Made by a program: the position numbers and the translations under genes. A DNA stretch of 64,000 bases from Crambe crambe (lineage: Eukaryota; Porifera; Demospongiae; Poecilosclerida; Crambeidae), in contig OZ004583.1 of assembly GCA_963924555.1 (NCBI GenBank), forward strand, positions 8,012,582 through 8,076,581, written 5' to 3'. The notes under the pieces were generated by a model. That model was not told where the DNA came from and ran no database searches. It saw nothing but the letters and a program-made list of their open reading frames with translations. Position 1 is the stretch's first letter. Each line of letters opens with the position of its first letter. This document shows, in pieces, positions 1 through 64,000 of this stretch.

Positions 1-2
1 CA

Positions 3-2516
3 AACTGTTCAGACGAGATCAACACAGCTAGCGGACGGATTATTTATCATAACAAAGTCAATGACGGTAACATCAGCAGTAATATGACCATTCACGATGC
101 CGAACCAATCAAAGTCATTCCTGGGGAAGTGTTCCGACTCCCTCTCTTAATAACAGACGATCTCAAGAAAGAAATAAACAATCAAACGGTCTTTACTGCC
201 CAGACAATAGACACCAATGTATCCGAGGTGAACCAGAGATACACGTTCGTGTCAGGTGAATACGTGCAAGTGGATGGCTTTGGTGGTCACAACACCACCC
301 TTTTGTTACACACAGACAGTGAGAGAGTGTGGCACGTGGAGCTGGATATCGCACTTCAAGATTGTCCTCCAGGCTTTCTACCTTCCAGTAATGACATAAG
401 TTCCTTCTGTAAATGCAACACGGATAACTATCAAGGAAAGATTACCTGTTCCCAGCAGGCCATGAAAGCTCACATAATCAATGGATACTGGTTTGGAGAG
501 ATAGAGGAATATGATGAACTCGTTACGTCGCTCTGTCTACCAGGATTCTGTCGCAAGGACAGCAAATCTCATCATAAAAAGCTGCCGAGAGATGCCAATT
601 TGTTGGTGGAAGAGCTCTGTGGGGGCGAGAACCACCGCAAGGGAATTTTATGCGGGGAATGTGAAGAAGGTTACGGACCTGCTATTAATTTGAATGATTA
701 TCAATGCAAGCCTTGCACAGGATCTGTACCCATAAAGGATGGGATCTTGTATATTGTTTCTCTCTATGTTCCTCTCCTGCTCACATTCATCTTTATCATC
801 GTATTCAGCATACGACTAACCAGTGGACCGGCGAATGCTTTCATTTTTTACGCACAAATAGTTTCCAGTACGTTTGACTTGAGTGCTGATCGACATATCC
901 CTATTGACCTAATCACAGGGATTGAAAACAACAGTGAATACTTGCTTACTGCCTACAGATTACCCTATGGAGTTTTTAATTTGGACTACATTGAGAATTA
1001 TGTTGGACCGTTATGTATTGGGTCAGGTCTAAATGCCCTGGACGCTTTGGAGTTAGATTACGTGGTGGCCCTCTTCCCCCTCCTGATGATAGCCGTGGTC
1101 GTAATCCTCGTGAAGATCAAGAACAGCTCCTACTTTAGTTACTGCTGCAGCTGGAGTTTCAGAAACTCGAGGTATAAATTCCTCCGTCACTGGAAAGCTG
1201 GGGAGTCACTCCTGCACGCATTCTCTGCTTTCTTGCTTCTTTCCTACATCAAGTTTAGTCTGACTTCGTCCTATTTGATCAACATCCATGCATTTTACAA
1301 TGCTAAGGGTGACGAGGTAGGTGTGCGCCGAGCCTATTATGCTGGCCAGTTCAGAATCGATAATTGGATGTATATCCTACGATACAGACTACCCGGCATT
1401 CTTGTCCTCATCCTTATCACTCTACCTCCACTGATCCTCTTTGGCTATCCAGTAGTCTGGTTCGAAAGACTCATCATAAAAATTGATTGTCTCTGGCGAC
1501 TGTACCCAGCTGATAAAGTGCAGATATTTCTGGATACTTTCCAAGGATGTTACAGAGACAATCGTCGTTTCTTTGCTGGAATGTACTTTGCCTTCCGCCT
1601 GACAATAAACGTGACTTACATCTTAACAGACAACTGGTTACAGCAGTTTGTGGTCCAGCAAATAGCGTGCACTGTATTCATCTTCATTATAGCGTTTTGT
1701 TGGCCGTACCGTGACGAGCAATGGTATCTCAACTACGTGGACCTCTTCATCTTCACAAACTTAGCAATCGTAAACGCCTTCAGTTTATACTTATTCACCT
1801 TCTCCCAAATCAATCAAGTCCAACCCCCTCCTCTTTGGCCGTTCATCCTTCAATATATCCTCGTCTTCTTGCCACTAGCTTACATGGTCCTCTATGTCAT
1901 CTGGTACCTCCTCAAACCATCCCACAAAGAAGCGCTGAAGAAGTGTGTCATGATGCCCATTACGAAACTAAGGAAGAGAAGGAGAGACAAGTTCCTTCGC
2001 ACGACGATATTAGGTCCATCAGAAGGGGTACGGTCACAGTCCCCCACTACTTATCGGAACTTGAGAACTGGTGCTACTCTCTTGAATGACGATGGAATAA
2101 CCACCACTGAAATAGTTCTCTCATCAGACAGAGACTTGGAGTCTTCAAGCTCATCTGATGAAGACTGTACTTTTGAAAACTCTGACGACAACTTGGAAGC
2201 TATTTTAGTGCGAGCAGAGACTCAAAATACGTACCAAAGTACTACCAATAGGTCGACAGGTTCCCAGTTCCGAAGTGGCCAGGCATCGAGTTCCCGAAAT
2301 CAGTTCCGAAATAGTAGCTCCAGGCAAATGACATTGGATTCTGGATTGGGTACTCAGAAAACATCAAGGCCCGCTCTAACTTCATCCTTACGAAACAATG
2401 ACTTGAGTGTATCACTTCACACCACTGCTGCTACTAGTAAAGACAAGAGTGAGTTTCCAGAGCTCTCTCCACAAAAGCGAGTTTATGCCAGTAACTATGG
2501 AACCATAGATAGCTAG
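3..2516 (+). CDS. 3' part of beta-helix multi-pass receptor-like gene (paralogue 1)
   Basis: The frame is open from base 3, so the gene starts before the window and the ATG at 84 is internal. The visible 837 residues match the C-terminal 60% of the four full-length paralogues in this window. In order they show the end of the ectodomain, a Cys-rich stalk (CPPGF, then a CxC pair, then GILCGECEEGYGPAINL), about eight hydrophobic segments, and a Ser-rich cytoplasmic tail. Conserved family landmarks include RLTSGPANAFIFY in the first membrane segment and FLDTFQGCYRDNRRFFAGMY between membrane segments 4 and 5. The tail carries AILVRAETQNTY and ends in YGTIDS. No intron is visible. Likely a plasma-membrane protein; ligand and function are unknown. 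The family assignment is strong, the function is not known. Confidence 0.85.
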   Translation, partial: NCSDEINTASGRIIYHNKVNDGNISSNMTIHDAEPIKVIPGEVFRLPLLITDDLKKEINNQTVFTAQTIDTNVSEVNQRYTFVSGEYVQVDGFGGHNTTLLLHTDSERVWHVELDIALQDCPPGFLPSSNDISSFCKCNTDNYQGKITCSQQAMKAHIINGYWFGEIEEYDELVTSLCLPGFCRKDSKSHHKKLPRDANLLVEELCGGENHRKGILCGECEEGYGPAINLNDYQCKPCTGSVPIKDGILYIVSLYVPLLLTFIFIIVFSIRLTSGPANAFIFYAQIVSSTFDLSADRHIPIDLITGIENNSEYLLTAYRLPYGVFNLDYIENYVGPLCIGSGLNALDALELDYVVALFPLLMIAVVVILVKIKNSSYFSYCCSWSFRNSRYKFLRHWKAGESLLHAFSAFLLLSYIKFSLTSSYLINIHAFYNAKGDEVGVRRAYYAGQFRIDNWMYILRYRLPGILVLILITLPPLILFGYPVVWFERLIIKIDCLWRLYPADKVQIFLDTFQGCYRDNRRFFAGMYFAFRLTINVTYILTDNWLQQFVVQQIACTVFIFIIAFCWPYRDEQWYLNYVDLFIFTNLAIVNAFSLYLFTFSQINQVQPPPLWPFILQYILVFLPLAYMVLYVIWYLLKPSHKEALKKCVMMPITKLRKRRRDKFLRTTILGPSEGVRSQSPTTYRNLRTGATLLNDDGITTTEIVLSSDRDLESSSSSDEDCTFENSDDNLEAILVRAETQNTYQSTTNRSTGSQFRSGQASSSRNQFRNSSSRQMTLDSGLGTQKTSRPALTSSLRNNDLSVSLHTTAATSKDKSEFPELSPQKRVYASNYGTIDS

Positions 2517-3325
2517 CTAGACATAGACATAATATAGTTCACTGTGTAAAATCATAACAAGCTGTCATATTTTTTCCCTCCCTAGAGCCATATTCATCAT
2601 GGAAGTTAGTTCTAATTTGCTAATCATTATATAGCCGAATGTCTCATAATCTTGTTTTTAACATTTCAGAGCCACAAAATTCTTATCCCGAGTCCACAAG
2701 AACCCCCATAATTAAAGTATAATTATAATGCCTGCACTTTCCTGTGCTAACTCCCATTCCAATACATTTCCTGTGCTAACTCCCATTCCAATACATTTCC
2801 TGTGCTAACTCCCATTCCAATACATTTCCTGTGCTAACTCCCATTCCAATACATTTCCTGTGCTAACTCCCATTCCAATACATTTCCTGTGCTAACTCCC
2901 ATTCCAATACATTTCCTGTGCTAACTCCCATTCCAATACATTTCCTGTGCTAACTCCCATTCCAATACATTTCCTGTGCTAACTCCCATTCCAATACATG
3001 TATCTGTCTAATAATTATGCATCAGTTTCATTATGAAATGAACAATCAAAAGAGGAGCCAGCCCATTACATTAGTACAAATCAATATAAAAAATAATAAT
3101 TAAAAATTATGCCAATTGTGTACCAATCACAGTAACAGTTGTAATAGTAACGAGCAGAAAAATTTGCATTAATACTTTTACATACATACACACAAGAATA
3201 ATGAATATTGACACACCAAAATTCAGAGACTTAACACAAAGTGATTAACAATAAACAAACAAACAGAACCACCTGCATATACACATTAGGACAAACTTTT
3301 AAGTTGGTGAAGTGTTTGGGTACAG
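2517..3325. other. Convergent intergenic region
   Basis: Lies between the 3' ends of the receptor gene on the left and the FGD gene on the right. It holds the 29-bp minisatellite described separately and AT-rich sequence. I see no coding exon here. The untranslated 3' ends of both neighbours probably overlap part of it. Confidence 0.6.
2738..2999. repeat. 29-bp minisatellite, about 9 copies
   Basis: Unit AATACATTTCCTGTGCTAAC followed by TCCCATTCC. There are eight full copies from 2761 plus a partial first copy, with no mismatch that I can see. The near-perfect homogeneity suggests recent expansion. There are no spacers between units, so it is not a CRISPR array. Confidence 0.95.
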
Positions 3326-6300
3326 TTAGGTAATGTTTTCAGAAGTGTTGTTGGCCACTTCCTCTTCCATGTAGCAAGGAGAAACTTCTCTCACACTGGA
3401 CGGTCGTGAGCCTGAACTCACAGTGCTGAAGCTGTTTGGACGGGAACTGAAGGTATCGGTGCTGTGCTGACTCAGTGGTCTCAGGGAGGGTGGATCTTCG
3501 GAACTGTCTCTGAACATTCGACTGCTGTGTTCCCCTAAAGGGGAAGTGACTGATTGGGAACCACTGGACTGCTCCAATTCCTCAACAGTGACAGCTTTGC
3601 GGATGGCCTCCAACCAGCTGCACAATCAAAGAAAAACATCACATCAGAGAGTGTCCAACATTATAATACTTGCACAAAATGTTTTATTTTAGGATACCAT
3701 GAATATTTATTTTTAAACGTTTGTGAATGAGCGCACTTTGTAAAGGCAGTCTGATCATTGACTTTGAATGTCTCGCAGAGGTTCTTCATGCCCGAGTGAT
3801 GAGTGAGAGTGATAACGAACTGAGAAGCATCAGTACCCACAGCATAGCCCAAGAGTGGCATTGACTTGACTGCCTTGATGTCCTATCAGAGAAAAAAAGT
3901 AGTTCAACAACACATTTTCATGTCTTCTCTGAGCATTTTAAGTACTTCAAAAAACAATAATAGTTTCTCTTTAGCTGCTGTGTAATGCCATGGTGCTATT
4001 GTCAATGCACATGTGCAGTGACCTTTGAACTGTGATATAAACGGCTTGGTAGGGTAGGCTGGGCTAGGACTAGGGCAGATTTATGGCAGAGGATTTCAGC
4101 TACAGACACACACACACCTCATGTGCTCTGAATATGTACAAGACACAGTCCTTCATCTGGTACCACATCTTAGTCCACTTTCTTCCCTCCTGACACTGGA
4201 CATAGCCAGCAATCATCGCATCGTCATTGTAACCTTTCAACTATGTACGTACATACAGACACAGACAGACACAAGAAAAAATTTCTTAATTGCATTTTTT
4301 AATCGAGATGTAGATACAGGTATTTAAAAATTTCAAAATTCTTCTTCAAATTATGAAGAACTTGGACATTGAGTGTGAGGGTAGGGACTTACATCGAGGG
4401 TATATATGATGCAGGGACTTACATTGAGGACACCAGAGCAAGAAGTGATGGTGCTGTCCCTTGGTTTTCCTTCACTGGCCAAACCTGGAGAGTCTGTGGC
4501 CTCTGCACATGAGATCAACAACAGATGAAACCATAACAGGGAATCGTACACTCAGCAATTATGTAATAATTATTGCCAGTTAAAATTCAAATTCGCTGAA
4601 TTCCCTTATAGAACAAAGTATTCACCATTCCTTGACCTTCGAACTTTGAAGCTGCCCATAGTAAAAATACCATGATGGCAGTGGACAACTGGCAAGATAT
4701 CACACACACACGTACCTTCATCTCCCGAGGGACCATCAGGGTTCTTTGATTCAACAAAGCAGGGTCCACACACCCTTTCCATCTTTGCCACGTAGGGCAA
4801 GTAAGCCTTCTGCTGGGAGCATACCCCACAAACAACCTGCAAAAATACACATCATATAATAACGTTATACATAATGCACTATGTATGTATATACGCAGTG
4901 TTTCCCCAGTATATATACTAAATGCAGGGCGGGCCACCCTGTTGGGATAGAGCACTTCAAAGAAAGTGGGCTGGGTCTATGGCACTAATGAATTATATTC
5001 TCATGAATATACTTAAGCACCCTGTTTGAAAGTACAACTAGAGGAGACTTTGGGTCACTATGTATGCAATAATATGTCTGTCCATTATGTGAAGGCTCCT
5101 GCAATTTTGCCTGAGATTTTATTCTCGGATTATCTTTTCAGTGGGGCCATCTTATCAGGGGGTGGATTTATAATTATTATGAAGTGTATGTACATAGGGA
5201 ATATAATAATACAGGGGTGGCCTCATTTCAGGGGTCCTGATTAGAGGGGTGGCCTCATTTCAGGGGTCCTGATTAGAGGGGTGGCCTCATTTCAGGGGTC
5301 CTGATTAGAGGGGTAGCCTCATTTCAGGGGTCCTGATTAGAGGGGTGGCCTCATTTCAGGGGTCCTGATTAGAGGGGTAGCCTCATTTCAGGGGTGGCCT
5401 CATTTCAGGGGTCCTGATTAGAGGGGTGACCTCATTTCAGGGGTCCTGATTAGAGGGAGTTCACTGCATTCCCAAATATTCTCTATAGCAACAATACCCT
5501 TTGTGGTTGTCACCACCATTCTCCATTTTAGGCACAGTGTCACACTGTGGTATTGGGTGTGTGTCAGCCTATCACCAATTTTATCTGTCTATTCCGATAA
5601 TGCAGAGGGGAATTTTTCAATTCAAAACTTCCTGAAGAGTAACATTTCAAGTGAGACTGAATGTTGAAAATGCAACATTTACTTGACCTAAGATTCCCAA
5701 AAAATCATTCCAGAAAGATTCCAGAGCATAACTCACTAGGGAAATGCAAAGCATTGTGTTCATGCTAAGTTCACTACAGAAACGGATGTACATACAACAT
5801 ATTTAATAAATAAATATATAATATATGTATATTTATATGTTCGCATATGAGGGTGAAAGGTCATCATCACTAGTGTGGAGCTCGCCCCAATTATCCTCAG
5901 CTAGCATAATCTGCAGGAGCTTACCCGGACACCAGTGGCGAGGTTAATTATGAGATGCTCCCAGATAGATTAGACACAATATTGGCCACTATGCTGAAGT
6001 TTGGTTTGGAAATAGTCCAACCATTATAGAACACATACAGAAGTTTGGGACAAATTCATTGATTATTTCAATAGATAACAGATGTTGTAATCTGTGGCAT
6101 TATTATAGGATGATATTAAACTAAATGGGTGAGAAAGAGAAACACAACACTGTTCGTACTTCCATTGTCAGTAGTCAATCATGATAAACACTGGGTAAAT
6201 ACCTCACACTGGCATGGTAAAAACAGGACAGTTGGGAAAGGTGATCACTGAGTTTACAGTGCAGAGGTCAACCGTCAGTAATCAATAACAGCCTTGGATA

Positions 6301-9300
6301 GTGAGTCCACTATCAATAATCCAACAGCCTTGGATAGTGACATAAAGGAGTCCACCATCAGTACTCAACAGTCTTGGATAGTGATATTGTTAACAGACTT
6401 ATAACCAGTGCAAGATACACCATCTAACTTTTTCAACAGTAGTAATCTCCTCCCTTAGTCCTGACACACATGACTATGGTGCTCTGGCTGCTCTCTCTCC
6501 CCTTCACAGGCCCAATTAACAGTGGTACCTTCCCCTTCCCTCCCCCAGTCCGGCCTGGTACATACAGTCATAAGTACCTTTCTACAGGCCCAATAGGGTT
6601 TCATTTAGGATTATATCCACGCACTTGTGCACGGAAAATTTTGTGACCTAACCACGCCCAGAACACACCCTTTTGGAGATACTGCACCCACTTGATGATA
6701 TTAACAATGACTTGTGCATTATCAATGGACATTACCTACACATCATATCACTTATCAATATGTGTGCAGAGGAAGCTATACCAGCTTCAGAGCTGGTACC
6801 TATTCCCAGAAATTCTTTGATCTATTCTTTGTAATGGCTCTAAGCCTTGGGGGACTCAGCCATGCTTATCTAACTAAGAATAGTACTGGAATAGTAGGCT
6901 TGTTACTGAAATCCCAAAGGGGGGCAGCGAATGCCCCCCTTCGCCCCCCCCCCCTTTCCCCATTTCATATGTACCTTTCCACAGGCACGACAATGGTGGC
7001 GTCTGAAGGTGAAGGTGAACTCCGCACTGCAGGTCTGACACATGGTGACACTCTTATCCGGCACCATAATGGGTGCCTTCGTGCCAAACAAAGAGCTGGC
7101 CTTGTTCACTAGCATCTGCAAAGGACACAAAAAAATAATAGATCATTTTCACTTAGTCTTTGTGTGTAGAGTGAGTGGAAAATGGACACACTTGGGACCT
7201 AGCCCTAGCCCTAGCCCTAGCCCTAGCCTTTTGTCCTTTGTAGAGAGGTTGAGGTTATTTAATATAATATAGAGTATATAAACGTTTAGATTTGTCCTTC
7301 GTCGATAGGTTTATTTTTCAGAGTGTTATTTATCGGAGGTTTCAATGTACACAGAAATGGACCATTATGCAATCAGGGTAGGTTCGTATTGGCGAGCAAA
7401 GCAATGTACTCCTGTCTCAAAAAGTGCATTTTTCTTTGCATGCTCTCACTGCAATGACATGGAAATATGTGCAATGTGATGTACGTGTTTAAGGGTGCAG
7501 GCACATAGTAACCAAGGCATGCGCTAGTACTAGCACTAATTAACCACAAACACTACCGCGCTAAAATAACAGATAGTAAACACAATAGCAGCTGCTGCTT
7601 TGGCACATTTAAAATCCATGCTAGCATGAATAATGAACAAGTCATTGCAACTCAGGAACTATGCATGGAAATGGGCCAATATTTTGCATATGGCAACTAC
7701 TTGATAAGGTCTAAAAAGTTACATTTTGCTTTAGTTCATAGCTAGTACAGAATGTGCAGGACACTAGATCCTATATGGATAAATTGAAAAGTAGAATGTG
7801 AATTGACAAAAACTAAATGTAATTTTTATGGCAATAAGTATAAGAAGCTGTATATCAAAAATCAGCCATTGATTCCAAGTTGTCATTGAGATGTAACGCA
7901 GTTTACCTTGAGAATGGAATCAGTCATAACATCAGTCATTTTGATTGGTCCTCCTTCATTTTTTGTGTATGTAGTACTATTCTGATACTTAATAACACGG
8001 TGCAAGTTAGAAATTTCTATCATGAATAGTTTTTGAGTTAATTTTCCCTAGCAACCATGCGTGGGCGGAGTGTGCCTGCACCCTTAAAAGGGTGTTTCCT
8101 TCAACTACTTGAACCACATGGAGATTGTTACAAACACACATTCCCTTAAGGTTTCAACTTGGATCATGGGTTCCCCTTGAGCTGTATGATGCAACCCTTT
8201 GTTATGTACAACTTACAGACATTATTTATAAATCTGTGGGGCAACTTTATGCCCAATTATAGCCAATGCCAGAGCAGAGGGGGAAACTTCCATGGTTTCA
8301 TATAATGCATGAACCATATGTGATAGTCATGTGACAGTGATGGGGTATAGCCTTGATTAACTTACATGAGCATCTCTTCTCAAGGAGCTCCTTTTCTTCA
8401 TGTCACACCTGATGGCCGACTGAAGAGCCTGTGCAAGAACGAGAGAAAGTTAAATAATTTTAGCAGGTACGCAGGAGGTGGATAATCAGCTCTCTGTTGA
8501 TGCATTAAACTAGAAATTGGTTAAGAATTGAGAAAGTTGTAGCAGTTATAGTGAATGATCAAGGGGCAAGGTGAATAGTCTTAGCTGATCTGAAGTTTGA
8601 CTTACACTTATCCATTCTTGTTTTTCCTCTTCAGAGCTGCAAGTATAGGAATAACACAAGTACATAAGAACCGAGTTCAAAGGTCAATGCTGACTCAGCA
8701 GTTTCTATGTGTTTTACCTGGCAACGAGGATGAGTGATCTAGTGGTGCTATAGATGTTGAACGAAAAGGACGTGAGGGACACCTTTGGATCCTCCACCTG
8801 TAAGTACGTACATACAGACGGGAGAGAGGAAGGTGGAGGGGATCGAGGGAGAAAGGGGGAAGAGATTAAGGGAAAAAGGAGAGGTATAGGAAATCGAGGG
8901 AGGAAAATATGAGTTACTCGAACAAAGAGACAGACAGATTGACTGACTGACTGATTCAGCCAACGTACCTTCATTCCAAATATGGGCATTTCATTTCTGA
9001 ATTTGAACTGATCTCTGTCGGGTATAGTGTGCAATAGAATATCCGAAAACTGAAAATGGAAAAATAAGAGCCATTAATGACTACAAGAGAAGTAGTAAAC
9101 AACAAGGGCAATAATAACAAAAGAAGCACTAAACAACAACAAGAAAAGCAGTAACTATAGCAAAATAACAACATGGATAAACCTATCAACTGACCAAGAA
9201 GAAGAATCTTGGAGAGAGGGTTTTTCTGGAGGACTTCAGAAGGGAGCCCTTCTTGATGAAGGAGCGGGAAGGGATGAGGAGTGTTCCCTCATAGTCCACC

Positions 9301-9960
9301 ATGCTCCGCTGGATCGATAAGATCACATTTGAGTTTTCCTACAGTGTATAAAGTCAGACAGTGTGTGATAGACACACCTGACAAAGATGTTTTCTTTTCT
9401 TTTCTAAATTAAGAGAGGACAATGATCTATTAATTGTTGGACCTACCAGTTCTGTTATCCTGTCATTAGAACGATCTGCAGCTTCAGAGATGATCTTCAA
9501 GGCAGCTGCACAAAATAGAAGTGTTGAGCATTCGATACTAGGTAAAAGATCATCACATACATAAGCCACAAGTGAAATATGGTACAGTATCATCAACACT
9601 ACTAGGAACATTCATGCGGTAAAGGGTCGATAGTATAATAACCTCAGTTATACATAAGACGATCCACAGTGCTGATAACCATTACCTAACATAATGATGT
9701 AGGCACAACTCACAGTCAGTCTGTGGTCTATCAGAGGAGTCCGGGGGGAGGTACTTGAGGTACTGGAGGAGCAGGAGACGATAGCGAGGGATGCGTTGCA
9801 CTGGCTCCAACATGTAGCTGGCCAGACCCAACCCACTTGAAATGGAAGATCGCTACAAGGGAAAAGAAGGGGTTAAAATAATGGAGTATAAATGTGAGAA
9901 GTTAGGCAGGCACGAATAATCTTTACGATTACTAGTGACCTCGGGACTGAAGTTTAATAG

Positions 9961-9993
<33 letters not shown>

Positions 9994-12900
9994 ACCATTA
10001 TAAAACATGTTCTGATAATTTTTTAAACAGGATTTCTACCAACGACCTTGTTAGGTTGCTTCTACGATAGCTGAAGTGTCTCCGAAATAGAATGATTAAA
10101 ATTATCTCCATAAGTTCTTCAAGATGTTTCCATGCTAGGAATAATAATACCTCTATTCCCACTTAGTGATGGCCTAAAGGCGTATCAATAATGGTACCTC
10201 AAATTCCCTGACGACGCTGTCAAACTTTCTGTCCTTCTTGGCGATCTCTGTCAGAGTCTTGATGGCGTCTTCAAACCCAGAGGTGTAGGTGGAGTAGAGC
10301 TTCAAAAAAGGAGCCAGACGACAGATCACATCACCAAGAGCCTCATGAGTGTTCCTATGTGGGGAGGTGTAGAGACTTGTAACAGTCAAAACGAGTTTGT
10401 TGGCCAAAAGTTTGGCCAGCCATTTTCTTTCGGTCCGACACCATTACAGGCATAAGTACAACCCCAGGGCCAATTATGACACTAAATTTACACTGATTTC
10501 AAACACCTTTGATACAGGAGATTGCAGAATGTTTGCAAGATAGCTCTTAAGTGCTTGAGGTCAGTAAACAATGCAATAGTATACACAGTAACAGAGTATT
10601 GGGTTTATTAAGTCCATACAAGGAAGGCATTCTGCAATCTCCTGTAAAACAGTCACGTCTATAATTATTGGTTGTGATGTAATTCATGTAATGATGTCCG
10701 AGTCTCTCATATGACAGTCACATGACTTCTGATACCGTGATATCGTATTACATTAAGTCACATGATCAAACTCAATTGGTCACATGATTAAATAGTGCAT
10801 CACATGATTCATCTCACAATGTCACATGCACTTACCATGCATCTATCCTGGCTTGCAACTCTTGCAGGATGTTTTCACTGAGCTGGTGAATCTGTCTGAT
10901 GTTCAGGAAGATCTGGTTGATGGCGGCTTCTGGGATGGTCTGTTTGCTCTTTTTATTGTAATGTTGGACTACCTCATAGAAGTCTTCAGCAACCACCTTG
11001 ATACGACCTGAATACCTGCAATATCAGACATAAGTATGTAGATAAGCTGTACACTTGGCCAGTTATGTCTACTCATACGCTAAAAGGATATTCTAAAAGG
11101 GTATTCACCATTATGCTGATGAAGTTATCAGTCCTGTAAATTGGGTCCCGGTCCCACCATCATGCTAACAGGGTCATGTGAAGTGGGGTGGTCTGCTATG
11201 GATAATAGGTGGCTATTCTAGCCACACACAAAGTGAGCATGTACATACATTGTGTCAAGACTGACATAGTCTCGTTCCAAGGCCTATTCTTTTTAATGGG
11301 CCTAGAAACGACGCTAAGACTGCTTATCATATGGGAATTCGGATTATCTCATTGCATTATCATTATCAATAATGATGCATGTATGTTTTCACTCTGCTAA
11401 GCAGAGACCAAGCCCTACTTTTCTAGTGAAATGGTGTTTATCCATCCTGGTGATTTGTTAGTGAATATTCATCTAACCATGCCACAGCTGGAAATGAGTA
11501 TCTGGCAGCTGCATTTGTATGCCCATGGTCCTGATCATTATCTAGTGTATACATAGCCTACTATGGATATGCATAGTGTATCATTGCTGAACTGAACTGT
11601 TAAGAGTATGACCTTCAAATGCAATGCTCTGACAAAGTGGAACAGGGTTTATATTGATGAGTGGGAGTCTCTCAACAGATGTGGCAGTTGTGCGTAAAAA
11701 AAAAACAGATGCAGGACGTGGACTGATAACATGATTGAACACATACAACTTGAACATTAACAAGGTTATACTCTTAATAAGTACACAGTTCAGTTCAGCA
11801 TAGTGTATCCATAGTAGGCTATGCATATAGAGCATTTGAAGGTCATACTCTTAACAGTTCAGTTCAGCAATGATACACTATGCATATCCATAGTAGGCTA
11901 TGTATATAGAGCATTTGAAGGTCATACTCTTAACAGTTCAGTTCAGCAATGATACACTATGCATATCCACAGTAGGCTATGTGTATAGAGCATTTGATTG
12001 TCACTAAACAATTATTGAGAGCATTAGACATAACATGTAAATATATGAGCAGAGTTATCACATTACTAAACAATATTAGGATCATGGAGTACTACTATGG
12101 CCTATAGGATTTACTTCAATGGGGGAGAGGGGGCTCTGGTTTGTAGTTGCCCCTCCTCAAATTTTTTCACTAGGCATTTGACCCCCTCGACAAAATCCTG
12201 AATTAAACCCCCTGGCCTACTATGGATGATGTGATGTGTCTTTGTGCATGATGGTTCAGTATTGCACAACCAGTAATTATTATGAAGAAATGGAAACGTT
12301 AAGATCCCCGAACCCTCAAGGATAGACCCCAGCCTTCCTTTATAAGGATTAAAATTAAAATAAAAAAACAAAAAACAATAACAATAGATCAGACCAAGCA
12401 AATGAAAGTATCCCAAACCTTCCTTTATAAAGATAAATAATCAAAATCTCGGCCTCCCTTTATAAAAGATCGGATCAAGCAAATGAAACCCCAAACCCTC
12501 AGCCTTCCTTTATAAGGATAAATAGTATACTGATCAGACCAAAGGAAATTGGCACATCTCACATGGTGTTTTCACAGAGTCACATGGTTATACACTAAAG
12601 CTTATTAAACACCATAATGCTCAATACTGTTTCTATTCCATAACGAAAACATGCAATTTTTCATTGCTTTCCGTGTTGTTGTTTCTATCATTGAGAGACA
12701 CATGATAGAAATACCCACAGTAGTTGTGGTTTTTCAAGGACTAAGTAGAAAATGATATTGTGTCTAGAGAAAAAGAAGCAACATGAACATCTTTCCAGTC
12801 ACACCCATGCATAAAATCAGTGGGTGGGATTTCAAAGTGGAGTCAGACAACAGCCAGTTTCTTGCTTCCTGGTGCTATGAAGCGCCAACTAAATCCCAGC

Positions 12901-15900
12901 ATGATACCAAAGGTTAGGTAGTATAGATAGCTTAGTTAGTATATATTTTCGAGCGTAAGCTTATAAGCTGGAAAGCCCGCCTTAGTTTTCCACATGACCC
13001 TCTGCTGTTGGATTCTCCATGCACAAAGCTTTCATGGCCGACTAGCACGCTATGGCACTCTGTTTGAAGCCTTTTCTAAGCTCCAAAACTTTGTAAAATT
13101 AATTACACAGTCACATTATTTATTTCTACTTAGTATGTAACTTTGGGGGATGGGAGGATTGTGAGAGGTAAAAGGAACTCAAACATCTTACGTACGTTTT
13201 CTCTGTGTCCAGTATCTCCATTGCTATGTTCAGACGTTTCTTCCTTGCTTTCTCCAGCTAGTGATGGTGGTGTGCATGTGTGAAATAAGACAGTTATAAC
13301 AAGACATTTTATTATTGCACACTGTTTATGTAACAAGAAATTTATTTGTGGGGCAAATTTTTTGTGGTGCTGCAAATATTGAAGTATGAAGCATACATGG
13401 GTTTAAAAGTATCAGTATGATGTTTATTCATTAAACATGGTGAGTCAGCTTGTTGAGAATGCACCGTTGTCCCTCACTACTACTAATGCAGCTATTGTCC
13501 AGTTTTTATCTCGATGCTTTAAGGGCCATATTTGGTCATGTGATGACATGTTCCAACACAGACACGGGGCACGGGAGTGTCTGACAATTTGAAAAAAAAT
13601 ATTTGGCAACAAATGGAGCCAGTGACCGTTTGATAAGGATGCAGTCGAGAACATGTTTTATGCTTATGAGGTAAACTGAATAACAGACCAGTCGGATGCT
13701 CCGATAACAGCTGCCAGCGGTAGAGATAATGCAACTTCTCACTTTACCAATCTTATGCCAATTAGTTATTTTAGGGGTGAATTAGAATAAATTATTAATC
13801 CAGGTTCCTGATTAATTAGAGGGACATCCTCACTATAATGGGATAATTAAATGTATAGAGAATAAGTCTTAATAATATAATTATGATTTTTAGAAGTTTA
13901 TCTTTATGAAAGACATTCTAAATGGAGTAATCACACATGTTGATTTCCTCTAAAAAGATGGGAAAGGTACACAGTCTAGCTACCCTTTCTACAATGCCAA
14001 AGGAGTAATCAATCACAGCTCATTAGAGTGTACTTCAGTGAAGCACCTTGATGCTAAATGGGCTAGCTACCCGGTACACAGTCTAGCTACCATGAAGCAC
14101 CTTGGTGATTGCTTTGCTAAATGGGAAGGGTACATAGTCTAGTCTGAAGCACCTTGATGATTGCTTTGCTAAATGAGAAAGATACACAGTCTAGCCCTGA
14201 AGCACCTTGATGACTGCTTTATTAAGCTAAATGTAGTCTAGCTACACTGATTGCTTTAAATGGGAAAGGTACACAGTCTAGCTACCCTTGATTGCTTTGC
14301 TAAATGGAATCTAGCTACCCTGAAGCACCTTGATGACTGCTTTATTAAGCTAAAATGGGAAGGATACACAGTCTAGCTGGAAAAAAAAAAAATCTTACTC
14401 TTACCCTCTCTTCATCCCAGACTTCAGGTTCTGACTCTTTCTCTAATGTTTCCTCTCCTTCTTCTATTTCTATAGCATCTGGGGTGAGGGGGGAAGGTGA
14501 GACCACACCCCCTCTCTCCTCCGAAGGTCCAGAGCCAGGCAGACTCTCAACGGATGTCCCTCGGACGAGATCCTCGGGAGCTTCTGAGATGAAGCCGGAG
14601 TCAACGTTCCCACGATTGGAACTCTGTGCTGCTCCCTCTTGGGAAGGAGAGGGACCCTGGGCTGGCAAGTTGCCACCTAAAGGACAAAGAAGGAATAAAC
14701 AGCATGCCTAGTCTGTTATTATAAACAGGCTTGTGAGTTCTTTCCTCCTAGCATTGTAAGTCTGAATTCTAGGGTTTTGCAGAATCTTTGGAAGGAGCCA
14801 TGTTATGATAAAGGCTACACAATAGTGGTCAAGGCTATTATGCTCTACTCACTCTTCCTCTATGTCTTTATTGCATGTATAAATGGATTTCTTGTTTGAG
14901 CATTTGTTTACAGAACAATAAAGGGCTGGTATAGACCATTTCACATAAGATTACTTAGAGCAATGCACTACTGATACTCTGGACTTTGAAGATCTCATGA
15001 ATATCATCCCTGGGGACATGTTAGGCAAGACTGGTTGCTTTAAAGTATTCTCTCGGGAGGGACTACATATTAGCAGTCATCAAAGACTCAATCAGGACAC
15101 CAATTAGCAACAATTCACTGATCAAGAGTTGGAAGACAAGGAAATTGAAGTGTTGGGACATTGCTCTGGTCACGTATGGTCATGCCACCTTACAAACATC
15201 ATGTGATCAAACAACAGTGAGATAAATCTCTCATACCCACTAATTAAATCGTTCCAATTAAAGGGGACTAATGAAGCAAAAATTGAATTGGATTCCTAAT
15301 TGTTATGACTACGAACCAATAAACAAAAGTGACACCTAATATTTGTGAATTCACCTAATTGCATTAAAATTGGGTACCCCATGGACTTGTAATCCAATTA
15401 AAGGAACTCCATCAAGTCATCCTAATTAAAGGAACTGCACACTGTACTACATTAACAATGAAGTAAAATCGAAAAATTAGGTCCCATTTATAGCATAAGA
15501 ATTATCATGAGCCTTAAGTAGCTCAGGTCAATTTGGCAGGAGGGGTAGAGAGCGCCATCACTTCTTCATAATTATGATGTACGTACATACTAAGCTTATA
15601 AGTGGAGCCAACTTTTAAAAAACCAACAAAACAAAGGTTTCACGTGTACACATGTCCCCATCATCTAATGCATAATAGGGTTTAGAGAGTCATCTCTAAA
15701 ATAAGGAAAAGTGGAGACCTCATTTCTGTATGTACTTGCACTAGAAGAAGGCATTGAAACTCTATTCCAAGAAAAAAAGTCATAACTACATACCAAAAAG
15801 AGTGAAATTCAATTCAAGATGAAGTGAGCAAGTTGAATCCCTCACATTATTATTATCATAATGACCAAAATATTCAATACAAATTTCATATTACTATCAT

Positions 15901-18736
15901 GGGGAGGATGAGCCACTTGTCCTGTGCAGTTTTGTCTACAAAACACTCCATTGACTATGAGAGGGATGGGACCATTTAAGGGCTGTCCTGTCTGTGTGTT
16001 CAAAGAGCAGTTCCACATGTAGAATTATGGAGGGTCAAGAACATGATACATAATTATTCAAGGCTGTCCTGTCTGTGTGTTCAAAGAGCAGTTCCACATG
16101 TAGAATTATGGAGGGTCAAGAACATGATACATAATTATTCAATTGTGAGTTCAGCAGCACCTGACATCATTGAGAATTGGCAAGATCTGTGTCAGAAATG
16201 ACTACTTTCTGGCCATTCAAGTTGCTTTTTTTTTGTTTTTTAATATCACAGGATGTCCAACTCTTGTTTGTGACGTATCAGATGAGACCTCTTAACTTGA
16301 AAAGGCTACCCCCCAACCCCATACATATCAATAGGGAAAGTCAAACATTAAAAAAATGGATAAAATGTTCATATTCCAGTTAACAGCACCAACACCATTA
16401 TTCATATGATATGTAGAATTCTAAATGGTTGCAAGCTTAGGACAACATCACCTGGTAATCATCCATTAGCCACAAACTAAAAGCTAACAGCCAGATCGAT
16501 TGATTATAAAGAACTTATTCTCTGCTTGATTACACAGTACGTGTCTGTTCTGCATGGCGTGAACCAGGATAAATAAGCACTAAAGAAGGAAATGAACTTG
16601 GCAACGCTCTTTTGTTTATAAAGTTGATGAAGTGTGGAGACAATCATCAGATAGAAACAATTAAGAGATTGAATTTGAATAGTCATCTCATGAGCGAAAT
16701 TAGTTTAGATATATCCAAGTACCCTATGCACAGAGTACTCTAGATGTCAGCTTAACAAAACCAAAAAAAAAAAAAAAAACACACAAAAAACACAAAAAAC
16801 ACTGACTAGGATATCCAGGTACCCCTGTGCAAAAAATGTATCAACTTAAAACGCTGAGTATATTTGGTCAGGTATTCTAAGCATTATGTAAAAAAAATAT
16901 CTGGCCAACAGCTGTTTATGGCTCTTAGTGGCCAGCAGGTATCACCATTAAATTTGTAAGTAGGAAACTAAATATTAGATGCTGTTCATTCAGCCAGCGT
17001 TAAATAACAAACCATTTTGGTTATACAATACAGAACTTCAAAGAACGGGGTCCAAGTTTTTCCAAGGAGCAAACCATGTGTACATATGATATGCATGATT
17101 TACATGAGGAGCAACAAAGCATCATGGGAGCATGAATGATTTGAATTATCAGGCCTTATATTTTAATCAAGCATGACACAAATGCTATTGTACCCAGAAC
17201 ACCATTGCTATTCAGAAAATTGATGCTCTACAATTGAAATACATGAATCATTTCAAGGGCGCCGTCTCCATGCTATGAAACTCTGGGATATTCCTCTTGA
17301 AAGAAGGCTTTTGATTCAGTCTTCTTTCATTTTGTTAGAAATGTTCACTAAGGACCTTTTCAATCTTTCAATGCAGAAGATCGGGCTACAAAGCTCAAAG
17401 ATGTTGCCGCCACACACACACAGGGCACATAAAAAAGCTAACTTAGAGAAGTACAAACATGACGATTTTCAGTTGTCCCTTTGAGACACTCCTCTCATTA
17501 TACTGATCCACAAATCATTCAAGAATGCTCTCTCAATGCAACAGCTAAACATCACTTACACCTCTGCCACATATTTGCTTTCAAGGGGCTTAGAGCAGCA
17601 GAGAATCCAGAAGACTTTCAATCGGTTGATTCGAAACTTCCCAATACTTAACAGACATCAATAGAAGGAGCTAAAGTTGTGATATTCTCACAATGGGGAT
17701 GCATTGACTATGTGTAACAGCATGCAAATCACCACATGGATGAATGCATGGATGAATCCACACTATGAATGTGAATGCACCTGATGGAATGCACCTGATG
17801 AATGCTCACCACCATTGAGGAAACATATATGGAATGACATACTGTAGGAATAATAAATAAACTGTACTGTACCCCCCAGCTGAGCCAGGAATATACTTGG
17901 AGTATACTATAAGTATACTGGGAGTATACTAGGAGTATACAAACAGTATGAAATGCACACTAAGCACACTAAATTGAGGTATTGAGGCCTGATAAACCCC
18001 CTAGCTGAGCCAGGAGTATACATGGAGTATACTATAAGTATACTGGGAGTATACTAGGAGTATACAAGCAGTATTATGTACACTATGTATTGGACAATAC
18101 TAAGAGCATACTATTAACATTAGCAGCATAGTAATGACACACGTGACTCAAGGTCTAAAATTACGGTTATTAGCAGATCACATTTCACATAACAAGGGCT
18201 TCCACCCAGCACCAGAGGAGCTTCAAACTAACATTGTAAGAAGATTGTGCACGACAATGACAGGTTTCTATTCTATTTGTGCACAATAATTATCATGAAG
18301 TAATGTTGCAATGAGTCGGATCTGATCACCATTTCAGGGAGTCCCACATTGGCCAGTGAAGAAGAAGAAGAAGAAAAGACCAGCTGCCATTCCCATCTAA
18401 CGAGGTTCTGTCTAGAAATTTGGTATCGGGAGAGAAATTGGCCATAAATTGTTCATTTTTGGGGGGAAGCTCATAGAGATTGGGAAGTAGTCTTGATAGG
18501 CCTCCCAACTCTGATGAGTACATACACAGTCTAATCTAGATGAAGATTTATACCTCTCACCATAAATACATCGAATGCTTACTAAAACTGAATGTGCTTT
18601 AGTATCATCCAGACCCATGGCATGGCATGGCATGGCATGTTGACAGTTTTTTACCCCACACTAAAATGTTTTGCTTAGCTTGATTGAAAATCCTGCCACT
18701 CAAAATAAAACAGACAAGAAGTTATCATGGAACCAT

Positions 18737-18769
<33 letters not shown>

Positions 18770-20304
18770 AATCAGTCCTAATAATTCACCTCTGAAATGA
18801 GAATACCTTCTATAACAGGAGATTAAGAATTATGTGAGGTCCCTTGCATGCATACATACATACATACATACATACATAGGTCATACACATGTACTAAGAT
18901 TTTCCCCCCAAAAGAGGTCATTACTTACCCACGTCCTAGCAGCTTACACACATACATGGGCACGCACACAATAGGACTATCAGCTGCTCACTCCATTATC
19001 AGATTGTTCACATCACACATTACTATCATCAACATAACCATTGTACAGCCAGAAACACACTATGCATAACACACTACCATCATGCATCATGTAGTGTCAT
19101 TCCCAGAAATACATCATGCATAATACACTGTGTTGTTCCCAAACGATCATTGTACTGTGAGTAACACATTATGCAGCATATTGTACAGTGAGTAACACAT
19201 TATGCAGCATATTACTAGTCTCGTTCCCAGAGGGTAGGGTCTGGGAAGGAGATGAACCGGACACTGGTGTTTCCAGACTATGATATTATTGTGTGAAAAA
19301 TGGTCAACCATCATCTGTAGCTGCATGTTCAATCTATGATGGCCCCCAGTGAACGTAGTCTGTGAGAGAAGCCAACCACCAGTAATGAATAATAATAGGG
19401 CATAGTTGGGAAAGCATAGTGGCAAGATATAAGGCATAGGAGGAAGAACTGAGGGTATAGTGGCAAGACAGAAGGCATAGGGGAGGAATTGAAGCCCTGG
19501 AGAGAACCCTGCCATTGACCTACTTATGACCAATCAAATTGGATCGTTTATTTTACATAGCTCTAAATATGCAGTAGGAAAACATGACAGGGCTTAAGTC
19601 GTACCATGTAAGTCTCACTTTCAATTTAATATCATTCCTCCACTCATCCTGAATGATAGTTCAAATACAAGGACTTACAGCTAGTCTTTAACGAGTCATC
19701 CAGCAATACTATTGTGCCCAAGTCTGAGGAGCAGGTCGATGTATCTCAACTCACCTCTCCATGAGCCATCAATCTGATTGGTCCAATTTTCTAACCATGG
19801 CAGAAATATATGCCGCACATGAATTATGTAACTCCCTCAGGCAATAGGGACGCTCGTCAGGAATGAGCGGAATGATGTATCAATCAACAACTTTCATGTT
19901 TATACAAACACTGACCAGGAGAGTTACGTAGGAACACATCCCTATATCACTTAACTACGGAGCTTAATCTGATAAAGAGTTTCAGGGAAACATTCAGATA
20001 TTAATAAGAGAAGAGGAACATAATATCCCAGCCATTTTTATATCTAGATGTCTACACTGATAGAGGTTTTTCCAAAATTTCAGGGCAATGTTTAGGTACC
20101 GATAAACATTAACCATATCATTATCTCTCATGATTAACGTACATTGTTTACTCACTTTGTGAGACTCCCAGGGAAAACTATCCCATCTTCTTTTAATTGA
20201 AGGACTTGTAGAATTATATCAATAAATGGATTAGGGATAACCAAAGCCACTCTAAGTCCATTATTACCCCATGAATGTATTTTTTTAAATTGATGGGAGA
20301 GAGG

Positions 20305-20383
<79 letters not shown>

Positions 20384-22748
20384 CAAACTGTGGTATGAGC
20401 CATTCCAGTGTTTTTTTTTTCTCTCACACATAATTAATAACTAATTTTTGCTATTAACTTTGGTTGGTGACTGAGACATCTGTTCTACTGGTGTTTATTC
20501 CCAGTAATTGAACTTTACAACGAAAGGTCACCAAATCCTTAACAAAGGGCAAGCACAATAGTGATCACCAAACCCACTCCATTATAAATACACCACCCTC
20601 CTCTCCCCACCCTCCCCACCCCCCCCCCCCCCCCCCCCCCCCCTTCCTACCCTCCCTTCAAAGATTACTCACCAGATGTGACAGGGTTGCTGAAGGAGCC
20701 GGGAGTTATGCGGATGAGGGGACTACTCGGAACAGGAGGGGGAGGAGTAGTAGCAGAACTCCGCCCAGACCTCGCCCCCTTATCAACAACGAGCCCGGGA
20801 GACTTAGGGGTATCCTTATTACTAATTACAGACATCGGAGGTGAAGGGGAGAGAGGAGAGGATACTGGAGACGAAAATATATTTTTTAGTGCACCGACTT
20901 TACTCGACGGTTTCGCAGTTTCGGAATTAGATTCACTGATAGAGAGCGGTGGAATGGAATGGGATACTTTGTTATTACGTGGGAGGGATGGGAGTGGCTT
21001 GTTCTTTTGGGTTGTTGAATCGCTGGGTAGTGGTGAGGGTGGGTTACTAGTAGATTCAAGGGGTGATGGTGATCTTTGGGTTGATTTCTTGCTTGGTAGG
21101 GAGGGAAGCCTTTTCGGTGCTTTATCCTTTTGACTGGATTGACTGGTTTTCTCCACCACTATCCATTCTTGAGAGCCACTACCTGTCAAAGTCTTTTCCA
21201 AATCCTCTGCCTTTAATGTTGCATCCAAGTCGCGTTGACTGCCGATACTTACTGAACTAGTTGTACGAGTTTTCACATCTGTGCCAACCCGTTTTTCTGG
21301 AAGTCCAGCTTCCTCAGGTGATTTACTTTTCTCAGCCGTTTGATTATTTTCTTCAGCGTCTTTCAGACCTTTCACAGGGGACTGCAAAGGAGAGGTGGGA
21401 CCTACTTTGGTAGGGGACGGTGGTGGAGGGGAAAAGGATCTCTTGTCAGGTGGCACTGGCAAAGGCTTCTTCTTATCTGTTCCAGAAATATGCTTGCCTT
21501 CACCAACCGGTAAAACAGGTTTGGTATTACTGTTCGGTATTTTGGGTTTTGCAGCACTGATGACTGGTTTTGCACCTGGTAAAGCAGGTTTCGTTTTGCT
21601 GATGGTGGGTTTGTTTCCAGGGAGTTGAGGCTTGGTTCCAATAACAGGTTTGCTACCACCACCAAGCGACTTGGCTACACCCACAGGCAGTTTGACTCCA
21701 CCCATAGGTAGTTTGGCTCGTCCCACGGGTGGTGTCCGAGCCCCAATCGTAGATGGCTTCCCCACACCTAATAGCACCTGTTTTGATTCATCACCTTGAC
21801 TATTGCTACTTAAATCCGACGTCGAGTGAGCTTTCATGATCCCATGCTCAGGGGACAAGTGCCCCACCTTCTTGGGGGGTGGTGGAGGTTTCTTGCTTGG
21901 AGTTACACGAACTGGCGACAAGTTGTGAGGAGAAGACGATTTTCCTTTAGTTGGACCACGTCTCAAAGCACACAGGTCTTCCTCACTCTTTGATGTTGTA
22001 TCATCTTTTGCTGTCAAAACTGTGACACCACCACCTTCTGATACCCGCTTCTTTGGTAGTTGACATGCTACCGAATTGTCTTTTAACTCACGCACTACGC
22101 CACCATCTCTACTAGATATACTCGATTCAAAGGAGTTAGAACGCTTCTTTCCTGTCAGAGCTAGAGGGGACCCATGAATAACGAGAGAACACTCCTCATC
22201 ACTGAAAGAGCTCTCAAAGCTGTTACTAAGTTCTCTGTTGTCCGATAACTTTGATATTTCCATGCTCTTTGTCCGTTGCTTGTCACGTGGTGCAGGTTTC
22301 TTAGCTGGTGGGAAAATGGACGGTTTCTTCTCCCCGTTCACCTTCAGACCAGACTTGGGAGAACCTTGGAGGATATTTGCCAGGGCAGAACTAGCACCAC
22401 TTTCAGAAGCTGCACTGATTGTTTTCGCGTTCTTCTTCGAATCAAACGAGTTCCCCTTCTTTTGTTTCAAGGGAGGGCTGGGTTTCCCTCGACTGTCAGC
22501 AGGACCTCGGTTCTGGATCAGAGCTGCGTCTATCTTTTTGGTAATGCTCTTTTTTAGATTCTTAGGAGAAACTTCAGCTTTGCTGTTTTGTTTCGCAGGT
22601 GAAGTGTCACAATTCCCACCATATCTCGCAACAAGAGGTGGTGACGACTTTGCATTGCTGCCATCATCGGGATTTGCTTTGTGCTTCTCGAACCTTGCTC
22701 TCAGTTCTCCAATATTACTCTCCTTCAATGACGACATGTCAGTTCTCA
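3326..22748 (-). CDS. FGD: FGD-family Rho guanine nucleotide exchange factor (DH-PH-FYVE-PH), FGD5/6-like
   Basis: Coding exons, high to low: 20673-22748 (ATG at 22737), 14405-14676, 13196-13257, 10836-11015, 10198-10354, 9714-9852, 9447-9505, 9195-9338, 8969-9049, 8718-8797, 8606-8636, 8366-8428, 6975-7115, 4716-4836, 4423-4502, 4118-4240, 3737-3882, 3326-3617. All junctions are GT-AG and phases join without a break, giving 1411 residues. Residues 1-688 are disordered and Pro/Lys/Ser-rich. The DH domain is about 783-978 (LNIAMEILDTEKTY; MLEPVQRIPRYRLLL). PH1 is about 1005-1095. The FYVE finger is about 1130-1187 (CQTC, RRHHCRACG, then RVCGPC). PH2 is about 1226-1325, ending WLEAIRKAV. Known family role: activates Cdc42-type GTPases on PI3P or actin-rich membranes. 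The long N-terminus and total length fit FGD6 best. The FYVE WxxD motif reads MVPD, so the usual Trp is missing. A non-coding 5' exon is likely because an acceptor (TTTTCAACAG) precedes the ATG. Confidence 0.9.
4837..6974 (-). other. FGD intron splitting the FYVE finger
   Basis: The intron interrupts the FYVE domain between ACGK and VVCGVC. It contains the 32-bp minisatellite at 5214-5455 and otherwise AT-rich sequence with no coding signal that I can recognise. Confidence 0.7.
5214..5455. repeat. 32-bp minisatellite, about 8 copies
   Basis: Unit GGGGTGGCCTCATTTCAGGG followed by GTCCTGATTAGA. Units start at 5214, 5246, 5278, 5310 and 5342. A truncated 17-bp unit begins at 5374, then two more full units follow. 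Variants GGGGTAGCC and GGGGTGACC occur. It lies inside the FGD intron that splits the FYVE finger. Confidence 0.95.
7116..8365 (-). other. FGD intron with dispersed repeat copy A
   Basis: Intron between the PH1-FYVE linker exon and the first FYVE exon. It holds copy A of the dispersed repeat family at about 7182-7350. The rest is AT-rich, with no exon seen. Confidence 0.6.
7182..7350 (+). repeat. Dispersed repeat family, copy A
   Basis: Shares the ordered landmarks TGGACACACTTGGGACC, TTGTCCTTTGTAGAGAGGTT, GAGTATATA and ATCGGAGGTTTCAATGTA with copies at 47658-47792 and (reverse) 58865-59035. In this copy the CCTAGC after the first landmark has expanded into a CCCTAG array (7199-7229). No protein-coding capacity is visible. 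Probably a non-autonomous mobile element or its relic. Confidence 0.6.
9961..9993. repeat. Homopolymer C tract (33 bp)
   Basis: An uninterrupted run of C in an FGD intron. The length is likely to vary and to be error-prone in assembly. Confidence 0.9.
11016..13195 (-). other. FGD intron within the DH domain, rich in inverted and direct repeats
   Basis: Contains the 74-bp inverted repeat and its tandem copy (11547-11987). It also has repeated CCTTCCTTTATAA-type units at about 12290-12540. No exon or RNA gene is recognised. Confidence 0.6.
11547..11987. repeat. Near-perfect 74-bp inverted repeat with a tandem right arm
   Basis: The left arm at about 11547-11622 is the reverse complement of 11832-11907, apart from the extreme ends. 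The right arm is repeated with a period of 79 bp at 11911-11987. The roughly 209-bp loop ends in a partial further copy (about 11785-11830). As RNA this could fold into a long hairpin inside the FGD pre-mRNA. A MITE-like origin is possible, but I see no clear target-site duplication. Confidence 0.85.
14040..14375. repeat. Degenerate tandem repeat, roughly 55-60 bp units
   Basis: Repeated modules such as GAAGCACCTTGATGATTGCT, TTGCTAAATGGGAA and ACACAGTCTAGCTACC recur at least five times with length variation. The array abuts the donor end of the FGD exon at 14405-14676. Confidence 0.7.
15981..16142. repeat. 81-bp direct tandem duplication
   Basis: The block beginning GGCTGTCCTGTCTGTGTGTT occurs at 15981 and again at 16062 with no visible difference, so the duplication is recent. 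Confidence 0.95.
17876..18075. repeat. Direct duplication of an AGTATACT-rich block
   Basis: AGCTGAGCCAGGAATATACT followed by several AGTATACT palindromes occurs at about 17878 and again at 18003, a period of about 125 bp. Several units are self-complementary. Confidence 0.8.
18738..18767. repeat. Homopolymer C tract (30 bp)
   Basis: Uninterrupted C run in the large FGD intron. Confidence 0.9.
20297..20381. repeat. GA microsatellite
   Basis: About 85 bp of GA dinucleotides, slightly interrupted at the left end, in the large FGD intron. Confidence 0.95.
20619..20643. repeat. Homopolymer C tract
   Basis: About 25 C bases, 30 bp from the donor site of the large N-terminal FGD exon. On the FGD transcript this is a G run just downstream of the 5' splice site. 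Confidence 0.85.
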
Positions 22749-23259
22749 CTGTTGAAAATAAAACTTCCTAGAGCAGTTATTAAGTAATAGCTGTGCAGAT
22801 CTGCATAGCAGAGAATCTTTCACACTCACTCTATGACCTGCAGGGATTGGAAGAAAGGGGTACAATCTTGCTATAGTATTTGCTAGTACTAGCTACAGCA
22901 ACTAAAGGATTTTCGAGATATTTAGTTTGCTAGCTAGCTAGGTAGCTGACTCCACGAGCTAGCTCAAAAGCCAAGACTCGTGGTGACCACCTCCCCTCAA
23001 AATTTTCTCTACCTTGTTGATTCGGCCACTGGCGTTTTGGTTTCCTCCTATTCCTCCTATTGCAGCTGGATCTATCTCACCTTCCAAATTGCGATCGGCA
23101 CACCGGCAGTGAGCCTTGATGTCTCTATTGATTCTTTTCGCATAATTGTGGTTTTGCTAACTCAGCAAAATAATAATAAGCATCCGGATATCCGGTTATA
23201 TATTAAAACAAGTACCGGAAGTTATAAATAGACAACTCTCGCACACAAAAAAAAAACTA
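22749..23259. other. FGD 5' region and 3' flank of the kinase-Kelch gene
   Basis: Both neighbours read on the minus strand. The stretch should contain the FGD promoter and a non-coding first exon, because the first coding exon is preceded by a splice acceptor. I cannot place that exon with confidence. Confidence 0.5.
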
Positions 23260-25341
23260 TTAAATTTCATTACTATTAACAGTCAATAATTCCACTTCAT
23301 ACAGTTTGTTTAAGTAATAGCCTTTGTGCCCGCCCACCACCAAGATCTCAGATGACGGTAAAACAGTGACATAAGCCTGTCCACGAGGGACCAGCATTTG
23401 ACCAATCACCCTCCAGGAATTAGCAGCCCGATCGTACACGTACACAGCAGTGACAGCTTTATTCATGACGTTGACCCCTCCCACAACCAGCAAATGTCCT
23501 TGGTATGTGATACATGTTGACTTCAGCACAGGAAGATCTGCTATTCTGTACCAAATATTACGCTTAATTTGGTCTCTCGTCTCATCCGTGCAACTCTTTG
23601 TGCTCGAGTCGATCAAATCCCTGATATTGCAGGTCAACACTGAACAAGTGGGAGTATTTTCAGAACACCACCCACCCAGTATAAAGACATTATCATTACA
23701 GACAGTAACAGATGCTGTGGCAAGTGGCTCTGGCAAGGAGCAGGCTGCTGCCCACGTCAGGGTGTTTGTATTAAGCACTTCCACGATATTAGTGAAGACG
23801 CCGTCTTCAACCAGTCCACCTGCCACAACTAAGTGGCAGGCATAGCTGAATGCAACTGACCCATCACGCTTTGTCAGCATAGGAGGTAGATCCTCCTGCC
23901 ACCTCTCATATCCAGTTTCTTCATCTGGTACCAAACTGAACAGCTGATTGGTCAAATTCTCGTCCTCATCGTAACCTCCAATGGTCGTCAGGTGCCCATT
24001 AACCATAACTATAGTACTGATGTACCACTCTAAATCGTTGGCAATATCTGGAAGCTGTGACCACTCAAAAGTGGTCCAGTTATATGTGTAGAAGATCAGA
24101 TGTGGCGTGTTACTAATGAAGAAAATGGTATCTCCGTTCATCACTGCATTGGACATTCTATACAATGCCCGAGGAGCTCTTTTACCTTCCTTGCATGTTA
24201 TAACCACTTCTGAATCATTTCTAATTGTAGTTTTGGTGCCATCGATCACTCTGAACTGCTGTTGCAGCTGTCCTTCAAGGTCCTCAATTCGCTGTTGAAA
24301 ATGAGCAGAAATTGATCGAATTTGTTCGTCTTTTTCCAAGAGAACGCTCTCTAGATCGGAAATCTGTTCATTTTTACGCACAAGTTCGTCCAACCGCAAT
24401 TGATCAACAGCGAGAGATGGAACATCATTTGCACTGACTGAGCGAAGATAGAGAGAAGACTGTCTGACCTCGCTTAGTCTTTCAACGATTTCTCTAATTG
24501 ATGGTCTGTTATTCTCCTCATTTTCAATGCACTCAAGGGCAAGGGGTAGCAGAGGGTGATCTTTAGGGATCAAATCGATGTGATTTTTTCGTCTGCTATG
24601 CTCTGGTACTTTCTGATATAAACCTTCATCCACTTTTCTCAGTCGCCCCCCAGGTTTCGGGAAGAGTCGTGTCAGAACTTGGATGATGAGAACCCCAATT
24701 GCAAAGCAATCTAGCTTGTAGCTATATTCAACATTATCGTCCAATGATTCCGGGGGCATGTACACGACAGCACCAGGTTGCTTGGTCAGAGTCTGAGCAT
24801 CAAAACTAAACATCTTAGCCATGCCAAAGTCAGTGACTTTTGCTCGGATGTTTCCTATCATCAGGACGTTGTTGCTGGAGAGATCTCTGTGGATGATGCC
24901 GTTGGAGTGGAGGAAGGACAGTGCCAGAGCAACATCATGACAGATATTTACTTGAACATGAAAGGCAACTGGTGATTGGGAGTTTTCCAAAAAGCTGGTC
25001 AAACTCTGATCCATCAACTCCATCAGGAGCACAGGGAGATTGGTGTTGGGGTCGTGATGTATTCCTAGATACTGGATGATGTTCGGGTGACGAATTGCAC
25101 TCAAAAATTGGCACTCTCGTTCAAATCTCCTGATTGGTAACCTGTGGGCTCTTTGTGGGGCAATTTGCTGTTCTGCATCTCTGTCAAAAAGCATAGGGTG
25201 GAGGACTTTGGCAGCACAAAGGAGCTGGTCACATCTTGCCTTGTACACTGCTCCATAAGATCCAACTCCCAGGGTGGAGTCCTTCAGGATTTCTACTCTT
25301 TGATAACTAATAGATCCCTGGACTGGAGGCTGAGTAGACAT
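23260..25341 (-). CDS. Protein kinase fused to Kelch repeats
   Basis: An intronless 693-residue frame starting MSTQPPVQG. Residues about 15-300 form a Ser/Thr or TKL-type kinase. It has a glycine loop (LGVGSYGAVYKA), the catalytic lysine in CAAKVLHP, the catalytic loop IIHRDLSSNNVL, DFGMAK and a PPES in place of APE. All catalytic residues are present, so it should be active. Residues about 310-365 look like a coiled coil (LVRKNEQISDLESVLLEKDE). Residues about 370-690 carry repeated hydrophobic-GG units (VVAGGL, FILGGW, LVVGGV, LVVGGH) typical of a Kelch beta-propeller. Kinase-Kelch fusions of this order are rare in animals generally; I recall them as expanded in demosponges, which is part of the reason for the sponge assignment. 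Substrate unknown. A GCGCATGC palindrome lies about 50 bp upstream of the ATG. Confidence 0.9.
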   Translation of the reverse strand: MSTQPPVQGSISYQRVEILKDSTLGVGSYGAVYKARCDQLLCAAKVLHPMLFDRDAEQQIAPQRAHRLPIRRFERECQFLSAIRHPNIIQYLGIHHDPNTNLPVLLMELMDQSLTSFLENSQSPVAFHVQVNICHDVALALSFLHSNGIIHRDLSSNNVLMIGNIRAKVTDFGMAKMFSFDAQTLTKQPGAVVYMPPESLDDNVEYSYKLDCFAIGVLIIQVLTRLFPKPGGRLRKVDEGLYQKVPEHSRRKNHIDLIPKDHPLLPLALECIENEENNRPSIREIVERLSEVRQSSLYLRSVSANDVPSLAVDQLRLDELVRKNEQISDLESVLLEKDEQIRSISAHFQQRIEDLEGQLQQQFRVIDGTKTTIRNDSEVVITCKEGKRAPRALYRMSNAVMNGDTIFFISNTPHLIFYTYNWTTFEWSQLPDIANDLEWYISTIVMVNGHLTTIGGYDEDENLTNQLFSLVPDEETGYERWQEDLPPMLTKRDGSVAFSYACHLVVAGGLVEDGVFTNIVEVLNTNTLTWAAACSLPEPLATASVTVCNDNVFILGGWCSENTPTCSVLTCNIRDLIDSSTKSCTDETRDQIKRNIWYRIADLPVLKSTCITYQGHLLVVGGVNVMNKAVTAVYVYDRAANSWRVIGQMLVPRGQAYVTVLPSSEILVVGGHKGYYLNKLYEVELLTVNSNEI

Positions 25342-25749
25342 TATTCTTCTCGCAAGTTCATTTCGTGGGTGTGGCTTGTTGTTGTTGCACGCGCATGCTC
25401 AGTAATTACATGTAACGACCCCTTACCAATCGAAGATAGTATGAAAAGTCGGCAAAGAAAGTAACAATCCTAGTATGGTGTATGGTGATACTATAGTATG
25501 GTGATAGTTCAGTTCAGTTACAGTTCATTATTGAGGTCTGCTTGTGCAATTTCTGGGAGGGAGAAAAGTAGAGTGACATGACATCATTAACTGGGAGACC
25601 ACCAGGGATTTTCCCTCTGCTATAACATATTGATACAGTATTTTTTCTCTCTACTCTCTAATGCAGATAAATTCCACCCATGTGTTAATTTTTAAATCAT
25701 GTGGGCCGTATTGGATGGGCTGAAATATTTAGCATAGGCCTACTCACGA
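25342..25749. other. Spacer between the CARD and kinase-Kelch genes
   Basis: Same-strand spacer of about 400 bp. It carries the NRF1-like site and a likely promoter for the kinase-Kelch gene. Part of it may instead be an intron if the CARD exon splices onward. Confidence 0.5.
25386..25400. promoter_or_regulatory. NRF1-like palindrome upstream of the kinase-Kelch gene
   Basis: TGCACGCGCATGCTC resembles the NRF1 half-site pair (YGCGCAYGCGCR) with one weaker half. It lies about 50 bp upstream of the ATG at 25341. Similar, better matches mark three other gene starts in the window. Confidence 0.4.
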
Positions 25750-26169
25750 TCACACAGCTGATTCCCAGTAATATTGCACATAGGATATTCCCTTGCAGCT
25801 GCAATCTAAAATAAACTTACCAATCTGTCTGATTTCTTCTTCCTTGGCCTTTTCTAACGCTCTCTGCAGCCCTCTAGCCACTTCAGAATGCATCTCTCCC
25901 CTATTTAAAACCTCAACCAACACGTCAAAGGGAGGACTGCCATCTCTCCCTTGTCTCCCCTCGCTCAGCACGTCCACAAACTCCAACACTTTCTCTTTGG
26001 TCGTAACCAAACTCTTGATTCTCTCGCAGTCAGTTTTGTCCAGCAACCCAGCGGAGCGCAGCTCGGGAAAATACCTCTCAGGGCTACCCATATCGTCAGA
26101 GAGCATCTGTACTTGATCTTTCAGCACCTGTTTCTTCAGAGCCTTTAATTGGGAGTTTGTAAGAGCCAT
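25750..26169 (-). CDS. CARD-domain protein (single exon, or first exon of a longer gene)
   Basis: 139 residues starting MALTNSQLKALKKQVLKDQV. Residues 1-95 have the helical pattern of a caspase recruitment domain: a short basic first helix, then LSDDM, then YFPELRSAGLLDKTDCERI (the usual linker and helix 3 signature), then VLEFVDVLSEGR and FDVLVEVLNRG. CARD proteins act as adaptors in apoptosis and innate immunity through homotypic binding. Past residue 115 the sequence is uncertain. A good splice donor (CAGATTG/GTAAGTTTAT, at about 25821) lies there, so the true protein may continue into another exon rather than stop at 25750. The downstream same-strand gene is a kinase, so a CARD-kinase fusion is possible but not shown. 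Confidence 0.7.
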   Translation of the reverse strand: MALTNSQLKALKKQVLKDQVQMLSDDMGSPERYFPELRSAGLLDKTDCERIKSLVTTKEKVLEFVDVLSEGRQGRDGSPPFDVLVEVLNRGEMHSEVARGLQRALEKAKEEEIRQIGKFILDCSCKGISYVQYYWESAV

Positions 26170-26304
26170 ATTAGAATTTATTATTGAAGTGTTTGTTCAG
26201 TCAGCTGATTCAGCATAGGCCACTCCCCCTGCCCTGTTACTCAAAATTAATATTTTGCGAGTAATGATTAAATTGAAGAAAATACGAAAAAAACACTATT
26301 GTCA

Positions 26305-29694
<3,390 letters not shown>

Positions 29695-29770
29695 TCATCT
29701 GATCTATCTGAAGAAGATAGCCGATTAGAAGGTATTAATCGTCAAGGCAGAAAATGAATTCAATATTCCA

Positions 29771-29780
29771 CCCGCCAAAA
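29771..29780 (-). promoter_or_regulatory. E2F-like site upstream of RAD18
   Basis: The minus strand reads TTTTGGCGGG, a match to the E2F consensus TTTSGCGS, about 77 bp upstream of the RAD18 ATG. It is followed by a CGCGCG cluster. S-phase control of RAD18 through E2F would fit, but is inferred from sequence only. Confidence 0.5.
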
Positions 29781-29873
29781 TCGCGCGCTAATCGTGTAAT
29801 TAGAAAGTATAATTACAGCTATCAGTGCTTAAAAAAACAACACAAAAACAAAAACAAAAAAAAACAACAAAAA

Positions 29874-32800
29874 TTAATTTATTGAAGTGGAGGAATTAGG
29901 GTACATAAATATATTCCCAGTTACATTGTTTCTTTGCACTCCTCCAAAACCACTGTCAGATCTAGCTGGTGAATTTGACGGACGCTGCTCACTGGAACTA
30001 GCTTGAGATTGCAGTTCTGTATCCTCAGATGTATTCGTCTGGAAGACATTAGCCTCTCCTTCTGTGTGGTGTCCACTGACTTCAACCACCGTGACTGACC
30101 TAGACAGACTTGGCATATATGTGTTCTGATCTTCAGCACGAGAGAGCAATGCTTCAAAGTCATTTTCAAACTCTTTCTTTTTATCTATAATCATTCTTGG
30201 TGCCTTGCCATATATCGTTGGATTAGATTGACTCACCACATCACTTGATTCATCATCAGAGAGAGACTGGTATCCATTATACCTTATTTTCTTCATTAGT
30301 ATTTTCTTTAACTTGATGTAAGCATTCTTTATCTTTTCGTGATGCTTTCGAGTCACATTCCAAATGATGTAGGACACCATGTATATCACTGGTAGGAAGA
30401 CCAAGAAATATTGAAAAACTATCGCTACTCGAGATGGTGGCAAGTTAGGATTGAGTTTTGTGAAGGAATACAAGTAGATGCTGACTGAGTTTAGCAGAGC
30501 AAGGTTTGTGAAGATGAGAATATCAACATAATTGAGCAACTTCCATTCATAAGGTTGACAAAGAGCAAGCAGAGCTATCATGGCAGTTGTGGCTATTTGC
30601 TGGACTACAAATTGCTGTAACCAAGTGTCTGTGACGATGTACGATATGTTGATGACGAATCGAAAGAAGAAATACAATCCTGCGAAAAACCGCATTTTAT
30701 CTCGGTAGCATCCTTGAAACATGTTGAGGAAAAGATGGACTTTATCAATGGGATAGAATCGTTTCAGGCACCCTACTTTCAGTATGCACCACTCCAATGC
30801 CTTGAGTGGGTAATCTAGTAGGACTAAAGGAGTAAAAGTGACAAAGGTCACGAGCACAACCACAGCAGGAATGTAGTATACTAAGTACTCCTTATCGGTA
30901 ACTCGATACTGAGAAGCATAATACACTCGAGAAGCTGAGAGCTGGTTACCATGGGAGGTGATAGGGTGCTGGTCGTTTAGTATATAAGAAGAGGTTGTGC
31001 TAAACTTCATATAAGAAAGCAGTAGAAATGAAGCAAAAGCCGGAAGAAGGGCATCACTGATTTTCTTCTGTCTGTTCTTTCTTGACAAAACGGATGCAAG
31101 GCGAGATATTGATAAGAGTCGTCTTCTGCTCTTCACACTCAGAAATCTGTTATTCATACAACAACGCTCACTGATTTTGAGACAGATTACGACAATGATG
31201 ATCATGAAGAGAGGAAACAAAGCCACTGCGTATTGGAGAAGAAATATGGAAAGAGTCGTGAACCTGGGATTTGAGGTGAAGCAAAGCGAAGGGATGTAGT
31301 TTTCGATGAACCTGAGATTGAAAATAGCAAAAGGGATTTGATAAGCATTGCTCAACGTTTCTACCAACCCTCCGTCTGCATTGAGATTAAATGTACTTGT
31401 CACTAACTGGCAGTAGAGAATGAAGGCATTTGCTGGTCCTGTGGTGAGACGAATGTCAAATATGATTAGAATAGTGAAGAGAATAGCCAATGGTAAGTAC
31501 ACTGAAGCTATGTATATGACAATATTAGCGGCCAAGTTGATGTCAGTACAATTAATGCATTCATATGTCAGGGAATTGATGGCTGGTCCGAAACCTGGGA
31601 TACACTCTGCACAGTTAATGCCTGTACGATTGGTGCTACCACAGATGAGCTCATCAAAGTCCACCTCTTGTACAGATTTATTATACAGAACATCAATGTA
31701 TCTTTTGCTCAAGGTATTTCGGCAAAACCGCAAGGGACAATCCATTACATAATAATTATCATCTGTTTGATCATTTAAGCGACCGAACCACATTCCATTC
31801 AGGATTTGTATTCTTTTCGAAGTATCATCACACAATATTGCTCCACCATACGAACCTGAACAGACACACTGGATATCACTTGCGTTGGTAGCATTACTTG
31901 GTGCGAAACCAGGAGGACAGTCTTTCAATTCCACGAGGAGATCAAACTGCCATATTCGGCTTCCTAAGCTTTCGAGCTGCAATTCTATTGCAGTATTCGG
32001 CTCTCCATTCACTGTCACTGCTTCCATGTTATTTATGGCGACATTCATAGTATCATTGTATGTGATTGTGAAGGATTGACCGGTAATCTCATTGTTCAGG
32101 TCATCCTCCAGGGTTATTGGCAAGACAAATGGCCATCCAGAATAAACCCCAATGTTGTTATTGTTATCCTTATATGTAAGGTTTCCAATATCTGAAGTAA
32201 CGTCAGCTTTGCAGTGGAGTGGATGTTCAGTATAGTACCAACCCTTCCAGCAAAATATCCGAGATGGGCCATTTTCTATCCCATCTCCGTCAACCGAACA
32301 AGGAAGAATGGATGTGGAATGGATAGCATTGATGTTGTTCCCAGCTTGGTCGTAGTTATATACGAAGAAAAAGGTCACGTTCCATTGATCAGGGTGTAGG
32401 AAAGGATTGCTGTGTCGTATGAAACAGTTACTATCAGACTTCAGGTTCTCCCTCCCAAGGTAGGTGTTATAAATTGCTCCCCCTTCCACTGTAGCAATAT
32501 TGTGGTCGAACCATAACCACGTCCCGTAACTAACTTGTATATAAGCCGCCCCGAGCAGTGCAATGGCAGCTCCCTTGTCTCCTTTATTTCTAGAGAAAAA
32601 GGCACGGCAGGAATTGAAACTTACCACCGAACCTATCACAGAGATTGCAGACCCCACATTATCCTCGAATGTGAAGTTCCCTCTGAACCAGACGGGAACT
32701 TCGTTAATGTGAACTGCTCCGATACCCAATTGATGGGGAACATCAACTTTTCCGATGTGGTAAATGTAATTGACGGTGTTTTCTCTGATTGAGCAACTCT

Positions 32801-34097
32801 CAAGCACCACGTCCATCATCGATCCTTGCAAAAAGTTCCCAAAACGATCAATATCGATAGCTGAACCGACTTTGGCTATATTTCGTTCAAATCCACAACG
32901 TAGAATCTGCACTAGTGCCACCTTTTCCAGCGGGGTAATTTGTAAAGCTGGAGATATTGACACACCTCCTCCGTGCAGTGCTGAATTTTCCGTAAAATTA
33001 CAATTTTCAACGATTATTTTATTTCTTTGGGATGAAACAGGAATCGTATCATTCAACCCATAGACATAAAGGCCAATTCTCATTCCTCCACCTGCAGTGC
33101 CACTGTTAATGGTATAGGTACACTCATTACTGATGAAATGGCTTCCATTAACTGCAATGTTGTTACTGTTTGCACTGTCGTGAAACTCTACAAATAATCC
33201 ACCACCCCAGAGTGCTTCGTTGCCTTCAAATATACAGTTTTCTATCACAAAATTGATGTTGGAACCAGGACCCTTAATGAACAGGGACAAACCTCCCCCT
33301 CGGCCGAAAGCTTCGTGGTCTTCATGATGAGGGATAAGGAACGTAGAATTTTCTACAGTGTCCATATTATCAGCTCGATTGTGACTAAAGGTACATGAGA
33401 AAAAGGTGTACGAGGCCCCGTTGCTTCTCTCACTGCTGGTGGGAGTGGGACATGGTAATGGTTCTCCAGGTTTGCAATAGGTGAACTCCACGTAAAAACC
33501 CCCTCCTCCAGGGAAGACTTTGTCGTTCTCTTCCACACTGTTGTCAGAGAAGATGGAGTGGGTAATGGTGTTGGTCCCGTTGGTGTCATAGACCACAACA
33601 CCCGTAGCATTGGGGCTATGGCTCACTTCAACACAGGACATGTTGATACTTTCACAAGAGTAGAAATACAGAGCCACTCTGAACAGACTACTACTGCCAT
33701 TTCTGTTCTTGCTGGTACTGTTGCGAACTGCAGCACAATTCTGGAAGGTGATGTTGGAAAAGGTTATATCTTTGACGTTGATGAATGCCAGTCCAGTGTC
33801 CTCTGTTTGGGTGCAGTCCACTGTAGAACCTGCTCCAGTGAAAGCCAGGAAGGTGAGATCCTGGAAGGGGGGTGTGGGGTCCGTCAAGAAGTGTATCCCT
33901 GGAGAGAGGACATACTGAGTAGAGTTTCTGCGATATTGTGGTTGAAAGGCCCAGCTCAGGTCTCGACAGGGGACTTGGGAAGAGAGACATTCATCACTGT
34001 TTTCTCCAGTTGAAGGATCGATGCGGATGACTCTATCGTAGTCAGCAGCGATGCTGACTATTAGTGCGCAAGCGAAGAAAGCATGAATGAGTGACAT
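29874..34097 (-). CDS. Beta-helix multi-pass receptor-like protein (paralogue 2)
   Basis: 1407 residues in one exon, starting MSLIHAFFACALIVSIAA, a signal peptide. Residues about 25-650 are repeats with short hydrophobic strands ending in Asn ladders (DITFSNITFQNC, FVIENCIFEGN, GGGLFVEFHD), typical of a right-handed parallel beta-helix, with many N-glycosylation sequons. A Cys-rich stalk follows (CPPGF; then TGINCAECIPGFGPAINS). About eight membrane segments begin at NIVIYIASVYLPLAILFTIL. The tail has ALLSRAEDQNTY, SVTVVEVSG and DSGFG. The N-terminal part shares 177 identical bases with paralogue 5, although the rest is well diverged. A polyadenylation signal (AATAAA, minus strand, 29878-29883) overlaps the last codons. 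A GCGCATGCG palindrome lies about 110 bp upstream of the ATG. Function unknown. Confidence 0.9.
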   Translation of the reverse strand: MSLIHAFFACALIVSIAADYDRVIRIDPSTGENSDECLSSQVPCRDLSWAFQPQYRRNSTQYVLSPGIHFLTDPTPPFQDLTFLAFTGAGSTVDCTQTEDTGLAFINVKDITFSNITFQNCAAVRNSTSKNRNGSSSLFRVALYFYSCESINMSCVEVSHSPNATGVVVYDTNGTNTITHSIFSDNSVEENDKVFPGGGGFYVEFTYCKPGEPLPCPTPTSSERSNGASYTFFSCTFSHNRADNMDTVENSTFLIPHHEDHEAFGRGGGLSLFIKGPGSNINFVIENCIFEGNEALWGGGLFVEFHDSANSNNIAVNGSHFISNECTYTINSGTAGGGMRIGLYVYGLNDTIPVSSQRNKIIVENCNFTENSALHGGGVSISPALQITPLEKVALVQILRCGFERNIAKVGSAIDIDRFGNFLQGSMMDVVLESCSIRENTVNYIYHIGKVDVPHQLGIGAVHINEVPVWFRGNFTFEDNVGSAISVIGSVVSFNSCRAFFSRNKGDKGAAIALLGAAYIQVSYGTWLWFDHNIATVEGGAIYNTYLGRENLKSDSNCFIRHSNPFLHPDQWNVTFFFVYNYDQAGNNINAIHSTSILPCSVDGDGIENGPSRIFCWKGWYYTEHPLHCKADVTSDIGNLTYKDNNNNIGVYSGWPFVLPITLEDDLNNEITGQSFTITYNDTMNVAINNMEAVTVNGEPNTAIELQLESLGSRIWQFDLLVELKDCPPGFAPSNATNASDIQCVCSGSYGGAILCDDTSKRIQILNGMWFGRLNDQTDDNYYVMDCPLRFCRNTLSKRYIDVLYNKSVQEVDFDELICGSTNRTGINCAECIPGFGPAINSLTYECINCTDINLAANIVIYIASVYLPLAILFTILIIFDIRLTTGPANAFILYCQLVTSTFNLNADGGLVETLSNAYQIPFAIFNLRFIENYIPSLCFTSNPRFTTLSIFLLQYAVALFPLFMIIIVVICLKISERCCMNNRFLSVKSRRRLLSISRLASVLSRKNRQKKISDALLPAFASFLLLSYMKFSTTSSYILNDQHPITSHGNQLSASRVYYASQYRVTDKEYLVYYIPAVVVLVTFVTFTPLVLLDYPLKALEWCILKVGCLKRFYPIDKVHLFLNMFQGCYRDKMRFFAGLYFFFRFVINISYIVTDTWLQQFVVQQIATTAMIALLALCQPYEWKLLNYVDILIFTNLALLNSVSIYLYSFTKLNPNLPPSRVAIVFQYFLVFLPVIYMVSYIIWNVTRKHHEKIKNAYIKLKKILMKKIRYNGYQSLSDDESSDVVSQSNPTIYGKAPRMIIDKKKEFENDFEALLSRAEDQNTYMPSLSRSVTVVEVSGHHTEGEANVFQTNTSEDTELQSQASSSEQRPSNSPARSDSGFGGVQRNNVTGNIFMYPNSSTSIN

Positions 34098-34208
34098 ACT
34101 TAGTAACCTTTACTGTTGCTGCACAGTTCGAGGGAGTGGCTGGTTATTATAATTTTGCACGTGATCGACATGTGTGGTAGGCGTGGTCCAACCGCCCACT
34201 ATTAGGTA

Positions 34209-34219
34209 TGCGCATGCGT
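34209..34219. promoter_or_regulatory. NRF1-like palindrome (TGCGCATGCGT)
   Basis: One mismatch from the NRF1 consensus TGCGCATGCGC. It lies 112 bp upstream of the ATG of paralogue 2, a plausible core promoter position. Confidence 0.5.
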
Positions 34220-34437
34220 ACAGGCGATATATATTATATCATCTTTTAAAATAAAATCTAAATTAATAAAAATTGTAGCTAGCTAATTGAGTGCAATATA
34301 TCATCTTTAAAATAAAATCTTGCAGCTAGCTAATTGAGTGCAAGAAGTCAGAAGTGGATTCCTAGTCAAGTCACCACAAGAGGAAAATGTGATTTAATAA
34401 GCTGGTTTTATTAATCTACTCACCATGTAGCAAGCAT

Positions 34438-35713
34438 CTACCGGCCCAGACCACAATTTAACCTGTTGTATTTGGGCCGGCAAGTGCGGGGAAATGGTCT
34501 CTCTTTCTCCCCAAGCCTTAACCAATGGTGTGCCCGGAGGTCAGCAATGCCTGGTCTTGTTTCAGGGTTCTCCCTCAGGATAAACTTTACAAATTGTTTG
34601 GTGGCTATAATATGTGCAGTGTACCATGATATAGAGCTAGAAGTGGCTACACATGAAATTTCTCACTTACCTGGATTCACATGCATTGGATAGTCAAATG
34701 CCCTCTGAAGCCGTGAGGGGTTAGAAGAAAGAACATAATTGGGTAATTCTCCACTTAGCATCACATAGAGAACTATACCACTGCAAAGTAATGGCTATAA
34801 CAATAATTATTATAGCTAACTGAGATGTTTACAATTTTCATTTTCGTTGTTACAGCTTACTTGTAATTATCATTTTGTACAAGGTAATTTTTTTTATTGT
34901 CTTGAACATGACCACGAAAATAGATTATGAGTTATGCGATTAAGGTACAGTATATTAGGCTACTATGCTTCATATAGTGTATTTAATTTGACTTACAGAC
35001 TCCAAACATCAGCTTTTTTCACATTTTGTAGTGTTTGGTGGTGGCTCATTATCTCTGGAGCCATGTATGCTCTCGTACCTACTTCGGCATCCAGTGATTG
35101 AGCAATGTTCAAGTTGACTGCCAGCTCAAAATCTGTATATATATAGTTATACAGATAAAAGTTAAATAATTATAGCTTAGATTATCACATAAATTTACCT
35201 CCAATCTTGACTTGCATTTGGCTATCAATCAATATATTGCTGCACTTGATGTCTCTGTGCACAATCCCTTCCTGATGACAGTAATTGATTGCTGAGCACA
35301 ACCGAGAAAACAAGTAGCAACATTCCTCGACTGAAAAATACCCATGATTGCTGATATATTCCCAGAGATCCCCATTCTCTGCCAGCTCCATCATCAGGAA
35401 GAAGTGGTGATCTGTTTCCAATACCGCATTGATATGAATTATATTCTGATGCTCCTGCAGCATTAACGTAATGTCCTTTTCTTGGCTTGATTTTGCAATT
35501 GTCTTTATAGCAATCTATTGAAGATTAAACAATAAATGAATTGGTTACAGCTTTAAGACTTACCATCATCCTATTACATGGACACCATGCTGCCCTCACA
35601 AGTCCAAATCCTCCTTCTCCGGCTCCAGCTCCCAAAACAGAACCCATTTGATAGCCAAAATCTTGGGGCCCAGGAACACGACCTGTTGCATTCCTTCGTG
35701 TTCTTCTTGCCAT
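34438..35713 (-). CDS. Small Ser/Thr protein kinase, TSSK/CAMK-like, with DFE in place of DFG
   Basis: Five exons: 35564-35713, 35199-35514, 34997-35132, 34671-34780, 34438-34604. All have GT-AG ends and the phases join, giving 292 residues. It starts MARRTRRNATG and is almost only a kinase domain. The glycine loop is GAGAGEGGFGLV and the catalytic lysine is in IAIKTIAK. The catalytic loop is IVHRDIKCSN. The metal-binding motif is KIGDFELAV, so the DFG glycine is Glu, and the codon is split by an intron. YMAPEI follows, then DVWSLGIVLYVMLSGELP, a CAMK-type segment. Testis-specific kinases also lack a DFG glycine (DFS), which with the small size suggests a TSSK relative. The gene is divergent from paralogue 3, with only 173 bp between start codons. 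Confidence 0.82.
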
Positions 35714-35886
35714 GATAATGATAAAGATAATGAAGAAAAAATCTTAGAAATGATGTGCTTGATCAACAGCTACAACTAATCAAGTCCTGTCACAGATTGC
35801 CCATATGGCCATGCGCACGCACGTCGTTCAATTGCGCATGCGCTTCTTATACAATGCTGAGCGAGCAATTAAAAAATAGAGCGAAG
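35714..35886. promoter_or_regulatory. Bidirectional promoter with a perfect NRF1-type palindrome
   Basis: The 173 bp between the kinase ATG (35713, minus) and the receptor ATG (35887, plus) contain TGCGCATGCGC at 35833-35843 and ATGCGCACGCACG at about 35812. The short spacing and the palindrome suggest shared regulation of both genes. Confidence 0.6.
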
Positions 35887-38800
35887 ATGTGTATTACGCT
35901 TTTTATCTTTTTGTCCGGCATAGCGAGCGGAGGAACTCACCTCCATAACATCTTCACTGACCCAGTCAATGGAACGGATTCTCCAGAATGTCTGACTTTT
36001 AATTCTTCAGCTACTCCTTGCCTGACTCTCGATCATGCCTTCAGTTATCGAAATGACTCCACCTGCTACATCCTCAATCCTCACACTGAATACAACCTCA
36101 CAGAACCAGTTCCTCCTTTCAAAGGCTTGAAGTCTCTCATGATACGTGGAGGAGAGGGATCTGTTGTCTCATGTGGTGGAGAAGTTGGATTGGCTTTTGT
36201 TAATGTATCGACTATAGACATCATGGATGTAACCTTCTTGTACTGTGCTGAATCAAGAAACAGCACAAGCAGAAATTTAACCATTTATCCTGAGGTATCC
36301 TTCTATGATGTTGAAGTTGGCCTTTATTTTTACCTGTGTGAAGATGTCAGCATGGATAAAGTGAATGTTAGTTTCAGTCCTAATGCTACAGGTGTAGTCA
36401 TGTACAACACAGCAGGGACCAATTCTATCCTGAACAGTGTGTTTATGAATAATACTGTGTCCAATACTCAGTATGGTGGTGGTGGTTTTTATGTGGAATT
36501 CTCATACTGTGTTCCAGGAGACTATGCATGCAGTGATAATGAAACCAAAGCAGCTCCTATCCTTGGTGCACATTACTCCTTCATGAACTCAATGTTTTTA
36601 AATAATATTGCCAGTAACGATGAACTAGGAGAAAACACCACCTATATTATCCCATACAGAACTTACCACCAGGCTTTCGGTCGAGGTGGAGGGTTATCCA
36701 TTTTCATGAAAGGTGCTGCTATGAATAACGTCTTTGAGATCTCAAACTGTACTTTTGAGAACAACAGGGCACTGTGGGGTGGAGGACTCTTTGTAGAATT
36801 CCATGATGACACAGCTAATAACTCTGTGTATGTCACAGACTGCACTTTGAGTGATAACCACTGTGAATACACCCTAACTACTGGAACAGGAGGTGGCGGA
36901 ATGAGACTGGGACATTATGTCTATGGAGAACCAAATTCAAGTCGTGGCAATTACATAGAATTAGCCCATTGCAGGTTGATGTTTAACTCTGCAATGTATG
37001 GAGGTGGTCTATCACTATCACCAACTCTACAGGACACTATCAAGGGCAAGGAAGCATCTCTGAGACTAGTAGATGTAAATTTTTGGAATAACACGGGAAA
37101 ACTCGGGAGTGGCTTGAATCTAGGTGCATTTCCTCTGATTACAAAAGGCATCATGATGAATGTGAAGATATTGAACTGCTCTTTTGAGAATAATAGTGTG
37201 GCGTATGCAGATCTACTCAATAGGGCCCATTCTCCACACACCATAGGGATAGGTGCTGTCTATATCAATCGTGTTGATGTAGCCGTCGAAGGAGAAACTC
37301 TTTTTGAAAATAATATCGGCACAGCCCTGGCTCTTGCCGGATCAGCAGTTAACTTCAGTCAAAGTGATGTAAAGTTTGCTTATAACACTGGCTATAGAGG
37401 TGGGGCTATTTCTCTACTCGGTTCCTCCTACATCCTGATCAATGAAGACACTCGCATGTTGTTTGATAGCAATATGGCAACTGAAAGAGGGGGTGCTATT
37501 TACACCAGGTACATTGAACTGGACAACTTGAAGACGGGACCAAACTGCTTTGTAAGACACACTGACCCCTTTCGCAGCCCTGACAAATGGGAGGCCACTT
37601 TTACCTTCCATAACAACACAGATCAAAATGCTCAAAGAGATAACTCCATTCACACTTCGTCCCTCCTCCCATGCGCGTGGGCTGGAGGAAGTGGTTATGG
37701 AAGTATCAAACGTGTATTCTGCTGGAAGAATTGGACATATTACACGAATACTTTACAAGAAGCCGATTGCCCTAAGCAAATAACATCTGAAGCAGGTGAT
37801 GTCATATGGACAGATTCAAATAGCAAGTTCGTTATTCCTGGTCGACAGTTTGCACTGCCTCTTTCTATCAAGAATGATTATAACGACAGTATCAAGGATG
37901 ATACTGTTTTCAGTTCAATTCTTAACGTTAGTGATAGTGGGACTACCTATTTTTGGGGAGGTAACACAAGTGTGAGTGGACCAGAAAGGTCATATGTTGA
38001 ACTCACTCTTAATACTCTTGGAGATCGAATATGGGAAATGAAATTTGTAGTCGAGCTTATTCAGTGTCCCCCGGGATTTAAGCCAACCAAAGGAAATGGA
38101 AATAAAACTGTGTGTGAATGTTCACCTTCCATGTATGGTGGGAGGGTGTTATGCAACCTAAATACATTGAAGGTTAGAATGGATGTTAACTACTGGATGG
38201 GGTTTTCAGAAGATGAAGGTGAATATTTGGTGGGTTCATGTCCCCCTGGTTTCTGTGCATCCAGTGATGCTTCTTCTTACATCTTTCTGCCCAATACCTC
38301 TGCAGCATTGAGTGGTGTAGTATGCAATACCAACAGGACGGGGGTAATGTGTGGTGAATGCACTAATGGTTCAGGACCTGCTGTCAATTCTGCAACCTTT
38401 GACTGTGTGTGGTGTGATGATACAAAAGTACATAAAAACATCATCACATATCTAGCTTCCATCTACGTCCCTCTAGCTGCTTTATTTACCCTCCTCATTG
38501 TATTTGACATTCGTCTCACCACAGGACCAGCCAATGCCTTCATCATCTACAGCCAAGTAATCTCAAGTACTTTTATAGATGGCCAAAATTTTATTAATAC
38601 ACCCTCTAATAATAATATAAGCAATTATGACTCTGTGGCCAAAGTTTACAAAATGATTTACGGGTTGTTCAACCTCGAGTTTATTGAAAATCTGCTTGAG
38701 CCATTTTGCTTGCACTCAGAGTTCAATGCACTGACTGTTCTATCACTGGATTATGGAGTGGCACTGTTCCCCCTAATCATCATAACTTTGATTCTTATTC

Positions 38801-39924
38801 ACTTTAAGTTGAAAGAGTGCTGTCCTATTTCCATAAAACCTGAACGTCTTAAGAGAATCCGTGCTTTTAAATGCTGGAGACGAAGAAGTATCTCTGAAAC
38901 ACTGCTCCCAGCCTTTGCAGGATTCATCCTGCTCTCCTACACCAAGTTCTGTCTCACTTCATCCCTCATCTTTGCAGCACAATCTCTGATATGCGAAAAT
39001 GGATCTGATTCTCCTTCAAAAATATCACAAGTTTATTATGCAGGAAAGTTTGATACAACCAATCCTGAGTATGTATATTCATACTTACTACCGTCTACTC
39101 TAATCTTTGCCATATTTGTATGTATCCCTCCACTACTTCTCTTGGTTTATCCACTGAAGATCTTTGAGTGGTGTCTTTCTAAAGTCACCTGCTTGTGGAA
39201 GTTCTATCCTGTCGACAAGGTTCATGTGTTTCTGGACACTTTCCAAGGCTGTTATAAGAATAACATGCGTTTCTTTGCCGGACTATACTTCCTCTTCCGT
39301 TTGGTCATCAGCTCATTTTATTTTGCACATTTCAGCTGGTTGGAGAAGTTTGTGGGTCAACAGATCATTTGCATCGCCATGGTCACTCTAGTCTCGACTT
39401 GTCAGCCATACAACGCTGAAAACAGATTTCTAAACTACATCGATCCTCTAATCTTCACCAACTTAGCAGTCATCAATGCTCTTAGTCTTTTATTCTACAC
39501 CTTATCTTTGATCAATCAACAGCTCCCTCCATTTGCTCTTGTCTTTCAACAGATTCTCATCTTTCTCCCTCTGGTTTATATGATAGGATATATCATATGG
39601 TACTTTTTATTCTTCCGTTTTAAGTGTCTCAAGAAACGGGAAAAGGAATCAGATCTCATTGATAACAACAACGATGAAGAAACGGAGAGAGCACATACAA
39701 GGTCAGAGATAGAAGAAGATGAAGCTTTGTTTGCCCGGGCTGAGTTGAGCAACCACTATCAGAAACCACGTGATCATTATGATAGTTTTGCTCATATCCA
39801 TGATTCCAACCGAATAACCGATTCTGAGAGGAGGAAAGGCGAAAAGACAGATGCCAGAAGCTCACAGATGATTGATTCTCATTATGGGACTATGTCATCC
39901 ATCACAACACAAAGTTCAATGTGA
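35887..39924 (+). CDS. Beta-helix multi-pass receptor-like protein (paralogue 3)
   Basis: 1345 residues in one exon. I chose the ATG at 35887 because MCITLFIFLSGIASGG is a signal peptide. The frame is open further up to 35755, but that part overlaps the promoter palindrome. The ectodomain has beta-helix-like repeats (VFEISNCTFENNRALWGGGL and others), then a Cys-rich stalk (CPPGFKPT; TGVMCGECTNGSGPAVNS). About eight membrane segments follow, with RLTTGPANAFIIY and FLDTFQGCYKNNMRFFAGLY. The tail has ALFARAELSNHY and SHYGTMSS. It is the most divergent of the four complete members, and the parent or closest relative of the pseudogene at 54247-54690. Divergent from the TSSK-like kinase. Confidence 0.9.
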   Translation: MCITLFIFLSGIASGGTHLHNIFTDPVNGTDSPECLTFNSSATPCLTLDHAFSYRNDSTCYILNPHTEYNLTEPVPPFKGLKSLMIRGGEGSVVSCGGEVGLAFVNVSTIDIMDVTFLYCAESRNSTSRNLTIYPEVSFYDVEVGLYFYLCEDVSMDKVNVSFSPNATGVVMYNTAGTNSILNSVFMNNTVSNTQYGGGGFYVEFSYCVPGDYACSDNETKAAPILGAHYSFMNSMFLNNIASNDELGENTTYIIPYRTYHQAFGRGGGLSIFMKGAAMNNVFEISNCTFENNRALWGGGLFVEFHDDTANNSVYVTDCTLSDNHCEYTLTTGTGGGGMRLGHYVYGEPNSSRGNYIELAHCRLMFNSAMYGGGLSLSPTLQDTIKGKEASLRLVDVNFWNNTGKLGSGLNLGAFPLITKGIMMNVKILNCSFENNSVAYADLLNRAHSPHTIGIGAVYINRVDVAVEGETLFENNIGTALALAGSAVNFSQSDVKFAYNTGYRGGAISLLGSSYILINEDTRMLFDSNMATERGGAIYTRYIELDNLKTGPNCFVRHTDPFRSPDKWEATFTFHNNTDQNAQRDNSIHTSSLLPCAWAGGSGYGSIKRVFCWKNWTYYTNTLQEADCPKQITSEAGDVIWTDSNSKFVIPGRQFALPLSIKNDYNDSIKDDTVFSSILNVSDSGTTYFWGGNTSVSGPERSYVELTLNTLGDRIWEMKFVVELIQCPPGFKPTKGNGNKTVCECSPSMYGGRVLCNLNTLKVRMDVNYWMGFSEDEGEYLVGSCPPGFCASSDASSYIFLPNTSAALSGVVCNTNRTGVMCGECTNGSGPAVNSATFDCVWCDDTKVHKNIITYLASIYVPLAALFTLLIVFDIRLTTGPANAFIIYSQVISSTFIDGQNFINTPSNNNISNYDSVAKVYKMIYGLFNLEFIENLLEPFCLHSEFNALTVLSLDYGVALFPLIIITLILIHFKLKECCPISIKPERLKRIRAFKCWRRRSISETLLPAFAGFILLSYTKFCLTSSLIFAAQSLICENGSDSPSKISQVYYAGKFDTTNPEYVYSYLLPSTLIFAIFVCIPPLLLLVYPLKIFEWCLSKVTCLWKFYPVDKVHVFLDTFQGCYKNNMRFFAGLYFLFRLVISSFYFAHFSWLEKFVGQQIICIAMVTLVSTCQPYNAENRFLNYIDPLIFTNLAVINALSLLFYTLSLINQQLPPFALVFQQILIFLPLVYMIGYIIWYFLFFRFKCLKKREKESDLIDNNNDEETERAHTRSEIEEDEALFARAELSNHYQKPRDHYDSFAHIHDSNRITDSERRKGEKTDARSSQMIDSHYGTMSSITTQSSM

Positions 39925-41296
39925 TTCTCTTATCATAACACAATGTTCAGTGTGATCCCAATAATTTTCATTTGTAAATAGCTAGATAGCTGCTTTAGCT
40001 AGCTACATCATAGTGTGGTCATCCCTACTTAGAGAGTAGACTATCGTACTCTCTGATAGTGAAGTTTCATTATTGTCTATATTTAGCATCTCTTGCTAGA
40101 CTACTATGAGATTTGTACTTGACTACTTATAACCATTATAGGAAGTAGCTATAATTATTATAAATAGCTAGCTAAATACCCTGGCCTGGTTTTTTTGTAT
40201 TATTATGAAAATTTCTCCCTACTTACTAAAATTTTCCACAAGCTTAGCTAGCTAGCTTTGCAACTATGCAACTAACCTTATTTGTGTTCATCAACTTTCA
40301 ATTTCATGACTGTGGGTAAAAAGTCACCTGATCTCGAAATAATAGCTATTATAATTGCCACTCATGATTGTGAGAGCCAAGGTCAATCACAAAACCACAC
40401 CCACTAACTTCATTTTTAACCTCGTTTTTAACTGAATTTGGAGCTAAACAGAGCTAACTTGTTTGTTGACTCGAGAATTAACTACATCAATCGAAAGGCA
40501 GTTCCTTGTCTTGGTGCAGCTATTCTTTGCGGGTAAGTCAGGTGGTGTAGCTTTAGCTTGTTAGCTAATAAAGTAAGTAGCATGTGGCTTTAGTAAATAT
40601 TAATAGCTTATATCATGGCTACTGGTCAAAGGTCAAGCAACTGTACTCACATGATTCAGTCAGAGTGCTGCATTCAGAGGTAGCTAATGCAGACTTATTC
40701 ACTCACTGGCAGGAAAGTGTTCCCACAACTGTCAGGTAGACATCAATGAGAGGAATATACCCTGGGTGTCTGGGGGCCTAAGACTAGCTACCAACCCATG
40801 CCATGGCTGACCAGGCAGCACTGGTTAGCTAGGTAAAAGTTGTATTGGATGCCCACAAATAGGGATTGGCATATTATTATGATCAAAAAATTTCACTTTT
40901 GGGCCAGTGTTGGAGCCAGAAGTTTTCAACACAGTTAGCTTTTACTGCATGATAATAAAACAGGCTTAATGCTCCTGTGAGTTCTTACATATGATATCAA
41001 ACTTATGTCAGCATAATATGCCAAGCTCTACCTAAGGTGTATGCAATCATTCCATATTCCATTCCATATTCTATTCCATATTCCATTCCATCCATAATTA
41101 TTCCATAAAGTGTAGTAAGCCTTTTTAAAGCTAGCTTAGCTATAGCTTGCTGATCAAATAATCATTTTAAATATAGCCAACTCCTTCATATTATATCCTT
41201 TTGATGAGTCGAGGGTGAGTCCTTGAAGCTCTACGAGACTTTGACAGTGAGCTTTGTAGCTATATTCAGAAGTACTGTTGCAAGCTAGCATAACAC
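39925..41296. other. Intergenic region and 5' leader of paralogue 4
   Basis: Contains the 3' flank of paralogue 3, a likely non-coding first exon of paralogue 4 (ending 40532) and its intron. The intron carries ATTCCATATTCC repeats at about 41047-41106. No coding exon is seen. Confidence 0.6.
40485..40532 (+). other. Probable non-coding 5' leader exon of paralogue 4
   Basis: CGAAAGGCAGTTCCTTG, followed by TTTGCGG and the donor GTAAGTCAGGTGG, is matched at 52690-52737 (minus) upstream of paralogue 5. The same order and splice donor are kept. Conservation only around the donor, in both copies, supports a real exon. Confidence 0.6.
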
Positions 41297-44200
41297 ATGG
41301 TGCATTGTAATTATTACCTGCTCTTCTTACTGGCGGCGTCTCTGGCCTTCTTGGGTGAACCTTCCTCAAGATCGATACTGGTTTATAACAATGTCATTCG
41401 TATTGATCCTTCAACTGGAGAAAACAGTGATGAATGTCTCTCTTCCCAAGTCCCCTGTCGTAACCTGAGCTGGGCCTTCCAACCACAGCATCGCAGAAAC
41501 TCCACTCAGTACGTCCTCTCCCCAGGGATGCACTTTCTGACGGACCCCACACCCCCCTTCCAGGATCTCACCTTCCTGGCTTTCACTGGAGCAGGTTCTA
41601 CAGTGGACTGCACCCAAACAGAGGACACTGGACTGGCATTCATCAACGTCAAAGATATAACCTTTTCCGACATCACCTTCCAGAATTGTGCTGCAGTTCG
41701 CAACAGTACCAGCAAGGATTATGAAAATGGCGGTACTAGTCTGTTCAAAGTGGCTCTATATTTCTACTCTTGCGAAAGTATCAACATGTCCCATGTTGGA
41801 GTGAGCCACAGCCCCAATGCTATGGGTGTTATGGTCTATGACACCAATGGGACCAACACCATTTCCCACTCCGTCTTCTCCAACAACAGTGTGGGAACAA
41901 ACGACAAAGTCTTCCCTGGAGGAGGAGGTTTCTACGTGGAGTTCACCTACTGCAAACCTGGAGTTTTATCATGTACCACTCCCACCAGCGAGAGGAACAG
42001 CGGGGCCTCGTACACCTTTTCCTTCTGTAACTTCAGTCACAATCAAGCTGATAATATGGACACGAAAGAAAAGTCCACTTACATCCTCCCATATAAGGTC
42101 GACCATCAAGCATTTGGTCGTGGGGGAGGCCTATCTCTGTTCATCAGGGGTAAAGCAAGCAACATCACATTCATAGTCGAAAACAGCAGATTCGAAGACA
42201 ATGTTGCTGTATGGGGTGGTGGGCTTTTTGTCGAACTTCATGATGATGTGCATGGGAGTAAAATCACAGTTTCAGCAACAGAATTCACTAATAATAACTG
42301 TCCCTTTACTATCGATGGTGGTACTGGGGGAGGGGCTATACGAATTGCCCATTATGTCTATGGAAATGATGACCCACTCTACCTGATAGCTAGGAATGAA
42401 ATTACCGTAGACAGCTGTACTTTCATGGAGAATTCGGCTCTTAATGGAGCTGGGGTTTCCATCTCTTGGGCCTTGCAAAAATCTGACTCAAGTCAAACTG
42501 CACGTATTTCTATCCTCAGGTCTTTCTTTCAAACAAACACTGCCAAGCTGGGAGCAGCAGTGCATATCAGTCAGTTCTGGAAAATTTCTGAGGGATTGGA
42601 GGCAACGTTTTTGATCGAGGGCTGCACATTTGATAGCAACACTGTTGACTATTACCATAAAATTCGTAATTTTGACAGCAGTTCTACTCCATTCCAGATC
42701 GGAATTGGAACCGTTTGTGTCACTTCCAGCAACGTGATGTTTCGCAAGAATGTGACGTTCACCAACAACCACGGATCAGCCCTCTCGGTGTCCGGGGGTA
42801 AAGTGAATTTTGATGGTTGCCATGTCCAGTTTATCAATGGCACATCTAATAAAGGAGCTGGGATTGTATTACTTGGAGCAAGCACTATTGAGCTCGGACC
42901 GGGGACAGACATGCTTTTTGAGAATAATGTTGTTAAGACTCAAGGGGGAGCGATACATGCCACTTACATATCTAGAGAAAATTTAGAAACGGATGCTAAC
43001 TGCTTTGTCAGGTATGTGGATCCAGCGATTCACCCTGATGATTGGAATGTCACAATGCGATTTATCAATAATACAGACCACACTGCTTTGCAAAATGCCA
43101 TCTTTGCTACGTCCATTTTACCCTGTTCTGTGATAGGTGGGAGTGGAATAAGAAGTAATAAAACTGGCAGTGCTCTCTTGTGCTGGAAAGGCTGGCACTA
43201 CTACAATACTTCTTTTGATGATGTATCAAGTGATTGCGGTCCATACATCATATCTGATGTTGGTAAGATCGAATTCAACAATGAGAACAACAACACTGTG
43301 AAAGCCATTCCAGGGTGGGATTTCGCCATGCCCGTGTCAATTAAAGATGACTTGAATACTGACATTAGTCGGCATGTTGTTTTCACTTCCTATACCAATC
43401 AGACAGCAGCTAATCACACAGGTCATGCTGACCCCAGGAAAATCTCGTTCTTCTGGGGAAAGAATGCCACAGTCCGAGGACTTGAGAATGTAACCACAAA
43501 TATGATGGTGGAAACATCTGGAGATCGTATTTGGTATTTTGATTTGGCTGTGAAGCTTCAGTTATGTCCGCCTGGTTTTAAAATCAATGACGGAGAATGC
43601 CAATGTGCCAGTAACTATGGTGATGTGATGTATTGTGATAATAGTGCAAAAGAGGCAAGGTTGTTGGCTAATCTATGGATGGGTTTCTTCAACGGTTCGT
43701 ATTATGTCTCAATTTGTCCTCCCAACTACTGCAAGAAACAGAGGGTGAGGTACTTTCCACTCCCTCACAGCATCGAAGAGATGACTGAAAGGATTTGTGA
43801 ACCTCACAGGACTGGTAGGCTATGTGGAGAATGCATTAACGGTACAGGACCTGCTGTCAATTCTCCAACATATGACTGCATTCCTTGTACAGATATAAAC
43901 TTGGCTGCAAATATAGCCAAATATATCGCTTCTATCTACTTACCATTAGGATTTCTATTCACCATTCTCATTTTTTTCGATATCCGCCTCACCACCGGAC
44001 CTGCCAATGCCTTTATCCTTTACTGCCAGATAATTGTCACAACTTTTAGCATTGATGCCAATGGTGGCACACCTCTTGGTGAATTCACTGATGATTACCG
44101 CAGACTCTCAAACTCCTACACTCTACCTTATGGGATTTTCAACCTAGACTTTTTGGAGAATTATATCCCAAACATTTGCTTCTCAACCAGTTTTAGCACT

Positions 44201-45490
44201 CTCTCAGTTCTACTCCTTGACTATAGCGTTGCTTTGTCTCCTTTGCTAATGATCCTTCTGGTGCTAATTTGTCTGAAAATCAAAGAGTGTTTCTGCTCTG
44301 GCAGACAACAGACCACAGCAGCAAACCTCATGCAGAGAAGAGGACGTAAAATCAATGAAGCTCTTCTTCCAGCATTTGCTTCTTTCATTTTACTTTCGTA
44401 CACGAAATTGAGCATTATTTCTTCATATATCTTAACCACAGTTCCACTTATAGATGAAAATGGAACTGAGCAGATGTCACCTCGTGTATACTTTGCAGGT
44501 CAGTATTCCAGGGAGAGTAGCGAATATCGCAAAGTTTACTACTTGCTTGCTATTCTCATCTATTGCACATTTCTCAGTATCACGCCTTTAATGTTGCTGG
44601 ATTTTCCCTTGAGGGGGCTTGAATGGATCATTGCAAGGTTTGACCTGCTCAAAAAGATGTACCCAGCAGACAAGATCCATATTCTATTGGATACTTTCCA
44701 AGGTTGTTATAGAAAGGACGTACGTTTCTTTGCTGGTCTGTATTTTCTCTTTCGAGTGGCTGTGAATGTATCGTACATCTTTTTTAATAAGTGGATAGAC
44801 CAATTTGTCTTTCAACAAGTTCTATGCACAGTAATGGTGACACTCCTTGCTCTGTATCGTCCATACAGACGAAAGTTCTTGAATTATGTCGATATTCTTA
44901 TCTTCACGGATCTTGCTCTCATTAACTGCCTAAGCTTCTACTTCTTCGTATTTTTCAAGATCTATCCCGAGCTCAAACCTTCATTGTTGATCTTCATCAT
45001 TCAATACATTCTGATTGTTCTGCCTCTGGTTTACATGCTAACGTATATATTGTGGCGAGTGACTAAAAGACATCACAGAAATATCAAAGAAAAAATCTTG
45101 AAGTTCTCTCTCGCTATTACTCGGCGTTTTGTACCAGCAAAGTCTCAATATAGGCAACTCAATACTGCAGCAAAGAATAATGTAGCAGCAACAAGTCGCC
45201 ATTCTGCCGCTACCCATGGAAAACGAATGGGTCGTGATGAAGTCATGTTTGAAAGGGCAAAAGAACCAAACTCGTATGTGACTGCTGGTGCTTTGTCAGT
45301 TACAGTGGTAGATGTTGGTGACGCATGCGAGGGAGAGGCTAGTGTTTGTCAGACGTCCACCATGGGAAAGTCTGACTCAGGTCCCAAATCTCAGAAAAGT
45401 GAAGGTACTTCTGGTGTGGTGGTTACGTATGGAAGCACGGGAGCATCCAATAATGAGTCTGGAAGACCTTCCACTGATAGAAGCTATTAA
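41297..45490 (+). CDS. Beta-helix multi-pass receptor-like protein (paralogue 4)
   Basis: 1397 residues in one coding exon. Signal peptide MVHCNYYLLFLLAASLAFLG. The ectodomain is about 25-865 with beta-helix-like repeats and many NxS/T sequons. The stalk has CPPGF, CQC and TGRLCGECINGTGPAVNS. Membrane segments lie between about 866 and 1255 (first: YIASIYLPLGFLFTILIFF). The tail is about 1256-1397 with VMFERAKEPNSY, SVTVVDVGD and VTYGSTGAS. It is nearly the same protein as paralogue 5 (48231-52373), which lies inverted beyond SENP8. Its N-terminal third is also close to paralogue 2. A non-coding leader exon probably ends at 40532. Polyadenylation signals AATAAATAAA lie at about 45611, a few bases before the SENP8 promoter palindrome. 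Function unknown. Confidence 0.9.
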   Translation: MVHCNYYLLFLLAASLAFLGEPSSRSILVYNNVIRIDPSTGENSDECLSSQVPCRNLSWAFQPQHRRNSTQYVLSPGMHFLTDPTPPFQDLTFLAFTGAGSTVDCTQTEDTGLAFINVKDITFSDITFQNCAAVRNSTSKDYENGGTSLFKVALYFYSCESINMSHVGVSHSPNAMGVMVYDTNGTNTISHSVFSNNSVGTNDKVFPGGGGFYVEFTYCKPGVLSCTTPTSERNSGASYTFSFCNFSHNQADNMDTKEKSTYILPYKVDHQAFGRGGGLSLFIRGKASNITFIVENSRFEDNVAVWGGGLFVELHDDVHGSKITVSATEFTNNNCPFTIDGGTGGGAIRIAHYVYGNDDPLYLIARNEITVDSCTFMENSALNGAGVSISWALQKSDSSQTARISILRSFFQTNTAKLGAAVHISQFWKISEGLEATFLIEGCTFDSNTVDYYHKIRNFDSSSTPFQIGIGTVCVTSSNVMFRKNVTFTNNHGSALSVSGGKVNFDGCHVQFINGTSNKGAGIVLLGASTIELGPGTDMLFENNVVKTQGGAIHATYISRENLETDANCFVRYVDPAIHPDDWNVTMRFINNTDHTALQNAIFATSILPCSVIGGSGIRSNKTGSALLCWKGWHYYNTSFDDVSSDCGPYIISDVGKIEFNNENNNTVKAIPGWDFAMPVSIKDDLNTDISRHVVFTSYTNQTAANHTGHADPRKISFFWGKNATVRGLENVTTNMMVETSGDRIWYFDLAVKLQLCPPGFKINDGECQCASNYGDVMYCDNSAKEARLLANLWMGFFNGSYYVSICPPNYCKKQRVRYFPLPHSIEEMTERICEPHRTGRLCGECINGTGPAVNSPTYDCIPCTDINLAANIAKYIASIYLPLGFLFTILIFFDIRLTTGPANAFILYCQIIVTTFSIDANGGTPLGEFTDDYRRLSNSYTLPYGIFNLDFLENYIPNICFSTSFSTLSVLLLDYSVALSPLLMILLVLICLKIKECFCSGRQQTTAANLMQRRGRKINEALLPAFASFILLSYTKLSIISSYILTTVPLIDENGTEQMSPRVYFAGQYSRESSEYRKVYYLLAILIYCTFLSITPLMLLDFPLRGLEWIIARFDLLKKMYPADKIHILLDTFQGCYRKDVRFFAGLYFLFRVAVNVSYIFFNKWIDQFVFQQVLCTVMVTLLALYRPYRRKFLNYVDILIFTDLALINCLSFYFFVFFKIYPELKPSLLIFIIQYILIVLPLVYMLTYILWRVTKRHHRNIKEKILKFSLAITRRFVPAKSQYRQLNTAAKNNVAATSRHSAATHGKRMGRDEVMFERAKEPNSYVTAGALSVTVVDVGDACEGEASVCQTSTMGKSDSGPKSQKSEGTSGVVVTYGSTGASNNESGRPSTDRSY

Positions 45491-45622
45491 AAAAAAAAGA
45501 GTTTTAAAAAATTTGGACATACTGTTGTTTTTTTGTTTGTTTCTTTTGGACTAATTTGTGCCTGTAGAACAGTAGCAGATATGATTTTACACTGTATGCT
45601 AATTTGTCAATAAATAAATTTA

Positions 45623-45634
45623 TGCGCATGCGCA
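45623..45634. promoter_or_regulatory. Perfect NRF1-type palindrome at the SENP8 start
   Basis: TGCGCATGCGCA is a perfect match to the NRF1 consensus, 24 bp before the chosen SENP8 ATG. It contains two in-frame ATGs (45622, 45628). As these sit in a promoter element, the ATG at 45658 is the better start. Confidence 0.6.
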
Positions 45635-45657
45635 ATAGTCTCAACGACCTTTACCCG

Positions 45658-47592
45658 ATGTCTGGAGGAGAGGATCACACTACTCTTAGTTTCCACGACA
45701 GCCTACTGAAGGCTTCAGACATAGCCCTGCTGAGTGAATCTAACTGGCTCAATGACAAGATCATAGGATTTTACTTCGAGTGAGTGAAGCATAAAATGCC
45801 TGTGTCCATGTTGAATATTGACAAACAAATAAAAAACAGACAGCATCATGCTTCCACTACTTCAACCCTTGTTTCTTTACTTTTGGTGCATTCATAATGA
45901 TTAGTCAATCCTATATAATCATCTAATTTCTTTACCTTCTGACCAACTGTTTTTCTGCTCTGTTTTGGTGTGCCTAGATATTTGGAGTATGTGACATTTA
46001 GAGATTATTCCAGTCAAGTGTGCTTTATCACACCAGACGTCACTCAGTTCATCAAGCTGTACCAAGGTAGGTGACTAATTCATCTCCTAGTTCTTGACTT
46101 CAAGATTTATGCTGATCAGGAATTTAGTCTATTTGCATGCACCTGACACCTATAACTGCTATAACTTTCCCAATATTTCAATTTAAAAAAGCTAGCTCAT
46201 AGAGTTGGTGATCAGCTCTCTGCTAGTAGGTCAAGAAATTTGAGAAAGTTGCTCTCTGTCTTCATTCTTCGATACAGGTTGTGAATTAGGAATTTTTCTT
46301 GGCCCGCTGAACTTGCATGAGAAGGACCTCATCCTCCTTGCCATTAATGACAACTCTTCTGAAAGAGCTGGAGGTTCTCACTGGTAAGGTTTGTTAATAA
46401 TTACGTCAGTAGCTACAGAAAGCCCATGTTCACCTTGTGTATTAGCAAGCCCATATGTAGCACTTCACCTTATGTATTGGTGTGTAGCACTTCATCTTAT
46501 GTATTAGCAAGCCCCATGTGAAGTTATGTATTAGCAAGCCCATGTGACCTTATACATTAGCAAGCCCCATGTGACCTTATACATTAGCAAGCCCCATGTG
46601 AAGTACTTCACCTTATACATTAGCAAGCCCCATGTGAAGTTATGTATTAGCAAGCCCATGTGACCTTATACATTAGCAAGCCCCATGTGACCTTATACAT
46701 TAGCAAGCCCCATGTGAAGTACTTCACCTTATACATTAGCAAGCCTTATAGAGAAAATGTGTACAGTGCAACCTGTCTACAGCAACCACCTCTAGGCCAC
46801 AAAAAAAGTGAGGTGGTCTCTAGCTATGTGCTGTACGGAGGTCAAAATCAATTGAAATGGCACTTTTGGAACACACTTACTGTATATTTTGCTGCTGTTG
46901 CAAGTAATGTTGTACTCATTGGATAGAACCTGCAAGCTGATGCATTGCACAAAATTAACCACCCACCACCTAATCAGATAGTGCCACACACAAAAAAACA
47001 CGTAAATCTCGTTTGCAATTTTATAATTCAGACTTCTTTACGAACTGGTAGGAGTTTGTTGACGTACAGTAGAAGAGACAACATTTATAGACATTATGAT
47101 TCGAGCAGACCCACTAACTCCAGTGCAGCCCATCAGTGTTCTCTGCAATTGACACCCTTCATCAAAGGTATGTATACATGACTATATATACACACATGGA
47201 ATATGAAGAAGCACACATTAGAAGTGCCTGACTTATGGTACATCGTTGTTTTTTTTTAGCTTCACTTCAGCCAAAGTATCGAGAAGTAGAAAATTGTCCA
47301 CAGCAGGAAAATTGTAAGTTCAGTAGGACCTAAGCGTTACGTCAATGATAGACCTGGAGAGTGCAGTGTGTCATGAAATGTTATTAGTATCTATAAGTTA
47401 TGACATTAGGTTTTCTTTGCAGGTAGTGACTGTGGTGTGTATGCCATGTGTTTTGCCAGAGCAATATGCACACGAGAACTAACAGGAGAGGATGGGAACA
47501 AGCTCATGGACATTGGACCAGAGGACACTAAGACTTGGAGATCACATGTTCAATCATTGATCTCATCACTAGCTAAAGGGGAAGTATTATGA
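45658..47592 (+). CDS. SENP8: SENP8/DEN1 (NEDP1) NEDD8-specific protease
   Basis: Exons: 45658-45779, 45978-46066, 46278-46383, 47052-47167, 47260-47313, 47423-47592. All junctions are GT-AG and frames join, giving 218 residues against about 212 in human. C48-family cysteine protease. The substrate-cleft motif is SNWLNDKIIGFYFEYLE. The catalytic His is in AGGSHW, the Asp in YRHYDSS and the Cys in NCSDCGVYAM, so the triad is complete. Known role: matures pro-NEDD8 and removes NEDD8 from cullins and other proteins. The gene sits between two convergent receptor paralogues that form an inverted repeat. Intron 3 carries a minisatellite. The start at 45658 is preferred over in-frame ATGs at 45622 and 45628, which lie in an NRF1-type palindrome. 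Confidence 0.95.
46490..46750. repeat. Higher-order minisatellite in SENP8 intron 3
   Basis: Units of about 27-35 bp (TTATACATTAGCAAGCCCCA then TGTGACC or TGTGAAG) are arranged in a 117-bp higher-order period, seen by comparing 46503 with 46620. Confidence 0.85.
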
Positions 47593-47657
47593 GCTGTATA
47601 ACAAGTTGACTAATTATTTCATCCACTCAGTCTAGTGGAACTGGATATACGTAGCTA

Positions 47658-47792
47658 CTTGGGACCCAGCTTCTCGTCCTTTATGGAGTTATTTTAGTAT
47701 AGAGTGTATATACAAAAGGTACTTTTAGATTGTCCTTTGTTGAGAGGTTTATCTTCTTTCAGAATGTCTTTTGTCGGAGGTTCCACTGTATA
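47658..47792 (+). repeat. Dispersed repeat family, copy B
   Basis: ACTTGGGACCCAGCTTCTCG, GTATATACAAAAGGTAC, TTGTCCTTTGTTGAGAGGTT and TCGGAGGTTCCACTGTATA match copy C (58865-59035, minus) in order, and copy A in part. It ends at the GGTTCCACTGTA terminus common to the family. Confidence 0.65.
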
Positions 47793-47939
47793 GACAAATC
47801 CTGTCATTCCAGTTATTCTGGTTAGCGATGTGGTGGAGTGGGAGGACATGGTGCCATAGCCAGGACAGTTGATTCTAGAGTGCCATTTGATATTAGTCAG
47901 TGGTTGACTGCTACCTGTTTTCTTGCCACTTCCCGTGGT

Positions 47940-48090
47940 GAGCCACTTCCCCTCCCAGAACTACTTGAGAGCCACTTCCCCGCTACTGGCGGTGATGGTG
48001 GTTGTGTGAGAGCCACTTCCCCTCCTGGAGCTACTGGCAGTGATGGTGGTTGTGTGAGAGCCACTTCCCCTTCCAGAGCTACTGGTGATG
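47940..48090. repeat. Short tandem repeat, about 45-bp units
   Basis: GAGCCACTTCCCCTCC, GAGCTACTGG and GATGGTGGTTGTGTGA recur about three times with small differences. Confidence 0.8.
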
Positions 48091-48230
48091 GTTACATATG
48101 AGAGTGATGGACTGCCACAACCCTTGTGCATGCGCTGCAGGGTTAAACACTCATAACTACTACATAGCTCAACTGCTACAGACACAATAGGTAGAATTAG
48201 TTTCAAAACAGTAGCTATATTTAAGCTTCT

Positions 48231-51200
48231 TTAATAGGTTCTATCAGTTAAAGGATTTCCAGATCCATAATTAGATGCTCCTGTGCTCCCATACGTAATC
48301 ACCACACCAAAAGTGCCTTCACTCTTCTGAGATTTGGGACCCGAGTCAGCCTTTCCTATTATGGTGGACATCTGACGAACACTAGCCTCTCCCTCGCATA
48401 CGATACCCACACCTACCACTGTAACTGGCAGAGCACTATAGATGTTTGGTTCTTTTGCCCTTTCAAACATGACTTCATCGTGATCCATTGGCTTTTCATG
48501 GGTAGTGGTTGATACATTATTTTCTGCCACAGTATTGAGTTGCTTATATTGAGACTTCAGTGGTGAAAAACACTGAGTAATAGCGAGGGAGAACCTCAAA
48601 ACCTTTTCTTTGATCTTTCTGTGATGTCTTTTAGTCACTCGCCACAATATATACGTTAGCATGTAAACCAGAGGCAGGACAATCAGAATATATTGAATGA
48701 TGAAGATTGACAATGAAGGTTTGAGCTCGGGATAGATATTAAAAAATACAAAGAAGTAGAAGCTTAGACAGTTAATGAGAGCAAGATCCGTAAAGATAAG
48801 AATATCGACATAATTCAAGAACTTTTGTCTGTATGGACGATATAGAGCAAGTAATGTCACCATTACTGTGCATAGAACTTGCTGAAAGACAAATTGGTCT
48901 ATCCACTTATAAAAAAAATTGTACGATACATTCACAGCCACTCGAAAGAGAAAATACAGACCAGCAAAGAAACGTACGTCCTTTCTATAACAACCTTGGA
49001 AAGTATCCAATAGAATATGGATCTTATCTGCTGGGTACATCTTTTTGAGCAGGTCAAACTTCACAATGATCCATTCGAGCCCCCTCAAGGGAAAATCCAG
49101 CAACATTAAAGGTGTGATACAGAGAAAAGTGCAATAGACAAGAATAGCAAGCAAGTAGTAAGGTAGATATTCGCTACTCTCCCTGGAATACTGACCTGCA
49201 AAGTATACACGAGGTGACATCTGCTCAGTTCCATTTTCATCTATAAGTGGAACTGTGGTTAAGATATACGAAGAAACAGTGCTCAGTTTCGTGTACGAAA
49301 GTAAAATAAAAGAAGCAAATGCTGGAAGAAGAGCTTCATTGATTCTACGTCCTCTTCTCTGCATGAGGTTTGCCGCTGTGATTTGTTGTCTGCCGCAGCA
49401 GAAACACTCTTTGATTTTCAAACAAATTAACACCAGAAGGATCATTAGCAAAGGAGATAAAGCTACGCAATAGTCAAGCAATAGAACTGAGAGAGTGTTA
49501 AAACTGGTCGAGAAGCAAATATTTGGGATATAATTCTCCAAAAAATCTAGGTTGAAAATGCCATAGGGTAGAGTATAGAACTCTGAGAGGTAGTGGTAAT
49601 GATCAATGAATTCCCTCAGAGGTGTGTCTCCATCAGCATCAATAGTAAAAGTTGTGACGATTATCTGACAGTAGAGGATGAAGGCATTGGCAGGTCCGGT
49701 GGTGAGGCGGATATCGAAAAAAATGAGAACAGTGAATAGAAATCCTAATGGTAAGTAGATAGAAGCGATATATTTGGCTATATTTGCAGCCAAGTTTATA
49801 TCTGTACAAGGAATGCAGTCATATGTTGGAGAATTGACAGCAGGTCCTGTACCGTTAATGCATTCTCCACATAGCCTACCAGTCCTGTGAGGTTCGCAAA
49901 TCCTTTCAGTCATCTCTTCGATGCTGTGAGGGAGTGGAAAGTACCTCACCCTCTGTTTCTTGCAGTATTTGGGAGGACAAGATGAGACATAGTATGAGCC
50001 GTTGAAGAAACCTATCCATTTATTAGCCAACAGCCTTGCCTCTTTTGCACGATTATCACAATGCATCATACTGCCATAGCTATTGGCACATTGGCATTCT
50101 CCGTTCTTGATTTTAAAACAAGGTGGACATAACTGAAGCTTCACAACCAAATCAAAATACCAAATACGATCTCCAGACGTTTCCACCATCATATTAGTGG
50201 TTACATTCTCAAGTCCTCGGACTGTGGCATTCTTTCCCCAGAAGAACAAGATTTTCCTGGGGTCAGCATGACCTGTCTGATTGGTATAGGAAGTGAGAAC
50301 AACATGCCGACTAACGTCAGTATTCAAGTCATCTTTAATTGACATGGGCATGGCGAAATCCCACCCTGGAATGGCTTTCACAGTGTTGTCGTTCTCATTG
50401 TTGAATTCGATCTTACCAACATCAGATATGATGTATGGACCGCAATCACTTGATACATCATCAAAAGAAGTATTGTAGTAGTGCCAGCCTTTCCAGCACA
50501 AGAGAGCACTGCCAGTTTTATTACTTCTTATTCCACTCCCACCTATCACAGAACAGGGTAAAATGGACGTAGCAAAGATGGCATTTTGTGAAGCAATGTG
50601 GTCTGTATTATTGATAAATCGCATTGTGACATTCCAATCGTCAGGGTGAATCGCTGGATCCACATACCTGACAAAGCAGTTAGCATCCGTTTCTAAGTTT
50701 TCTCTAGATATGTAAGTGGCATGTATCGCTCCCCCTTGAGTCTTAACAACATTATTCTCAAAAAGTATGTCTGTCCCCGGTCCGAGCTCAATAGTGCTTG
50801 CTCCAAGTAATACAATCCCAGCTCCTTTATTAGCTGTGCCATTGATAAACTGGACATGGCAACCATCAAAATTCACACTACCCCCAGACACCGAGAGGGC
50901 TGATCCGTGGTTGTTGGTGAATGTCACATTCTTGCGAAACATCACGTTGCTGGAAGTGACACAAACGGTTCCAATTCCAATCTGGAATGGAGAAGAACTG
51001 CTAGGGATTTTATGGTAATAGTCAATAGTGTTGTTATCAAATGTGCAGCCCTCGATCAAAAACGTTGCCTCCAATCCCTCAGAAACTTTCCAGAACTGAC
51101 TGATATGCACTGCTGCTCCTAGCTTGGCAGTGTTTGTTTGAAAGAAAGACCTGAGGATAGAAATACGTGCAGTTTGACTCAAGTCCGATTTTTGCAAAGC

Positions 51201-52373
51201 CCAAGAGATGGAAACCCCAGCTCCATTAAGAGCCGAATTCTCCATGAAAGTACAGCTGTCCATGGAAATTTCATTCCTAGCTATCAGGTAGAGTGGGTCA
51301 TCGTTTCCATAGACATAATGGGCAATTCGTATAGCCCCTCCCCCAGTACCACCATCGATAGTAAAGGGACAGCTATTATTAGTGAATTCTGTTCCTGAAA
51401 CTGTGATTTTACTCCCATGCACATTGTCATAAGGTGCGACAAAAAGCCCACCACCCCATACAGCAACATTGTGTTCAAATGTGCTGTTTTCGACTACGAA
51501 TGTGATGTTGCTTGCTTTACCCCTGATGAACAGAGATAGGCCTCCCCCATGACCAAATGCTTGATGGTCGACTTTATATGGGAAGATGTAGGTGGATTTT
51601 TCTTTAGTGTCCATATTATCAGCTTGATTGTGACTGAAGTTACAGAAGGAAAAGGTGTACAAAGCCCCGCTGTTCCTCTCACTGGTGGGAGTGGTACATG
51701 ATAAAACTCCAGGTTTGCAATAGGTGAACTCAACATAAAAACCCCCTCCTCCAGGGAAGACTTTGTCGTTCTCTTCCACGCTGTTGTTGGAGAAGATGGA
51801 GTGGGAAATGGTGTTGGTCCCGTTGGTGTTATAGACCATAACACCTGTAGCATTGGGGCTATGGCTCACTCCAACATGGGACATGTTGATACTTTCGCAA
51901 GAGTAGAAATACAGAGCCACTTTGAACAGACTAGTACCGCCATTTTCATAATCCTTGCTGGTACTGTTGCGAACTGCAGCACAATTCTGGAAGGTGATGT
52001 TGGAAAAGGTTATATCTTTGACGTTGATGAATGCCAGTCCAGTGTCCTCTGTTTGGGTGCAGTCCACTGTAGAACCTGCTCCAGTGAAAGCCAGGAAGGT
52101 GAGATCCTGGAAGGGGGGTGTGGGGTCCGTTAGAAAGTGTGTCCCTGGGGAAAGGACATACTGAGTGGAGTTTTTACGATGTTGTGGTTGAAAGGCCCAG
52201 CTCAGGTTATAACAGGGGACTTGGGCAGAGAAATAGCCATCGTTGTTCTCTCCAGTTGAAGAATTGATACAAATGACATTGTCATAAACCAGTATCGATC
52301 TTGAGGAAGGTTCTCCCAAGAAGCCCAGAGAAACCACCAGTAAGAAGAGCAGATAATGATTACAATGCGCCAT
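48231..52373 (-). CDS. Beta-helix multi-pass receptor-like protein (paralogue 5)
   Basis: 1380 residues from the ATG at 52373 (MAHCNHYLLFLLVVSLGFLG, aligned to the start of paralogue 4). An ATG three codons upstream is also in frame. The architecture matches paralogue 4 throughout: beta-helix ectodomain, CPPCF (a Gly-to-Cys change in the usual CPPGF), TGRLCGECINGTGPAVNS, eight membrane segments, VMFERAKEPNIY, and VITYGSTGAS in the tail. It is inverted relative to paralogue 4 with SENP8 between them, so the two genes are convergent. The frame is intact, so both copies look functional. Bases 51954-52130 are identical to 33708-33884 in paralogue 2. Function unknown. Confidence 0.9.
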   Translation of the reverse strand: MAHCNHYLLFLLVVSLGFLGEPSSRSILVYDNVICINSSTGENNDGYFSAQVPCYNLSWAFQPQHRKNSTQYVLSPGTHFLTDPTPPFQDLTFLAFTGAGSTVDCTQTEDTGLAFINVKDITFSNITFQNCAAVRNSTSKDYENGGTSLFKVALYFYSCESINMSHVGVSHSPNATGVMVYNTNGTNTISHSIFSNNSVEENDKVFPGGGGFYVEFTYCKPGVLSCTTPTSERNSGALYTFSFCNFSHNQADNMDTKEKSTYIFPYKVDHQAFGHGGGLSLFIRGKASNITFVVENSTFEHNVAVWGGGLFVAPYDNVHGSKITVSGTEFTNNSCPFTIDGGTGGGAIRIAHYVYGNDDPLYLIARNEISMDSCTFMENSALNGAGVSISWALQKSDLSQTARISILRSFFQTNTAKLGAAVHISQFWKVSEGLEATFLIEGCTFDNNTIDYYHKIPSSSSPFQIGIGTVCVTSSNVMFRKNVTFTNNHGSALSVSGGSVNFDGCHVQFINGTANKGAGIVLLGASTIELGPGTDILFENNVVKTQGGAIHATYISRENLETDANCFVRYVDPAIHPDDWNVTMRFINNTDHIASQNAIFATSILPCSVIGGSGIRSNKTGSALLCWKGWHYYNTSFDDVSSDCGPYIISDVGKIEFNNENDNTVKAIPGWDFAMPMSIKDDLNTDVSRHVVLTSYTNQTGHADPRKILFFWGKNATVRGLENVTTNMMVETSGDRIWYFDLVVKLQLCPPCFKIKNGECQCANSYGSMMHCDNRAKEARLLANKWIGFFNGSYYVSSCPPKYCKKQRVRYFPLPHSIEEMTERICEPHRTGRLCGECINGTGPAVNSPTYDCIPCTDINLAANIAKYIASIYLPLGFLFTVLIFFDIRLTTGPANAFILYCQIIVTTFTIDADGDTPLREFIDHYHYLSEFYTLPYGIFNLDFLENYIPNICFSTSFNTLSVLLLDYCVALSPLLMILLVLICLKIKECFCCGRQQITAANLMQRRGRRINEALLPAFASFILLSYTKLSTVSSYILTTVPLIDENGTEQMSPRVYFAGQYSRESSEYLPYYLLAILVYCTFLCITPLMLLDFPLRGLEWIIVKFDLLKKMYPADKIHILLDTFQGCYRKDVRFFAGLYFLFRVAVNVSYNFFYKWIDQFVFQQVLCTVMVTLLALYRPYRQKFLNYVDILIFTDLALINCLSFYFFVFFNIYPELKPSLSIFIIQYILIVLPLVYMLTYILWRVTKRHHRKIKEKVLRFSLAITQCFSPLKSQYKQLNTVAENNVSTTTHEKPMDHDEVMFERAKEPNIYSALPVTVVGVGIVCEGEASVRQMSTIIGKADSGPKSQKSEGTFGVVITYGSTGASNYGSGNPLTDRTY

Positions 52374-52689
52374 GTGTTGCAACAGATAATACAGAGCTCA
52401 CTGTCAAAGTTTCACTTTCAGCTAGTCTCGTAGAGCTGCAAAACTTACCACTGAAAGGCTGCTATAAAATAAAGGAGTTGATTTTAATTTTAATGATTAT
52501 CATAAATTATTATAGCAATGACACGTAGGAAATGGGTTGCAGAAAAGAAAAGAAAGAAAGAAAACTAGGCTGAGGGTCGACCAGGACTGGCCTGGCGACA
52601 GGAGGAGATTAAGTTGTTTGCTAAAGCTAGTATTAAGACACTTGCTAGTTAGCGCTAAACTAAAGCCACATCTACGCCACCTGACTTAC

Positions 52690-52737
52690 CCGCAAGAACG
52701 AATTCAGAAGGATCAAGGAGCTGCCTTTCTCGGGCGC
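52690..52737 (-). other. Probable non-coding 5' leader exon of paralogue 5
   Basis: The minus strand reads GAGAAAGGCAGCTCCTTG, then TTCTTGCGG and the donor GTAAGTCAGGTGG, matching the leader exon of paralogue 4 at 40485-40532. Confidence 0.6.
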
Positions 52738-52755
52738 TAGGCTAATAATAATGCG

Positions 52756-53816
52756 GCCGTGAATTTTGTCCCCCCCGGACAATATTCATAGGTAGGAAAA
52801 TAATTATTTAATTTAATAAAATATTAGCCATAAATAATGCCAGTACTTGGAATGAGAAAAAACACATTTAGCAGGTGGCACAATTAAAAGAGATCCTCTG
52901 TTTCATTCCAAATCTGAATGGAGACAATTAAGTTCCAAGAAGTGTTAAGAATAATTTTATACTCAGAGCTTATTATGGATCTGTTATTTTTATTATTACT
53001 AACAAAAAACCTGCATATAGCTTAACTTAGGCACCGTATAATGAAGTCCTCGAGCATGATGGATAAAGAATATGTGTATTTGCCCATAGGATCACTATTT
53101 TGAATTGGTTGTTTGCTTAATCACACCTCATCTGCATGCATAACTTATTATATCATCAAGAGCTAATGGAACAAATCTGTGCTCTGATGCTTGGGAGCTT
53201 ACTCTGAACTTCAAAAAGGAGGTGATTGTTCACAGCATCTCTTTGCACTGGATTTGATCCAGCTGACTTACTTACAGTACAATCAAAATCTTTTCCGCAG
53301 TCACAGCCTATTTTATATTGCATTGAAAAGAAATATCTCACTCCAAAAATGTCTAAATTCAAATAAGCAGAACATTTCACTTTACTGTGTCTGCAGGGAA
53401 GAAGTGTGATAAATGTGATGAGTGGTTTCACAATGAATGATTGTGTCAAACTACCAATAGTGTGAAGTGGCTCCGCCCTAAGTGCAAGTAACTATCACAG
53501 CTGTCATGGATACTGATTACTCTAATGCTCCGATTATCAACTGTCTATAATAATCTATGTTTAAGCTTACTTATTAATTAGCATAGTTCATCTTGATGAG
53601 CTGCATTATAGTATAGGAAGATGCCTTAGCAAAAAACTGAGCTAGCTGAACTATATTAATTTTGAGGGAAGACAAAATTTATTGAGTTGAAAAACGTCCT
53701 GGGGAGACACTATTCAACATTATTCACCAATGAAAATAGTCTGGAGCTGGGGGGACACTATTCACTAGTGAAAATTGTCCGGGGGGACATTAAATTTTGT
53801 CCAGGGAACATTTCAT
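52756..53816. mobile_element. Possible non-autonomous element bounded by inverted GTCCGGGGGGAC-type ends
   Basis: ATTTTGTCCCCCCCGGACAA at about 52757 is the reverse complement of TTGTCCGGGGGGACATTAAA at about 53775, near the other edge of a 1-kb block. The right edge carries additional degenerate copies of the end (53690-53816). No transposase frame is present. The boundaries and class are uncertain. Confidence 0.35.
53395..53491 (+). pseudogene. PHD-finger remnant
   Basis: After a splice-acceptor-like CTGTGTCTGCAG, the plus strand encodes KKCDKCDEWFHNE, a stop (TGA), then LCQTTNSVKWLRPKCK. The spacing (CxxC, CDEWFH, then W and C) is that of the second half of a PHD finger. The in-frame stop, and a missing partner Cys near the end (RPKC for CPKC), mark it as broken. 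Probably a relic of a transposon-borne or duplicated PHD gene. Confidence 0.55.
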
Positions 53817-53817
53817 A

Positions 53818-53838
53818 GGGGGGGGGGGGGGGGGGGGG
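53818..53838. repeat. Homopolymer G tract
   Basis: About 21 G bases at the right edge of the possible mobile element. Confidence 0.9.
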
Positions 53839-54246
53839 ACTAAATACACTATGACACCAGTGTCATCATCCTAGTCAGAAATGCTACAGTATACTCATAA
53901 TCTTGTTGCATTCTCATTAATTTTTTTAAAGAATAATGAGTAAAATATTGGGAATAATTATGTTAGTGCTTAAAAATAATAGTAACTAACATCAGAGAAT
54001 AGAATAATAGGGAAAAATTTTAGCATAATTTATTCAACCCTAATGACATCGACACTGTCAACAAAACCAGTATTTTTGCTTTTGTTCTTTCCTTAATCAG
54101 GAGATAGTTATGAAAGTAGCTATTGAACATGTATTTTGCTGGAATAGCTGATTTTCAGGTTCTGAAGCAGGAAATATCAAACATTTATAGCTAGCTATAC
54201 TACCAACCACATACAAGTGGTTCCCGGTAAGACCTTTACACTATCT

Positions 54247-54690
54247 CTCAGTCTTCAATTCCATTCCTGACATAGCAAGTAGTGAGACGGTCTATTTTTG
54301 GGGAAGTAACACTAGTGTGGGTGCACCAGAAAGATCACATGTTGAACTCACTCTTAATACTCTTGGAGTTCGAATATGGCAGGTTGCCTGAGAAGGAAAA
54401 GGCATTGATTGATTCACACTGTGTGTGAGTGTTCAACCACTATAGAGTATTGTGGGCAACCCTGATACATTGGAGGTTAGAATGTTTGTTAATCATTGGA
54501 TGGCCTGGGGGGGTTTGTGTCCCCCTGGTTTCTGCATGTGCATCCAGTGATGCTTCTTACATCTTTCTGCCCAAACATTGAGTGGTGTAGTATGCAATAC
54601 CAACAGGACAGGAGTAATGTGTGGTGAATTCACTGATGGTTCAGGACGACCTGCTGTCAATTCATTGTGTCAACTGTACCAATAATTGAC
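54247..54690 (+). pseudogene. Receptor-family pseudogene fragment (paralogue 3-like)
   Basis: Runs of nucleotide identity to about 37912-38410 of paralogue 3, in the same order: TATTTTTGGGGAAGTAACAC, TTGAACTCACTCTTAATACT, GTGTCCCCCTGGTTTCTG, TGAGTGGTGTAGTATGCAAT and CAGGACCTGCTGTCAATTC-like sequence. Indels and stops (for example a TGA just after the ATATGGCAGGTTGCC segment) break the frame. Only the stalk region is present. It shows that the family undergoes birth and death of copies. Confidence 0.9.
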
Positions 54691-55438
54691 TTACCAGGGA
54701 GTACATGTGCACCCACTATAGCTACATATGCAGGACAGTAGCTACACATCTTGTATGATACACAATTATGTATCTCCATAGCTACATACTTAGCTACTAC
54801 TGTCTACTCTTCAGTAGCTATCTCCACCTCCTATGTTATCAGGCCAAAAATCATCCAACAGTACTGTCTCACTTGCAGCACATCAACTCTTTGCACACAG
54901 CACATCCTCATAGTCAAACGAGTGCAGTAGTACAAAAAGAGGCCTGAGTGGTGATTGAGCATAGAAACACTTCCATTTGAACACATGCGCAGTTAATACA
55001 GACACACACAAATTGAAGACAACATTAGATGGATTTACCCTCATTATAGTAACGACAACATCATCATAAAAAAAATGTAATAATAATATTATGAGAGTTC
55101 TTTTATTACAGCAGCTACAAGAGGTGGTTGCTTCGAAGCATCATGAATATAAACACTTAAAATTAGAGAGAATGAATGCTTACACAGCCTGGAAGTCATA
55201 AATATAACAGTACAAATGAACATTCAAGATGTGCAAATAATATTTGCTTTTTAGACACTGCAAAAAGGGGGGAATAAAATTTTTTGGATAGGTTTTACAA
55301 TAACAGAAAAAAATAATAATTTAGAAAGAGAGAAAGGAGTCACTTTACATGTATAATGAAAGAAGTCTTGATTTCTGAGCAAGTTCTATTTTGTATATAG
55401 TACCTCTATTTTGCTGGTCATGTGACATGAGCTTAATG

Positions 55439-58400
55439 TCACGTGACTTGCTGAGATGGAAAGTGGGGTCTATCATTTCCAGGGTTACCAGAGCCAGATT
55501 TGCTTGCACGATGAAGAAATGTAGGCTGACCCAAAGGAGGTAGAGAATTCTGACTTCTATTTAGTCCACTTGGAGTCAGAGTTGGCATTGCTCTCTGACC
55601 ATCAGTCCGATATGTAATACCACCAGGAATTGACGATATAGGTGCCCACACTTTATTCTGTGTTAGGGTGGGAAGATGTTGGTGGGCATTAATAGGAGTT
55701 CCCTGCTTTCCAGTTGTCTGAGTCACTTTCTGCACACCGTGTAGTGGTCCACCTATTTGCTGGTAGCCAGCCACACCCCCTGCCCCTCCCATTCCAGGAA
55801 CGGACTTGGAGACTGAAGCATTGGATAAAATCCTACCACTTAGAGCTGTTGACACTTGTGAGGATGATGTACCAGTACTTTGTTGTTGTTGTTGTTGTTG
55901 TTGTTGTTGCATCAGTAGTCTATCCTTCAGGGCTTGGTTCATGGCAGCCTGTTTGTAGAGGAGCTGTAAGCTTGCCAGCTGCACGGAGGCAGGAGTCGGG
56001 GTCTGGGCCGCAGCTGCCGCCGCCAATAGCTGCTGCTGCTGGTTTGAATAGGGACCTATGTATAGTTATGATGGAAGATGATGAAAACTGTCTTAGAAAG
56101 GATATATTTTTGCTCACTAGCTCATGGAACTTCTACCACATATTTAACAGGTTGCACTTAATTTCAGCCCCAAGGCCATAAGCCACAAAGGCCTAAAAAC
56201 CCAATAAGTGGCTGATATTCGGTCACAAATAGACCTTCGAGTTGAGTTTATACACTTACCCCTGAGACCAAAGAGGTTGCTCATGTGAGGGGCCAGAGAG
56301 GTCATCATGGGACGAGGGTGAGGGTTGGGGGAGGAGTGAGTAGACCCGGCAGAGGGGTTGAGGATGTACGACTGATGGGAGTGAGGGTGGAGGCTGTTGA
56401 AGGAGTGGAGTTGAGGGGCAGACGGGGGAAGAGCTTGTGGAGGGTTTGACGATTGAGAAAGAGAGATCATGCCATTGACAAGGTTCTATGAGTGAATGCA
56501 TTAAAATTGAGGAGTAATTTATACAAGAGAAAGAAGGATTTCTAGTTTATTTGATGAACACATTATTAAGGGTCGATTTACAAGTTTATAAGTTAAGTCT
56601 GCCCTAGCAGAATTTGGTCGATTTGATAGTGGAACCTCCCTGTTCTATAATTTGGTGTGCATTAATTGGTGCATATACACTGTACCTTGGAAACTGGTGG
56701 TCTGTGTTCCTCGCTCTCGTCGGTGTCAAGCCCTGGCTCCTTCTTCACTAGAATGTGTCCAAACTCTGGCACCAGACGAACAGGCTTGCTTGTGGGTGTG
56801 GGAGGGATGGAAGTGGGTGTGGTCAGATGAGAAATGGGCGTGGCTGTGCTTGTTTGTACAATGGCTCTTCCTCGCTGAACTGGTTCTGATATAGTGCTGT
56901 GCTGATGACGCTGTGGGGTCAGCAGCGGATTCTCGGAATGGGAAATGGGATTAGTCCCATTTCCAATCTGGAATGGAGATACCACGGTCTCGGTTCCATG
57001 AGGGAAGGCGGATCCTGGATTGGGGCCCAGTCTGATGTTAGATTCCACAGAAGGAGAAACAGAGGTGGCTATTGAAGACTGACTTAACGCGACTGAAGGT
57101 TGGTTCAAGCTAGCCTCACTGTTCATCCGAATCTGGTGAGCAGATGATAAGGAGTTTCCAGTGCTCATTGTAACAGAATTGATTTCTATTCCTGCTTGGG
57201 AGTTAGCGCTGCCCACAGTTTTGGAGGATTTCTTGTGACTGTCCCTTCTAGGTCGTTTTGCTTTCGATTTCTTCCCCGATCTCTCTCTCTTTGACCCTGC
57301 CCTGATACCACCTCTCCCATCTTCAGTCTCCATCCTCTCACCTCCTCTGGCCACACCCACATCAGCAGACGAATCCCTCTCCCTCTCGGCTTCACTGGAG
57401 TCATTAAATGGAGGATACTCAGTTCTAGATTTCTCACTACTTCTAGCCACCGTCTCCCCATTTACGACAGAGATATCCTCACTCCTACGACCTACGAACT
57501 TCAATGGGTCTTCATTATGGAGAAGATTAGTACCATCTGAAGAAAGTCTTTGAGATGGAAATGTGTTTGGAATTGACTGGCCAATACTGTGAATTTTAGG
57601 AGTACTGGATGGTAATGATACTATAAATCCTTGAGCATCGTGTTGTCGAATATTGCTGCTACTACCACTGCTGCTGCTATGGTTCAGGGTCTGGTGCTTG
57701 ATTGGAGTTATGACTGTGTTGACTACTCTGGAATCTGATATGGGAATGAATCCCGTGTGACTGGAATCAGATGTCGGGATGAACTGCGTGTCATTGGTGT
57801 CTGCAGCAGTAGGTGTGGTCAGATGAGGGGTACCCAGCGCTGTTGGCGAGGAAACGGTAGGTGCGTTTGTGGCACCTAAAAGAGAGACTTTGTTGCTAAT
57901 GCTTGTGACGATGGCACTGGCCATCATGGGCGAGGTGACTCCGAAGTTGGGGTCAGAAGGGGTGAGGGGAGGGGGACGGGGGTGAAGGGGGAGTGGGAGG
58001 GTGGAGGGAGGAGGGGGTCGAGCGGTAGTTGTTGTGGTGGAGGAGGAAGAGGAGTTGGCATTACCAGCTGAGCAGGAGAGCAGATTTTGAATCAAATTAC
58101 GGTGACCTGAAATGATAGGGAATGTGAAAACATGGAGGGAGAAGGGAAGGAGGGAGGGGAAAGGAGGGGAGGGGAAGGGGAGAGGAGAAGGGAGGGGAAA
58201 GGAGGGGGAGGGGAAAGGAGGGGAGGGGAAGGGGAGAGGAGAAGGGAGGGGAAAGGAGAGGGAGGGAAAAGGGGAAGGGGAGAGGAGGGGGAGGGGAAGG
58301 GGAGAGGAGGGGGAGGGGAAAGGAGGGGGAGGGGAGGGAAATGGAGGAAAACACTCACTATAATAGTGGCGTTGGCGTTGTCTATTCTTCTGTTCCTCTA

Positions 58401-61400
58401 TTAGTGAGCTGTAACTGTGCTTCCTGCAGGGGGAAGAAAGGGGGAGGGGTGAACATTAAATTTCGAAAACACTAGCTATCTGATAAAACCATATCACTCC
58501 AGCAGTTTGAAGCAAATGCTGACAAGTGGATAGGTAAAAGGGATATCACCATCTTAACACCTAGCTACACTGGGTTTGGTAAAGGGTCACCACTGTAATA
58601 AACTCCATATCAGCAATAACTGAGGCCACACCTACCTGTGCTGCGAAGTACCATATGCCTTAGTTTGCCCACTCAACTTGGCCAGTAGTGTTCTCAAGTT
58701 ATCAGTCTTCCTGCCAAAGATAAGTGACCCTCCAGATGGAGTTCTCCGACAACTCAGTGAACAAGTCTGCAAGAGAGTCATAATTAGGATCATCCAGGCT
58801 ACCACATTTCCTTTTATTTTTGTTTCATTGAAGGACACTGTTGTCTACCACAGTAAGTGTGACAGGTAGTGGTATCTCCAATAAAGGACACTCTAAAAGA
58901 GGACAAACCTCTCACTCTAAGGTACCTTTGTATATACATTCTTTATAAAAAGAACCACCAAAAGAGGACAACCTCTCTAGAAAGGACAAGAAGCTGGGTC
59001 CCAAGTGTGTCCAGTATTCTGAGGTTTTACTATATCACGTATACCTATAATTGCTAGCTAATAAAATCCAGAATCACACAGCAGACAGCTCATGATAAAT
59101 AACACAGCTTTTATGTGACTTACAGCCAGTGGTTGTGGGAAAGTGTATCCCCGATCATCCAATGCCTCCCAAGAAGGGGAGGAGGGACTGCTAGGGGTAT
59201 GGCTAGCTGATTCTCCATGGCGAGAGGTCATCTCTCCACTGTCTCCTCCCAAACTGCAGTAAACAACAGAAAGAGGACAGCAATATCAAAATAAACAAAA
59301 TGTGGAGAAAAAAAAGAAGTGTTAATCACTAGTTTCTCCACCCCATGATATTATGATGCAACCTGCCTGGCCAATATTTCTGGAATAGATAGATAAGCGA
59401 CCTACTTCAGCATAATTACAAAAAGCTTGTACAAACCAGGGTTTCCTTATGCAAGGGGGCAAAATGCCCACCCCCACCCGACCTTATAAAGCTCTAAGTT
59501 ACAGAGAGAGAGAGCCCCTTAGCTAATTAAGTATATTACAAACCCCTTAGCTAAGTGAGGGGGGGAGGGCCGGAGGGGGACAATTTACTGAGAAAGAACT
59601 CCTTACCTAACAGGGGATAAGTGACCTGCTTCAGCACGAAGCTTGTTCAGTTTTTTCATCTTTTTTCTCTTCCTGTGTTCCTCTAGGAGGCTGTCAAAGG
59701 GCTTGCTCCTCCCCCTTACCTCTCTACGCTCACTCACTGAATGCATCTACAATTAAAGAAAGAAGTAATAGATCCAACATGTGATAAGATGACACCAGTC
59801 ACTGTTCAAGCAAGGATAATTTTGAACGGTTCAAAACTCCTTGAGCTTATGAGCGGCATCTATTCAATTATAGTAGATTATATCCTCCAACATTGAGCTC
59901 AGTAGTTTCAGAAATATTTGAACCGTTCTGAAATATCCCGCCATTCGAAATTACCCTTAGGAAGAAAATGTCCAAGTTTTAATTGTGCAAGAATGAATAT
60001 AATGACGTCCTGATTAAGCTTATTTCATGGGTGAATTGTATCAATATAAATGACCTGGGGTTTAAGTCATCAAACACACTGTAGAAGGATATCATCCACC
60101 CATTTTGTGTTACTGTCTCTGGTGCATGTATTTTTGCTGACCTTGCAAGTGAGGGAATGGGTGCAGTGGTCCTCTTCCAACCACACACCACAATGCTTGT
60201 TAGGGTCATAGTCTAAAAAGGGACAAAAATCGGTAAAGGGTTGTCACTGGTGTGTTATATGGTAAAGGGTCATCAGTCAAACAAACCTTTGGAAGCCTTG
60301 CAGTTAGATGAGATGGTAGGCAGGGAACTGGCAGTAAAACCCATCATTGGATCCACCCCATTGGCTGGAGAAATAGCCCCCGGGAGGGAGTTGGTAGGCG
60401 TGGCAGAGGGGGAGTTGGTGCTGAGTGCTTGGGAGGGCTGGCCAAAGGAGTGGGGGGCGTGAGGAGGGACCACTGGACGAAGAGTAGTCCCTTTCATTAG
60501 CTCCGAGTGATAGCATTCTGAAGCAGAGGAAATGAAAATAAGTCAAAGTTTGAAGCTAAAGCGAAAATACTGTTGCATTTTTGCTATTCTAGCTACAGGA
60601 TAGGAGGCTCTACGTATACTGATGCAAGCATTAAAAAAAGAAGACTTTATCCACCCTACCTCCTTAGCCCCTAGGGGATGGGAATGAATGAAACCACCTC
60701 ATACTCATGAGAGAAGATTATGTCGTATGTACCTTTATGTTTGATGAGAGCCTGAGACTTGATGACTCTGTTGCATTTCCGACACACCACCAGAGACAAG
60801 CAGTCGGACACAGGCACCTCTCCATATATAGCCATGTCTGTATGTACAAAACATGTACATGCAAGTAAGAGAAAGAGGGACAAAATATCGCTATGAAATA
60901 AGTGGTGACTTTGGTTCAACCTTGAAGATAACTATTTAATATTGCATAAGTAATTCTTATGGACACCCTAGCCCAAGAGAGGCTCTAGGAAGGTTGTTCT
61001 AGGTATTAGCTTGAAGAAGGACCACAGAAACCTGATCCCCTTATATCCTACATAGGTAATCCATGCAGTTGTGTAAATCATAGAACTCAAGTGTAACCAG
61101 TGATGGACAAAGGTGGCAAATCAGCCTGGAATATTATGCCAGCCTCTATTCATTGGCAGGAAATGGTGAATGCAATTCACACACGTAGCAGACTGCACTG
61201 AAAGGTTGGCTGTCAAGGAGATGTAAGGAGGAGGATACATTCATACAAGTGCAAGGCGGCGCATGTGGAAAATGGGCAGACACAAAGAAGGTGGACCAAG
61301 AAACACAGGAAATAGGCTGACAGGATTTACATAGCTGCAACTTTCTCTTACCCAGGGACATACCCTGTCTGGTGGACCCGGAAATAGGCTAAGGAATCCA

Positions 61401-63594
61401 CATGTTCTTCATTGAATGATCAAGGTTTTACCTGGCAGTTGTAACTATGTAAACTCTCTATTGTGTTTGCAGTAGTGCATGGTACAGAGTTTACATACTA
61501 ACAACTGCAGCAAAGAGGTGAACTCTGCCAACCAACTTGCAAGGACAAAGGTCATCCAATTTAATGCACTGTGTGTTCCAACCTTATCAGTACTAATGGG
61601 TACATTACAGCTTCACTATCATCTTGGAGAGGGATGTACAAAATTTGTGAAAATTCTTCTAAGTCTATTGATCAACCAAAAAGAAGCAGTAATAAGGCTT
61701 TTATTGGTAGGAGAATCGAAACTAGACCTGTCCAACATTGACCAATCTAAGGGGGAAAGATTGCTCATGATGCATAGTCAGGTCATCAAAGCCATACCCA
61801 TGAGCTGAAACACTGTTTGATAAGTTGGTAAGGGGTCATCACTGGATTTGCCAGGTTGGACAGATTTTTTCTACTCAACCTCTCCCATGAAGCAATGTGA
61901 TAAGACTTGATATATTTGGGGGGGGGGGGGAGCATGGGCATGGGTGTGGTATTTGATGATGGGTGACCTCACCTTCTCTACACAAGCGTCCAGCAGTGGG
62001 AGAGAGGGGGTTACGACTGGAATGACGTCTCAACAGAGCTTCTAAAAAAAAAGGAACAAACATTAGTTAGCATGGACATAGTGCTTGGAATAATATTGGC
62101 ACAGAACCTGATGGCATATTCTTGCACTTGACCAGAGACAGGCAAGACACATAAATTTACCAGAAAACTTCCATGTCAGAGTATTATTGCATTATCACTG
62201 ATTGCTTAGCCCTGTCCCTTGATGGAGTACAGATAACTGAAACGTCTAGAATCACCCGAATCTCAAAAGTAAAAATATTAAGATTTCCTTCCCACAGGGT
62301 CAATTCAATGCTAATTAACCAGAGAATCCCCTAATGTGTGAGCAACCAGTACCCTTATCAGCCTTCCATATCCCCGATTACATGAGTCAGCACCTTTACT
62401 CTTTTTTGTGAAAATTTTATAAGAATAGCTAATACAGTTCACTTCCTTCACATCCTTGAAATCATCCCACCTCTAATCCCTTGATGTGAGCAACCATATA
62501 CCCTATCTTAAACATCTTAACGTCCCCAATTACACGAGTCTTTCCTTCACATCCTTGAGATCATCCCATCTCTAATTAATACAATGACCTCTTGACCCAA
62601 CTCAGTACAAGGTTTGCCTATTTTTTGCTGCAATAAACCAATGCACTAAAATTGAATGACTTACAAGGCCAAGGATCATAGCTATGGTCCAGTACTACAG
62701 CTGGGGGGAATCACACTATTAATTTAAAGTGGTACCTATATTGCTTCCAGTTGACTAATTGGACTACATAATATGTAATTCTGAGCCAGTCAAATTGCTT
62801 TGGAATGTGAACTTACCCCACCATCTAGGGATTTCCCCTAAATTGAATGACCAACTCCTGCCACTATTTCATAACCACATGCATAGCACAGGAAGGTCAA
62901 CCCTTTACATCATTTTACAGGAAATGGCCACCCCGAATTACAATGAAACCTTTTTGATCAGACCACTTCTAATGAATGAGACTAACTCTCTATTAGCCAA
63001 GCATTATTCCAACTATTCCCTAAAGAAACCACCTCTAGACTACTACTAAGGCCACACCACCATGTCCCGATAGCACTGATTTCTAAAGAGACCACCAGGC
63101 CACTCCATCGTGTCCCCAACAGAGCTATTTTGACTTCCCAAAAGAGACCACCTCCCTATTAAGGCCACTTACTCTTAGCCCCATAGGTGAGCGCAGTAAC
63201 AAGATACACCATGGTATGTTTGACCAAATCTTGCACTCAACTGGGACCAAATGATAATACTGTTTGTTTATACAAGCCCTAGAATCACACTGGATTTTTC
63301 TAAACAAGCATTCCTGTAACCACATCAAAGGAGAATAACATTCTAATGTGAGGAGAATAAGCCCTCAGAGAACCCTATTAAATGAGTACCATTTAGTTCA
63401 TAATGAAGATAGAATCAGTATGAAGGCTCATCCATACTATTAACACCGTCAACAAAAACAATAATGGTGGGCACTATATAGAATACACTCGTCAAAATGC
63501 CCCCCCAAAATGGAGTTCTAGCATGTAGATCATAGTCTCACTCACCATGGTCTCTTGCGCTCTCTTCGAACGAGTCCCAAGTTCCCCCATCCAT
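55439..63594 (-). CDS. ATXN7: Ataxin-7 (SAGA deubiquitinase-module subunit)
   Basis: Exons: 63546-63594, 61973-62041, 60733-60837, 60287-60517, 60142-60212, 59607-59746, 59124-59253, 58636-58766, 58359-58423, 56686-58106, 56260-56485, 55439-56055. All junctions are GT-AG and phases are consistent, giving 1084 residues (human ATXN7: 892). The start MDGGTWDSFEES resembles the SWNLW-type N-terminus of vertebrate ATXN7. A zinc finger at about 40-82 follows DMAIYGEVP (CRKCNRVI, then HKECYH split by an intron). The SCA7 domain at about 152-200 reads HCGVWLEEDHCTHSLTCKMH then RREVRGRSKPFDSLL, with the CxxxxxCxxH core kept. The rest is low-complexity, with a basic NLS-like stretch and a C-terminal polyQ of 10 pure CAA codons (55880-55909). 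Known role: anchors the Ubp8/USP22 module to SAGA and binds nucleosomes. Confidence 0.93.
58107..58358 (-). repeat. Polypurine minisatellite filling ataxin-7 intron 9
   Basis: From about 58135 to 58345 the plus strand is almost pure purine (GGGGAAAGGAGGGGAGG-type units of about 10-50 bp). On the transcript it is a pyrimidine tract of about 210 nt within a 252-nt intron. Such mirror-like purine tracts can form triplex DNA. Confidence 0.9.
58865..59035 (-). repeat. Dispersed repeat family, copy C
   Basis: The reverse strand reads TGGACACACTTGGGACCCAG, TTGTCCTTTCTAGAGAGGTT, GTATATACAAAGGTACCTTA, GAGAGGTTTGTCCTC, then GTGTCCTTTATTGGAGATAC. It is the most complete copy of the family and lies in an ataxin-7 intron. 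Confidence 0.65.
60838..61972 (-). other. Ataxin-7 intron 2
   Basis: Lies between the exon encoding RRHSSRNPLSP and the zinc-finger exon. No coding signal is recognised. Confidence 0.6.
62042..63545 (-). other. Ataxin-7 intron 1
   Basis: 1.5 kb. It holds several GACCACCTC...ATTAAGGCCAC-type repeats at about 62930-63170, distantly like the dispersed repeat family. No exon is seen. Confidence 0.55.
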
Positions 63595-64000
63595 AAGGCT
63601 TAGAATGTCCTATTCAAAAGCCTTGGGCTTGGGGGGAAAGCGCGCCCAGTCTCAGGAAATCAAATTTGAATTTCGAAGCAGGAATTAACCTCCTAGACTA
63701 TTCCAGGGACTACGCTACATTAGGGCTGTGACTCTAAACTCTAGAAGAAGTCTCGGAAGTAGACCAAAGCTTTGATACCCCTTCTACATCTCGCAATAAG
63801 GCGCCATAATAAAGAACTCTTTCGTCGCCATTTTTATTTCAAAATTACTATTTTAAAATTATTCATTAAACTCGTTTAAAAAGTATCTTCGTATAATTGA
63901 CAAAACAAGCTCCTCCCCACTTTTCTGGAATGCGCGCATAATAATTTTTTTTTGCGTTTTATAGAAAAAAATGCCTGCCACCTTTTTACTGCTCTGCCTC
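63595..64000 (-). promoter_or_regulatory. Ataxin-7 upstream region
   Basis: Expected to contain the promoter and 5' UTR of ataxin-7. GCGCGCCC lies at about 63639 and a GCGCGC at about 63932. No further motif or gene is recognised before the window ends. Confidence 0.4.

Follow-up and report, generated by a model that had tools for sequence, protein, structure and literature searches.

Sponges, as early animals, are known to have greatly expanded sets of surface or immune receptors. Amphimedon carries 296 SRCR genes, sponge SRCR genes lying in tandem arrays in about half of the cases (PMC10855680), as well as 220 GPCRs recognized with Pfam GPCR models (PMC4302439), and Dysidea has 126 NLRs (PMC12909245). 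The family analyzed here would be an expansion of comparable kind, but none of the domains of those receptors was found in the 33 family members that were scanned. A second point of comparison is the right-handed β-helix of alginate epimerases and lyases, tailspikes, and pertactin, a fold that the predicted ectodomain appears to share at an identity of only ∼8 to 16%; the present proteins differ from these in having no conserved catalytic-type residues and in joining the helix to a multi-pass membrane core. Pmp-type repeats, detected with the Chlam_PMP profile in 19 of the 33 members at E up to 0.1, also recall the chlamydial Pmp proteins, but no autotransporter barrel occurs among the 10 Pfam families listed for the family, whose members are animal proteins with a hydrophobic multi-pass region in their C-terminal part. 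The PANTHER family PTHR11319, “G protein-coupled receptor-related,” presumably comprises membrane proteins of protists and sponges that combine Pmp-type repeats with multi-pass cores. No paper in the literature searched names PTHR11319, and none of the literature matches listed describes a family of β-helix multi-pass proteins, with subscription literature largely outside the search. The accessible text of a study on choanoflagellate GPCRs (PMC12716839) contains none of the terms “helix domain,” “pectin,” “pmp,” or “nine transmembrane.”

The window, i.e., the whole 64,000-nucleotide stretch of Crambe crambe DNA that was analyzed (C5:8012582–8076581 of a 143.1-Mb, 119-contig genome), contains a row of genes of this family (Table 1). 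Wnt genes, a hallmark of animals, are present in the genome as 14 exon matches, five of which include the 3′ part, against none in 14 control genomes; their small number and the genome size suggest a sponge. The four complete members of 1345 to 1407 residues claimed in the preliminary description were recovered as uninterrupted frames, the lower limit applying if the second Met of P0002 is taken as its start. The partial member seen there at 3 to 2516 belongs to a complete frame, L040, whose first ∼636 codons lie to the left of the window, and at the other edge L038 is followed by L039, the seventh member in the row. A pseudogene is indeed present, as a fragment with 47.6% identity to P0002 residues 684 to 846. 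P0003 and P0004 are 90.6% identical (92.4% at the DNA level), and P0002 shares 40 to 43% identity with the other window members; because the members are homologous over their full lengths, this similarity is not due to chance. The receptor-like cluster described earlier is partly confirmed: it exists, but the family is not confined to it and occupies at least 512 loci spread over 20 contigs. Similarly, the single coding exon per member stands, while the contrast drawn with finely split neighbors was overstated, given the long uninterrupted nonfamily frames at 23260 to 25341 (693 aa) and 20665 to 22737 (690 aa). Searches of the window for Rfam families and tRNA genes found none.

Table 1. Positions of family members and of their parts in the window
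Feature	Position	Strand	Basis
P0005, C-terminal 837 residues of a 1473-aa one-exon member	1..2516	+	open frame
P0001, complete one-exon member, 1407 aa	29874..34097	-	uninterrupted frame
P0001 tract in first part of ectodomain, 88.5% identical to P0003 41393-42151	33270..34031	-	
P0002, complete one-exon member, 1356 aa	35854..39924	+	uninterrupted frame
P0002 right-handed β-helix (predicted), ~residues 50-604	36001..37665	+	modeled structure compared with known folds
P0002 cysteine stalk, residues 738-860, DUF7630-like below cut-off	38065..38433	+	alignment and profile scan
P0002 membrane core, residues 862-1254, nine proposed membrane segments	38437..39615	+	hydropathy/charge
P0002 cytoplasmic tail (proposed), residues 1255-1356	39616..39921	+	proposed topology
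P0003, complete one-exon member, 1397 aa	41297..45490	+	uninterrupted frame
P0004, complete one-exon member, 1380 aa, inverted near-copy of P0003	48231..52373	-	uninterrupted frame
Pseudogene fragment (linker and Cys stalk), P0002-like	~54248..54682	+	similarity to P0002
L038 (1386 aa), first bases only, continuing right of the window	63971..64000	+	frame at window edge

The structure model of the ectodomain shows a three-stranded right-handed coil across most of its length, as in pectin-lyase-like folds, and matches to the Pfam profiles Chlam_PMP and Beta_helix in family members further back the β-helix proposed in the preliminary description. Its glycosylation, as far as predicted sites go, also agrees with the sequences: residues 26 to 840 of the four complete members hold 91 N-x-S/T sequons, compared with a mean of 46.6 and a maximum of 65 in 200 shuffles. 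Polysaccharide lyases, epimerases, and depolymerase tailspikes are numerous among the nearest structural neighbors, so the proteins might be thought of as membrane-bound carbohydrate lyases or epimerases. We consider this idea most improbable, because over helix residues 91 to 620 not one catalytic-type residue (any of D, E, K, R, H, and Y) is shared by 80% of the 33 members. A glycosylated β-helix outside the cell would offer a long binding face, and glycans seem the most plausible ligands because the closest solved β-helices are mostly carbohydrate-active proteins. One long member, L067, carries at its positions 836 to 1646 a tandem array of ∼9.9 copies of an 81-bp unit with a 78% match, each unit corresponding to 27 residues or approximately one helix coil; it is the only one among the 36 coding sequences examined to have such an array, which could make the length of the gene differ from one individual to another.

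The cysteine-rich stalk, which would link the helix to the membrane core, is conserved across the family members, as is the FQGCY..RFFAG motif of the core. It resembles DUF7630 (PF24633) in its place directly before the core, although that profile spans 45 positions only. When the profile was compared with the 33 cores, 19 matched at E up to 10 (best, 2e-5), and the cut-off of 27 bits was not reached by the window members scanned (P0005, 16.4; P0002, 13.8). Throughout the genome, 122 mostly weak matches are listed, and the cut-off is exceeded at six loci, including L068 with 29.8 bits, two of the six passing only after neighboring matches are added. Two of the 14 control genomes gave matches, which were weak and below the cut-off.

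Hydropathy and charge favor nine membrane segments in the core, of which segment 2 is weakly hydrophobic, so that the multi-pass core noted earlier holds but its approximate count of eight fits less well. In the predicted topology, membrane segments 5 and 6 are joined by a cytoplasmic segment conserved as FxDxFQGxxKDxxRFFxGLYF, with one invariant Arg. The topology is not clean, as sequons also fall in the tail (8 of 32 members) and in two of the loops assigned to the inner side (4 of 33 for either loop). HMMER scans of the 33 members against Pfam, NCBIfam, and PDB gave nothing significant for the core, and sequence searches of PDB found nothing at E up to 1 with P0002 and best E values of 0.13 and 0.1 with the 33-member and core profiles, respectively. 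Membership of the core in a well-described transporter or channel family, which the preliminary description had named as evidence against its receptor hypothesis, was thus not observed; an absence of sequence matches falls short of proof, and distant kinship is possible. Indeed, the strongest rival to a receptor role is that the core is a transporter or channel, similar to TRP channels, polycystins, or carriers, with the β-helix as a ligand-gating or docking cap and the short forms described below as the bare transporter. This is suggested by the existence of core-only genes, by a core as conserved as the ectodomain, and by polar residues within the nine proposed segments (Q901, N940, Y967, Y1029, R1149, N1194, D1197, and N1208) that are kept in 88 to 97% of the 33 members, and two single members weakly match NCBIfam models of cation/proton antiporters (E 0.043 and 0.088). 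The lack of any significant database match speaks against it, and the core model built from five window sequences, with a pLDDT of 45, is too poor to judge by; on balance we hold this explanation to be rather unlikely. No 7TM Pfam family was among the matches of the 33 members either, and no common signaling domain was found in the tails, where ITIM motifs (5 of 31, compared with a shuffled mean of 3.3) show no excess. A match of P0001 to Orbivirus NS3 (E 0.0028, below cut-off, in 1 of 33 members) was taken as a chance hit to a hydrophobic stretch.

The loci were counted by protein searches of the same genome with the cores of P0005, L070, L069, L068, L072, and L073, whose 691 rows were merged. 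The resulting number of at least 512 is a lower bound, above all for the short forms, because candidates were scored in part and the late searches were still yielding new loci (82 of 99 with L072 and 29 of 122 with L073). Uninterrupted frames of at least 1000, 650 to 999, and 540 to 649 codons are found at 247, 27, and 133 loci, respectively, while 54 loci have shorter frames and 51 have stops inside the match; these length classes do not equal architectures, some short frames being truncated long genes, as seems to be the case for a 560-codon frame at C6:1139121 with a core 95% identical to that of L068. Within this lower-bound set, 374 of the 512 loci lie within 15 kb of another. A Lincoln-Petersen total for the long forms (∼260) was not used because the samples are not independent. 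Besides the window members, 35 loci were examined individually. Among the 28 loci of L038 to L066 other than L040, 26 have long frames of 1191 to 1463 residues and two, L058 and L059, are partial; L067, L068, L069, and L073 are also long forms. L070 and L072, in contrast, consist of a hydrophobic start, the stalk, and the core, and the cut locus L071 looks alike as far as it goes. As these short forms are without the β-helix, the core must have a role independent of it. In a tree of 34 cores, L070 and L072 group together (100/98), joined by the long forms L051 (97/92) and then L050 (91/83), which suggests that the short forms were derived by loss of the helix, in a tree that is unrooted and in which L070 is a long branch. 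Two short-form fragments 13.7 kb apart, C12:4498986–4500201 and C12:4512686–4513901, have identical scores, a likely sign of very recent segmental duplication. The small unplaced contigs C54, C73, C88, C101, and C118 also carry members of the family or stalk-model matches, and the assembly may therefore misplace or miss copies; L058, on C101, was considered as an allele, but a DNA search returned L058 alone and hence no allele pair. No relatives were confirmed in viral contigs, prokaryote genome contigs, or phage records, collections that are mostly noneukaryotic and may omit records close to this genome, so this result implies nothing for other animals or protists.

A large variable ectodomain on a shared membrane core, as pictured in the preliminary description, does not hold family-wide. 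Over the 465 pairs of 31 members, the median pairwise identity is 0.293 in the helix and 0.284 in the membrane core, with 0.303 in the stalk and 0.228 in the linker (N-terminal cap, 0.185, and tail, 0.156, from fewer pairs), and the helix is less identical than the core in 224 pairs. In 19 close pairs, which share members and of which some have saturated dS, the dN/dS of the helix is 0.14 to 0.38 and exceeds that of the membrane part in 15. The regional peak of 1.34 comes from few changes in one short N-terminal stretch of L054/L055, and elsewhere dN/dS is below 1 where defined; purifying selection prevails in the family. Such selection would suit a structural role as adhesion or glycocalyx proteins, in which the large β-helix, predicted to be glycosylated, attaches to other cells or to the extracellular matrix of the animal itself and the core serves as an anchor. 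Anchoring, however, takes one membrane pass and not nine conserved ones, and structural proteins seldom come as hundreds of diverged tandem copies, which leaves this role improbable.

Mosaic genes are a striking feature of the family. The evenness with which fourfold-site differences are spread was tested by permutation on 18 chosen pairs: in seven, all from the window's own cluster, an unevenness as strong as that observed arose in 0/2000 permutations, in one it arose in 2/2000, and in ten it arose in at least 85/2000. P0001 and P0003 are 84 to 93% identical in DNA over residues 51 to 250 and 43 to 69% elsewhere, except for 77% over 851 to 900; the tract shared by these otherwise far more diverged genes is probably the product of gene conversion or recombination. 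Near-identity at either end of L038 and L039 contrasts with 54 to 75% over residues 351 to 800. The cores of L052 and L053 are 99 to 100% identical and followed by an identical 242-base 3′ flank, with N-terminal 150 residues at 60 to 67%, an unmatched 5′ flank, and a permutation result of 93/2000. For P0003/P0004, the blastn match stops within 5 bases of the frame ends, but patchy similarity continues into the flanks (5′ score 49.5, shuffled maximum 27.5). This similarity and the 3′ flank of L052/L053 rule out a duplicated unit limited to the coding cassette, and ordinary recombination or gene conversion explains the pattern in both pairs. A tandem cluster with mosaics might also be expected of highly polymorphic self/non-self receptors, but the ectodomain shows no hypervariability compared with the core, selection is mostly purifying, and the loci lie on 20 contigs and not in one complex; allorecognition has no specific support in this one genome, and we regard it as very unlikely.

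On anatomy and genome pattern, the family is best read as a receptor repertoire, because it is large, clustered, and recombining and combines a glycosylated, binding-type ectodomain with a conserved multi-pass core. We tentatively propose, at somewhat less than even confidence, a very large, tandemly duplicating family of animal cell-surface recognition receptors for environmental ligands. Different copies would bind different ligands, such as glycans of microbes, food particles, or neighbors, the conserved cytoplasmic segment and the tail might relay a signal or drive uptake, and new specificities would arise from tandem duplication and segment exchange between adjacent copies. The resemblance to recognition-receptor families suggested earlier extends to the architecture, the duplicating family, and the pseudogenes (51 of the 512 loci in the lower-bound set) but not to excess variability of the ectodomain. 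The lack of such excess counts against a receptor role, as do dN/dS values below 1 nearly everywhere, a core without known signaling relatives, tails without a common signaling domain, the helix-less short forms, and the unclean topology. A bolder and rather doubtful version is a new superfamily, an intronless germline repertoire for sensing microbes or food with a nine-pass core and an exchangeable β-helix, which would have diversified by tandem duplication, exchange of segments between neighbors, and at least once, in L067, a change in coil number, and whose core-only branch would have arisen by helix loss; it would then be among the largest gene families of the animal. In the genome DNA, 380 frames of one uncharacterized membrane family, long or short, are uninterrupted (truncated long genes account for some of the short ones), which is more than in the published sponge SRCR, NLR, and GPCR sets of other species compared here. 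The GPCR census of PMC4302439 would miss the family because its Pfam models do not match the core. If these proteins are receptors, a census relying on known domains has overlooked a large share of what early animals use to sense microbes, food, or one another, and the core could represent a hitherto undescribed signaling or transport fold.

Other genes adjoin the cluster. The 693-aa frame mentioned above is a one-exon protein kinase with Kelch repeats on the minus strand, and next to it an exon with a CARD domain (25753–26196, minus strand; E 2.2e-7) seems to belong to a separate small gene, with a splice-like junction, judged by eye, to a short second exon carrying a stop. A frame with a SAP domain lies at 27784 to 28332 on the minus strand (E 2.7e-7), and two short-period simple repeats, at 20293 to 20381 and 26696 to 26891, have near-identical sequence in common.
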